From the NCBI GenBank assembly GCA_947623455.1, contig OX392530.1, positions 808,501 to 872,500 on the forward strand: a DNA stretch of 64,000 nucleotides. The letters run 5' to 3'. This document shows, one piece after another, positions 1-64,000 of this stretch. The notes under the pieces are model-generated. The model searched no databases. It was given only the letters and a program-made list of their open reading frames with translations, and was not told where the DNA came from. Each line of letters begins with the position of its first letter. Within the stretch, counting starts at the first letter, position 1. This DNA is from Mimachlamys varia (Eukaryota; Mollusca; Bivalvia; Pectinida; Pectinidae). A program made the translations under genes and the position numbers.

Positions 1-1880
1 TGAGAATTATAGAACACACTGAACCATATCCTGGTAGTACTGAGAATTATAGCTAGAACACACTGAACCATATCCTGGTAGTACTGAGAATTATAGAACA
101 CACTGAACCATATCCTGGTAGTACTGAGAATTATAGCTAGAGCACACTGAACTATATCCTGGTAGTACTGAGAATTATAGCTAGAACACACTGAACCATA
201 TCCTGGTAGTACTGAGAATTATAGCTAGAACACACTGAACCATATCCTGGTAGTACTGAGAATTATAGCTAGAACACACTGAACCATATCCTGGTAGTAC
301 TGAGAATTATAGCTAGAACACACTGAACCATATCCTGGTAGTACTGAGAATTATAGCTAGAACACACTGAACTATATACTGGAAGTACTGAGAATTATAG
401 CTAGAACACACTGAACCATATCCTGGTAATACTGAGGATTATAGCTAGAACACTGAACCATAACCCGGAAATACTGAGAATTATAGAACACACTGAACTA
501 TATCCTGGTAGTACTGAGAATTATAGCTTGAACACACTGAGCCATATCCTGGTAGTACTGAGAAGTATAGCTAGAACACTGAACCATATCCTGGAAATAC
601 TGAGAATTATAGAACACACTGAACCATATCCTGGTAGTACTGAGAATTATAGCTTGAACACACTGAAACATATCCTGGTAGTACTGAAAATTATAGAACA
701 CACTGAACTATATCCTATTAGTACTGAGAATAATAGAGCACACTGAACCATATCCTGGTAGTACTGATAATTATAGATCACACTGAACTATATCCTGGTA
801 GTACTGAGAAGTATAGCTAGAACACTGAACCATATCCTGGTAGTACTGAGAATTATAGCTAGAACACACTGAACCAAATCCTTGTAGTACTGAGAATTAT
901 AGAACACACTGAACCATATCCTGGTAGTACTGAGAATTATAGAACACACTGAACTATATCCTGGTAGTACTGAGAATTATAGAACACACTGAACCATATC
1001 CTGGAAATACTGAGAATTATAGAACACACTGAACCATATCCTGGTAGTACTGAGAATTATAGAACACACTGAACTATATCCTGGTAGTACTGAGAATAAT
1101 AGAGCACACTGAACCATATCCTGGTAGTACTGATAATTATAGAACACACTGAGCCATAACTTGGTAGTACTGAGAAGTATAGCTAGAACACACTGAACCA
1201 TATCCTGGTAGTACTGAGAATTATAGAACACACTGAACCATATCCTGGTAGTACTGATAATTATAGAACACACTGAGCCATATCCTGGTAGTACTGAGAA
1301 GCATAGCTAGAACACTGAACCATATCCTGGAAATACTGAGAATTATAGAACACACTGAACCATATCCTGGTAGTACTGAGAATTATAGCTTGAACACACT
1401 GAAACATATCCTGGTAGTACTGAAAATTATAGAACACACTGAACTATATCCTATTAGTACTGAGAATAATAGAGCACACTGAACCATATCCTGGTAGTAC
1501 TGATAATTATAGATCACACTGAACTATATCCTGGGAGTACTGAGGATTATAGAACACTCTGAACCATATCCTGGTAGTACTGAGAATTATAGAACACACT
1601 GAATCATATCCTGGTAGTACTGAGAATTATAGCTAGAACACACTGAACCATATCCTGGTATTACTCAGAATTAAAGCTAGAACACACTGAAACATATCCT
1701 GGTGGCACTGAGAATTACAGCTAGAACACACTGAACCATATCCTGTTAGTACTGAGAATTATAGCTAGAACACACTGAACCATATCCTGGTGGTACTGAG
1801 AATTATAGAACACACTGAACTATATCCTGGTAGTACTATAATTATAGCTTGAACACACTGAACCATATCCTGGTAGTAGG
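1..1880. repeat. 40/44-bp tandem array
   Basis: About 44 head-to-tail copies of a unit with core 'cactgaaccatatcctggta' followed by 'gtactgagaattata'. Units alternate between 40 bp and 44 bp because a 'gcta' insert is present or absent before 'gaacac'. The array is already running at base 1, so its left end lies outside the window. It ends in unique sequence at 'gtagtagggttggg'. Short open frames on both strands are by-products of the repeat. Confidence 0.95.
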
Positions 1881-2267
1881 GTTGGGTAACTTTGTAAAGC
1901 GGTGTCGGACAAGAATATTGATGACACTACTCGGCAGTATAGATTTGATGTTTGGGGTGATATAACAAAGAATTACTGCTGCTAGCACAGGGTACCGATA
2001 AAGTAACATCTACAATATCAGAAAAGTGATCTGTTACCTGTGTTTAATACTCTTTCAGAACTGAACAGTCCAGGTGACTCGTGTACTCCTGTGTCTAAGT
2101 ATCATGTAGGGTACCCTTGACAGACACAGAAGTACATTCTGACAGCAGGAGATAACATTTACTGATTGTTATCGACATAAGATGTGTTGAACCTGTTGGA
2201 ACACGAACGGTACCGCTAGGCGATCAGTATCGTATTCTTGGTACCAGTACTACATTTTGTAGTTCAA
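1881..2267. other. unique spacer, no gene seen
   Basis: Non-repetitive sequence between two arrays. I see no convincing exon, RNA gene or transposon end here. Confidence 0.5.
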
Positions 2268-2568
2268 CCAGCTTAGGAGAAGTCTGTCACTCAGTTCAAC
2301 AAACTTAGGAGACGTCTGTGTCTCAGTTCAAAAAATTTAGGAGAAGTCTTTCACACAGTTCAGTCATCTTAAGAGAAGTCTGTCACTCAGTTCAACCAAC
2401 TTAGAAGTCTGTCACTTAATTCAACCAACTTGAGAAATGTCTGTCACTCACTTCAACCCACTAAGGAGAAGTCTGTCACTTAGTTCAACCAACTTAGGAG
2501 AAGTCTGTCACTCAGTTCAACCAACTTAGGCGAAGTCTGTCACTCAGTTCAACCAACTTAAGAACACA
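2268..2568. repeat. 32-bp tandem array
   Basis: About ten degenerate copies of a 32-bp unit with core 'ttcaaccaacttaggagaag' then 'tctgtcactcag'. Copies vary by small deletions, which suggests an older array than its neighbours. Confidence 0.85.
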
Positions 2569-2673
2569 CTGACTTATGTACAGATAATCTAACCACAAGC
2601 AATAAATGTCACATGTATTTGTTGTGTTAAATAATCTGTACATAAATCAAACTCCCCAACCCAAAGGAAAGTG

Positions 2674-2830
2674 TTAACCATGACAGTAAAACATTTGACA
2701 CGGTTTGGAGGAGAGGATTGCTATACAATTCGGCAAAGTATGGTGTTGGCAGCAAATTTTTCAATGGAAATGATGTAATATGTACAAAAAGCTTCTTCAG
2801 TCAGATTAACGGCACTCTACTCTGAATACT
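2674..2830 (+). pseudogene. LINE reverse-transcriptase fragment (motif A region)
   Basis: Reading the plus strand from 'aaccatgacagt' gives HDSKTFDTVWRRGLLY, then a KYGVGSKFF stretch, and ends at TGA around 2833. This matches the non-LTR retrotransposon RT palm motif A context (consensus SKAFDxVWRxGLLYKLxKYGIGGKF). The fragment runs into the 51-bp array, whose unit encodes RT motif B, the next conserved RT block. This is a dead copy with no intact ORF. The RT family is established knowledge; assignment to a particular LINE clade is not possible here. Confidence 0.7.
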
Positions 2831-2841
2831 ATACTAATATC

Positions 2842-5079
2842 CTACAGGGAGTACAGCAGGGTGAGTCCTTCCTTATTTGATATCCTACAGGGAGTACAGC
2901 AACGTGACAGTCTTAGCCCTTCCTTATTTGATATCCTACAGGTAGTACAGCAAGGGAACAGTCTTAGTCCTTCCTTATTTGATATCCTATAGCGAGTACA
3001 GCAGGGTGACAGTCTTAGCCCTTCCTTATTTGATATCCTACAGGGAGTACAGCAGGGTGACAGTCTTAGTCCTTCCTTATTTGATATCCTACAGGGAATA
3101 CAGCAACGTGACAGTCTTAGCCCTTCCTTATTTGATATCCTATAGCGAGTACAGCAGGGTGACAGTCTTAGCCCTTCCTTATTTGATATCATACAGGGAA
3201 TACAGCAACGTGACAGTCTTAGCCCTTCCTTATTTGATATCCTACAGGGAGTACAGCAAGGCGACAGTCTTAGTCCTTCCTTATTTGATATCATACAGGG
3301 AATACAGCAACGTGACAGTCTTAGTCCTTCCTTATTTGATATCCTACAGGGAGTACAGCAGGGTGACAGTCTTAGCCCTTCCTTATTTGATATCATACAG
3401 GGAATACAGCAACGTGACAGTCTTAGCCCTTCCTTATTTGATATCCTACAGGGAGTACAGCAAGGCGACAGTCTTAGTCCTTCCTTATTTGATATCCTAC
3501 AGGGATTACAGCAAGGTGACAGTCTTAGCCCTTCCTTATCTGATATCCTACAGGGAGTACAGCAGGGTGACAGTCTTAGTCCTTCCTTATTTGATATCAT
3601 ACAGGTAGTACAGCAAGGGAACAGTCTTAGCCCTTCCTTATTTGATATCATACAGGGAATACAGCAACGTGACAGTCTTAGCCCTTCCTTATTTGATGTC
3701 ATACAGGTAGTACAGCAAGGGAACACTCTTAGTCCTTCCTTATTTGATATCCTACAGTGAGTACAGCAAGGTGACAGTCTTAGCCCTTCCTTATTTGATA
3801 TCCTACAGGGAGTACAGCAGGGTGACAGTCTTAGGCCTTCCTTATTTGATATCCTACAGGGAGTACAACAGGTTGACAGTCTTAGGCCTTCCTTATTTGA
3901 TATCCTACAGGGAGTACAGCAGGGTGACAGTCTTAGCCCTTCCTTATTTGATATCCTACAGGGAGTACAACAGGTTGACAGTCTTAGGCCTTCCTTATTT
4001 GATATCCTACAGGGAGTACAGCAGGGTGACAGTCTTAGCCCTTCCTTATTTGATATCCTACAGGGAGTACAACAGGTTGACAGTCTTAGGCCTTCCTTAT
4101 TTGATATCATACAGGGAGTACAGCAAGGGAACAGTCTTAGCCCTTCCTTATTTGATATCCTACAGGGAGTATAGCAGGGTGACAGTCTTAGTCCTTCCTT
4201 ATTTGATATCCTACAGGGAGTACAACAAGGTGACAGTCTTAGCCCTTCCTTATTTGATATCCTACAGGGAGTACAGCAAGGCGACAGTCTAAGTCCTTCC
4301 TTATTTGATATCATACAGGTAGTACAGCAAGGGAACAGTCTTAGCCCTTCCTTATTTGATATCCTACAGGGAGTATAGCAGGGTGACAGTCTTAGCCCTT
4401 CCTTATTTGATATCCTACAGGGAGTACAGCAACGTGACAGTCTTAGCCCTTCCTTATTTGATATCCTACAGGGAGTACAGCAGGGTGACAGTCTTAGTCC
4501 TTCCTTATTTGATATCCTACAGGGAATACAGCAACGTGACAGTCTTAGCCCTTCCTTATTTGATATCCTACAGGGAGTACAGCAGGGTGACAGTCTTAGC
4601 CCTTCCTTATTTGATATCCTACAGGGAATACAGCAACGTGACAGTCTTAGCCCTTCCTTATTTGATATCCTACAGGGAGTACAGCAACGTGACAGTCTTA
4701 GTACAGCAAGGCGACAGTCTTAGCCCTTCCTTATTTGATATCCTACAGGGAGTACAGCAGGGTGACAGTCTTAGTCCTTCCTTATTTGATATCCTACAGG
4801 GAATACAGCAACGTGACAGTCTTAGCCCTTCCTTATTTGATATCCTATAGCGAGTACAGCAGGGTGACAGTCTTAGCCCTTCCTTATTTGATATCCTACA
4901 GGGAGTATAGCAGGGTGACAGTCTTAGCCCTTCCTTATTTGATATCCTACAGGGAGTACAGCAACGTGACAGTCTTAGTACAGCAAGGCGACAGTCTTAG
5001 CCCTTCCTTATTTGATATCCTACAGGGAGTACAACAAGGTGACAGTCTAAGTCCTTCCTTATTTAATCTATATATATAA
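2842..5079 (+). repeat. 51-bp array made of RT motif B coding sequence
   Basis: About 43 copies of a 51-bp unit (17 codons). In the plus-strand retroelement frame a unit encodes FDILQGVQQGDSLSPSL. GVxQGDxLSPxLF is motif B of non-LTR reverse transcriptases. Motif A lies directly upstream and the last unit continues as LFNLYI, the normal LINE continuation, so the array sits inside a former RT ORF. Some units carry TATAG or CAGTGAG changes that put stops in this frame. A 490-codon minus-strand frame and several 100-200-codon plus-strand frames in other registers are artefacts of a unit divisible by three. Confidence 0.9.
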
Positions 5080-5089
5080 ATAGGCTCGG

Positions 5090-6090
5090 GCAGTCGGTAA
5101 AATTCAACGTAAAAGCATCGTATTTACGCAATTTACCTCGTGCCCAATTGGATTAATGATCTCATTAACTAAACAACATAAAGGACTAATCCTTGAATGA
5201 ATTCATTCTACAGCAATGCTCGGCTTTCAGGTATACAAGGATATGAAACTGTCAGTGTGTTTCACGATTCTTAAAAAGTAGCCATCGGTTTACAGAAATT
5301 GGGAAAGCACAGGTGGGCGTTCACTAATGGCCAGGTCACCAGTGACGGGAACATTGGAGCCAAATTACCTAGTATAGTGCATAGATTAATACTCAAATCG
5401 CGTGTCTTGGTCGGTCTCCCTAAAATATGCCACAGGAGAAAATACGCCATAGGAGAATTTCGGTGCCATAGATAAATGTACGTAGTATATCTTCAAAATA
5501 CATCGTTTTATTCCTAGATTGATGCATATTACACCATCAGGAGAAGTTCCATTGAAAAATGTGTACTTTGTACTACGGAATTATATTCTATCTAAGTCCG
5601 TATTAGAAATAATACTACTATGATATAAAACAGTTGATCATTTTTTTTTTTTTTTTAATTTACATATTGCAGATTCGATCATCCAATTAAATATAGGGAA
5701 ACAAACTGACATCTATTCACATACCCACCTACTTGCTAAATATCAAGATCAAAGGACTTTTCCTCATGAAGAAATTCGGGTTAAATAAAGGAAAAGTGGG
5801 AAGAAACATTGTTTTCTTTCAAGTAAAAGTATAAGATTTTTTCCGGTTGTCAACTTTCTACTCCTTTTTTCAATAAAAATAACAACTCGTTCTTGAAATA
5901 CTGTAATATTTGGTATCAAAATAACAGCAGGAATATGTTGCACACGATGAGACATAATTCTAAAGTTATTATTTCATTGAAGTTATGTAGGAGAAATGCA
6001 GTACCACATCTTTAAAACTAACACCAACAGTCGTTAAAGTAACATTTGTCATAGAATTTATTTATATACGCTTCTTGTACTCGTACCAAT
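5090..6090. other. AT-rich spacer, no gene seen
   Basis: About 1 kb of AT-rich sequence containing a T17 run near 5640. It follows the RT-derived array and may include further decayed LINE sequence. I recognise no exon or transposon terminus. Confidence 0.4.
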
Positions 6091-9000
6091 TCCAAGCGGG
6101 ACCGACGGTAATGTTCAATCTCAATAGCGGGGGCGACGGTAATGTTCAATCTCAATAGCGGGGCCGACGGTAATGTTCAATCTCTATAGCGAGGCCAACG
6201 GTAATGTTCAATCTCTATAGCGAGGCCGACGATAATGCTCAATCTCTATAGCGGGGCCGACGGTAATGTTCAATCTCTATAGTGGGGCCGACAGTAATGT
6301 TCAATCTCTATAGCGAGGCCGACGGAAATGTTCAATCTCTATAGCGAGGCCGACAGTAATGTTCAATCTCTATAGCGGAGCCAACTGTAATGTTCAATCT
6401 CTATAGCGGGGACGACGGTAATGTTCAAGTCTATAGCGGGGCCGACAGTAATGTTCAATCTCTATAGCAGAGCCGACGGTAATGTTCAATCTCTATAGCG
6501 GGGCCGACGGTTAAGTTCAATCTCTATAGCGGGGCCGACCGTAATGTTCAATCTCTATAGCGGGGCCGGCGGTAATGTTCATGTCTATAGCGGGGCCGAC
6601 AGTAATGTTCAATCTCTATAGCGGGGCCGACGGTAATGTTCAATCTCTATAGCGAGGCCGACGGTAATGTTCAATCTCTATAGCGGGGCCGTCAGTAATG
6701 TTCCATCTCTATAGCGAGGCCGACGGTAATGTTCAATCTCTATAGCGGGGCCGACGATAATGTTCAATCTCTATAGCGAGGCCGGAGGTAATGTTAATCT
6801 CTATAGCAGGGCCGACGGTAATGTTCAATCTCTATACCGGGGCCGACGGTAATGTTAAATTTGTATAGCGGGGCCGACCGTAATGTTCAATCTCTATAGC
6901 AGGGCCGACAGTAATGTTCAATCTCTATAGCGGAGCCGACTGTTATGTTCAATCTCTATAGCGGGGCCGACCGTAATGTTCAATCTCAATAGCAGGGCCG
7001 ACAGTAAAGTTCAATCTCTATAGCGGAGCCGACTGTAATATTCAATCTCTATAGCGGGGCTGACGATAATGTTCAATCTCTATAGCGGAGCCGACTGTAA
7101 TGTTCAATCTCTATAGCGGAGCCGACTGTAATATTCAATCTCTATAGCGGGGCCGACAGTAATGTTCAATCTCTATAGCGCGGCCGACAGTAATGTTCAA
7201 TCTCTATAGCGGGGCCGACAGTAATGTTCAATCTCTATAGCGGGCCGAAGGTAATGTTCAATCTCTATAGCGGGACCGACAGTAATATTCAATCACTATA
7301 GAAGGGCCGACGGGAATGTTCAATCTCTATAGCGGAGCCAACTGTAATGTTCAATCTCTATAGCGGGGACGACGGTAATGTTCAATCTCTATAGCAGGGC
7401 CGACGGTAATTTTAATCTCTATAGCAGGGCCGACGGTAATGTTCAATCTCTATAGCGGGGCCGACCGTAATGTTCAATCTCTATAGCAGGACCGACAGTA
7501 ATGTTCAATCTCTATAGCGGGCCGAAGGTAATGTTCAATCTCTATAGCGGGACCGACAGTAATATTCAATCACTATAGAAGGGCCGACGGTAATGTTCAA
7601 TCTCTATAGCGGAGCCAACTGTAATGTTCAATCTCTATAGCGGGGACGACGGTAATGTTCAATCTCTATAGCAGGGCCGACGGTAATTTTAATCTCTATA
7701 GCAGGGCCGACGGTAATGTTCAATCTCTATAGCGGGGCCGACCGTAATGTTCAATCTCTATAGCAGGACCGACAGTAATGTTCAATCTCTATAGCGGAGC
7801 CGACTGTAATGTTCAATCTCTATAGCGGGGCCGGCGGTAATGTTCATGTCTATAGCGGGGCCGACAGTAATGTTCAATCTCTATAGCGGGGCCGACGGTA
7901 ATGTTCAATCTCTATAGAGGGCCGACCGTAATGTTCAATCTCTATAGCAAGGCCGACGGTAATGTTCAATCTCTATAGCGGGGCCGACGGTAATGTTCAA
8001 TCTCTATAGCGAGGCCGACGGTAATGTTCAATCTCTATAGCGGGGCCGTCAGTAATGTTCAATCTCTATAGCGAGGCCGACGGTAATGTTCAATCTCTAT
8101 AGCGAGGCCGACGGTAATGTTCAATCTCTATAGCGGGGCCGACTGTAATGTTCAATTTCTATAGCGGGGCCGACCGTTATGTTCAATCTCTATAGCAGGG
8201 CCGACAGTAATGTTCAATCTCTATAGCGGAGCCGACTGTTATGTTCAATCTCTATAGCGGGGCCGGCGGTAATGTTCATGTCTATTGCGGGGCCGACAGT
8301 AATGTTTAATCTCTATACCGGGGCCGACGGTAATGTTCAATCTCTATAGCAGGGCCGACCGTAATGTTCAATCTCTATAGCGGGGCCGACGGTAATGTTC
8401 AATCTCTATAGCGGAGCCGACTGTAATGTTCAATCTCTATAGCGGGGCCGACGTTTATGTTCAAGTCTATAGCGGGGCCGACAGTAATGTTCAATCTCTA
8501 TAGCGGGGCCGATGGTAACGTTCAATCTCTATAGCGGAGCCGATGGTAACGTTCAATCTCTATAGCGGGGCCGACGGTAATGTTCAATCTATGTAGCGGG
8601 GGACGGTAATTTTAATCACTATAGCAGGGCCGACGGTAATGTTCAATCTCTATAGCGGGGCCGATGGTAACGTTCAATCTCTATAGCGGGGCCGACGGTA
8701 ATGTTCAATCTATGTAGCGGGGCCGACTGTAATGTTCAATCTCTATAGCGGGGCCGACGGTAATGTTCAATCTCTATAGCGGGGCCGATGGTAACGTTCA
8801 ATCTCTATAGCGGGGCCGACGGTAATGTTCAATCTATGTAGCGGGGCCGACTGTAATGTTCAATCTCTATAGCGGGGCCGACCGTAATGTTCAATCTCTA
8901 TAGTAGGGACGACGGTAATGTTCAATCTTTATAGCGGGGGACGGTAATTTTCAATCTCTATAGCGGGGCTGACGGTTATGTTCAATCTCTATAGCGAGGC

Positions 9001-12000
9001 CGACAGTAATGTTCGACCTATATAGCGACCCGACGGTAATGTTCAATCTCTAAAGCGGGGCCGACGGTTCTTTTCAATCTCTATAGCGGGGCCGACGGTA
9101 ATGTTCAATCTCTATAGCGGGGTCAACAGAAATGTTCAATCTCCATAACGGGGCCGACGGTAATGTTCAATCTCAATAGCGGGGCCGACGGTAATGTTCA
9201 GTCTCTATAGCGGGGCCGACGGTAATGTTCAATCTCTATAGCAGGGCCGACGGTAATGTTAACTCTCTATAGCGGGGCCGACGTTGGTGTTCAATCTCTA
9301 TAGCGGGGCCGACGGTAATGTTCAATCTCTATAGCGGGGCCGACGGTAATGTTTAATCTCAATAGCGAGACCGACGGTAATATTCAATGTCTATAGCGGG
9401 GCCGTCAGTAATGTTCAATCTCTATAGCGAGGCCGACGGTAATGTTCAATCTCTATAGCGAGGCCGACGATAATGTTCAATCTCTATAGCGAGGCCGGCG
9501 GTAATGTTCAATCTCTATAGCGGGGCTGACGATAATGTTCAATCTCTATAGCGGAGCCGACTGTAATGTTCAATCTCTATAGCGGAGCCGACTGTAATAT
9601 TCAATCTCTATAGCGGGGCCGACAGTAATGTTCAATCTCTATAGCGCGGCCGACAGTAATGTTCAATCTCTATAGCGGGGCCGACAGTAATGTTCAATCT
9701 CTATAGCGGGCCGAAGGTAATGTTCAATCTCTATAGCGGGACCGACAGTAATATTCAATCACTATAGAAGGGCCGACGGGAATGTTCAATCTCTATAGCG
9801 GAGCCAACTGTAATGTTCAATCTCTATAGCGGGGACGACGGTAATGTTCAATCTCTATAGCAGGGCCGACGGTAATTTTAATCTCTATAGCAGGGCCGAC
9901 GGTAATGTTCAATCTCTATAGCGGGGCCGACCGTAATGTTCAATCTCTATAGCAGGACCGACAGTAATGTTCAATCTCTATAGCGGGCCGAAGGTAATGT
10001 TCAATCTCTATAGCGGGACCGACAGTAATATTCAATCACTATAGAAGGGCCGACGGTAATGTTCAATCTCTATAGCGGAGCCAACTGTAATGTTCAATCT
10101 CTATAGCGGGGACGACGGTAATGTTCAATCTCTATAGCAGGGCCGACGGTAATTTTAATCTCTATAGCAGGGCCGACGGTAATGTTCAATCTCTATAGCG
10201 GGGCCGACCGTAATGTTCAATCTCTATAGCAGGACCGACAGTAATGTTCAATCTCTATAGCGGAGCCGACTGTAATGTTCAATCTCTATAGCGGGGCCGG
10301 CGGTAATGTTCATGTCTATAGCGGGGCCGACAGTAATGTTCAATCTCTATAGCGGGGCCGACGGTAATGTTCAATCTCTATAGAGGGCCGACCGTAATGT
10401 TCAATCTCTATAGCAAGGCCGACGGTAATGTTCAATCTCTATAGCGGGGCCGACGGTAATGTTCAATCTCTATAGCGAGGCCGACGGTAATGTTCAATCT
10501 CTATAGCGGGGCCGTCAGTAATGTTCAATCTCTATAGCGAGGCCGACGGTAATGTTCAATCTCTATAGCGAGGCCGACGGTAATGTTCAATCTCTATAGC
10601 GGGGCCGACTGTAATGTTCAATTTCTATAGCGGGGCCGACCGTTATGTTCAATCTCTATAGCAGGGCCGACAGTAATGTTCAATCTCTATAGCGGAGCCG
10701 ACTGTTATGTTCAATCTCTATAGCGGGGCCGGCGGTAATGTTCATGTCTATTGCGGGGCCGACAGTAATGTTTAATCTCTATACCGGGGCCGACGGTAAT
10801 GTTCAATCTCTATAGCAGGGCCGACCGTAATGTTCAATCTCTATAGCGGGGCCGACGGTAATGTTCAATCTCTATAGCGGAGCCGACTGTAATGTTCAAT
10901 CTCTATAGCGGGGCCGACGTTTATGTTCAAGTCTATAGCGGGGCCGACAGTAATGTTCAATCTCTATAGCGGGGCCGATGGTAACGTTCAATCTCTATAG
11001 CGGAGCCGATGGTAACGTTCAATCTCTATAGCGGGGCCGACGGTAATGTTCAATCTATGTAGCGGGGGACGGTAATTTTAATCACTATAGCAGGGCCGAC
11101 GGTAATGTTCAATCTCTATAGCGGGGCCGATGGTAACGTTCAATCTCTATAGCGGGGCCGACGGTAATGTTCAATCTATGTAGCGGGGCCGACTGTAATG
11201 TTCAATCTCTATAGCGGGGCCGACGGTAATGTTCAATCTCTATAGCGGGGCCGATGGTAACGTTCAATCTCTATAGCGGGGCCGACGGTAATGTTCAATC
11301 TATGTAGCGGGGCCGACTGTAATGTTCAATCTCTATAGCGGGGCCGACCGTAATGTTCAATCTCTATAGTAGGGACGACGGTAATGTTCAATCTTTATAG
11401 CGGGGGACGGTAATTTTCAATCTCTATAGCGGGGCTGACGGTTATGTTCAATCTCTATAGCGAGGCCGACAGTAATGTTCGACCTATATAGCGACCCGAC
11501 GGTAATGTTCAATCTCTAAAGCGGGGCCGACGGTTCTTTTCAATCTCTATAGCGGGGCCGACGGTAATGTTCAATCTCTATAGCGGGGTCAACAGAAATG
11601 TTCAATCTCCATAACGGGGCCGACGGTAATGTTCAATCTCAATAGCGGGGCCGACGGTAATGTTCAGTCTCTATAGCGGGGCCGACGGTAATGTTCAATC
11701 TCTATAGCAGGGCCGACGGTAATGTTAACTCTCTATAGCGGGGCCGACGTTGGTGTTCAATCTCTATAGCGGGGCCGACGGTAATGTTCAATCTCTATAG
11801 CGGGGCCGACGGTAATGTTTAATCTCAATAGCGAGACCGACGGTAATATTCAATGTCTATAGCGGGGCCGTCAGTAATGTTCAATCTCTATAGCGAGGCC
11901 GACGGTAATGTTCAATCTCTATAGCGAGGCCGACGATAATGTTCAATCTCTATAGCGAGGCCGGCGGTAATGTTAATCTCTATGGCAGGGCCGACGGTAA

Positions 12001-15000
12001 TGTTCAATCTCTATACCGGGGCCGACGGTAATGTTCAATTTCTATAGCGGGGCCGACCGTAATGTTCAATCTCTATAGCAGGGCCGACAGTAATGTTCAA
12101 TCTCTATAGCGGATATAGCGGGGCCGACCGTAATGTTCAATCTCAATAGCGGGGCCGACAGTAATGTTCAATCTCTATAGCGGAGCCGACTGTAATATTC
12201 AATCTCTATAGCGGGGCTGACGATAATGTTCAATCTCTATAGCGGAGCCGACTGTAATGTTCAATCTCTATAGCGGAGCCGACTGTAATATTCAATCTCT
12301 ATAACGGGGCCGACAGTAATGTTCAATCTCTATAGCGGGGACGACAGTAATGTTCAATCTCTATAGCGGGGCCGACAGTAATGTTCAATCTCTATAGCGG
12401 GCCGAAGGTAATGTTCAATCTCTATAGCGGGACCGACAGTAATGTTCAATCACTATAGCAGGGCCGACTGTAATGTTCAATCTCTATAGCGGGGACGACG
12501 GTAATGTTCATGTCTATAGCGGGGCCGACAGTAATGTTCAATCTCTATAGCGGGGCCGACAGTAATGTTCAATCTCTATAGCAGGGCCGACGGTAATTTT
12601 AATCTCTATAGCAGGGCCGACGGTAATGTTCAATCTCTATAGCGGGGCCGACGGTTATGTTCAATCTCTATAGCGGGGCCGACCGTAATGTTCAATCTCT
12701 ATGGCGGAGCCGACTGTAATGTTCAATCTCTATAGCGGGGCCGGCGGTAATGTTCATGTCTATAGCGGGGCCGTCAGTAATGTTCCATCTCTATAGCTGG
12801 GCCGACAGTAATGTTCAGTCTCTATAGCGGGGCCGACGGTAATGTTCAATCTCTATAGCGGGGACGACGGTAATGTTCAATCTCTATAGCGAGGCCGACG
12901 GTAATGTTCAATCTCAATAGCGAGGCCGAAGGTTATGTTCAGTCTCTTTAGCCGGACGGACGGTTATGTTCAATCTCTATAGCGGGAGCCGACGGTTAGG
13001 TTAAATTTGTATAGCGGGGCCGAAGGTAATTTTCAATCTCTATAGCGGGGCCGACAGTAATGTTCAATCTCTATAGCGGGGTCGACAGTGATGTTCAATC
13101 TCTTTAGCGGGGCCGATGGTAACGTTCAATCTCTATAGCGGGGCCGACGGTAATGTTCAATCTCTATAGCGGGGCCGATGGTAACGTTCAATCTCTATAG
13201 CGGGGCCGACGGTAATGTTCAATCTATGTAGCGGGGCCGACTGTAATGTTCAATCTCTATAGCGGGGCCGACCGTAATGTTCAATCTCTATAGCAGGGAC
13301 GACGGTAATAATCAATCTTTATAGCGGGGGACGGTAATTTTCAATCTCTATAGCGGGGCTGACGGTTATGTTCAATCTCTATAGCGAGGCCGACAGTAAT
13401 GTTCGACCTATATAGCGACCCGACGGTAATGTTCAATCTCTAAAGCGGGGCCGACGGTTCTTTTCAATCTCTATAGCGGGGCCGACGGTAATGTTCAATC
13501 TCTATAGCGGGGTCAACAGAAATGTTCAATCTCCATAACGGGGCCGACGGTAATGTTCAATCTCAATAGCGGGGCCGACGGTAATGTTCAGTCTCTATAG
13601 CGGGGCCGACGGTAATGTTCAATCTCTATAGCAGGGCCGACGGTAATGTTAACTCTCTATAGCGGGGCCGACGTTGATGTTCAATCTCTATAGCGGGGCC
13701 GACGGTAATGTTCAATCTCTATAGCGGGGCCGACGGTAATGTTTAATCTCAATAGCGAGACCGACGGTAATAATCAATGTCTATAGCGGGGCCGTCAGTA
13801 ATGTTCAATCTCTATAGCGAGGCCGACGGTAATGTTCAATCTCTATAGCGAGGCCGACGATAATGTTCAATCTCTATAGCGAGGCCGGCGGTAATGTTAA
13901 TCTCTATAGCAGGGCCGACGGTAATGTTCAATCTCTATACCGGGGCCGACGGTAATGTTCAATTTCTATAGCGGGGACGACCGTAATGTTCAATCTCTAT
14001 AGCAGGGCCGACAGTAATGTTCAATCTCTATAGCGGATATAGCGGGGCCGACCGTAATGTTCAATCTCAAAAGCGGGGCCGACAGTAATGTTCAATCTCT
14101 ATAGCGGAGCCGACTGTAATATTCAATCTCTATAACGGGGCTGACGATAATGTTCAATCTCTATAGCGGAGCCGACTGTAATGTTCAATCTCTATAGCGG
14201 AGCCGACTGTAATATTCAATCTCTATAACGGGGCCGACAGTAATGTTCAATCTCTATAGCGCGGCCGACAGTAATGTTCAATCTCTATAGCGGAGCCGAC
14301 ATTAATGTTCAATCTCTATAGCGGGCCGAAGGTAATGTTCAATCTCTATAGCGGGACCGACAGTAATGTTCAATCACTATAGCAGGGCCGACTGTAATGT
14401 TCAATCTCTATAGCGGGGACGACGGTAATGTTCATGTCTATAGCGGGGCCGACAGTAATGTTCAATCTCTATAGCGGGGCCGACAGTAATGTTCAATCTC
14501 TATAGCGGGGCCGACAGTAATGTTCAATCTCTATAGCAGGGCCGACGGTAATTTTAATCTCTATAGCAGGGCCGACGGTAATGTTCAATCTCTATAGCGG
14601 GGCCGACGGTTATGTTCAATCTCTATAGCGGGGCCGACCGTAATGTTCAATCTCTATGGCGGAGCCGACTGTAATGTTCAATCTCTATAGCGGGGCCGGC
14701 GGTAATGTTCATGTCTATAGCGGGGCCGTCAGTAATGTTCCATCTCTATAGCTGGGCCGACAGTAATGTTCAGTCTCTATAGCGGGGCCGACGGTAATGT
14801 TCAATCTCTATAGCGGGGACGACGGTAATGTTCAATCTCTATAGCGAGGCCGACGGTAATGTTCAATCTCAATAGCGAGGCCGAAGGTTATGTTCAGTCT
14901 CTTTAGCCGGACGGACGGTTATGTTCAATCTCTATAGCGGGAGCCGACGGTTAGGTTAAATTTGTATAGCGGGGCCGAAAGTAATTTTCAATCTCTATAG

Positions 15001-16700
15001 CGGGGCCGACAGTAATGTTCAATCTCTATAGCGGGGTCGACAGTGATGTTCAATCTCTTTAGCGGGGCGGATGGTAATGTTCATGTCTATAGCATCGCCG
15101 ACGGTGATGTTCAATCTCTATAGCGGGCCGGACGGTGATGTTCAATCTCTATAGCAGGGCTGACAGTAATGTTCAATCTCTATAGCGGGGCCGACGGTAA
15201 TGTTCAATCTCTATAACGGGGCCGACGGTAATGTTCAATCTCTAGAACGGGGCCGACAGTAATTTTCAATCTCTATAGCGCGGCCGACGGTAATGTTCAT
15301 GTCTATAGCGGGGCCGACAGGAATGTTCAATCTCTATAGCGGGGCCGACGGTGATGTTCAATCTTTATAGCGGGGCTGACAGTAATTTTGAATCTCTATA
15401 GCGGGGCCGATTGTAATGTTAAATCTCTTTTGCGGGGGGCGACGATAATGTTCAGTCTCTATAGCGGGGCCGACGGTAATGTTAAATCTCTATAGCGGGG
15501 ACGACAGTAATGTTAAATCTCTTTAGCGGGGGCGACGGTAGTGTTCAGTGTCTATAGCGGGGCCGACGATAATGTTCAATCTCTCTAGCGGGGCCGACGG
15601 TAATGTTCAATCTCTATAGCGGGGCCGACGGTGATGTTCAATCTCTATAGCGGGGACGACAGTAATTTTTAATCTCTATAGCAGGGCCGACTGTAATGTT
15701 AAATCTCTTAAGCGGGGGCGACGGTAATGTTCAGTCTCTATAGCGGGGCCGACGATAATGTTCAATCTCTATAGCGGGGACGACGGTAATGTTCAATCTC
15801 TATAGCGGGGCCGACGGTGATGCTCAATCTCTTTAGCGGGGCCGACGGTAATGTTCAATCTCTATAGTGGGCCGACGGTGATGTTCAATCTCTATAGCCT
15901 GGTCGACGGTAATGTTCAATCTCTATAGCGGGGCCGACGGTAATGTTCAATCTCAATAGCGAGGCCGACGGTACTATTCAATCTCTATAACGAGGCCGAC
16001 GGTAATGTTAAATCTCTATAGCGGGGACGACAGTAATGTTAAATCTCTTTAGCGGGGGCGACGGTAGTGTTCAGTCTCTATAGCGGGGCCGACGATAATG
16101 TTCAATCTCTATAGCGGGGCCGACGGTAATGTTCAATCTCTATAGCGGGGCCGACGGTGATGTTCAATCTCTATAGCGGGGACGACAGTAATTTTTAATC
16201 TCTATAGCAGGGCCGATTGTAATGTTAAATCTCTTAAGCGGGGGCGACGGTAATGTTCAGTCTCTCTAGCGGGGCCGACGATAATGTTCAATCTCTATAG
16301 CGGGGGCGACGGTAATGTTCAATCTCTATAGCGGGGCCGACGGTGATGCTCAATCTCTTTAGCGGGGCCGACGGTAATGTTCAATATCTATAGCGGGGCC
16401 GACGGTAATGTTCAATCTCTATAGCGAGGCCGACGGTACGGTAATGTTCAATCTCTATAGCGGGGCCGACGGTAATGTTCAATCTCTATAGCGAGGCCGA
16501 CGGTAATGTTCAATTTCTATAGCGGGGACGACGGTAATGTTAAATTTCTATAGCGGGCCGATGGTAATGTTTAATCTCTTTAACGGGGACGACGCTTAAG
16601 TTAAATCATATAAAGCGGCGGCCGACGCTTATATCAAATCTGTGTGGCGGGGGCCGACGCTAATGCTAAATCTCTATAGTTGATGCGAAGCCTATGTTCA
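6090..16700. repeat. 31-bp satellite array with higher-order repeats
   Basis: About 340 copies of a 31-bp unit with core 'ggggccgacggtaatgttca' then 'atctctatagc'. It is the largest array in the window. Variant units recur in fixed order at two larger periods. The marker 'cggggctgacgataatg' occurs at 7055 and 9521 (2,466 bp apart) with near-identical flanking unit order. The markers 'gcggatatagcgggg' (12111 and 14035) and 'gttcgacctatatagcgac' (about 11477 and 13401) recur 1,924 bp apart. The edges are more degenerate ('gggccgacgcttatatcaaa' near 16620). Confidence 0.97.
7055..11975. repeat. 2,466-bp higher-order tandem duplication
   Basis: Within the 31-bp satellite, 7055-9520 is duplicated head to tail as 9521 to about 11975. 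Rare variants (for example 'actatagaagggccgacggg' and the 'gttcgacctatatagcgac' unit) keep the same order and spacing in both copies. Sampled stretches look almost identical, so the duplication is recent. Confidence 0.85.
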
Positions 16701-18270
16701 GTTTCTGGAGACTTTAAGCTGTTACATGTATTTGATTGGTGTAATTTTATATATTTAAAACGCATGACACTTCGATAAAATATATCTTATGTGAAATGTT
16801 CAGGACGTATGCTTAACTCCTACACGGGACGGTCACCTGGTGATAAGGAGCTTAGATTCCGTGTGACCCTTGTCATATATATACAGACATATCGGTACAG
16901 TAAACACCTACAATGTAAGTTTACAGTGATTCAAATGTATTGGTGGACAACTAATTTATAATGGAGAAAATAAATAAATAAAATGAAAGCGGTAATTTCG
17001 TTGGGTCAGTAATTACCAACTGTTGTCCAGTTTTTAATATTCCGACCATATTTGTTTGTTTCATGATTTGTTTGTTTTATGATTAAAACACACGGTCGAA
17101 AACGTAATTTCTCTACTCCCCTGGAACACAGTTGCTTGAGTTTCTGTGAGTATATCATTTTTATATATATATATGGAGCCGCGGCCCATTACTGTAATGG
17201 GAGGCTCATTTCACACATATATATTTATTATTTACAGACAGAAACTCAAGCAACTGTGCCTGGAAATATTGCCAAACTGCTACTTTTCTCGGAAAATAAC
17301 AGAGGAGCTAAATCCATAGTCTGTCCTCGTCAAACACATCGCATCATTCTACAAAGCCAAGGTTTCTTCACGTAAATTCTCAGGTAAATAAAACCTTCCC
17401 GTGAAATTCACATTATTTCTTTTTTCACATAACGGAAAAATATGCATGTAAAAATCAACTAAATTTGAAATTCACATGAAATTCACGTGAAATCAACATT
17501 AAAAAATAACTAAAATATAAAGTCACATTTATTTCACGTGAAAGTTTTCATAATTATGTAATTCACATTTTACCCACGTGGTATTGCCTGTTTATAAAGT
17601 ACAATAAAGATTGTTTGATTTCGTCACCACACAGAGAAGGTATGTAAATCGAGAGCGAAATGTTCGGATAGCGAGGATGAGAGAGTCTCAGCCCAGATTG
17701 AACATCTCACAACTCAAATGATAACACGGAATGAAAGTATAAAGGAAACTCGATCCGTGATCCGTGCTGTTTATCAAGCTACGTTTCGTTACAGATATCC
17801 ACATCAGGGATGGTTCTGATACTACAGCAAGACTTATCACTCGTCTTATCTAGAGGAAAGAAAATGTAAATTGTCAAAGTAAATATTGAAAAAATGCACA
17901 ACGTAAGAGTTGATGTGGCTATCTTGGCGGATTCTAGTGACACGTGATACACCGAATTCTATTAAATATTGCCAAAATATGTACGAGTAGCTGTTAATTT
18001 AAACAGAGAGGGGTTCGTGTAAATACATGCCATAGTAATGGATCTCAACGATGTCTTTGATTGTTGATGCGGTGAAACTGAATCATTGGTTTATACTCAG
18101 GGCCCGTTCCCAGTGTAACATCACACAGCTGTTTTGCGGGGTTTGTGATCACGCCTGGTTTCAGTACTTGACATGAAAAAGTAGCAATTTGCACGTGTAT
18201 CTATAAACTTTATTCAGTAAATAATAATTAGGAAACAAATTTAGTACAACATAGATTAATTTTTCTTGTT
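16701..18270. other. unique AT-rich region with a hairpin, no gene seen
   Basis: Intergenic sequence between the satellite and the DMRT2 gene. It holds the inverted repeat listed separately (17126-17260) and, at 17380-17580, several copies of 'ttcacgtgaaa'-like motifs ('gaaattcacgtgaaat', 'atttcacgtgaaag'). No exon recognised. Confidence 0.5.
17126..17260. repeat. inverted repeat / stem-loop
   Basis: The arm 'cagttgcttgagtttctgt' (17129-17147) is matched in reverse complement near 17239-17257, with 2-4 further paired bases on either side. The loop of about 85 nt contains a smaller palindrome, 'cccattactgtaatggg'. It could be a tiny TIR element or an RNA hairpin; I cannot tell which. Confidence 0.7.
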
Positions 18271-18389
18271 AGTTGGATGTTAGTGCGCTACCCGGAGAAA
18301 ACCCACGATGTCGGGTTATATCCATACCATTTCACACTGAACCCGGCCACACTGGTGAAAGCGAGTGCGCCATCCGACCAACCGACCAC

Positions 18390-18720
18390 CCACATCGACT
18401 ACACAGACACTATTACCCAAACCCACCACCCAGACCGACCGCCGGACACCGCCCAAACCCACCACCAAGACCGACCGCCGGACACCGCCCAAACCTACCA
18501 CCCAGACCGTCCGCCGGACACCGCCCAAACCCACCACCCAGACGCTATTACCCAGACCGACAGCCGTACACCATGCACTCAGACACCACCCGAACCCACC
18601 AGCAAGACACAACCCAGACATAATCACCCAGACCGATCACCCAGACACAACCCCAACCCATCGCCCAAATACACCCCTGACTGACCGCCCAGACACCACC
18701 CAAGCTCATCACCCGAACCA
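18390..18720 (+). repeat. 36-bp C-rich tandem repeat, degenerate
   Basis: 'gccggacaccgcccaaaccc' recurs at 18441, 18477 and 18513, a 36-bp period, then the repeat decays towards 18720. The composition is strongly C/A-rich on the plus strand. The open frames encode Pro/Arg/Thr-rich low-complexity peptides in all registers, so I do not call a gene. Confidence 0.75.
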
Positions 18721-18929
18721 AACCAGATCGACCACCTTTTCTGTTCTAATTCTGGTACTGTAATAAGGTATTACGAATACACAAATTTGCTGTACCTGTT
18801 AAAAATGTATTTATCATACAATTAAACTACATTTTGCAATGTATACAACCGTGTTCAATTGAGTTGTCCAGCGAATGAAACACACAAACCTGAAGACATG
18901 AAGTTTATCATTTTTTGTAAACATGAACA

Positions 18930-19603
18930 CTATACTTCTCCTATGATGGCGGCCACTGAAAACTTTAGTCTGTCGGGCTTTGATACCACATCTTTACGAG
19001 TGGAAATCGCTGCAGATTTTCCATGTTTGGTTGTGATTTGGGTTTTCAACGGAGACACTTCCGTACTTTTTGTACTGCAGTCCATCACTCTTTGTTGTGT
19101 CTCGTTGACATACCGATTCCCATAGACAACATCCGGTTCTTTTTTCTGCTCTTGTGAAAAATCTTTGAATAAGGAAAATACGTTCTCGTGAATAATCTCT
19201 CTCGCCGGAACTGATGGAAGACACGATTTAATACATGGTACGTTACATACGATTTGTTGAACGGCTTTATTCAGATTTCCATGGCAACCTTGCCAAACAA
19301 GTTCTAGAACACTCGAGCTGTGGAACGGAAACATGCGTTGTAGGACGTCACGTGATGAGCTAGGCACCGTACTTGTCATATCTATAGCCTCCTTCTGGAC
19401 AAATCCATTCCGGGAACTTCCGGTTCCGGGCGAATTACTCACGTTTATATTTGTTTGTAATATTTCACGCTGTCTCTCGTGTTCAAACATTGCAAGCTCA
19501 AGATCTTTGTCGGCGAAACATCTTCGCTTGCGCATGCGCTCGTTGAATATTGGAGGCATGCATTTTTCGTCAGAGTTGTAAATCTGTGGTTTGTTTTTGT
19601 ATT
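18930..19603 (-). CDS. DMRT2: DMRT2 exon 3 (DMRT2 block and DMA domain)
   Basis: 674 nt from acceptor 'gatttacag' to the TAG stop. It encodes [14 protein letters not shown], the [13 protein letters not shown] block, a Ser-rich linker, the DMA-like domain and a basic tail ending in IIGEV. Confidence 0.9.
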
Positions 19604-22600
19604 CTGTAAATCAATGAGAAACAACTTATTTGATGATAAAGGAGCCATGTTTAGTAATGTTTTAATACTTCTTTTACAAAATTAGGTCAAATGTCAAACA
19701 ATCTTTAACATCGACGATTTGTCAGCTTTAATTGATCGTTAGTTGGCCAATTAAACATATTTATAAGAAACAATATAACATTGACTACATGTATCTGTAT
19801 TACGCGACTACATGTATATGATCTTCAATCTGAACACTTACTAGACAGTACATCACGTGACAACGTGTGTTGCTGCAGACTTCTGAGATTGCGCTGTATG
19901 AGCTTCCGGTGTTGAAGAATCTGGGTTGCCGTCTTCACTTTGTCCTTCAGAGTGATGGTCATCTCCGAGGCTTGGTGTCTGGCCAGTAGAAAATGATCGG
20001 ACATTAATTCAGAATCGATGCTTGGTTACAAGATTGTGTTCTAATGTTTTCAATAATTTAAGTGAACTCAGAAGGCAGGGTAACAGTACAGAGATACATA
20101 TGACGCCTTTAATAGTAGGTCTGTCACAGGGGCTGCGCAGAAGAGTTAACCGCGACAGTCTTAGGTCATGTGTTGGAATCCCGAGCCGTTTTCGTTGATG
20201 CGGAACAACCGGTTTGTCCGTTCTTTAATGTAAAGTTTTCGGGTACAAATCCTGACGGACATAGAAATGTGTATGTGGACCTTGCAAGACTTTCTCAAAG
20301 TCCGAAAGCAGTATCAGATTACCAGGTCCCACCTTATTTAATAAACGGACAACTGTGGTCTACCGCCTATACGAAAACGACCACGGTCTAACAAATAATT
20401 GAAGATAGGTACAATTAATTGAAAATAGGTTCAATTTTATTGAAGATAGGTACAATTGAATAGAACCTATGTACAAACATAACTTATTAATTAAATTGAA
20501 CCTATCTTTAATTCAATTAAAGATAGATTCCATTCAGTTTGTTATAGGAACAATTAAATTAGAGATATGTTCCATTCGGTTTATTTGAACCTATCTTTAA
20601 TAGAATTGTACCTATCTCCAATTGAACTATATCCATCTAAATTGAATTGAACATAAATTTTAATAGAATTGTACCTATCTTCAAATGAATTGAACCTTTC
20701 TTCAATTTAAGTGTACATACCTTCATTTATTTGAATATATGTTAATTTGGCGTTCCATACAGCATCTATTATTTTGCATTTTCATAAGTGGTAATCATGT
20801 CAGCAAAAAAATCTGTGCTTAGTAATAGATGTTGGAGAAGTGCGAGTGTTCTTGGTTAACAAGAATATGACGTGGGCGTTCCGCTCGGCACGACAGCGCG
20901 CACCTGTTCCTGGAGATTAACGCTGTAGCAGCATGCGATATGGCGAGGATTATCCGTGTTGGCGTCTCGTTACTTTCTAATTCCTATCAGGTCAAATATA
21001 AACAAGGGACCGGACGCCCGGACCAATATTGATTGGGACGTAATGCGAGAGTAAATAGACAGTAAATTGATAACACGTAACAAGAAATGATAGCTTCGTG
21101 TCAGATTTAAAACACGACCCAAACAAAATAATGTAAATGTGTATTTTTCTTCAGTGCATATATACTTTTGGAAGATTTTTTCCATGTTTTATAAAAGCGA
21201 GATTAAAGAGGAATACTAGTATAATGTATGATATATATACATGTAGCATGTTTATTTATGTTGATGTTCCGGCGCGGCGTGTGTAGTAAACAGACCGCCG
21301 TCGGTATGGTGGTCCGGAACAGTGCTCGGATATATATATATCACGTGCATATAATTTCTGTACTGTAAACTTTGGTCGTGAAACATTATCCGCGAAGTTT
21401 GGAGAATTGGTGATATTTATTTGTAGAAGGAGGAATGTGTAAACTTAACAAGTGTAATTATGTAGATCGCAGAATATCTGCTGATTAGAGTCAGCGAAAG
21501 GCCCAGCATCGCGTCTCTTCACAACATCAACAAGGTGTGTGGGTATTATACCAAGGGTAACCGATATCAACATGTCTAGTTGAAAAATCAAGTAAATTAT
21601 CCACTCAGTCAATATCTTTGTCCAAACACGAATAAATAATACAATGCTTTGCTCTGTACTGTAAACTCTGATAGAGGCAAATCTATTTGTTACTCCTATT
21701 GAAGCGTAAAGTATAGATTAGCCGATTTGAAGAAATATCGAAATAACAAGAGGCCCAATGGCCTTAACGGTCACCTGATTTTGATGTATTAGCACTAATA
21801 ACTGCATATCTGGGTCTTTAAAAAAGAAAATTGTTGAAATGTTAGTCAATTTGACCCTTTGAGCCCCTCCCCACTGCCCCTTGGATGGGCCAGAGTCAAA
21901 ATTCTTTTAACGTCAAATCGTCATCTCCTGGTTATAGTTTCAACCAAGTTTCAATTATCTCAAAATGTAAATGAACACAATATATCCCAACGTGTCATTT
22001 TCCTATTTAAGCTACAGAGTATTTTTTTGGGGGGGGGGGGGGGGGGGAGGGAGGGGGGCTGGAATTTTAATAAAGCATACTTAGGTGACCTAAAAATTAG
22101 AAAACATTATTATGCTTTTTTGTTTGCTAGAAAAAACGTTCCTTTTGTGGTAATTAAACTATACCTCCGAAGCCCTACTCGTGTTACGTGTAATTAAACA
22201 ATAACTATATCTCCGGAGTAATACTTATGGTAATTAAACAAGAACTATATCTCAGAGCGCTACTTGTGGTAATTAAACTATAACCGTACCTCCGCGCACT
22301 ACTTGTAGCAATTAAGCTATAACTGTACCTCTGAGCGCTACTTATGGTAATTAAACTATAACTGTTCCTCTGGAGCGCTACTTGTGGTAATTAAACTATA
22401 ACTGTTCCTCTGGAGCGCTACTTATGGTAATTAAACTATAACTGTTCCTCTGGAGCGCTACTTGTGGTAATTAAACTATAACTGTTCCTCTGGAGCGCTA
22501 CTTGTGGTAATTAAACTATAACTGTTCCTCTGGAGCGCTACTTGTGGTAATTAAACTATAACTGTACCTCCGGAGCGCTACTTGTGCCGCCATCACGCGC

Positions 22601-22812
22601 TGTCGTTCTACCACCAGGAGGCAGTTTGGGCACTGACAGTCGCGCCATCTACAGAACCGTTTGTGGCCCTTCAGACAGGACACCACTCCGTGGTTCCGAC
22701 AGCGGGCACACTTTGGCGTCCGTAACAGTTTTCGTCCGCCGCCACGGCTGGTAGATTTGTCCCGTAACATCTGTGTGTGTCCCTCCGACTTCCCTTCCTC
22801 TGGTTCAATCAT
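18930..22812 (-). CDS. DMRT2: DMRT2-type doublesex/mab-3 related transcription factor (3 exons)
   Basis: Zinc-binding DNA-binding regulator of the DMRT family, acting in the nucleus. Exons 22812-22568, 19978-19842 and 19603-18930 join in phase (2, then 1) to give 351 codons plus TAG. The DM domain covers about residues 31-82, with all eight Cys/His ligands visible ([42 protein letters not shown]). [24 protein letters not shown] is the DMRT2 signature as I remember it, and residues 143-165 ([20 protein letters not shown]) match the DMRT2-specific block after the DM domain. Residues about 213-246 ([20 protein letters not shown]...) form a DMA (CUE-like) domain. The start is chosen because an in-frame TAG lies just upstream of this ATG. 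An AG at 22827/22826 suggests a 5' UTR intron. DMRT2 orthologues function in somite, muscle and skeletal patterning; the role in this animal is inferred. Confidence 0.9.
19842..19978 (-). CDS. DMRT2: DMRT2 exon 2
   Basis: 137 nt between acceptor 'ctggccag' and donor CTGTCTA|GTAAGTG. It encodes [19 protein letters not shown] and the following [15 protein letters not shown] segment, continuing the helix after VALRR as in other DMRT proteins. Confidence 0.88.
20392..20740. repeat. bipolar short-repeat cluster (inverted) in DMRT2 intron 2
   Basis: Copies of 'gaagataggtacaatt' run forward at 20400-20460. Copies of the reverse complement ('aattgaacctatctttaat' type) run at 20480-20720. The two halves can pair into a long imperfect hairpin, so this is not a simple head-to-tail array. 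Confidence 0.8.
20741..22154. other. DMRT2 intron 2 sequence with repeat fragments
   Basis: Intronic. At 21749-21781 it holds 'aagaggcccaatggccttaa' followed by 'cggtcacctgat', the end of a dispersed repeat also seen near 26995. A run of 19 G at 22029-22047 is followed by further G tracts. No exon seen. Confidence 0.5.
22029..22047 (+). repeat. poly-G tract
   Basis: 19 consecutive G on the plus strand, followed by GGGAGGGGGG runs. It can form a G-quadruplex on the strand opposite to DMRT2 transcription. Its length may be unreliable because of sequencing. Confidence 0.8.
22155..22567 (-). repeat. 40-bp array derived from the DMRT2 exon 1 splice donor
   Basis: Ten 40-bp copies abut exon 1. 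In gene orientation a unit reads CACAAGTAGCGCTCCAGAG then GAACAGTTATAG. The true junction reads CACAAGTAGCGCTCCGGAG|GTACAGTTATAG. So 19 coding bases (VALRR region) plus the start of the intron have been amplified. The five units nearest the exon (periods at 22361, 22401, 22441, 22481, 22521) share GT to GA at the donor dinucleotide. Three older units (near 22164, 22286 and 22325) keep GT. Confidence 0.92.
22568..22812 (-). CDS. DMRT2: DMRT2 exon 1 (DM domain)
   Basis: Encodes residues 1-81 plus two bases and ends in CTCCGGAG|GTACAG. The 19 exon bases before the donor and the first intron bases are the unit of the adjacent 40-bp array (22155-22567). Confidence 0.92.
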
Positions 22813-22849
22813 GTCCTATGTCGATCTGTGTGTGAAACATTAAAACATC

Positions 22850-25285
22850 TCAATTGTTAAATAAACTGTATCTATTGTTAACTAAACTGTATCTATTGTT
22901 AACTAAACTGTATCTATTGTTAACTAAACTGTATTTATTGTTAACTAAACTGTATTTATTGTTAACTAAACTGTATCTATTGTTAACTGAACTGTATATA
23001 TTGTAAAAAACTGCATCTATTGTTAACTAAACTGTATCTATTGTTAACTAAACTCTATCTATTGTTAACTAAACCGTATCTATTGTTAACTAAACTGTAT
23101 CTATTGTTCTCTATCTATTGTTAACTAAACTGTATCTATTGTTAACTAAACTGTATCTATTGTTAACTAAACTGTATCTATTGTTAACTAAACTGTATCT
23201 ATTGTTAACTAAACCGTATCTATTGTTGACTAAACTGTATCTATTGTTAACTAAACTGTATATATTGTTAACTAAACTGTATATATTGTTAACTAAACTG
23301 TATCTATTGTTAACTAAACCGTATCTATTGTTAACTAAACTGTATCTATTGTTAACTAAACCGTATCTATTGTTAACTTAACTCTATCTATTGTTAACTA
23401 AACCGTATCTATTGTTAACTAAACTGTATCTATTGTTAACTAAACCGTATCTATTGTTAACTTAACTCTATCTATTGTTAACTAAACCGTATCTATTGTT
23501 AACTTAACTCTATCTATTGTTAACTAAACTGTATCTATTGTTAACTAAACTGTATCTATTGTTAAATAAACTCTATCTATTGTTAACTAAAGTGTATCTA
23601 TTGTTAACTAAAGTGTATCTATTGTTAACTAAACTGTATTTATTGTTAACTAAACTGTATTTATTGTTAACTAAACTGTATCTATTGTTAAATAAACTGT
23701 ATCTATTAACTAAACTGTATCTATTGTTAACTAAAGTGTATCTATTGTTAACTAAACTGTATCTATTGTTAACTAAACTGTATCTATTGTTAACTAAACT
23801 GTATCTATTGTTAACTAAACTGTATCTATTGTTAACTAAACTGTATTTATTGTTAACTAAACCGTATCTATTGTTAACTAAACTGTATCTATTGTTAACT
23901 AAAGTGTATCTATTGTTAACTAAACTGTATCTATTGTTAACTAAACTCTATCTATTGTTAACTAAACTGTATCTATTGTTAACTAAAGTGTATCTATTGT
24001 TAACTAAACTGTATCTATTGTTAACTAAACTATATCTATTGTTAACTAAACTATATCTATTGTTAACTAAACTGTATCTATTGTTAACTAAAATGTATCT
24101 ATTGTTAACTAAACTATATCTATTGTTAACTAAACTGTATCTATTGTTAACTAAACTCTATCTATTGTTAACTAAACTATATCTATTGTTAACTAAACTG
24201 TATCTATTGTTAACTAAAATGTATCTATTGTTAACTAAACTATATCTATTGTTAACTAAACTATATCTATTGTTAACTAAACCGTATCTATTGTTAACTA
24301 AACTGTATCTATTGTTAACTAAACTGTATCTATTGTTAACTAAAATGTATCTATCGTTAACTAAAATGTATCTATTGTTAACTTAAGTGTATCTATTGTT
24401 AACTAAAATGTATCTATCGTTAACTAAAATGTATCTATTGTTAACTTAAGTGTATCTATTGTTAACTAAACTGTATCTATTGTTAACTAAAATGTATCTA
24501 TTGTTAACTTAAGTGTATCTATTGTTAACTAAACTCTATCTATTGTTAACTAAAGTGTATCTATTGTTAACTAAACTGTATATATTGTTAACTAAACTGT
24601 ATCTATTGTTAACTAAATTGTATCTATTGTTAACTAAAGTGTATCTATTGTTAACTAAAGTGTATCTATTGTTAACTAAACTGTATCTATTGTTAACTAA
24701 ACTCTATCTATTGTTGAATAGACTGTATCTATTGTTAACTAAAGTGTATCTATTGTTAACTAAACTGTATCTATTGTTAACTAAAGTGTATCTATTGTTA
24801 ACTAAACTATATCTATTGTTAACTAAACTATATCTATTGTTAACTAAACCGTATCTATTGTTAACTAAACTCTATCTATTGTTAACTAAACTGTATCTAT
24901 TGTTAACTAAAATGTATCTATTGTTAACTAAACTCTATATATTGTTAACTAAACTGTATATATTGTTAACTAAAGTGTATCTATTGTTAACCAAACTGTA
25001 TCTATTGTTAACTAAACTGTATATATTGTTAACCAAAGTGTATCTATTGTTAACCAAACTGTATCTATTGTTAACTAAACTGTATATATTGTTAACCAAA
25101 GTGTATCTATTGTTAACTAAACTGTATCTATTGTTAACTAAACTGTATATATTGTTAACCAAAGTGTATCTATTGTTAACTAAACTGTATCTATTGTTAA
25201 CTAAACTGTATCTATTGTTAACTAAAATGTATCTTTTGTTAAATAAACTCTATTTAAATAAACTCTATTTATTGTTAAATAAACA
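22850..25285 (+). repeat. 21-bp tandem array
   Basis: About 115 copies of a 21-bp unit, 'ttaactaaactgtatctatt' plus g. The unit is seven codons, so plus-strand frames of up to 289 codons stay open (repeating LTKLYLL). These are not genes. A sub-block near 24950-25160 has a 63-bp three-unit period with 'aaccaaagtg'. The array lies just upstream of the DMRT2 coding start, in the 5' flank or a 5' UTR intron. Confidence 0.95.
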
Positions 25286-26980
25286 TGTTAAATTCTGATG
25301 CAACCGACCTGCGTTCACACCAACATTATTGTTTAAACAATCTTGTTTAATCCATATATTTACAGTTTTACTATATATGGTGACAGTCGATAAACCATAG
25401 ATCAGTACCAAAATCGAGTCAGTACCTAACTTGGATCTGTATACCTAAATTGGATCACTTTTTGCAGAAAATACTTATGCATATCAATAAATGTATTAAT
25501 ATATCAGTTATAACAGTGATGTAGTTTTGGTACGGAAGCCGTTTAGTGCCACGTGAAGTAAACTTTTTATGTCGTAATTACGACTTAGTTATCTCGTAGT
25601 TACGATACATTAAGTCATAATTACAATTAAATAAAAAAAATACTTCATGTGGCACAAAACCGGTTTCCCTATGTTGGACAGGAAATACTTGTTTTCATAC
25701 AAATTCCAAAATTTATCATATAACGTTAATATTTTTTTTGTATCTTAATTTTTATGTCGTTGTGAATGAAAATCTGTTACATCCATGTTGCATGAAACCC
25801 GCAAGTATTTCACTGATTAATTTAAGGATGTAGCCGATATGTACGAACTGGTAACTGTTGAATTTAATTTAACATTTCTTATCACTTTTTTTTTTGAATA
25901 ATTAAGTAGGTTACAGCGCAAATGTTTATATACTGAAATGAAAAGCATTTCTGCTGGTATGTTCATTACGTGGGTTACAGCGCAAATGTAATTACATGTA
26001 TGTGAATCACAAACCAATGTGTGAATATTAATCCTTGTTATGTGATGTCACAGAATACCAAGGAATAGTAGCAGCATTCATATCAAGGAGGCAAGTACGA
26101 AGAGAAAACCAACGATTTCATTTCATAATAGAAACAAAGGACTTAACCTTCATTAAACTGGTATTCAAATCATAGTTATTGTCCTTTCAACTTATTTTTC
26201 AATGTGTTTTTATCTATAACCATAATTATGTTAACATTTTACACGAACGAGCGGTTAGCTAAAAGTTGACTGGCGAAAATGTGGATTTTCTAACATATTT
26301 ACACCTGTAATCTTAAAACAAAATTAATGTCATTTATATGAGAAACTGTATTGCACCCAATCTCGTGTCACATATGCATGCTGGTCAAATTTTCAAAGGG
26401 AAGTCGATCCGAGAAAACAGTTGAGGGACGGACGCCGGACATACAACATCCGGATTTGTATAGTATTCTGCTGCTAAACTGTGTCCCACTTATTATTAGT
26501 TCAAATCGGTCGTTAGAGTTCTCTTTTCTAGTTTATCTTATCGGTGCGGGGACAGAGTCGCGGGACGATTGTTTAAAAGTTTATCGGGACACACATGTGA
26601 TTGTGAATTAAGTCACAGTACGAATTTTGAGACATTGAATTCACATTAAATACGTATTAACTATCACGGGTTTTATTTTATATAACAAAATACCGATGTA
26701 TACTAATAAATAAATAAATAAACTTGATCTTTCATCTGTATCTGTATGCCCAGCAATAGTTTATATAGTTATGAGATGGAAAACTCAACCATTTCAAAGT
26801 TGTTGTCCAGGAATTAAGTCCCCAGGGGTGAGACCAGTCCCCAGAGTCAATATAGGGTTATGGGTTGAGGTTCTTAACTCAGCAAAAAAGTTCTACTATC
26901 GTGTACACATTTAAAATATATATCACCTAAGAATGATCATAACCCAATATTGTTGATATCAACACTTCATTTCAGAGAAG
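25286..26980. other. intergenic sequence, no gene seen
   Basis: AT-rich flank containing the small TIR element at 25533-25670. Between 25.7 and 26.98 kb I see no recognisable exon. Short open frames (up to 86 codons) show no motif. Confidence 0.5.
25533..25670. mobile_element. MITE-like element with about 28-bp terminal inverted repeats
   Basis: The left end 'gtttagtgccacgtgaagta' (preceded by 'cggaagcc') pairs with the right end 'tacttcatgtggcacaaaac' (followed by 'cggtttccc'). The 138-bp element has an interior carrying 'gtcgtaattacgac' and 'gtagttacgat' palindromic pieces and no coding capacity. The target duplication is not clear. Confidence 0.75.
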
Positions 26981-27680
26981 AAGCTTAAACAAGACGCCCA
27001 GCGGGCCTTAACGGTCACCTGACTGTACATAATTGTTGTTGGTTATGATATTAACATATTTGACCAAATATCAGTGCCCTGGGCCCAAAGTTATTGAGAA
27101 GAAGTTGCTTGAATATTTAAAAAAAAAACCCTGTGACCTTGAAAATGGGTCAAGGTCTTTCATTTGGACAAACTGGGTAACCCTTCATCAGAGCATGTTA
27201 CAGGCCAAATAACAGTACCCTTGGCTTTTCAGTTATTGAGAGGAAGTTGCTTGAAGAGTTTAACACAATTGACCCATGTGATCTTGAAAGTGGGTCAAGG
27301 TCATTAATTTAAACAAACTTGGTAGCCCTTCATTCCAGCATACTATATACATACCAAATATCAGTTCTTTGGGCCTTTTGGTTATGGAGAAGAAGTTGCT
27401 TGAAACTTTAAGACATATATTTACACCTCTCCCTTCTTGAGCTTAGTGAACTCTTACTACGAATAGATGAAAAAAGCCTCGGCGGATTGAGTTTTGTTCA
27501 AACATGGCGTTGTTCCCGCCTCAGAACAATAAATATTCGCTGACGGTCATTGATTGGTTCCTTCAAGATTTTGAAACATGGAACATAGATGAAATCCATT
27601 CCGTTTAATTATACAATAAATTGTTTCTGGCCAAATCTTGATTCCAAAGATGCACATTCGAAATTCTTTGACGGTAACGC

Positions 27681-28293
27681 AAACATGGCGGCGCCCTGCA
27701 GTTGTGACGTCTGACGTCGGACCGCGTCACAACCAGATCACTGTGTCAATGCGTGTACATAACGACCGTTATAAATAAAGAAATAAATTCGAAATGCTTG
27801 TTATATTATTTAATACCAAATTTACAAATGATAATAATAGTGTTGTTCACTGTGTATTTTCTTAAATGGCCTCATTTTGACTGCGTATGCGGTAGTATGC
27901 CCGCAGTTCTACCAACCGCGGGCATACTACCGTATATGCAGTCAAAATGAGGAACAATCCTTATATTTACATCATTATTAACTTTCAAGTGACATACGAA
28001 GAAAAAACATTCGAAACGGGTTCCTAAGTTGGTAATTACCTTGGCCGTGGTTGCTAAGATGATATAGTCCAATTTAATTTCATCAATATATTGGTAAGTT
28101 TAGAAAATACACAGTGAACAACACTATTATTCTTCATTACATTATTTGTAAATTTGGTATTAAATGATATTACAAGCATTTCGAATTGATTTCTTTATTT
28201 ATAACGGTCATTATATACGCGCATTGACACAGTTATCTGGTTGTGACGCGGTCCGACGTCAGACGTCACACCGGCAGGGCGCCGCCATGTTTT
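27681..28293. mobile_element. foldback element with long terminal inverted repeats
   Basis: The left arm (27681-27864) begins 'aaacatggcggcgccctgc' and the right arm (about 28100-28293) is its reverse complement. The arms are about 185-195 bp and roughly 90% identical by eye. The middle contains an 83-bp near-perfect palindrome (27870-27952). The element interrupts the dispersed repeat around it. The inserted segment may begin as early as 27420. No transposase is present, so this is a non-autonomous element. Confidence 0.85.
27870..27952. repeat. 83-bp palindrome inside the foldback element
   Basis: Two 37-bp arms starting 'cctcattttgactgc' and centred on a 9-nt loop 'ttctaccaa', with about three mismatches. 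The core is 'ggtagtatgcccgc'. It is a strong hairpin candidate on either strand. Confidence 0.9.
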
Positions 28294-28924
28294 TGAAAGT
28301 GGGTCAAGGTCATCCATTTGAACAAACTTGGAAGCCCTTCATCCCCCATGCTGCAGGCTTAATATCAGAACCCTTGGCTATTCGGTTATTGCGAAGTCGC
28401 TTATAGATTTTAACATATTTGACCCCTGTGACATTGAAAGTAGGTCAAGGTAACCTGGTTATTCACTTTAACGAAATTGATAGTCCTTTATCCAAGCATG
28501 CTACATGCATAATATCAGCACTCTAGGTCTTTTAGTTACTGAAAAGAAGTTGCTGAAAATTTAACATATGTGACCCCTGTGACCTTGAAAGGAGGTCAAG
28601 GCCGTTCATTTTAACAAACTTGGTAGCCCTCTATCCAAGCATGCTACATGTGAAATATCAGCACCCTGTGACTTTCGGCTATTGAGACGAAGTCGCTTAA
28701 AGTGAAATTGTACGCACGGCGGACGACGACGGACGGCGCACGATGGCTTTCAGTCATCCTGACCCTTTGGTTCAGGTGACCTGAAAATATGGTCCATTTT
28801 GTATTTTTGAGCCAAGAGTTGCAAGTTAAGCGTAACCATTACCGGACACATCATCTTTCAATAAATGACTGTTACACATTGAAGAATTTATGTTTTAGAA
28901 ATTATGGAATCATATCAGTCTAGT

Positions 28925-29885
28925 ATAGAAAGAGTCGATTCTCTGTTGTTACTTAAATGTATAACATCGTAACATGCCAGTACATATTTAAATAGTCGAT
29001 TCCCTGTTGTTACTAGAATTATATGACATCGTAACATGACAGTACATATTTAAATAGTCGATTCCCTGGTGTACTAGAATTATATGACATCGTAACATGC
29101 CAGTACATATTTAAATAGTCGATTCCCTGTTGTTACAAGAATTATATGACATCGTAACATGACGGTACATATTTAAATAGTCAATTCCCTGTTGTTACTA
29201 GAATTGTATAACATCGTAATATGACAGTACAGAAATCTAAATAGTCGATTAAGTGTTGTTCCTAGAAATGAATGACATCGTAACATGACAGTACATATTT
29301 AAATAGTCGATTCCCTGCTGTTACTAGAATTGTATAAGATCGTAACATGACGGTACGGAAATTTAAAGAGTCGATTCAGTGTTGTTACTAGAAATGAATG
29401 ACATCGTAACATGACAGTACATATTTAAATAGTCGATTCCCTGCTGTTACTAGAATTGTATAAGATCGTAACATGACGGTACGGAAATTTAAAGAGTCGA
29501 TTCAGTGTTGTTACTAGAAATGTATGACATCGTAACATGACAGTACATATTTAAATAGTCGATTCCCTGCTGTTACTAGAATTGTATAACATCGTAACAT
29601 GACGGTACGGAAATTTAAAGAGTCGATTCAGTGTTGTTACTAGAAATGTATGACATCGTAACATGACAGTACAGAAATCTAAATAGTCGATTCAGTGTTG
29701 TTACTAGAAATGTATGACATCGTTACATGACAGTACAGAAATCTAAATAGTCGATTCAGTGTTGTTACTAGAAATGTATGACATCGTAACACGACGGTAC
29801 AGAAATTTAAATAGTCGATTCAGTGTTGTTACTAGAAAAGTATGACATCGTTACATGACAGTAGATTTTAAGAGTCGATTCAGTG
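28925..29885. repeat. about 61-bp tandem array
   Basis: About sixteen copies of a unit containing 'gacatcgtaacatgacagta' and 'aatagtcgattccctgttg'. The later half carries the variant 'cagaaatctaaatagtcgattcagtg', and 'cggaaatttaaagagtcgat' variants alternate with the first type, giving a two-unit higher-order pattern. Confidence 0.92.
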
Positions 29886-31178
29886 TTGGTTACATAATTA
29901 TATATAGTATATATAACGCAAATAGTTCGACAACATAAATATGTTTTATATTTTTATGTCATAAGATTGGGTTCGGATCTTGATCAGAATCCAAGTTTTA
30001 CCCAACAACCTCTTATAAGAAACGTATAGCTTAACGTTATGAATACAAATTATCTAAGTTATTTCACAATTTCCACGTGGAGGCAATGACTGTCTTTAAA
30101 CAGCATCCCCATTTGATACAATCTAATTAAGTTTTCGATTTATTCAGTATACATAACTGAGCAACGATAGCATTTAGTAATTCTCGTCGTTTACCAGATT
30201 TGGTGTTGATTTTGTGATTTATATATAAAGTTTTCCGAGCCTTACACCACTCCACGCTTACTTGGTAGATTACTGCTATCCAGTGGTGTTGACACGTTCA
30301 GAATAATCACCATGGACGTTTTCATTATTTAATGTGTAAATGAGGGTAAAGAGAATCTGTTTAATTTAAGAAACCATTCTCACAACATTAAAGAGGGCAG
30401 GACTTTTCAGTATACAATCCACAGCTGAAAAAGAAGTTTCACTTCATCTAATTTTGCTAATAACGTTACTGAAATATGCTCAAATATAGTACAAAAATAA
30501 AGAATAAGAAATTTTGATGTGCTGATTTTCTCTTTTTTTTCAGTGGTCACTTTCAATGTGAATATAATGCTTTACTATAAATCCGCTTACCTTTCGAAAA
30601 CAGCAGGACTTCTGGTAGACGCACATGAACCGCTGATAGCAATGGTTCAGCTGCTGGACCGGAGGAAGGAATGGGGGAGGTACTCGTGACGGATTGGCTG
30701 GTTTCTTACCGTACATAATACCCTATCGCATATCATTCCCGAGTTAAGACATATGTCGCTTGGAAACTGCAGGGCTGGGGAGGGGGGGGGGGGAGCGGTA
30801 TCAGACGCTGGCTGAGCGGAACTTTTGATAAAAGTTAGCTTGATCGATACAAGTACAACTTCATTATATTTTTGTTTATCATACAACTTCATTTTCTTTT
30901 TGCTTATCATTCAAAAAAATGTTTTTGTTTGTTAAAGAAAAAATCTGCGTAAAAAAATCCTTGTGCCAATGATGTATATAGGGGCTGATTTCAGGATTTC
31001 AAATAATACGTTATAATACAAATACTATCTGAGACGATATCGAAGTAAAGGAAACTGGCAAGTAATTGATAAGCAATGTAGGCCAAAACCAACATTTACT
31101 TCGTCGGCCACCGCGGCCCCCGTGTCCGAACTGTCGCACACTGTCCCAATAATGTTATCTCCAGATCTGCTAGCGACA
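29886..31178. other. 5' flank of the GH45 gene, no other gene seen
   Basis: AT-rich sequence with a G12-type run near 30783-30794. No exon recognised. The final 100 bases lead into the TATA box of the endoglucanase gene. Confidence 0.5.
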
Positions 31179-31187
31179 CTATAAAAG
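31179..31187 (+). promoter_or_regulatory. TATA box of the GH45 gene
   Basis: 'ctataaaag' lies 39-47 bases before the ATG of the signal-peptide exon. At normal spacing, transcription would start near 31210, leaving a very short 5' leader. Confidence 0.65.
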
Positions 31188-31225
31188 AGCCGCCCAAAAT
31201 AGTAATGGGCTAATGCCCTGTAATC

Positions 31226-31262
31226 ATGATCTCAGCACTCGTCGCCATTCTTCTTCTCGTTG
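31226..31262 (+). CDS. GH45 exon 1 (signal peptide)
   Basis: 37-nt coding exon, ATG to G|GTAAGT, encoding MISALVAILLLV plus one base. It is the only ATG exon that gives a hydrophobic leader and the right phase for exon 2. Confidence 0.88.
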
Positions 31263-34200
31263 GTAAGTTCTCGGTCCGTCCGTCTTATTTAATACTGTCT
31301 GATGAAAAAACATGTTGAGGGGACAAGTAAATAATTTATGGCGAAGGGAAAAATAAATAATTTCTCATGAGGAGATCCGGACTAATAAATAATTTCTGGC
31401 GAGGAGAAAAGTAAACAATTTATAGTTAGGTAAAAAGTAAATAATTTTTGGTGAGGGACAAGTAAATTATTTCTAGTTTGGGGAAATGTAAATAATTTCT
31501 GATGAGGGGAAATGTAAATAATTTTCTGGTGAGTGGAAATGTAAATAATTTCTAGTTAGGGGAAACGTAAATAATTCCTGATGAGGGGAAATGTAAATAA
31601 TTTTCTGGTGAGTGGAAATGTAAATAATTTCTAGTTAGGGGAAACGTGAATAATTTCTGGTGAGGGAAAAGTAAATAATTTCTAGTTAGTGGAAAAGTAA
31701 ATTGTTTCTGGTGTGGGGAAAGTAAATAATTTCTAGTTAGTGGACAAGTAAATAGTTTCTGGTGGGGGGGACAAGTAAATAGTTTCTGGTGAGGGGACAA
31801 GTAAATAGTTTCTGATGAGGGGACAAGTAAATAGTTTCTGGTGAGGGGACAAGTAAATAGTTTCTGGTGAGGGGACAAGTAAATAGTTTCTGATGAGGAG
31901 ACAATTAAATAGTTTCTGGTGAGGGGGACAAGTAAATAGTTTCTGGTGAGGGGACAAGTAAATAGTTTCTGGTGAGGGACAAGTAAATAGCTTCTGGTGT
32001 GCGGACAAGTAAATAGTTTCTGGTGAGGTGACAAGTAAATAGTTTCTGGTGAGGGGAAAGTAAATAGTTTCTGATGAGGGGACAAGTAAATAGTTTCTGG
32101 TGTGGGGAAAGTAAATAGTTTCTGGTGAGGGGACAAGTAAATAGTTTCTGGTGTGGGGGACAAGTAAATAGTTTCTGGTGAGGGGACAAGTAAATAGTTT
32201 CTGGTGTGGGGGACAAGTAAATAGTTTCTGGTGAGGGGACAAGTAAATAGTTTCTGGTGAGGGACAAGTAAATAGTTTCTGGTGTGCGGACAAGTAAATA
32301 GTTTCTGGTGAGGGACAAGTAAATAGTTTCTGGTGTGCGGACAAGTAAATAGTTTCTGGTGTGGGGGACAAGTAAATAGTTTCTGGTGAGGGGACAAGTA
32401 AATAGTTTCTGGTGAGGGGACAAGTAAATAGTTTCTGGTGTGGGGGACAAGTAAATAGTTTCTGGTGAGGGGACAAGTAAATAGTTTCTGGTGAGGGGGA
32501 CAAGTAAATAGTTTCTGGTGAGGGGACAAGTAAATAGTTTCTGGTGAGGGACAAGTAAATAGTTTCTGGTGTGCGGACAAGTAAATAGTTTCTGGTGAGG
32601 GGACAAGTAAATAGTTTCTGGTGAGGGGACAAGTAAATAGCTTCTGGTGAGGGGACAAGTAAATAGTTTCTGGTGAGGTGACAAGTAAATAGTTTCTGGT
32701 GAGGGGAAAGTAAATAGTTTCTGATGAGGGGACAAGTAAATAGTTTCTGGTGTGGGGGACAAGTAAATTGTTTCTGATGTGGGGGACAAGTAAATAGTTT
32801 CTGGTGAGGGGAAAAGTAAATAGTTTCTGGTGAGGGGAAAGTAAATAGTTTCTGTTGAGGGGACAAGTAAATAGTTTCTGGTGAGGGGAAAGTAAATAGT
32901 TTCTGGTGTGGGGACAAGTAATAGTTTCTGGTGAGGGGACAAGTAAATAGTTTCTGATGAGGGGACAAGTAAATAGTTTCTGGTGAGGGACAAGTAAATA
33001 GTTTCTGGTGAGGGGACAAGTAAATAGTTTCTGGTGAGGGGACAAGTAAATAGCTTTTGAAGAGGGACATGTAAATAGTTTCTGGTGAGGGGACAAGTAA
33101 ATAGTTTCTGATGAGGGGAAAAGTAAATAATTTCTGGTGAGGGGAAAAGTAAATGATTTCTGGTGAGGGGACAAGAAAATAGTTTCTGGTGAGGGGACAA
33201 GTAAATAGTTTCTGGTGAGGGGACAAGTAAAAAGTTTCTGGTGAGGGGACAAGTAAATAGTTTCTGGTGAGGGGACAAGTAAATAGTTTCTGGTGAGGGG
33301 AAAAGTAAATAGTTTCTGATGAGGGGAAAATTAATTAGTTTCTGGTGAGGGGACAAGTAAATAGTTTCTGGTGAGGGACAAGTAAATAGTTTCTGGTGAG
33401 GGGACAAGTAAATAGTTTCTGATGAGGGGACAAGTAAATAGTTTCTGATGAGGGGACAAGTAAATAGTTCTGATGAGGGGACAAGTAAATAGTTTCTGAT
33501 GAGGGGACAAGTAAATAGTTTCTGATGAGGGGACAAGTAAATAGTTTCTGGTGAGGGACAAGTAAATAGTTTCTGGTGAGGGGACAAGTAAATAGTTTCT
33601 GATGAGGGGACAAGTAAATAGTTTCTGATGAGGGGACAAGTAAATAGTTTCTGATGAGGGGACAAGTAAATAGTTCTGATGAGGGGACAAGTAAATAGTT
33701 TCTGATGAGGGGACAAGTAAATAGTTTCTGATGAGGGGACAAGAAAATAGTTTCTGGGGTGGGGACAAGTAAATAGTTTCTGATGAGGGGACAAGTAAAT
33801 AGTTTCTGGTGAGGGGACAAGTAAATAGTTTCTGGTGAGGGGACAAGTTAATAGTTTCTGATGAGGGGACAAGTAAATAGTTTCTGGTGTGGGGGACAAG
33901 TAAATAGTTTCTGTTGAGGGGACAAGAAAATAGTTTCTGGTGTGGGGGACAAGTAAATAGTTTCTGGTGAGGGGACAAGTAAATAATTTCTGATGAGGGG
34001 ACAAGTAAATAGTTTCTGGTGAGGGGACAAGTTAATAGTTTCTGATGAGGGGACAAGTAAATAGTTTCTGATGAGGGGACAAGTAAATAGTTTCTGGTGA
34101 GGGACAAGTAAATAGTTTCTGATGAGGGGACAAGTAAATAGTTTCTGGTGAGGGGAAAAGTAAATAGTTTCTGATGAGGGGACAAGTAAATAGTTTCTGA

Positions 34201-37200
34201 TGAGGGGACAAGTAAATAGTTTCTGGTGTGGGGGACAAGTAAATAGTTTCTGTTGAGGGGACAAGAAAATAGTTTCTGGTGTGGGGGACAAGTAAATAGT
34301 TTCTGGTGAGGGGACAAGTAAATAATTTCTGATGAGGGGACAAGTAAATAGTTTCTGGTGAGGGGACAAGTTAATAGTTTCTGATGGGGGGACAAGTAAA
34401 TAGTTTCTGATGAGGGGACAAGTAAATAGTTTCTGGTGAGGGACAAGTAAATAGTTTCTGATGAGGGGACAAGTAAATAGTTTCTGGTGAGGGGAAAAGT
34501 AAATAGTTTCTGATGAGGGGAAAAGTAAATAGTTTCTGGTGAGGGGACAAGTAAATAGTTTCTGGTAAGGGACAAGTAAATAGTTTCTGGTGAGGGTACA
34601 AGTAAATAGTTTCTGATGAGGGGACAAGTAAATAGTTTCTGATGAGGGGACAAGTAAATAGTTTCTGATGAGGGGACAAGTAAATAGTTTCTGATGAGGG
34701 GACAAGTAAATAGTTTCTGATGAGGGGACAAGAAAATAGTTTCTGGGGTGGGGACAAGTAAATAGTTTCTGATGAGGGGACAAGTAAATAGTTTCTGGTG
34801 AGGGGACAAGTAAATAGTTTCTGGTGAGGGGACAAGTTAATAGTTTCTGATGAGGGGACAAGTAAATAGTTTCTGGTGTGGGGGACAAGTAAAAAGTTTC
34901 TGTTGAGGGGACAAGAAAATAGTTTCTGGTGTGGGGGACAAGTAAATAGTTTCTGGTGAGGGGACAAGTAAATAATTTCTGATGAGGGGACAAGTAAATA
35001 GTTTCTAGTGAGGGGACAAGTAAATAGTTTCTGGTGAGGGGAAAGTAAATAGTTTCTGGTGAGGGGACAAGTAAATAGTTTCTGGTGAGGGGACAAGTAA
35101 ATAGTTTCTGGTGAGGGGAAAAGTAAATAGATTCTGTTGAGGGGACAAGTAAATAGTTTCTGGTGAGGGGAAAAGTAAATAATTTCTGGTGAGGGGACAA
35201 GTAAATAGTTTCTGGTGTGGGGGACAAGTAAATAGTTTCTGGTGAGGGGACAAGTAAATAGTTTCTGATGAGAGGACAAGTAAATAATTTCTGTTGAGGG
35301 GACAAGTAAATAGTTTCTGGTGAGGGGGACAAGTAAATAGTTTCTGGTGAGGGGACAAGTGAATAGTTTCTGGTGAGGGGACAAGTAAATAGTTTCTGGT
35401 GAGGGGACAAGTGAATAGTTTCTGGTGAGGGGACAAGTAAATAGTTTCTGGTGAGGGGAAAGTAAATAGTTTCTGATGAGGGGACAAGTAAATAGTTTCT
35501 GGTGAGGGGGACAAGTAAATAGTTTCTGGTGAGGGGACAAGTGAATAGTTTCTGGTGAGGGGACAAGTAAATAGTTTCTGGTGAGGGGAAAGTAAATAGT
35601 TTCTGATGAGGGGACAAGTAAATAGTTTCTGATGAGGGGACAAGTAAATAGTTTCTGTTGAGGGGACAAGTAAATAGTTTCTGATGAGGGGACAAGTAAA
35701 TAGTTTCTGGTGAGGGGACAAGTAAATAGTTTCTGATGAGGGGACAAGTAAATAGTTTCTGATGAGGGGACAAGTAAATAGTTTCTGTTGAGGGGACAAG
35801 TAAATAGTTTCTGATGAGGGGACAAGTAAATAATTTCTGGTGAGGGGACAAGTAAATAGTTTCTGATGAGGGGACAAGAAAATAGTTTCTTGGGTGGGGA
35901 CAAGTAAATAGTTTCTGATGAGGGGACAAGTAAATAGTTTCTGGTGAGGGGACAAGTAAATAGTTTCTGGTGAGGGGAAAGTAAATAGTTTCTGGTGAGG
36001 GGGACAAGTAAATAGTTTCTTGTGAGGGGACAAGTAAATAGTTTCTGGTGAGGGGACAAGTAAATAGTTTCTGGTGAGGGGAAAGTAAATAGTTTCTGGT
36101 GAGGGGGACAAGTAAATAGTTTCTTGTGAGGGGACAAGTAAATAGTTTCTGGTGAGGGGACAAGTGAATAGTTTCTGGTGAGGGGACAAGTAAATAGTTT
36201 CTGGTGAGGGGACAAGTAAATAGTTTCTGGTGAGGGGAAAGTAAATAATTTCTGGTGTGGGGGACAAGTAAACAGTTTCTGGTGAGGAAAAAGTAAATAG
36301 TTTCTGATGAGGGGACAAGTAAATAGTTTCTGGTGAGTGGACAAGTAAATAGTTTCTGGTGAGGGGACAAGTAAATAGTTTCTGGTGAGGGGACAAGTAA
36401 ATAGTTTCTGATGAGGGGACAAGTAAATAGTTTCTGGTGAGGGGACAAGTAAATAGTTTCTGATGAGGGGAAAAGTAAATAGTTTCTTGTGAGGGGACAA
36501 GTAAATAGTTTCTGGTGAGGGACAAGTAAATAGTTTCTTTTGAGGGGACAAGTAAATAATTTCTGGTGAGTGGACAAGTAAATAGTTTCTGGTGAGGGGA
36601 CAAGTAAATAGTTTATGGTGAGGGGAAAGTAAATAATTTCTGGTGTGGGGGACAAGTAAACAGTTTCTGGTGAGGAAAAAGTAAATAGTTTCTGATGAGG
36701 GGACAAGTAAATAGTTTCTGGTGAGTGGACAAGTAAATAGTTTCTGGTGTGGGGGGCAAATAAATAGTTTCTGGTGAGGGGACAAGTAAATAGTTTCTGG
36801 TGAGGGGACAAGTAAATAGTTTCTGGTGAGGGGAAAGTAAATAATTTCTGGTGTGGGGGACAAGTAAACAGTTTCTGGTGTGGGGGACAAGTAAATAATT
36901 TCTGGTGAGGGGACAAGTAAATAGTTTCTGGTGAGGAAAAAGTAAATAGTTTCTGATGAGGGGACAAGTAAATAGTTTCTGGTGGGTGGACAAGTAAATA
37001 ATTTCTGGTGAGGGGACAAGTAAATAATTTCTGGTGAGGGGAAATGTAAATAGTTTCTGGTGAGGGGACAAGTAAATAGTTTCTGGTGAGGGAAAAGTAA
37101 ATAGTTTCTGGTGAGGGGAAAAGTAAATAGTTTCTGGTGAGGGGACAAGTAAATAGTTTCTGGTGAGGGGACAAGTAAATAGTTACTGGTGTGGGGGACA

Positions 37201-40200
37201 AGTAAATAGTTTCTAGTGAGGGGACAAGTAAATAGTTTCTGGTGAGGGGACAAGTAAACAGTTTCTGGTGAGGGGACAAGTAAATAGTTTCTGGTGAGGG
37301 GACAAGTAAATAGTTTCTGATGAGAGGACAAGTAAATAGTTTCTGGTGAGGGGACAAATAAATAGTTTCTGATGAGGGGAAAAGTAAATAATTTCTGATG
37401 AGGGGAAAAGTAAATAATTTCTGGTGAGGGGACAAGTAAATAGTTTCTGGTGAGGGGACAAGTAAATAGTTTCTGGTGAGGGACAAGAAAATAGTTTCTG
37501 ATGAGGGGACAAGAAAATAGTTTCTGGTGAGGGACAAGTAAATAGTTTCTGGTGAGGGACAAGTAAATAGTTTCTGATGAGGGGAAAAGTAAATAGTTTC
37601 TGGTGAGGGGAAAAGTAAATAGTTTCTGGTGAGGAACAAGTAAACAGTTTCTGATGAGGGGACAAGAAAATAGTTTCTGGTTAGGAGACAAGTAAACAGT
37701 TTCTGATGAGGGGACAAGAAAATAGTTTCTGGTTAGGAGACAAGTAAATAGTTTCTGATGAGGGACAAGTAAATCATCCGAAATTTATAATTCATGAAGA
37801 GAGTTGCCAGACAAAAACAAAAACGATAAAAGTCAGGGTCTAACTTATGAACTATTTCCTTAAAAAACATCACACGGAAACATTTTACATCGCGCAATTC
37901 ATTCAATGCATTTGTAATTTTTTGTTTAGAAATGGTTGATTACAATATAGAATAAAAATTATCCTGAACGTGTAAATACATTATTGAGTGGTGTTATACC
38001 CGAGATAGTAACGATTTAAGGACGTAGGGGAGATAAACTTGCTATTACGTCTGTGTTTGTCTGATATTAGAAAATAGGGGAGATAAACGTGCTATAACGT
38101 CGGTGTTTGTCTGCTTTTAGGACGTAGGGGAGATAAACGTGCTATTATGTCTGTGCTTGTCTGATTTTAGGACTTAGGGGAGATAAACGTGCTATTACGT
38201 CTGTGCTTGTCTTATTTTAGGACCGGGGAGATAAACGTGCTATTACGTGTGTGTTTGTCGAATTTAAGAAATTCTACAGGAGAGATAAACGTGCTATTAC
38301 GCCTGTGATTGTCTGATTTTAGGACGTAGTGGAGATAAATGTGCTATTACGTATGTGTTTGTCTGATTTTAGGACTTAGGGGAGATAAACTTGCTATTAC
38401 TGTAGTGAGACGCTACAAGATATACTATATATGTATATATGGAGTTTGCCTACAACGGCAGCGTAATCTACAGTCAGACCAACAGTACGTAAACACGTCC
38501 GTATAGCGGCTTGACCACGTGTAGACTACACCCAATACCGTAACGCACGGCAGCTCAACACCTTCGGGGCGAGTTGTCCTGCTCCACGGAATACAGAGAG
38601 GTCAGCTCGGCACCTCTACAACATTACGTCTGTGCTTGTCTGATTTTAGGACGGGAGGAGATAAACGTGCCATTACGTCTGTGTTTGTCTGATTTTAGGA
38701 CATAGGGGAGATAAATGTGCTATTACGTCTGTGTTTGTCTGATTTTAGGACCGGGGAGATAAACGTGCTATTACGCCTGTCTTTGTCTGATTTTAGGACG
38801 TAGGGGAGATAAACGTGCTATAACGTCTGTGATTGTCTGATTTTAGGACGTAGGGTAGATAAAGTTGCTATTACATCTGTGGTTGTCTGATTTTAGGACG
38901 TAGGGGAGATAAACTTGCTATTACGTCTGTGTTTGTCTGATTTTAGGACGTAGGGGAGATAAACTTGCTATTTCGCATGTGTTTGTCTGATTTTAGGACG
39001 TAGGGGAGATAAACGTGCTATTACGTCTGTGTTTGTCTGATTTTATGACCGGGGAGATAAACGTGCTTTTACGTGTGTGTTTGTCTGATTTTAGAACGTA
39101 AGGGAGATAAACTTGCTTTTACGTCTGTGTTTGTCTGATTTTAGTACATAGGGGAGATAAACGTGCTTTTACGTCTGTGTTTGTCTGATTTTAGGATGTA
39201 GGGGAGATAAACGTGCTATTATGTCTGTGTTTGTCTGATTTTAGGACGTAGGGGAGATAAACTTGCTATTACGTCTGTGTTTGTCTGATTTTAGGACGTA
39301 AGGGAGATAAACGTGCTATTACGTCTGTGTTTGTCTGATTTTAGGACGTAGGGGAGATAAACTTGCTATTACGTCTGTGTTTGTCTGATTTTAGGACGTA
39401 AGGGAGATAAACTTGCTATTACGTCTTTGTTTGTCTGATTTTAGGACGTAGGGGAGATAAACGTGCTATTACGTCTGTGTTTGTCTGATTTTAGGACGTA
39501 AGGGAGATAAACGTGCTATTACGTCTGTGTTTGTCTGATTTTAGGACGTAGGGGAGATAAACGTGCTATTACGTCTGTGTTTGTCCGATTTTAGGAAGTA
39601 GGGGAGATAAACGTGCTATTACGCTTGTGTTTGTCTGATTTTAGGACGTAGGGGAGATAAACGTGCTATTTCGCATGTGTTTGTCTGATTTTAGGACGTA
39701 GGGGAGATCATTCTGCTATTACGCATGTGTTTGTCTGATTTTAGGATGTAGGGGAGATAAACGTGCTATTACGTCTTTGTTTGTCTGATTTTAGGACGTA
39801 GGGAAGATAAACGTGCTATGACGTCTGTGTTTGTCCGATTTTAGGAAGTAGGGGAGATAAACGTGCTATTACGCTTGTGTTTGTCTGATGTTAGGACGGA
39901 GGGAGATAAACGTGCTATTACGTCTGTGTTTGTCTAGTTTTAGGACGGAGGGAGATAAACGTGCTATTACGCATGTGTTTGTCTGAATTTAGGACGTAGG
40001 GGAGATAAACTTGCTTTTACGTCATTGTTTGTCTGATTTTAGGACGTAAGGAAGATACACTTGCTATTACGTCTTTGTTTGTCTGATGTTAGGACGAAGG
40101 GGAGATAAACGTGCTATTACGTCTGTGTTTGTCTAATATTAGGAGATAGGGGAAATAAACGTGTTATTACGTCTGTGTTTTTCTGATTTTAGGACGTAGG

Positions 40201-43200
40201 GGAGATAAACGTGCTATTACGTCTGTGTTTGTCTGATTTTAAGGACGTAGGGGAGATAAACTTGCTATTACGTCTGTGTTTGTCTGATTTTAGTACGTAG
40301 GGCAGATAAACCTGCTATTACGTCTGTATTTGTCTGAATTGAGGACGTAGGGGAGATAAACTTGCAATTACGTCTGTGTTTGTCTGAATTGAGGACGTAG
40401 GGGAGATAAACCTGCTATTACGTCTGTGTTTGTCTGAATTGAGGACGTAGGGAAGATAAACTTGCTATTACGTGTGTGTTTGTCTGATTTTAGAACGTAA
40501 GGGAGATAAACTTGCTATTTCGCCTGTGGTTGTCTGATTTTAGGACGTAAGGGAGATAAACGTGCTATTACGCATGTGTTTGTCTGATTTTAGGACGGGG
40601 GATAAACGTGCTATTACGTCTGTGTTTGTCCGATTTTAGGAAGTAGGGGAGATAAACGTGCTATTGCGCATGTGTTTGTCTGATTTTAGGACGTAGTGGA
40701 GATAAACTTGTTATTACGCTCACTGATCAATCCTCTACTTTTTGATACTGTTATATTGTTTAAACTAAAGTCTACAAATTTTGACATTTTACTGGATCAT
40801 TCAGATCAAATTTGCGAAAAGGGTCCTGTTTCACACCCCTTTTTAATGTATTAGGTATAGTATTATGCAGCTTCACCTCGGCTTGGAAATTAATTATTCC
40901 AAACTAGTTTATTTAGGTTAAGTATATGCTTGGGTATTTTATCAATAAGGTACTAGCGACTTTTGGAAATAAACAAGAATGCGCATTAATTTTTTCCTGA
41001 TTTGATGAAGTGAGGATGATAACCTCGATATAAATCTCACTGTTCAGGCACCTATTATCTTGATACTGCATAATGATGACCCCAGTCTCCCACCATTTTT
41101 CATGTTTTATGTAAAATTTGCAAAAATAAATCACAAGCTGGGCAAATTTATTCAAAACCAGTAGTTCATTTTGGGTAAGTATGTTTATGTTTAAGCAAAA
41201 ACGATTTTCTGACTATGATACTGGCGGTAAATGAAATTACTCAGTAAAATTGTCAGTCTATATCTGTATTACGTGGCGCTGTAATCGCAACAAAAACAAT
41301 AAGCCATTCCATGTGTAATTAGACTTATAAAATCAAAACTCTGGGATGACAAGATCACTTATTCAGATGTATTAAAAACCTACCCTATCCCACCTTAAAA
41401 TACTTTATCCTGAAGCGTTTGTACAGCGGTTTAATGTGGCCTAAATTATATTTATTATTCGCAGGTCTCCTGTATGTTTTGCTATATGTGCTTGTGTATG
41501 TACTATCATCTCTTGTATACATTACCATAATTTCTGCACATGAGTCAACTCTACTCTGTTTGTTTTGCAATCATAAACAACTCAAAACTGATGTAATTCG
41601 AAAAAGAGCCTTTGTTAAAAACTCCAGAAGATGGTGTCCTTTCATTGTACATCCATCAAAATTATCTCAGTATTTTAAAGTTATGCATGACCAAAAATAT
41701 GGCGATATCCTGTCATTAACACATCATCTTGCATATTATGTTTATTTCATTCAATACTGTCATTGTACATAGTGTATATAGTATATTTTTATTGTAGTAT
41801 CATTAAAACGGCCAATAGGATATTTTAAACTGTTGTAGTACCCCGTATCATTTAAATGGCCAAAAAGATATATATGTCCATTGTCTTTGTGATGATAACA
41901 TATAAGGGAAATTTCGTTATTAAAGGCCCAATATGCATAACTTCAGGAATATTTTAGGGATTACGAAAAAAAATTAAAAATCCAGTTGACACGTTTGTCA
42001 TGCTGATTTCTTAATGAATTATTGATTCATCCACCCTTTTAAACAAAAGTAAAATATTTGACGCGCAGGTTGTGCGGAGGGAAGTCCGAGGTGTTCCGGT
42101 AACCCCCGAAAGTTAAACGGCAAGTTTTGTGCCTCTACAACCAACTATCATGACTCGCACAAAGGGGCGTGTGGGTGTGGTCACAGTGATACGCCCTTCG
42201 GTTGGAATCAGAACAACTACGTAGCCGCGGCCAGTCAGATGGTGTTTGACTCTGGACGCAAGACGTGGTGTGGACAAAAATGTGGAAAATGCTTCAGGTT
42301 GACCACTACAGGTAAACTCATCTGTTTATAACAAGTGTTTTGTTGTGTGAAAGCTGAAGCTCTCAGAGAAAAGTCCAAAGTAGGTCTTAAACCCGCGACC
42401 CAGTAGTGGAGGGCCAGCACTAGCAGGAGGTCACAACCTTAAACACTTGATCACTACAGGTATGGTGTGTGTGATACTGATCACTACAGGTATGGTGTGT
42501 GATACTGATCACTACAGGTATGGTGTGTGATACTGGTCACTGCAGGTATGGTGTGTGTGATACTGATCACTACAGGTATGGTGTGTGTGATACTGATCAC
42601 TACAGGTATGGTGTGTGTGATACTGATCACTACAGGTATGGTGTGTGTGATACTGATCACTACAGGTATGGTGTGTGTGATACTGATCACTACAGGTATG
42701 GTGTGTGTGATACTGATCACTACAGGTATGGTGTGTGTGATACTGATCACTACAGGTATGGTGTGTGTGAAACTGAAAATTGTATTGTGTTTGGTATTTT
42801 ACCAAACTGATGCTCGAGTCTATATTTGGAAAGATAATCGTCAGAGATGAAAAGTTTAAATAGATTGATGGAAATATTCACGTTGAACACTGTAAACGAT
42901 GTAGGTGGTTGTCGTTGTAGTTGGTTGACATTGTAGGTGGTTGACGTTGTAGATGGTTGACGTTGTATGTTGTTGACATTTTAGGTGGTTGACGTTGTAG
43001 ATGGTTGACGTTGTATGTGGTTGACGTTGTAGTTGGTTGACATTGTAGGTGGTTGACGATGTAGATGGTTGACGATGTAGATGGTTGACGTTGTAGTTGG
43101 TTGACATTGTAGGTGGTTGACGCTGTAGATGGTTGACGTTGTAGTTGGTTAACGTTGTTGGTGGTTAACATTGTAAGTGGTTGACGTTGTAGTTGGTTAA

Positions 43201-43535
43201 CGTTGTATGTGGTTGATGTTGTAGGTGGCTTCGTGGACGGACAGGGATCTGCGCCTGCGGCAGGCGTATCGAAGGTTTTCATGGTGACAAACCTATGTCC
43301 GGCCGAGTACCCCAATATGCCTTGGTGTGCTCAGAACGCTGACCCCTTTAGTGGCGGTGTGAACACGCATGGTTATGGCTACCATTTTGACCTTGAAAAT
43401 GGTGCTCATCAGATCGATAGGCTTCAATGGAATAACCCCGAAGTGACAGTGGAGGAAGTTAACTGCGATGACCGCAACGACGGCATGACACCTCATAACA
43501 GTTGGTACAGTCAATGTGAATGTCATGGACATTGA
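31226..43535 (+). CDS. secreted endo-beta-1,4-glucanase, glycoside hydrolase family 45 (3 exons)
   Basis: Cellulase of the GH45 family, which cuts internal beta-1,4-glucan bonds; in bivalves such enzymes are secreted by the digestive system. Exons 31226-31262, 42069-42311 and 43225-43535 join in phase 1 to give 196 codons plus TGA. Residues 1 to about 17 (MISALVAILLLVGCAEG) are a signal peptide. The mature chain, about 179 residues, matches the 181-residue mussel enzyme in length. Family motifs are CASTTNYHDSHKGACGCG, WCGQKCGKCFRLTTTGG, NLCP, GYGYHFDLENG and WNNPEV. Twelve cysteines are present in the mature chain, which fits six disulfides. Asp41 (NYHDSH) and Asp149 (HFDL) are the likely catalytic pair by family comparison. 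Intron 1 is 10,806 bp and mostly minisatellite. Intron 2 (913 bp) has arrays near both ends. Molluscan GH45 genes are often suspected of ancient lateral origin; nothing here tests that. Confidence 0.95.
31480..37770. repeat. 26-bp array in GH45 intron 1
   Basis: About 240 copies of a 26-bp unit with core 'ggtgaggggacaagtaaata' then 'gtttct'. Unit length varies between 25 and 27 by G-run changes. The left end (31500-31750) is more diverged ('aataatttct'). Blocks of several hundred bases recur (for example around 33.85-34.1 kb, 34.2-34.4 kb and 34.85-35.0 kb). Minus-strand frames reach 1,289 codons of repeating SPHQKLFTCPLTRNYLLVP because few units contain a stop in that register. These are not genes. 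Confidence 0.95.
38010..40720 (+). repeat. 50-bp array in GH45 intron 1, acceptor-like unit
   Basis: About 50 copies of a 50-bp unit: 'ttaggacgtaggggagataa', 'acgtgctattacgtctgtgt', 'ttgtctgatt'. Read in gene orientation each unit contains 'gtttgtctgattttag|gac', which looks like a pyrimidine tract plus AG. It is interrupted by a 222-bp insertion at 38401-38622. Confidence 0.95.
38401..38622. mobile_element. 222-bp insertion in the 50-bp array (MITE candidate)
   Basis: It splits a repeat unit exactly and is flanked by ATTAC on both sides (38396-38400 and 38623-38627). It starts TGTAGTGAGACG and ends CCTCTACAAC, giving short imperfect inverted ends (TGTAG/CTACA). There is no coding capacity. 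Confidence 0.75.
40725..42068. other. 3' part of GH45 intron 1, no exon seen
   Basis: AT-rich unique sequence. Open frames of 117 and 80 codons (41419-41772 plus, 40913-41155 minus) have no motif I know and no splice support, so I leave them as intron. Confidence 0.5.
42069..42311 (+). CDS. GH45 exon 2
   Basis: 243 nt from acceptor 'ttgacgcgcag' (a weak site without a good pyrimidine tract) to donor CACTACAG|GTAAAC. It encodes CAEGSPRCSGNPRKLNGKF through KCFRLTTT. Confidence 0.92.
42449..42770 (+). repeat. 30-bp array of donor-like units in GH45 intron 2
   Basis: Eleven copies (starts near 42451, 42481, 42509, 42537, then every 30 bp to 42747) of 'gatcactacaggtatggtgt' plus 'gtgtgatact'. 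The piece GATCACTACAGGTA differs at one base in 14 from the exon 2 donor GACCACTACAG|GTA at 42299-42314. Every copy has CAG|GTATGG. Confidence 0.9.
42897..43230 (+). repeat. 16-bp array ending in the GH45 exon 3 splice acceptor
   Basis: About twenty copies of a 16-bp unit 'gttgtaggtggttgac' with g/a and t/a variants. The final copy is 'gatgttgtag|gtggcttcg', in which the bar marks the true exon 3 acceptor. The first exon bases (GTGGCTTCGTGGAC) are a diverged continuation of the unit. Confidence 0.9.
43225..43535 (+). CDS. GH45 exon 3
   Basis: 311 nt from acceptor 'gatgttgtag' to TGA. It encodes GFVDGQGSAPAAG through QCECHGH. The acceptor is the last repeat of the 16-bp array. Confidence 0.93.
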
Positions 43536-43592
43536 CGCTACTTCTATCAATTCTGATTTAAATTATTACAATCCAGCGAATGTTTTTTATCC

Positions 43593-43598
43593 AATAAA
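43593..43598 (+). terminator. polyadenylation signal of the GH45 gene
   Basis: AATAAA 58 bases after the stop codon, in 'ccaataaacag'. Confidence 0.7.
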
Positions 43599-43599
43599 C

Positions 43600-44400
43600 A
43601 GTTGAAGCATAGTGCTATGTCATTGGTTTATTACCCCCCCCCCCAAATGTGGGAAACATTTATTTTCTGCTTTGCAGGACATGCTATCTGTCCTAAAATG
43701 GTGTAGATAAGAGATTCGCCTGTTACTGGACATATAGATAGGTTCAACATTCCCCATCAATGATGCAGGATAGCCAACCTAAGACCTTATGTAAATGATA
43801 AGAATATACTAAACTTGTACATTGGCTGTCAAACAAATACATAGCCAGCTTAAGTTACTTAAACATCTTAATGAAATAGAAGCAAAGTGAGTAGGGACTC
43901 ACTAAGATGTGACCTTTGACCCACTGATCATGACCGATGACCGCCAAAATCAAATCAGGTGTAGAACTTCATCATGTAATGCTATGGAGTGAACCAAATC
44001 ATTCCAGAGCCTCATGAGATATCTTGTACACGATATTTTTGTTCCCAAATTCAATTACAGCATAGCGCCCTCTGACACTGCTTTAACCTTGACAGATGAC
44101 CTCCGAAATCAGTGTCAGCCATCATGGTGTGCTCATATTGTGTGAATATGAACCCGATCTGTCGTGGGATTCATTAGATAGTCCAATCATTTAACAAGCT
44201 TTTTATTCCCAAAGAGGTCAACGGTGACATTTGACCTTTAACCTTGACCGATGACCATCAAAATCATTAATAATGTGTATGTGTTTTGCTATGGTGTATT
44301 TGAACCAAATCTAACCAGTTTTTTTTAAAGATAATTATTTTGATCATAAGGTCGGGACGTAAGGACGCACCCGGACTGGAGGCACGGACAAAGTGATTAA
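43600..44400. other. intergenic; dispersed-repeat remnants
   Basis: After a C10 run at about 43636-43645 the sequence carries 'gtgacctttgacc' and 'cttgaccgatgaccatcaaaatc' modules repeated loosely three times, typical of a decayed dispersed repeat. No gene seen. Confidence 0.45.
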
Positions 44401-44404
44401 TATT

Positions 44405-44689
44405 TAACCCCCTCCCCTCCCATCCAGCTTAATCATCTGGTCGGGGATGATTCCAGGGCGAATACGGGGGGAAATGTCGTTAGCCCCCATATGGATTACG
44501 ATTATCGCGTAGAACTTCCTTCTTCATTTCCTCAGTGATCCGATCGAAGCGTAACCCTCCCCTTCCACGGTATGTTAGTGTCCTGCATCTATGCATAGGT
44601 TTCCGGGCTTCGTAATGCTCCAATCTCCGTACAAAGCTACTCCCCAAAAATGCTAGAACAGATAATGTCAATATCTTACAACTGATCAA
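44405..44689 (-). pseudogene. SGNH-hydrolase-like fragment, probably from a retroelement
   Basis: The minus strand encodes LSVLAFLGSSFVRRLEHY (block I, GSS in place of GDS) and GRGGLRFDRITEEM. After a frameshift it encodes FYAIIVIHMGANDISPRI (block III, GxND). SGNH domains of this style occur in some metazoan retroelements and recombinase-type elements. The frameshift between the blocks makes this a relic. Confidence 0.55.
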
Positions 44690-44730
44690 TATATAGCCCT
44701 ATATGTTATTAGAGTAATTAACAGCACGAT

Positions 44731-45240
44731 ATGCATACACCTACAAGTCTACTACAGTACCAACTATATGGATTCGCCCCCTCATCTCGATTTAGAACTG
44801 GCCCACAAGTGATCATCCCGTATATCAAAGGCATATCCGAAACCATCCAGAGGATATACCACAATCATGGCATAGCAACAGCCCTGAAGCCCCACAAAAC
44901 TCTTCGGAACATCCTTGTACATCATACGGATAAAACACCGAAAGAAAACGTTGCAGAATGCGTGTACAAGATTGGTTGCCAAAACTGCAACGAGTCATAT
45001 ATTGGAGAGACGGCAAGACGTTTTGGTGTTCGTCTTTGTAAACACAAGAAAGATACTGACACACAAGATTAATTCACCAGCTCAGAAAAGAAGCAGACGG
45101 AGTCTCAGATCAACAAATCGGCTATCACAGACCATGCCGTACAGAACGATCATGTGACTGACTGGGAAAGCTCCAAAGTAAACCTTCAACGTTTGCAGCG
45201 AAATGATCAGACAAATCCTTAACGTCAAACCAGAGGATGT
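44731..45240 (+). pseudogene. Penelope-like element C-terminus with GIY-YIG domain, frameshifted
   Basis: The first frame reads VIIPYIKGISETIQRIYHNH, LRNILVHHTDKTPKENVAE, CVYKIGCQNCNESYIGETA and RRFGVRLCKHKK, then a stop at 45072. Another frame then continues with SEKKQTESQINKSAITDHAV. The Cys pair followed by SYIGET and the basic H is the GIY-YIG endonuclease linked to the RT of Penelope-like elements. The RT itself is not upstream, so this is a 3' fragment. Confidence 0.65.
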
Positions 45241-45289
45241 GACCACTATTCGATCAAATGACCTGCTGCTGCGGCTTCGTCTTGAGGAC

Positions 45290-45995
45290 CTCCACCCAAC
45301 TCGGAGTGAGAGAAGGCTGGTATGGACACTCGGAGTGAGAGAAGGCTGGTATGGATACTCGGATTGAGAGAAGGCTGGTATGGACACTCGGAGTGAGAGA
45401 AGGCTAGTATGGACACTCGGATTGAGAGAAGGCTGGTATGGATACTCGGATTGAGAGAAGGCTGGTATGGACACTCGGAGTGAGAGAAGGCTAGTATGGA
45501 CACTCGGATTGAGAGAAGGCTGGTATGGATACTCGGATTGAGAGAAGGCTGGTATGGACACTCGGAGTGAGAGAGGGCTAGTATGGACACTCGGATTGAG
45601 AGAAGGCTGGTATGGACACTCGGAGTGAGAGAAGGCTAGTATGGACACTCGGATTGGGAGAAGGCTGGTATGGACACTTGGAGTGAGAGAAGGCTGGTAT
45701 GGACTCTCGGATTGAGAGAAGGCTGGTATGGACACTTGGAGTGAGAGAAGGCTGGTATGAACTCTCGGATTGAGAGAAGGCTGGTATGGACTCTCGGAGT
45801 GAGAGAAGGCTGGTATGGACACTCGGAGTGAGAGAAGGCTAGTATGGACACTCGGAGTGAGAGAAGGCTGGTATGGACACTCGGAGTGAGAGAAGGCTAG
45901 TATGGACACTCGAATTGAGAGAAGGCTGGTATGGACACTCGGAGTGAGAGAAGGCTGGTATGGACACTCGAAGTGAGAGAAGGCTAGTATGGACA
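45290..45995 (+). repeat. 29-bp tandem array
   Basis: About 24 copies of 'actcggagtgagagaaggct' plus 'ggtatggac', with two main variants (g/t in 'agt/att', g/a in 'ctggtat/ctagtat') that alternate. It follows directly on the coding-like tail LLLRLRLEDLHPTRSE of the retroelement debris. Because 29 x 3 = 87, a 304-codon minus-strand frame stays open; it is not a gene. Confidence 0.93.
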
Positions 45996-46024
45996 CTCGT
46001 AGTTAGCGTGCCCTTGACACACAC

Positions 46025-46160
46025 GTAGAAGGAAAGCGAGGACCTGCACGGCCCAACATGTCATGGAGTGAGTTCACAGAGAGTGGAATCCATGTTGACC
46101 CTCATGATAGAGCCACTTGGAGATCTGGAATGAGATCTGCCATGCGTGCAGCTAGCCAGC
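46025..46160 (+). pseudogene. C-terminal end of a LINE ORF2
   Basis: In the plus frame: GKRGPARPNMSWSEFTESG, then HVDPHDRATWRSGMRSAMRA, then ASQLSGRGPT. The pattern RGxPxxxW...DxxDRxxWRxxxRxA is the usual end of non-LTR retrotransposon ORF2 proteins. The frame continues without a stop into the 33-bp array. Confidence 0.65.
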
Positions 46161-49100
46161 TATCTGGAAGAGGGCCCACATCAGCTACCCAGCTATCTGG
46201 AAGAAGGTCCACATCAGCTACCCAGCTATCTGGAAGAGGGCCCACATCAGCTACCCAGCTATCTGGAAGAGGGCCCACATCAGCTAGCAAGCTATCTGGA
46301 AGAGGGTCCACATCAGCTACCCAGCTATCTGGAAGAGGGCCCACGTCAGCTAGCAAGCTATCTGGAAGAGGGCCAACATCAGCTAGCCAGCTATCTAGAA
46401 CGTCCACATTAGCTAGCAAGCTATCTGGAAGAGGGCCCACATCAGCTACTCAGCTATCTGGAAGAGGGCCCACATCAGCTACCCAGCTATCTGGAAGAGG
46501 GCCCACATCAGCTACTCAGCTATCTGGAAGAGGGCCCACATCAGCTACTCAGCTATCTGGAAGAGGGCCCACATCAGCTAGCAAGCTATCTGGAAGAGGG
46601 CCCACATCAGCTAGCAAGCTATCTGGAAGAGGGCCCACATCAGCTACCCAGCTATCTGGTAGAGGGCCCACATCAGCTACCCAGCTATCTGGAAGAGCGC
46701 CAACATCAGCTACCCAGCTATCTGGAAGAGGGCCCACATCAGCTACCCAGCTATCTGGAAGAGGGCTCACATCAGCTACCCAGCTATCTGGAAGAGGGCC
46801 CACATCAGCTACCCAGCTATCTGGAAGAGGGCCAACATCAGCTACCAAGCTATCTGGAAGAGGGCCCACATCAGCTACCCAGCTATCTGGAAGAGGGCCA
46901 ACATCAGCTACCCAGCTATCTGGAAGAGGGTCCACGTCAGCTACCCAGCTATCTGGAAGAGGGCCCACATCAGCACCCCAGCTATCTGGAAGGCCCACAT
47001 CAGCTAGCCAGCTATCTGGAAAAAGGCCCACATCAGCTACCCAGCTATCTGGAAGAGGGCCAACATCAGCTACCCAGCTATCTGGAAGAGGGTCCACGTC
47101 AGCTACCCAGCTATCTGGAAGAGGGCCCACATCAGCACCCCAGCTATCTGGAAGGCCCACATCAGCTAGCCAGCTATCTGGAAGAAGGCCCACATCAGCT
47201 AGCAAGCTATCTGGAAGAGGGCTCACATCAGCTACCCAGCTATCTGGAAGAGGGCCCACGTCAGCTAGCAAGCTATCTGGAAGAGGGCCCACATCAGCTA
47301 GCCAGCTATCTGGAAGGCCCACATCAGCTAGCCAGCTATCTAGAAGGTCCATATTAGCTAGAAAGCTATCTGGAAGAGGGCCCACATCAGCTACCCAGCT
47401 ATCTGGAAGAGGGCCCACATCAGCTACCCAGCTATCTGGAAGAAGGTCCACATCAGCTACCCAGCTATCTGGAAGAGGGCCCACATCAGCTACCCAGCTA
47501 TCTGGAAGAGGGCCCACATCAGCTAGCAAGCTATCTGGAAGAGGGTCCACATCAGCTACCCAGCTATCTGGAAGAGGGCCCACGTCAGCTAGCAAGCTAT
47601 CTGGAAGAGGGCCAACATCAGCTAGCCAGCTATCTAGAACGTCCACATTAGCTAGCAAGCTATCTAGAAGAGGGCCCACATCAGCTACTCAGCTATCTGG
47701 AAGAGGGCCCACATCAGCTACCCAGCTATCTGGAAGAGGGCCCACATCAGCTACTCAGCTATCTGGAAGAGGGCCCACATCAGCTACCCAGCTATCTGGA
47801 AGAGGGCCCACATCAGCTAGCAAGCTATCTGGAAGAGGGCCCACATCAGCTAGCAAGCTATCTGGAAGAGGGCCCACATCAGCTACCCAGCTATCTGGTA
47901 GAGGGCCCACATCAGCTACCCAGCTATCTGGAAGAGCGCCAACATCAGCTACCCAGCTATCTGGAAGAGGGCCCACATCAGCTACCCAGCTATCTGGAAG
48001 AGGGCTCACATCAGCTACCCAGCTATCTGGAAGAGGGCCCACATCAGCACCCCAGCTATCTGGAAGGCCCACATCAGCTAGCCAGCTATCTGGAAGAAGG
48101 CCCACATCAGCTAGCAAGCTATCTGGAAGAGGGCCCACATCAGCTACTCAGCTATCTGGAAGAGGGCCCACATCAGCTACCCAGCTATCTGGAAGAGGGC
48201 CCACATCAGCTACTCAGCTATCTGGAAGAGGGCCCACATCAGCTACCCAGCTATCTGGAAGAGGGCCCACATCAGCTAGCAAGCTATCTGGAAGAGGGCC
48301 AACATCAGCTAGCAAGCTATCTGGAAGAGGGCCAACATCAGCTACCCAGCTATCTGGTAGAGGGCCCACATCAGCTACCCAGCTATCTGGAAGAGCGCCA
48401 ACATCAGCTACCCAGCTATCTGGAAGAGGGCCCACATCAGCTACCCAGCTATCTGGAAGAGGGCTCACATCAGCTACCCAGCTATCTGGAAGAGGGCCCA
48501 CATCAGCTACCCAGCTATCTGGAAGAGGGCCAACATCAGCTACCAAGCTATCTGGAAGAGGGCCCACATCAGCTACCCAGCTATCTGGAAGAAGGCCAAC
48601 ATCAGCTACCCAGCTATCTGGAAGAGGGCCAACATCAGCTAGCCAGCTATCTGGAAGAGGGTCCACGTCAGCTACCCAGCTATCTGGAAGAGGGCTCACA
48701 TCAGCTTCCCAGCTATCTGGAAGAGGGCCCACATCAGCTAGCCAGCTATCTGGAAGAGGGCCCACATCAGCTACCAAGCTATCTGGAAGAGGGCCCACAT
48801 CAGCTACCAAGCTATCTGGAAGAGGGCCCACATCAGCTACCCAGCTATCTGGAAGAGGGCCAACATCAGCTACCAAGCTATCTGGAAGAGGGCCCACATC
48901 AGCTACCCAGCTATCTGGAAGAGGGCCAACATCAGCTACCAAGCTATCTGGAAGAGGGCCAACATCAGCTAGCCAGCTATCTGGAAGAGGGTCCACGTCA
49001 GCTACCCAGCTATCTGGAAGAGGGCTCACATCAGCTTCCCAGCTATCTGGAAGAGGGCCAACATCAGCTACCCAGCTATCTGGAAGGCCCACATCAGCTA

Positions 49101-49411
49101 GCCAGCTATCTGGAAGAGGGTCCACGTCAGCTACCCAGCTATCTGGAAGAGGGCCCACATCAGCTACCCAGCTATCTGGAAGAGGGCCAACATCAGCTAC
49201 CAAGCTATCTGGAAGAGGGCCAACATCAGCTAGCAAGCTATCTGGAAGAGGGCTCACATCAGCTACCAAGCTATCTGGAAGAGGGCCCACATCAGCTACC
49301 CAGCTATCTGGAAGAAGGCCAACATCAGCTACCCAGCTATCTGGAAGAGGGCCAACATCAGCTAGCCAGCTATCTGGAAGAGGGCCCACATCAGCTACCC
49401 AGCTATCTTGA
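46146..49411 (+). repeat. 33-bp array grown from the LINE ORF2 C-terminus
   Basis: About 98 copies of a 33-bp unit, 'cagctatctggaagagggcc' plus 'cacatcagctacc', encoding QLSGRGPTSAT. The same peptide is the end of the LINE fragment just upstream. Shorter 27-bp units (QLSGRPTSAS) keep the frame. The whole array is open in frame with the LINE tail (46058-49411, 1,117 codons), and long minus-strand frames are open as well. A block of about 1,239 bp is repeated (the 'ctagaacgtccacatt' marker at 46395 and 47634). Confidence 0.93.
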
Positions 49412-49419
49412 ATTCTCAC

Positions 49420-50478
49420 AAGCTAATGATTGGGTCTAAGCCTGTGACTTCGCTTAAGGATTTTCTCTTGTGAAAAATTTTCTGACGACTAACTTATTTT
49501 CTTATATGGATTTTTGGAAAAGGGAGTTCATTGCATAGCAGAAAATGCAAAAAGAAATATATGGTAGTGAACTTGTTTTGGTGCTATGCTCGGTTAAAGG
49601 TACCAAAATTAGCAAACCACTTGATTTATGTGAACAATGCTGTTGGCCAATTGTACATTTTAGGACAATTTCATTCAATATCTCCCAGATTTGTGATCAG
49701 ATATGTATGACTATTTGCAAAATTGACAAAAATGGTATTTTCCTATTAATTACGGCAGAAGAAAGTCTACAAATTAATCTTTTAACTCAAAAAATTGTTT
49801 TTAGTTACCCCTACCCCTTATTATTAATGATGAAATACTCCATTTTCCATCGTTTGTTGCAGATTTAATGCTTTATACAAAAAATAGCGATAGATATTTT
49901 GCAGATCAAAAGGAAATGGGTTTCTCATTCTAAAGCAGTCTTAAAAGTTTTCCTTGTCGTCCTAAGGAACTCGGGTATGACATGACCTGTTCAGTCATGT
50001 CATATATATGGTTTTACACACGTGTAATAACACTATTGTAATGTTATAAACAAATGACGTCTTTATGACGTCATATGATTGTCTCCGTAGTGAAAATTGT
50101 ACTGTCACAGAAATAATTTGGCTTTCTTATAGAGAATTAATTTGAGAGTTTTTGTATATTTTCTCATAAATATATGTTATGTGATAAATATAATCTTACA
50201 CTCGTGTCAATGTAATATGGAATTTATTAAACTCGTTAAATAATTTTATATGTAACTCGCTTAAAGGCTCGTGACATATTAAATTATCGAACTTGTTTAA
50301 TAAATTCCATATTACATCAACACTTGTATAAGATCCTCTATTTATCACATAATTATAATATACTACTGCAATAATTCCCATATTTTGGCCTGTATCCCTT
50401 TGTATTATGTAGGATGTTACAGAGGTCAATATTTTTGCAATGCCTCCTCTAGGAGGCATTGACTGTACAAATTATATC
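49420..50478. other. intergenic, no gene seen
   Basis: AT-rich unique sequence. The open frame at 49545-49868 (107 codons) has no recognised motif. An imperfect inverted repeat lies at about 50211-50325 ('aatatggaatttattaaac' and its complement 'gtttaataaattccatatt'). Confidence 0.5.
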
Positions 50479-51700
50479 ACCGTAAAGGTTTTAATTAACG
50501 ACTACGAACAACATCACCGTAAAGGTTTTGAATGAATGACTGTACGAACTACCTCACCGTAAATGTTTTAATGAATGACATGAACTAATAATAATAATAA
50601 TAATAATAATATACAACATTTGATATAGCGCCCTTTCTAGCTAACATAAGCCACTCTAAAGTGCTTTACAGTACATAGATATACAATTCTTATACAATCA
50701 ATACAATTAACACATACAGTTCTATCATATTCAATTCTGAGGAGTTCGCAGGAGCTGCCTTATCGGGCGCTAACTACTTGTCCTATACAACCTGGCCAAT
50801 ATCTCCATATGTGTCTGTATATGTATGCGTGTGTGCTGGAGATGAATTGTGTTCTGTTTGTAGTGGGACCGTGTTTCCAACGGCATCTTTTATAGTGCCA
50901 CCACACTTGAATGCTACATCACAGATACTGCAACATCCACCCCAGACCATTTTATACTCCACCTGGGTTGTTGGAGTTGTGTGGGCAGGAGAAAAACACT
51001 TTCTCTGAATGTTCCATGCATATGACGATTACGGGGATCGAACCCGGCCGCCTGCATGGAAGGCCGAAGTGTTAACCACTCGACCAATCCGCCCAAACCG
51101 TAAAGGTTTTAATGAATGACTGTACGAACCTCTTTACCGTAAAGGTGTTTATGAATGAATGAAGCTTAAAAATAGGCTCAAACAGGTTCCAACTACATCA
51201 CCGTAAAGGTTTTAATGAATGACTGTACGAATTACCTCACCATAAAGGTTTTAATGATAGACTGTACAAATTACCTCACCGTAAAGGTTTTAATGAAAGA
51301 CTGTACGAATTACCTCACCTTAAGGATTTTAATGAATGACTGTACGAATTACCTCACCATAAAGGTTTTAATGAATGACTGTACGAATTACCTCACCGTA
51401 AAGGTTTTAATGAATGACTGTACGAATTACCTCACCTTAAGGGTTTTAATGAATGACTGTACGAATTACCTCACCGTAAAGGTTTTAATGAATGACTGTA
51501 CGAATTACCTCACTGTAAAGGTTTTAATGAATGACTGTACGAATTACCTCACTGTAAAGGTTTTAATGAATGACTGTACGAATTACCTCACTGTAAAGGT
51601 TTTAATGAATGACTGTACGAATTACCTCACCGTAAAGGTTTTAATGAATGACTGTACGAACTACCTAACCGTAAAGGTGTGAATGAATGATTGAAGATTA
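50479..51700. repeat. 39-bp array split by a SINE
   Basis: About sixteen copies of 'caccgtaaaggttttaatga' plus 'atgactgtacgaattacct'. Three copies lie at 50479-50580 and about thirteen at 51100-51700. The two parts are separated by the SINE. It begins just past the PARS2 polyadenylation signal on the other strand. The unit is 13 codons (MNDCTNYLTVKVL), so an open frame results. Confidence 0.93.
50585..51094 (-). mobile_element. tRNA-derived SINE, apparently full length
   Basis: On the minus strand it begins GGGCGGATTGGTCGAGTGGT (A box region). The B box is GGTTCGATCCC, about 50 bases in. A body of about 380 bp follows, then a 3' tail with 'gtaaagcactttagagtggc' and 'aaagggcgctatatcaaatg', and ends in (ATT)n, seen as AAT repeats at 50585-50611. 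The anticodon arm does not fold well (position 33 is not T), so it is not a working tRNA gene. It is inserted in the 39-bp array. Confidence 0.85.
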
Positions 51701-51717
51701 ACAATGTGTATAAATCT

Positions 51718-51723
51718 TTTATT
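51718..51723 (-). terminator. polyadenylation signal of PARS2
   Basis: AATAAA on the minus strand ten bases after the stop codon ('attaaaggaataaaag'), giving a very short 3' UTR. Confidence 0.6.
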
Positions 51724-51732
51724 CCTTTAATG

Positions 51733-51843
51733 TCACACTGTCTGTATTGTTGATGCCAGGTCCATGAGCTGATCCCACGTCATAAACACCGACTCATTCT
51801 TACGTGTATCTGTAACCTCAAATACTGGTGGGTCTTGTAGAGC
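51733..51843 (-). CDS. PARS2: PARS2 exon j (C-terminus)
   Basis: Acceptor 'gttttcag'; encodes ALQDPPVFEVTDTRKNESVF and MTWDQLMDLASTIQTV, then TGA. Confidence 0.95.
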   Translation of the reverse strand, partial: ALQDPPVFEVTDTRKNESVFMTWDQLMDLASTIQTV

Positions 51844-54800
51844 CTGAAAACAAACCAAAGGATGATCATATGAAATATGAAGTTTGAGAATGATACACCC
51901 TATATTTCTCAGGAAAGAGCCAAAACAATTAACTTTATTTGTTAAAAGGAAGATCGTATGAAATATTATATAAAGTTTGAGAATGATACACCCTATATTT
52001 CTCAGTAAATAGCCAAAACAATTAACTTTCTTTGTTAAAAGGAAGATCATATGAAATATGAAGTTTTAGAATGATACACACAATATTTCTCAGGAAATAG
52101 CCAAAACAATTAACTTTCTTTGTTAAAATCCAAGATGTATACAAATATTATTTTACATAACCAATTAATGATTTTATGTGACGTTTCAATGACTAGTACG
52201 ATATGTACCCTGTCACCTTCATCAGACTTATGACCGACAAAGCGTATGCATAAAACTGGTGTAAAGTTTGTACGAGTTGGTAAATGACAAATTGGTCATT
52301 TCGTCTACGCTGTTAGGGGTATGTACAATCTGAGAATGATTCATCCAGTACTTGTGAAGAAATAGTGGTTACAAGAATTACTAAAGGACGGATGGCCGAC
52401 AGACCATGGAAGCAGAGAGATTTAAATCAAAGTACTGGAAATACTAAAGGAGGTGTTACTCGGATGTTTGGACATGGTTAAAGAATGAAATGTGAAAGGT
52501 ACATTTTTTAAATTGCAAACTAAGCTGGCTGTAACAAATTCTCCCTGTGTTCACTGTGTCAGACTTTGTGCCACCACTCAGATTGGCCAGTTTCTATTAT
52601 TTAGATCAAAGGGACAATACTGAAGAGCAAGGCCATTGTTTTTACCGTGAAGGAATCTGACAACAAACGATTTGATTGGTCGTTCAATCTAAAGTAATAA
52701 ATTGATGGGCGGAGCGAGGTAATGCTGAACTTCTGTGCAGTTCCCTGTAAATATGTTTTTGTGAAGTTCACATAATTTTCAAAGATTAAAGTTTAAGACA
52801 TAACAGATTTTTTGGTTGGACAATCTAAGGTGAACTTAATTCACCTAAAAGGTAATATTTTGTTAATTAATTTGATTAAAAGCAAAATTTTACTGTTAAC
52901 ATCATAATAATAATAATTTTTTTATTGTACATCGTAATAGAGAAACTTTCTATTCGTATATTTCTATTTTCTAAAACTTCATATTTCCGGCGATTCTCAG
53001 GTAAAACCAGGGACATATACCTCTGGATAAAACATGATAAGGTAACTTCAAAGCTTTGTTTTATTCAGTCTTTCATTCATCTTACCACAAATTTTGGCAA
53101 ATTAATTTATTCTGAGTCAGGATTTGATAAACCTTTCATCATAAATACATTTGTTAAGAAATATCCTCTTTGAGAATCGAACTGGAAATATCGGTAAATA
53201 TTGTCTAGTACCAATGAACGAGCCTACCTTTGTCATACGTGTGTTTGCCCGAAATTTCCTGCTTTAGCTAATATAAAAAGAACTCTTTCAAGTGTTGCTG
53301 GTTACGATACATCTAATCGATTATTAATTAATTTGCAACATGCAAACTATTTATTTCTATCAGAACTGATGTTAGAGAAGGAAAGTTTCATCTCACTTCG
53401 ACTTGAGATCTCCTACTTGTTCATTTGTATTATCATAAACTTCGAAAAGATCGTAAGTCATGACGTCAGAACCAATCAGAAGTATTCTAATTTTGTTTCT
53501 AGACGTAAATATAGCCTCAGATTTTACTTCCCGACTTCCGATTGAAAATTACAATTTTGTCGCGATCAACAGTGAGGGCCATTTTTATCAATACAACTTT
53601 TGTCGCTATTAGTAGCCATAGGGTTTTGATCGGATGTGAGATTTCAACAATCACGATCGCTGCTTTATATATTTTTCAAAGTCTGTGGTTTGAAGCGAAA
53701 ATTAATACGTTAGCTATATTGGATGGATTTTCATTTCCATATATGGGCATTCTGCAGGATTCTATAATGTTCGTTTAAAAACATTTAACATGAACAGAGT
53801 TAAATTTAATCATATAATTATTATGAAGTTAATGTAAGATTCATTTAAGAAGTGTTCAGCTTATCCGTATTTACCTAAAAGTCCCACAGTATTCTTAACG
53901 AAGCACCAGATACTGTAAAAGTTGTCTCCCTTATTTGGAGTAAATACAGAGATTACGGCTAGGTGTCTCAAACTCAGTATATCCGGTTTTTAACTGATCG
54001 CTATATGCACCCCTCCATAAAAACAACCATCTAATAATGGCGGGCTAAAAATTCATGAAAGTGTAAAATATCACAAACCAGTGATCGTAACAATACCTTA
54101 CAAGATCTGCATAAAATTTTATCAAAAATGCTGAAAAAGTTAAACTGCTAAGTGATGTCACAGGACTGGTTGATGTATACCTATGAATAGAATTAGTGAC
54201 CTTCGAACTATCAACTCATTCAAATTCGAGTTTTCTGTTTTAATGGAAAATAGTTGAGTTACCTTATCTTTGATAGTTATGATGTATGGGTAGCCAATAG
54301 CTTTAGCCTCAAACCTCCGAAACGTCACTCGTTTGTCACGGTCGTCTATTACCACTTCACCAGACAGGCCACTTCTTTTGTTTAATTCATCACTCATACA
54401 TTCAGCAATGGAGAGACACTCTTTCTCTGACTGAAAATGAAAGTTCATAACAAGTTAAACACCTAGTTCTCTCTCACAGAAATACGGGTAACAAGCATGC
54501 CATGGAGCAGAACAGTATACGCCTGTCTCATGCCAAAGTGAAAGAGGTATCAGAATGCAAAAATAATCAAAATATCAAAAATGTTTGTTCAATTGCAATG
54601 TCACAAAGAAAGTTTTCATCCTTCCAATACTGTGAGCACTTCAAAGTTTGAAGAAATTGGTTGAAAACTGCGGGGAAGACATTGTGACAAGACCTAGATT
54701 GTAAAATATGTAAGGGGCTATAACTCTTCCAAATAAAATAAAATAAACTTCATGCCATGGCTGATGAATGTACAAAGTTTAAAACTGATTGGATGAAAAC

Positions 54801-57800
54801 AGGAGGAGATCTCCTGATAAGATATAGATTGTAAAGTATGAAGGAGCAGTAATCTGTAAAATATTGTCGAATCACAGAAATGTTGCGGTAAACACAAATT
54901 CATGTCCAAGTAAATAAATGCACAAAGATTGAAAGAGATTGGTTGAAAACTGAAGAAAATCTTGGCACAAATAAAGAATCATGGCAGAAGTATGGAAGAA
55001 CGAACACTCGTCATATGTGTTGTCAAGTGACTTGCGTATAAAACTGTTATAGTCTAATGGAGACTTATGTATTTAGGCCCATTCACACATATTACAGACA
55101 GTTTTAAGCCACCCCCATTCACACATATTACAGAGTTTTAATACATTTAGACTATCCCCATCAACATCTACTGAAAGACCATCCTCGGTATCCAGGTGTG
55201 CCCACCTACTCTTTCTACACATCTGGAATATCTCATGGCAAAACTGAAGGCACGCTTTATACAAAGGAGCTGCAACCGACTTCAAAGCTTGTCATCATTT
55301 TTTACTGTTATGTGACGACAACATTCTTTTGATGTACATCAAAGGGTTGATCCAGTCTTCTTGCCTCATCAACAAGGTGATGCACATGGAGCTTTCAGTA
55401 TTGACATGATATGTTCCAGGGGTGTAGAGAGGGTAGGTGATCGTAACCCCTGGATATCGAGGATGACATATTCCAGGGTATAGAGAGTGTAGGTGATAGT
55501 AACCCCTGGATATCGAGGATGACATATTCCGGGGTATAGAGAGGGTAGGTGATAGTAACCCCTGGATATCAAGAATGACATATTCCGGGGTATAGAGAGG
55601 GTAGGTGATAGTAACCCCTGGATATCAAGAATGACATATTCCGGGGTATAGAGAGGGTAGGTGATAGTAACCCCTGGATATCGAGAATGACATATTCCGG
55701 GGTATAGAGAGGGTAGGTGATAGTAACCCCTGGATATTGAGAATGACATATTCCAGAGTATAGAGAGTGTAGGTGATTGTAACCCCTGAATGTTGAGGAT
55801 GGTTCCAGGGGTGTAGAGAGTGTAGGTGAGCATAACCCCTGGATATCAAGGATGACATATTCCAGGGTATAGAAAATGTAGGTGAGCGTAACCCCTGGAT
55901 GTCGAGGATGGGACCAGGGGTGTAGAGAGTGTAGGTGAGCATAACCCCTGGATGTCGAGGATGACATATTCCAGGGTATAGAGAGGGTAGGTGATTGTAA
56001 CCCCTGGATGTCGAGGATGGGACCAGGAGTGTAGAGAGTGTAGGTGAGCGTAACCCCTGGATATCGAGGATGACATATTCCGGGGTATAGAGAGTGTAGG
56101 TGAGCGTAACCCCTGGATGTTGAGGATGATACCAGGAGTGTAGAGAGTGTAGGTGATTGTAACCCCTGGATGTCGAGGATGGGACCAGGAGTGTAGAGAG
56201 TGTAGGTGATTGTAACCCCTGGATGTCGAGGATGATACCAGGAGTGTAGAGAGTGTAGGTGATTGTAACCCCTGGATATCAAGGATGACATATTCCGGGG
56301 TATAGAGAGTGTAGGTGATAGTAACCCCTGGATATTGAGAATGGTACCAAGAGTGTAGAGAGTGTAGGTGATAGTAACCCTTGGATATTGAGAATGGTAC
56401 CAAGAGTGTAGAGAGTGTAGGTGATAGTAACCCCTGGATATCGAGAATGACATATTCTGGAGTATAGAGAGTGTAGGTGATAGTAGCCCTTTGATATTGA
56501 GAATGGTACCAAGAGTGTAGAGAGGGTAGGTGATAGTAACCCCTGGATATCAAGGATGACATATTCCGGGGTATAGAGAGTGTAGGTGAGCGTAACCCCT
56601 GGATATCGAGAATGACATATTCCAGGGTATAGACAATGTAGGTGATCGTAACCCCTGGATATCAAGGATGACTTTTTCTTGAGTATAGAGAGTGTAGGTG
56701 AGAGTAACACCTGGATATCAAGGATGAAATATTCCGGGGTATAGAGAGTGTAGGTGATTGTAACCCCTGGATGTTGAGGATGGTTCCAGGGGTGTAGAGA
56801 GCGTAGGTGAGTGTAACACCTGGATATCAAGGATGAAATATTCCGGGGTATAGAGAGTGTAGGTGAGTGTAACATATTCAGGATGACATATTCAGGGGTA
56901 TAGAGAGCATAGGTGAGCGTAACCCCTGGATGTCAAGGATGACATATTCCTGGGTGTAGAGAGTGTAGGCGAGCGTAACCCCTGAATGTCAAGGATGACA
57001 TATTACGGGGTATAGAGAGTGTAGGCGAGCATAACCCCTGGATATCGAGGATGACATATTCTGGGGTATAGAGAGTGTAGGCGAGCGTAACCCCTGAATG
57101 TCAAGGATGACATATTCCGGGGTGTAGAGAGTGTAGTGAGCGTAACCCCTGAATGTCAAGGATGACATATTCTGGGGTATAGAGAGTGTAGGCGAGCATT
57201 ACCCCTGGATATCAAGGATGACATATTCCGGGGTATAGAGAGTGTAGGTGAGCGTAACCCCTGGATGTTGAGGATGATACCAGGAGTGTAGAGAGTGTAG
57301 GTGATTGTAACCCCTGGATGTCGAGGATGGGACCAGGAGTGTAGAGAGTGTAGGTGATTGTAACCCCTGGATGTCGAGGATGATACCAGGAGTGTAGAGA
57401 GTGTAGGTGATTGTAACCCCTGGATATCAAGGATGACATATTCCGGGGTATAGAGAGTGTAGGTGATAGTAACCCCTGGATATTGAGAATGGTACCAAGA
57501 GTGTAGAGAGTGTAGGTGATAGTAACCCTTGGATATTGAGAATGGTACCAAGAGTGTAGAGAGTGTAGGTGATAGTAACCCCTGGATATCGAGAATGACA
57601 TATTCTGGAGTATAGAGAGTGTAGGTGATAGTAGCCCTTTGATATTGAGAATGGTACCAAGAGTGTAGAGAGGGTAGGTGATAGTAACCCCTGGATATCA
57701 AGGATGACATATTCCGGGGTATAGAGAGTGTAGGTGAGCGTAACCCCTGGATATCGAGAATGACATATTCCAGGGTATAGACAATGTAGGTGATCGTAAC

Positions 57801-60800
57801 CCCTGGATATCAAGGATGACTTTTTCTTGAGTATAGAGAGTGTAGGTGAGAGTAACACCTGGATATCAAGGATGAAATATTCCGGGGTATAGAGAGTGTA
57901 GGTGATTGTAACCCCTGGATGTTGAGGATGGTTCCAGGGGTGTAGAGAGCGTAGGTGAGTGTAACACCTGGATATCAAGGATGAAATATTCCGGGGTATA
58001 GAGAGTGTAGGTGAGTGTAACATATTCAGGATGACATATTCAGGGGTATAGAGAGCATAGGTGAGCGTAACCCCTGGATGTCAAGGATGACATATTCCTG
58101 GGTGTAGAGAGTGTAGGCGAGCGTAACCCCTGAATGTCAAGGATGACATATTACGGGGTATAGAGAGTGTAGGCGAGCATAACCCCTGAATGTCAAGGAT
58201 GACATATTCCGGGGTGTAGAGAGTGTAGTGAGCGTAACCCCTGAATGTCAAGGATGACATATTCTGGGGTATAGAGAGTGTAGGCGAGCATTACCCCTGG
58301 ATATCAAGGATGACATATTCTGGGGTATAGAGAGCGTAGGTGATAGTAACCCCTGTCTATCGAGGATGACATATTCTAGGGTATAGAGAGCATAGGTGAG
58401 CGTAACCCCTGGATGCCGAGAATGACATATTCCGGGGTGTAGAGAGCGTACATTGTAGGTGAGTGTAAAGTCTTGATGTCCAGGGTGGTACCAGGGGTGT
58501 AGAGAGTGTAGGTGAGCGTAACCCCTGGATGTCGAGGATGGTACCAGGGGTGTAGAGAGTGTAGGGAAGTGTAATGCCTGGATGTCGAGGATAGTACCAG
58601 AGGTGTAGAGAGTGTAGGTGAGCGTAACCCCTGGATATCGAGGATGACATATTGGGGGTATAGAGAGTGTAGGTGAGCGTAACCCCTGGATGTCGAGGAT
58701 GACATATTCCGGGGTATAGAGAGTGTAGGTGAGCGTTACCCCTGGATGCCGAGGATGCTAGGAGAGACTTACTTCCATTGGTATAATACAGATCTGGTAA
58801 GGTGCTATTAATCGAGGCCAGACTATCAAATTTTCTGGAGATAAAACTTCAACACAAGCCTGCATTATTCTAGATACTCCAAGTCCATAGCATCCCATCT
58901 GATAAAATCTGAAACAAAAATTAGTATTCATTAAAAATATCTCAACCATTCAAGAATTGCTAATAACATAGTTCATTGTAATGGTAAAATATCTTTATCC
59001 CGGTATAGTTCACTGATAGTAAAGTATCTTTGTCCCAGCTTGTATAGAGGTTTTTAATGGTAAAATATAGCCTACCCTGGTTTTGATGCTGAGTCAAGAC
59101 ATCTGGCATTGAAAGGCTCCGAGTACTTTGTTCCTAGCAGGAAAGAATGTCCAACCTTGATAAAAGAAAATAGATTTACACATGTACTTTAGGCATACCT
59201 CAAAACATAATTCACAAACTTCCTTACTGTCTGAAAATCTCACAGGGGAGTTTACACTTGATCAAAATTACAACATTAATCAACGTAGTCTGTATACACC
59301 TATTGCATCTGTTCTTCCAGATGATACCATTAGAATTTTGGAAAGAGTTAATCAGATTTATTGGTTGAAAGTGCTCAATTTTAAGATTCAAAATGGTGAG
59401 TCACCTTCAAATATAAGGGTAGGGAAAATTAGCCGCAAGTACAAATTCTTTCAGAAGAACCAGTATACAACCAAGCTGAAATGGTGATGTTTCATTGCTG
59501 TGCTCAGAGCAGAGAAGCACATGTGTGCCTTGCTGAATAAGTGGCATAACGACAAGTATTAAGAAAACCATTTCTGTGAGAAATATTCTCACAGAAACAC
59601 TCAGACAGACAGACAGACAGATGGACAGACAGACGGAGAGGGACTAATTACCTCTATAGAGGACGGTTTTAATAATTCACAGCAACTCTCCGAACATTTC
59701 TTGTCTGTTGCCTCTTTAAAAGGAAATAAAAAAAACCATATAAATAACAACACCATGAAACAAGTATGGCAAAAATGTTATCACATTTGCATCAGAGCTG
59801 TAAAGAACAGCATGACTCGCCTATTGGTAACTATATTGTACTAAAGCGAAAATAAACAGAAACACATGTAAAGCAAAACCTAGACAGGCGAGATAAAAAT
59901 ATCTCCAGAAAAAAAATTACTGGCAACTAGTTAAACATAAGAAATGACCTATCAAGTAATTAGAGGTAATTCCATGTTCATCAGTTTGTCATTGTGTTTA
60001 ACAGATACAATAACAAAGCCAAAATATACCTAACAAATCTTACCTGTAGTTTCAGCATTAGCTCCAAATCCACACCTGACAAAATAGAATGTTTCAAATA
60101 AGCAAATAGCATTCAAACACTTGTAGTAAAACAGGTTTATAAAAAATCTCGGGGAACCAAGAGAACTACTTCGTTATGAGCATAGTTTCTTATACATATA
60201 TATCATGTATAAGAAATTTTGGAAAAATCCAAGCGTAATTGGTGATAGGAAATATACATATCAATAAAGACCGACTTATTATTGTAAAATTATTGAGAAA
60301 CTTTGATACAGTGGACTCCACTTAATATGACATTTCTCTTAATATCACGTTCCTCTTTATATCATGTTTTTCCTAAGCACCATTTTTCTCTATATATAAT
60401 CGATGTAATTTTATCTGGTTAATATCATGAATTTTGAGGTGAATTCCTCTTAATATCATGGTTTTTTTAACCAATCACACAAAATATCCAGAAAATGATG
60501 TAATTTCCATTGCTTTCAAATACAACTTGTACAAAATAGAAAATAAAAAACAGCTCTAAAAATGCTTTTTAATTGAAATAATGTCATCTTTATATAGAAA
60601 CATCTTCATATGTACATTGAATATCTTACTTTTAGTTTCTCTTAATGTCACATTCCTGTTAATATCATTTTTTTGTCTGACAAATACAACATGATATAAA
60701 GAGGAGTGTACTGTATATCTCAATCGCAGTACAATGATGACAAGTTGCATATGTCATTTTAAGGACACTGGTAATTATATGTTATGTAGAAGAGTTAGGG

Positions 60801-63800
60801 CTACATGCTGCTCCATGAAATGCACTCTTTTGAGCTTGAAATGAAATTCCGATTGAGCATTATCCTTCAGATGTGAGCTAGCTAAAACACAAAGGAATGG
60901 TAAAGAACACAAACTTTTTGCAGACATGGATCGTGTCCTCCCCGATATCCGCCCTGATTTGGAACTCGTGGGACATGCTTCCTCCGATATTGCCCGTCGA
61001 ACCAATCACTGAAAATGAAATATAGGATAAGTCATGCAAGTACCATGTATGATATCTTACACTTTGTCAACTGGTTTTTAAAACTTACAGGGTAAAGATA
61101 TTGAAAAGAACACGTTTAAAGATTAAAAATAAAAAAGAAACATTTTACCCATGCGACCCTGAAAGTTAACAATGTTATTACTTAAGCAATGAATGTTGAT
61201 GACAAAATAAATAAAGCCCGATAGGGCTTTATGTAAGTTTGTCAGCAGTAGCAATGTGTGTTATAGGACTGTAACAATATTTGCTTAAATGTTCATTACT
61301 TATATTTACATTTTGATAGAATTATTGTGCTTTATTTAGTTTCTTCTGACCGATTTTGATCAGCAAATCAAGTGAAGACAACAATGAAATCCATGACGTC
61401 ACAATAGAGATGATGACGTCACAATACCAACTGCTGTTATAGTCTGAGGCACTGGGTGTTATAGGCGTATGACAGCAACTGCCTCTTAGCATTGTGTCAA
61501 TGGAAAATTGCAGAGCAAATGTAAATATATAAATTTATCTTGTAGTCTTTCTTCTTGACATAAAACTTACCAAACATTTAAAGGTCTACATATGTCTGAC
61601 AAAAACTGACCTTGAAAGTTTACATATGTCTGACAAACAATGACCTTGAAAGTTGGTTAAATTCATTAAAATGGTCAGGAAATAACCTAAAGAAATACAT
61701 GTATTGGTGCCAACAATTGTTTGATCTTCATATGTTCTTTAATTATTGGATCTTTTCTCCTATGTGCTCTTTTTTCCTCTTTTTTGCACATCTTTTTATA
61801 AAATTTGAAAATTCTTTTAAAGAAACAGTTTTGAGTTATAAAATCAAATATGGCTGCCTGTCAGTCATTTTGCTTTATCTGATCAGTCCCAAAATGAAGA
61901 AGACACAACTATATACAAAGGGGATTGGAGTCTACATATGAAATTTGAATAAGATCTCTCCATGACTTTCATAGTAAAAATCCAGGATGGTTACTTGTCA
62001 GCCATTTTCTTCTTTCTATCAGTCCCAAAATGGAAAGGGCCTAACTACCCACAGTAGTACATACCTACATCATAGTCCATCTCTAGTCGGTCCAGTATTC
62101 GTTTGTAAGCTGTACAGACTGATTTATACGTCTCAGCTGCCTCTTCTACTGTGGCATCAAATGTGTACAAATCTATAATGAAATAAAACTCAAGCATATG
62201 ATATCAATTCAAACATCCCTCACAGTTGCTAACTTATGTCAACCAGAGAACAGAATTGAAAGCGAAGTAGATGAATTATCATTTTATTGTCAATTTGTTG
62301 CTTCATCAAATCATACATTATCATTTTCAATAAAGGCTGTCAAAATTTTCAAACCACTTGTTACATAACGGTATAAATCGTACCTTTCATTTCAAATTCT
62401 CGACCTCGTAGAAAGCCATATTTAGGAGAATCTTCATCTCGAAATTTTCTTGTTATCTGAAAGTGAGATTGGTAGATTTTACAACAGAATCCAGATTTAA
62501 CCAACTGTATTCATCGTAACTAGCAACCAGGGCACTTAAATGAGGTAACAAAATTAGATCTGGAAGAAAAGTGTTGATTTAAGTTGATAATTATGTGTAC
62601 AATGTATTGTGACAAGAATGGGTAGTACTCATGATGTGTGACATTACTGTAATAAACTCTGGGCAGTTTGTACACATGTTACTGATATTTTGCGAGTATT
62701 TTCTTGTAAACATCATGCCCACTGATATTTTGTGAGTATTTTCTTGTAAACATCATGCCCAAAGTCGGGTTTCTGTAACGTTGAGTAGAATCGTTTTGTT
62801 ACGATTAGTAGGGGCGCTTATGTAACTTTGATACCTCCGTCGAAGGGGGAGGAGCGCTTATAGGAAAAGGGGCATTAATTACGGCAAATACAGTTTATAA
62901 TATCATCCTTCATATAAATGTATCTGACTTCAATGTTAACAAGTGTTTTTGGAGGATAAAAATGACTGACAAGAGGACCAGTGGACCTGCATTGCTCATC
63001 TGAAAATTGTGTAATCATGGAAAAATATTCTCAATACCGTAAAAACTTGTGTTATCAGTATCTGTGCACTTTTTTTAAGGTAAATTAAAATCCAAAAGTG
63101 GGGGGTGCGTAAATTATACTGATACAGATGTGTGTCAGGTTTTTTTCAGTGAAAGATCGAGAAATCTGAAGGATGCTGCCATGTTAGAAAGTTGGGATCG
63201 TTTCCCTTAGTACAAAAATCCAGATGAAGTAAGCAGATTCAATTCAATAATCAATAATAATTAATTTCACTTTATGTCCAGCAATGTATAGTTTTGGGGT
63301 GGGACGTCTATAGCTGTCGGACGGACGGACGGACGGACGGACGGACGGACGGACGGACGGACGATGGACGCCGCACCATGGTAAAAACCGGCTCTTCAGT
63401 CCAGGGAGACGTTAGGACAGAGAAAGTTGTCAGAAATAAATGCCCCCCCATATGAAATTAGTTTTTCATGCTTATTACGTATGCGAAGTTTGATGACAAT
63501 CGGATCAGTAGTTATTTAAATAAGCTGGTTACATTACTATGGGACGGGACGGGACGGGACGGGACGGGACGGGATGGGACGGGACGGGACAGAATGGGAC
63601 GGACATGGCTAACACTATATGCCCTCCCCCCCCCCCCATTTAATGGCGGGGGCATAAAAAGATAAAATCCCATATAAATTAGTTGCCTCTTATGATCTTG
63701 CAATGGGGGAAGCAGTTGAAATTGTTACGCCCTACCTGTGGTACAGCCTTCGTGACCTAAACAAAGGGGCTTACCTGATTCATTTTGATAGGGTCTTACC

Positions 63801-64000
63801 TGATACATTTTGATAGGGTCTTACCTGATACATTTTGATAGGGTCTTACCTGATACATTTTGATAGGGTTTTACCTGATACATTTTGATAGGGTCTTACC
63901 TGATACATTTTGATAGGGTCTTACCTGATACATTTTGATGGGCAGACGCTTGTATGATAACATAGGGCCGGAAGCAAGTATGTTTGTGATCACTTCTTCA
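51733..64000 (-). CDS. PARS2: mitochondrial prolyl-tRNA synthetase, 3' ten exons (5' part outside window)
   Basis: Class II aminoacyl-tRNA synthetase that charges mitochondrial tRNA-Pro. Ten exons (64000-63925, 62456-62384, 62172-62065, 61008-60915, 60075-60044, 59713-59652, 59155-59076, 58908-58773, 54430-54263, 51843-51733) join in phase to 312 codons plus TGA. The human protein is about 475 residues, so roughly 160 N-terminal residues lie beyond the window. Visible blocks: EEVITNILASGPMLSYKRLP; motif 2 RGREFEMKDLYTFD; GNIGGSMSHEFQ and ADIGEDTIHVCKKCGFGANA; VGHSFLLGTKYSEPFNA; motif 3 MGCYGLGVSRIM; the C-terminal anticodon-binding domain with GEVVIDDRDKR and GYPYIIT; and the end MDLASTIQTV. 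No bacterial-type editing insert is present between motifs 2 and 3, as in the mitochondrial enzyme. Confidence 0.95.
51850..52135. repeat. 91-bp x 3 tandem repeat beside the last PARS2 acceptor
   Basis: Three copies of about 91 bp, each with 'gatcatatgaaatatgaagt', 'gagaatgatacaccctatat' and 'gccaaaacaattaactttct'. The array starts within about 15 bases of the exon j acceptor. The third copy is slightly diverged ('cacacaatatttc'). Confidence 0.88.
52136..54262. other. PARS2 intron, no further exon seen
   Basis: AT-rich intron. Plus-strand open frames at 52925-53173, 53201-53545 and 53542-53778 (78-114 codons) lie close together and could be one decayed coding relic. I recognise no domain in them. 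Confidence 0.45.
54263..54430 (-). CDS. PARS2: PARS2 exon i (anticodon-binding domain)
   Basis: 168 nt, acceptor 'cattttcag', encoding SEKECLSIAECMSDELNKRS, GLSGEVVIDDRDKRVTFRR and GYPYIITIKDK, donor GATAAG|GTAACT. It joins exon h and exon j in phase 0. Confidence 0.94.
54431..55400. other. PARS2 intron, no exon seen
   Basis: Contains a loose repeat of 'tgaagaaattggttgaaaactg' modules and, at about 55181-55245, an inverted and diverged copy of the 56-bp unit. A 70-codon minus frame at 55073-55285 includes that unit and is not needed for PARS2, because exons h and i join directly in phase. Confidence 0.6.
55400..58755. repeat. 56-bp array in a PARS2 intron
   Basis: About 62 copies of a unit of 56 bp or, where 'catattcc' is replaced by a shorter 'gggaccagg' form, about 49 bp. 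The core is 'gtaacccctggatatcgagg', 'atgacatattccggggtata', 'gagagtgtaggtgagc'. Minus-strand frames of up to 294 codons are repeat artefacts. It is the bulk of the 4.3-kb intron between exons h and i. Confidence 0.95.
56101..58190. repeat. 1,148-bp higher-order duplication in the 56-bp array
   Basis: The block from 56101 to 57248 recurs from 57249 onward. The markers 'gactttttcttgagtata', 'gtagccctttgatattgag' and 'gtaacatattcaggatgaca' all shift by exactly 1,148 bp. The second copy loses one unit near 58180. Confidence 0.9.
58773..58908 (-). CDS. PARS2: PARS2 exon h (motif 3)
   Basis: Acceptor 'ttgtttcag'; encodes FYQMGCYGLGVSRIMQA through LIAPYQICIIPME; donor ATGGAA|GTAAGT. The 56-bp array starts about 15 bases into the following intron. 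Confidence 0.95.
59076..59155 (-). CDS. PARS2: PARS2 exon g
   Basis: Acceptor 'cttttatcaag'; encodes VGHSFLLGTKYSEPFNARCL and DSASKP; donor CCAGG|GTAGGC in phase 2. Confidence 0.92.
59652..59713 (-). CDS. PARS2: PARS2 exon f
   Basis: 62 nt, acceptor 'cttttaaag', encoding ATDKKCSESCCELLKPSSIE, donor ATAGAG|GTAATT. It supplies the CxxC-like pair and the IE before VGHSF found in the human protein. This is the least certain exon because its sequence is the most diverged. Confidence 0.8.
60044..60075 (-). CDS. PARS2: PARS2 exon e (32-nt micro-exon)
   Basis: Acceptor 'ttttgtcag'; encodes CGFGANAETT; donor CTACAG|GTAAG. The phases fit both neighbours and the human counterpart CSFSANMET. Confidence 0.88.
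60309..60713. mobile_element. pogo/Tigger-like MITE in a PARS2 intron
   Basis: The 405-bp element starts CAGTGGACTCCACTTAATAT and ends with the complement (ATATAAAGAGGAGTGTACTG), flanked by TA on each side. CAGT ends plus TA duplication fit the Tc1/mariner-pogo group. The interior is rich in 'cttaatatcatg' modules and has no transposase. Confidence 0.75.
60915..61008 (-). CDS. PARS2: PARS2 exon d
   Basis: Acceptor 'cattttcag'; encodes IGSTGNIGGSMSHEFQ and IRADIGEDTIHVCK; donor AAAAA|GTTTGT. Confidence 0.92.
62065..62172 (-). CDS. PARS2: PARS2 exon c
   Basis: Acceptor 'cattatag'; encodes DLYTFDATVEEAAETYKSV and AYKRILDRLEMDYDV; donor GTAG|GTATG. Confidence 0.93.
62384..62456 (-). CDS. PARS2: PARS2 exon b
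   Basis: Acceptor 'ctttcag'; encodes ITRKFRDEDSPKYGF and LRGREFEMK; donor AAAG|GTACG. Contains class II motif 2 (RxE). Confidence 0.94.
62681..62762. repeat. 42-bp direct duplication
   Basis: Two copies of 'actgatattttgtgagtatt' plus 'ttcttgtaaacatcatgccc', one base different, in a PARS2 intron. Confidence 0.85.
63319..63362. repeat. (GGAC)n microsatellite
   Basis: About eleven GGAC repeats in a PARS2 intron, followed by 'gatggacgccgcaccatgg', the usual end of a dispersed repeat in this genome type. Confidence 0.85.
63541..63604. repeat. (GGGAC)n microsatellite
   Basis: About twelve GGGAC pentamers with two interruptions in a PARS2 intron. Confidence 0.85.
63771..63945 (-). repeat. 25-bp array copied from a PARS2 exon-intron junction
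   Basis: Seven copies at exact 25-bp steps (plus-strand 'ttacctgat' at 63771, 63796, 63821, 63846, 63871, 63896, 63921). The one at 63921 is the real donor of exon a. In gene orientation a unit is ATCAAAATGTATCAG|GTAAG plus ACCCT. The 15 bases before the bar are coding sequence (IKMYQ) in the true copy. Five of the six extra copies keep CAG|GTAAG; one has GTAAA. Confidence 0.95.
63925..64000 (-). CDS. PARS2: PARS2 exon a (partial at window edge)
   Basis: Encodes EEVITNILASGPMLSYKRLP and IKMYQ, ending ATGTATCAG|GTAAG in phase 0. Its donor is the first of seven copies at 25-bp spacing. Confidence 0.93.

Follow-up and report, generated by a model that had tools for sequence, protein, structure and literature searches.

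Minisatellites whose repeat unit copies a splice junction of the gene that carries them were found in the scallop Mimachlamys varia, both in the 64,000 nucleotide stretch analysed here (the window; C4:808501-872500 in an assembly of 975,302,275 bases) and far beyond it, at 19 of 380 sampled exon edges. These splice-junction arrays are not local to the window, and a preliminary description of the window was right that each unit derives from a junction of its host gene and that units differ between genes. We consider it probable (about 0.7) that the arrays are junction-spanning minisatellites of the type known in amphioxus as mirages, and that they arise by random duplication and are tolerated at junctions.

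Arrays at the junctions of three genes in the window

The first array lies at a donor site of a PARS2-like gene, for which the following features were recognized.

63925..64000, minus strand: partial exon, ending ...LPIKMYQ|GTAAGA, with tRNA-synt_2b (Pfam) in the spliced product
63765..63939, minus strand: donor array, seven copies of a 25 bp unit made of 15 exonic and 10 intronic bases (TRF and aligned copies)
62384..62456, minus strand: next exon, ITRKFRDE..., with acceptor CTTTCAG
62065..62172, minus strand: third exon in the window, with a putative 3' end
60906..61008, minus strand: fourth exon in the window, with an arbitrary 3' end

This array had been described as copying the gene's own donor, and its seven 25 bp copies, with 97% matches, bear that out. 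In a search that skipped very common words, other matches in the genome were only 69-78% identical and were themselves arrays.

The second array lies at the donor of a DM-domain gene.

22568..22812, minus strand: DM-domain exon, from the ATG to ...AAQVALRR, with donor CGGAG|GTACAG
22190..22586, minus strand: donor array, about 10 copies of a 40 bp unit made of 19 exonic and 21 intronic bases (TRF)
19842..19978, minus strand: exon 2
18930..19603, minus strand: exon 3, with the DMA motif

When spliced at the exon-proximal donor, this gene yields a 351 aa product with DM and DMA domains (Pfam) that is collinear with the Mizuhopecten protein P0002 across the junction (by eye). As the product carries DMA beside DM, the gene is not DMRT2, the name given to it in the preliminary description, and the collinear Mizuhopecten protein is named DMRT 3a-like by its source. 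The name was therefore rejected, but the array of about 10 copies of the gene's own donor was as described.

The third gene, GH45, includes two arrays.

42069..42311, plus strand: exon ending ...LTTT, with donor ACTACAG|GTAAAC and a putative 5' end placed at an AG
42448..42776, plus strand: 11 copies of a 30 bp unit resembling the donor (14 of 15 bases, by eye; TRF)
42896..43228, plus strand: 20.8 copies of a 16 bp unit that supply the acceptor TTGTAG and include approximately 4 exonic bases (TRF)
43225..43536, plus strand: last exon, GGFVDGQG...

The GH45 product matches Pfam EXPB1_D1 and its relatives are endoglucanase-like. In the Mizuhopecten GH45 protein, LTTT|GGFVDG is continuous over the intron position. 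Both arrays had been put forward as copies or close likenesses of the gene's junctions. The 16 bp array does reach and supply the acceptor AG, but with only about 4 exonic bases it is a marginal case, while the 30 bp array is donor-like but detached, beginning approximately 135 bp inside the intron downstream of the donor, and does not cover the junction itself. With its acceptor inside an array, GH45 could be a case of splice-site turnover. For GH45 and, by eye, for the DM gene, reading frames collinear with the Mizuhopecten proteins suggest that the exon-proximal site is the one used.

Arrays thus cross three of 13 putative junctions in the window (six in the PARS2-like gene, four in the DM gene and three in GH45), and there is one detached look-alike. 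The preliminary description held that three of three genes was hard to credit to chance. The probability of at least three in 13 is 0.002 at a background of 2% and 0.025 at the 5% overall rate for sampled edges (see below), but neither value is fair because the window was picked for looking striking.

The assembly, xbMimVari1.1, is a HiFi assembly (44-fold; QV 64.4; PMC11252643), and among named proteins the closest to those of the window are scallop ones. The window is rich in tandem arrays, with 55 repeat-finder rows and one array longer than 10 kb, a satellite-like array of approximately 342 copies of a 31 bp unit that forms a single 10.6 kb block at 6095-16679. An open frame of 1134 residues at 46007-49411, which could mislead gene prediction, is mostly the in-frame translation of a 33 bp tandem array. 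Another open frame, at 44722-45072, contains CNESYIGETARRFGVRLCKHK and, by eye, resembles the GIY-YIG-type nuclease end of a retroelement.

Frequency of junction arrays across the genome

Exons of four families were sampled, namely CCT (PF00118; 52 of 52 listed hits), SLC6-type transporter (PF00209; 59 of 108), dynein (PF03028; 31 of 31) and kinesin (PF00225; 48 of 131); none of the 35 tRNA synthetase hits was taken. Exon edges were the edges of HMM hits rather than annotated ones, edges at domain ends were kept in the denominator and junctions were curated by eye. Among the 380 edges of 190 exons, 19 (5%) had a junction-copying array, that is, one whose unit includes exon bases and the splice site. 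The proportion ranged from 1% to 9% by family, with one in 104 CCT edges, eight in 118 PF00209 edges, one in 62 dynein edges and nine in 96 kinesin edges. Both the 5' and 3' boundaries of introns are represented, by 11 donors and eight acceptors. The total includes the C15:963208 acceptor and the C7:13890487 donor, where the repeat finder stops before the exon, and falls to 17 if these are dropped. An additional array, C7:7744570, at a PF00209-like exon that is not itself a hit, is outside the 19.

Several further arrays beside sampled exons were not counted, as exon bases were not seen to be copied. They are the donor at C19:24871651 and the donor-side array at C19:9472691; the acceptors at C8:16625228, C9:50526417, C10:3870282 and C16:11437745; the donor-side arrays at C6:32587697 and C15:963208; the donor at C11:30938175, the acceptor at C9:24940818 and an acceptor-side array near C6:10384831; and a 17 bp pair beside the exon at C11:28577531.

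The searches also returned long unbroken kinesin or tRNA-synthetase matches in the small contigs C33, C36 and C60, with scores far above those of chromosomal exons. TAG codons within the match in C33 and C36 raise the possibility of a contaminant with another genetic code. Repeated near-equal kinesin hits at C10:7.99-8.95 Mb and repeated tRNA-synthetase hits at C14:12.5-15.0 Mb suggest recent segmental duplication.

Across the controls, 1.5-2.3% of noncoding points fell within an array's end unit, and end units covered 1.6% of 137 kb of flanks and 2.0% of the 59 kb of noncoding DNA in the window. Array density predicts 5.95 or 7.55 junction arrays against the 19 curated (P = 1.3e-5 and 2.8e-4; this and the following P values for excess treat junctions as independent, and several sampled exons are paralogous or from the same gene and the families differ). 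Among sequence-matched control points, 21 of 988 donor-like GT sites and 26 of 1313 acceptor-like sites were in an end unit, and by this measure the 11 donors compare with 4.0 expected (P = 0.003) and the eight acceptors with 3.8 (P = 0.04). With the two doubtful arrays dropped, the values for the 10 donors and seven acceptors are P = 0.008 and P = 0.085, respectively. Counted per kb, exon-facing array ends stood at 0.64 from 45 to 4 bases within the hit and at 1.13 from that point to 10 bases beyond its edge; the values were 0.27-0.55 for intron bins and 0.29 for positions deeper in the hit.

Recurrence of the 30 bases around each of 362 putative junctions was also tested automatically against 8296 control points. 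Over five thresholds, 14-17 of the 362 junctions were positive, a ratio of 2.1-2.6 (P = 0.001-0.005). Of the 46 kinesin donors in this test, eight were positive, and without kinesin donors, at threshold 22, the rate of seven in 316 is that of the background (P = 0.35). A first, cruder control, which scored every array edge lying between 75 bp within and 15 bp beyond an exon edge, over the first 152 edges, gave no excess (seven against 5.0 expected, P = 0.24; strict count five against 3.7, P = 0.31). It was replaced because its expectation includes array ends deep within exons.

The same arrays could be the product of chance and of a reader's selection, three hits having been picked out where about 2% of noncoding points sit in array end units. 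The high density of arrays fits this explanation, as do a rate near background once kinesin donors are removed and the background rates of CCT and dynein. We nevertheless consider it unlikely, as curated arrays were found in all four families, at 5% of edges overall, and in PF00209 and kinesin at the frequencies given above.

A different explanation of the excess is a mutational process that prefers junctions, especially strong donors. Tandem duplication would be promoted by the donor motif or by the step from exon to intron, and arrays would start at junctions at several times the rate seen for introns. The excess over array density and over matched GT sites and the ratio in the automatic test argue for it, as does a genome-wide count of a donor motif. 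Three CAGGTAAG motifs spaced 8-38 bases apart were found 13,397 times and the reversed motif 915 times, a raw 14.6-fold difference, unadjusted for real single counts or gene context, and these are not numbers of arrays because long arrays count many times. When listed places were grouped by eye, those of the donor motif, which reach 4.17 Mb into C1, formed six arrays, and those of the reversed motif formed 12 over C1 and C2 (130.5 Mb). Under a third-order Markov model built from non-array DNA the single motifs are expected nearly equally often (23,500 donor and 22,000 reversed), and 190 kb of non-array DNA contained 11 donor and four reversed motifs. Repeat units also scored higher than reversed units on a donor matrix (98 arrays, P = 2e-5), both in 34 arrays near exon edges (P = 1e-4) and in 64 away from them (P = 0.03).

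However, strong donor scores in those 64 arrays were equal, at one in the units and one in the reversed units. Real donors raise the single count of the donor motif by some amount and add seeds. CCT and dynein, with two arrays at 166 edges, show no excess, nor did the first control, and the automatic excess is gone once kinesin donors are removed. A process that prefers junctions had been proposed in the preliminary description. What stands of it is a two- to threefold excess, mainly at kinesin donors and PF00209 acceptors, with none in the first control, and the raw 14.6-fold difference between the motifs. A surplus over background as a general feature of junctions is not established, as kinesin donors carry it. 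We hold such a process to be possible, though at less than even odds. A fuller form is tentative to the same degree, namely a duplication process in scallops drawn to junctions, above all strong donors, with arrays at several percent of junctions that persist through decay of mis-spliced transcripts and with units divisible by three purged. If it is correct, splice junctions would be a class of minisatellite birthplace.

Decoy sites, unit lengths and intron age

Random duplication tolerated at junctions, the explanation that we prefer, can be set out in four steps. First, tandem duplication by slippage or repair would occur in many places in a repeat-prone genome. Second, as the anatomy of the arrays shows, a boundary-spanning duplication leaves the first donor or the last acceptor beside the exon and the extra copies in the intron. 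Third, the spliceosome would normally take the exon-proximal site, and junction arrays would be tolerated because splicing removes the extra copies with the intron. A transcript spliced at a decoy would in most cases be frame-shifted and destroyed by nonsense-mediated decay, so that arrays are tolerated. Fourth, decoy splice sites drift, on average over 22 arrays, as other positions of the unit do.

Decoys were examined in 22 arrays (three from the window, C7:7744570 and all but one of the 19), which include 209 decoys. The splice dinucleotide departs from its unit at 23 of 417 cells, compared with 433 of 7847 cells at other positions, a rate of 5.5% in each case (Wilcoxon P = 0.52), and decoy sites are on average neither kept nor purged. 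The preliminary description had suggested selection that keeps arrays at junctions, and selective retention of decoy sites is not supported. That selection favours junction arrays, with repeated sites strengthening splicing or giving alternative isoforms, is very unlikely. Although arrays are in excess at some donors and an intact AG/GT dinucleotide is present in 186 of the 209 decoys, the dinucleotides change as often as other positions, and the periods avoid multiples of three, which are those that would give usable in-frame isoforms. The DM array is an outlier in that only two of its 10 downstream copies keep an intact GT. Purging could be one reading of this, but five of the other eight read GAGGAACAG, and a single mutation amplified within the array explains these five equally well.

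Divided by three, the periods of the 22 junction arrays leave remainders of 1, 2 and 0 in 14, six and two cases, respectively, compared with 34, 33 and 42 for 109 other arrays. Periods divisible by three are therefore found in two of 22 junction arrays and in 42 of 109 others (Fisher P = 0.0066; a post hoc comparison, with some arrays phased by hand). The deficit would fit decay of frame-shifted transcripts, with in-frame insertions being harmful. Tolerance of random duplications would account for much of what was found. A real preference for junctions or for strong donor motifs may come on top of this, in view of the two- to threefold surplus over noncoding background, mainly of kinesin donors, and a real preference for donors is possible.

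The acceptor position is common to 18 PF00209 exons (by eye). Of these, five carry an array, the periods being 61, 66, 91, 31 and approximately 35. As the position is shared and the five periods differ, the intron predates the arrays. The five exons (L048, L062, L070, L072 and L075) may mark a hot position.

The age of this intron bears on a further explanation, the Rogers model, in which the arrays would be newly gained introns produced by tandem duplication of exon segments that include AG|GT. Published examples of the model are fission yeast, ATP2A1 and amphioxus globins, AG|GT is present in many of the units, and three other DM exons in the genome (L001, L003 and L004) lack the intron directly after the ALRR of the DM domain (22568). 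However, the arrays in the window occupy one end of a longer intron, the PF00209 acceptor is common to 18 exons of which only five have arrays, and the sequence at the DM junction after splicing is AG|AC rather than AG|GT. We consider recent intron gain very unlikely.

Comparison with known systems

A minisatellite in IFI6 (6-16) reportedly provides multiple splice donors in one gene (Turri, Cuin and Porter, 1995). Unlike IFI6, where use of multiple donors is reported, 20 of the 22 scallop periods would shift the frame, and the decoys are recognized in sequence only.

Introns gained by tandem duplication of AG/GT sequence have been described for ATP2A1, fission yeast and potato RdRp (PMC4974935). 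As in those cases, the sequence duplicated in the scallop carries AG/GT. However, intron gain places copies of AGGT on both sides, whereas the arrays in the window are at one boundary and the PF00209 intron is common to exons with no array. A new intron bounded on both sides by one exonic AGGT segment was not found in the window genes or at the PF00209 acceptor.

The closest likeness is to the mirages of amphioxus, tandem repeats across exon-intron boundaries in Adh3, troponin C, the globins Gb6 and Gb9, and PGBD5 that have been proposed as a way in which new introns could arise (PMC3087553, PMC3902484). Mirage units are 10-160 bp, decoys often have AG/GT and splicing is reportedly undisturbed (PMC3087553, PMC3902484). 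The view that no named class of repeat is defined in this way is thus superseded. Like mirages, the scallop arrays span both donors and acceptors, their units combine exon bases with adjoining intron bases, and their decoys have AG/GT, though the scallop side of the comparison is known from the genome alone. Units of exon plus adjoining intron bases are found in the PARS2-like gene, the DM gene and the 19 sampled arrays; in GH45, the acceptor array is marginal and the 30 bp array is detached.

No report of splice-junction arrays in molluscs was found in titles or abstract openings of the open-licence literature, which is weak evidence of absence. The arrays are of a type already described, here in a phylum from which no report was found and at a frequency for which no published statement was found. 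If approximately 5% of edges hold arrays, an extrapolation from four widely differing families, the genome would offer thousands of natural tests of spliceosome choice among near-identical sites. Because a reference copy of the unit is retained in a conserved exon, the age of an array, the direction in which it grew and what its decoys cost are measurable. If decay of mis-spliced transcripts is the source of tolerance, a shortage of periods divisible by three follows as a direct and cheap prediction. Unlike mirages, described from a handful of lancelet genes, the arrays reported here are from a mollusc, occur at approximately 5% of sampled edges and come with statistics on decoy drift and period.
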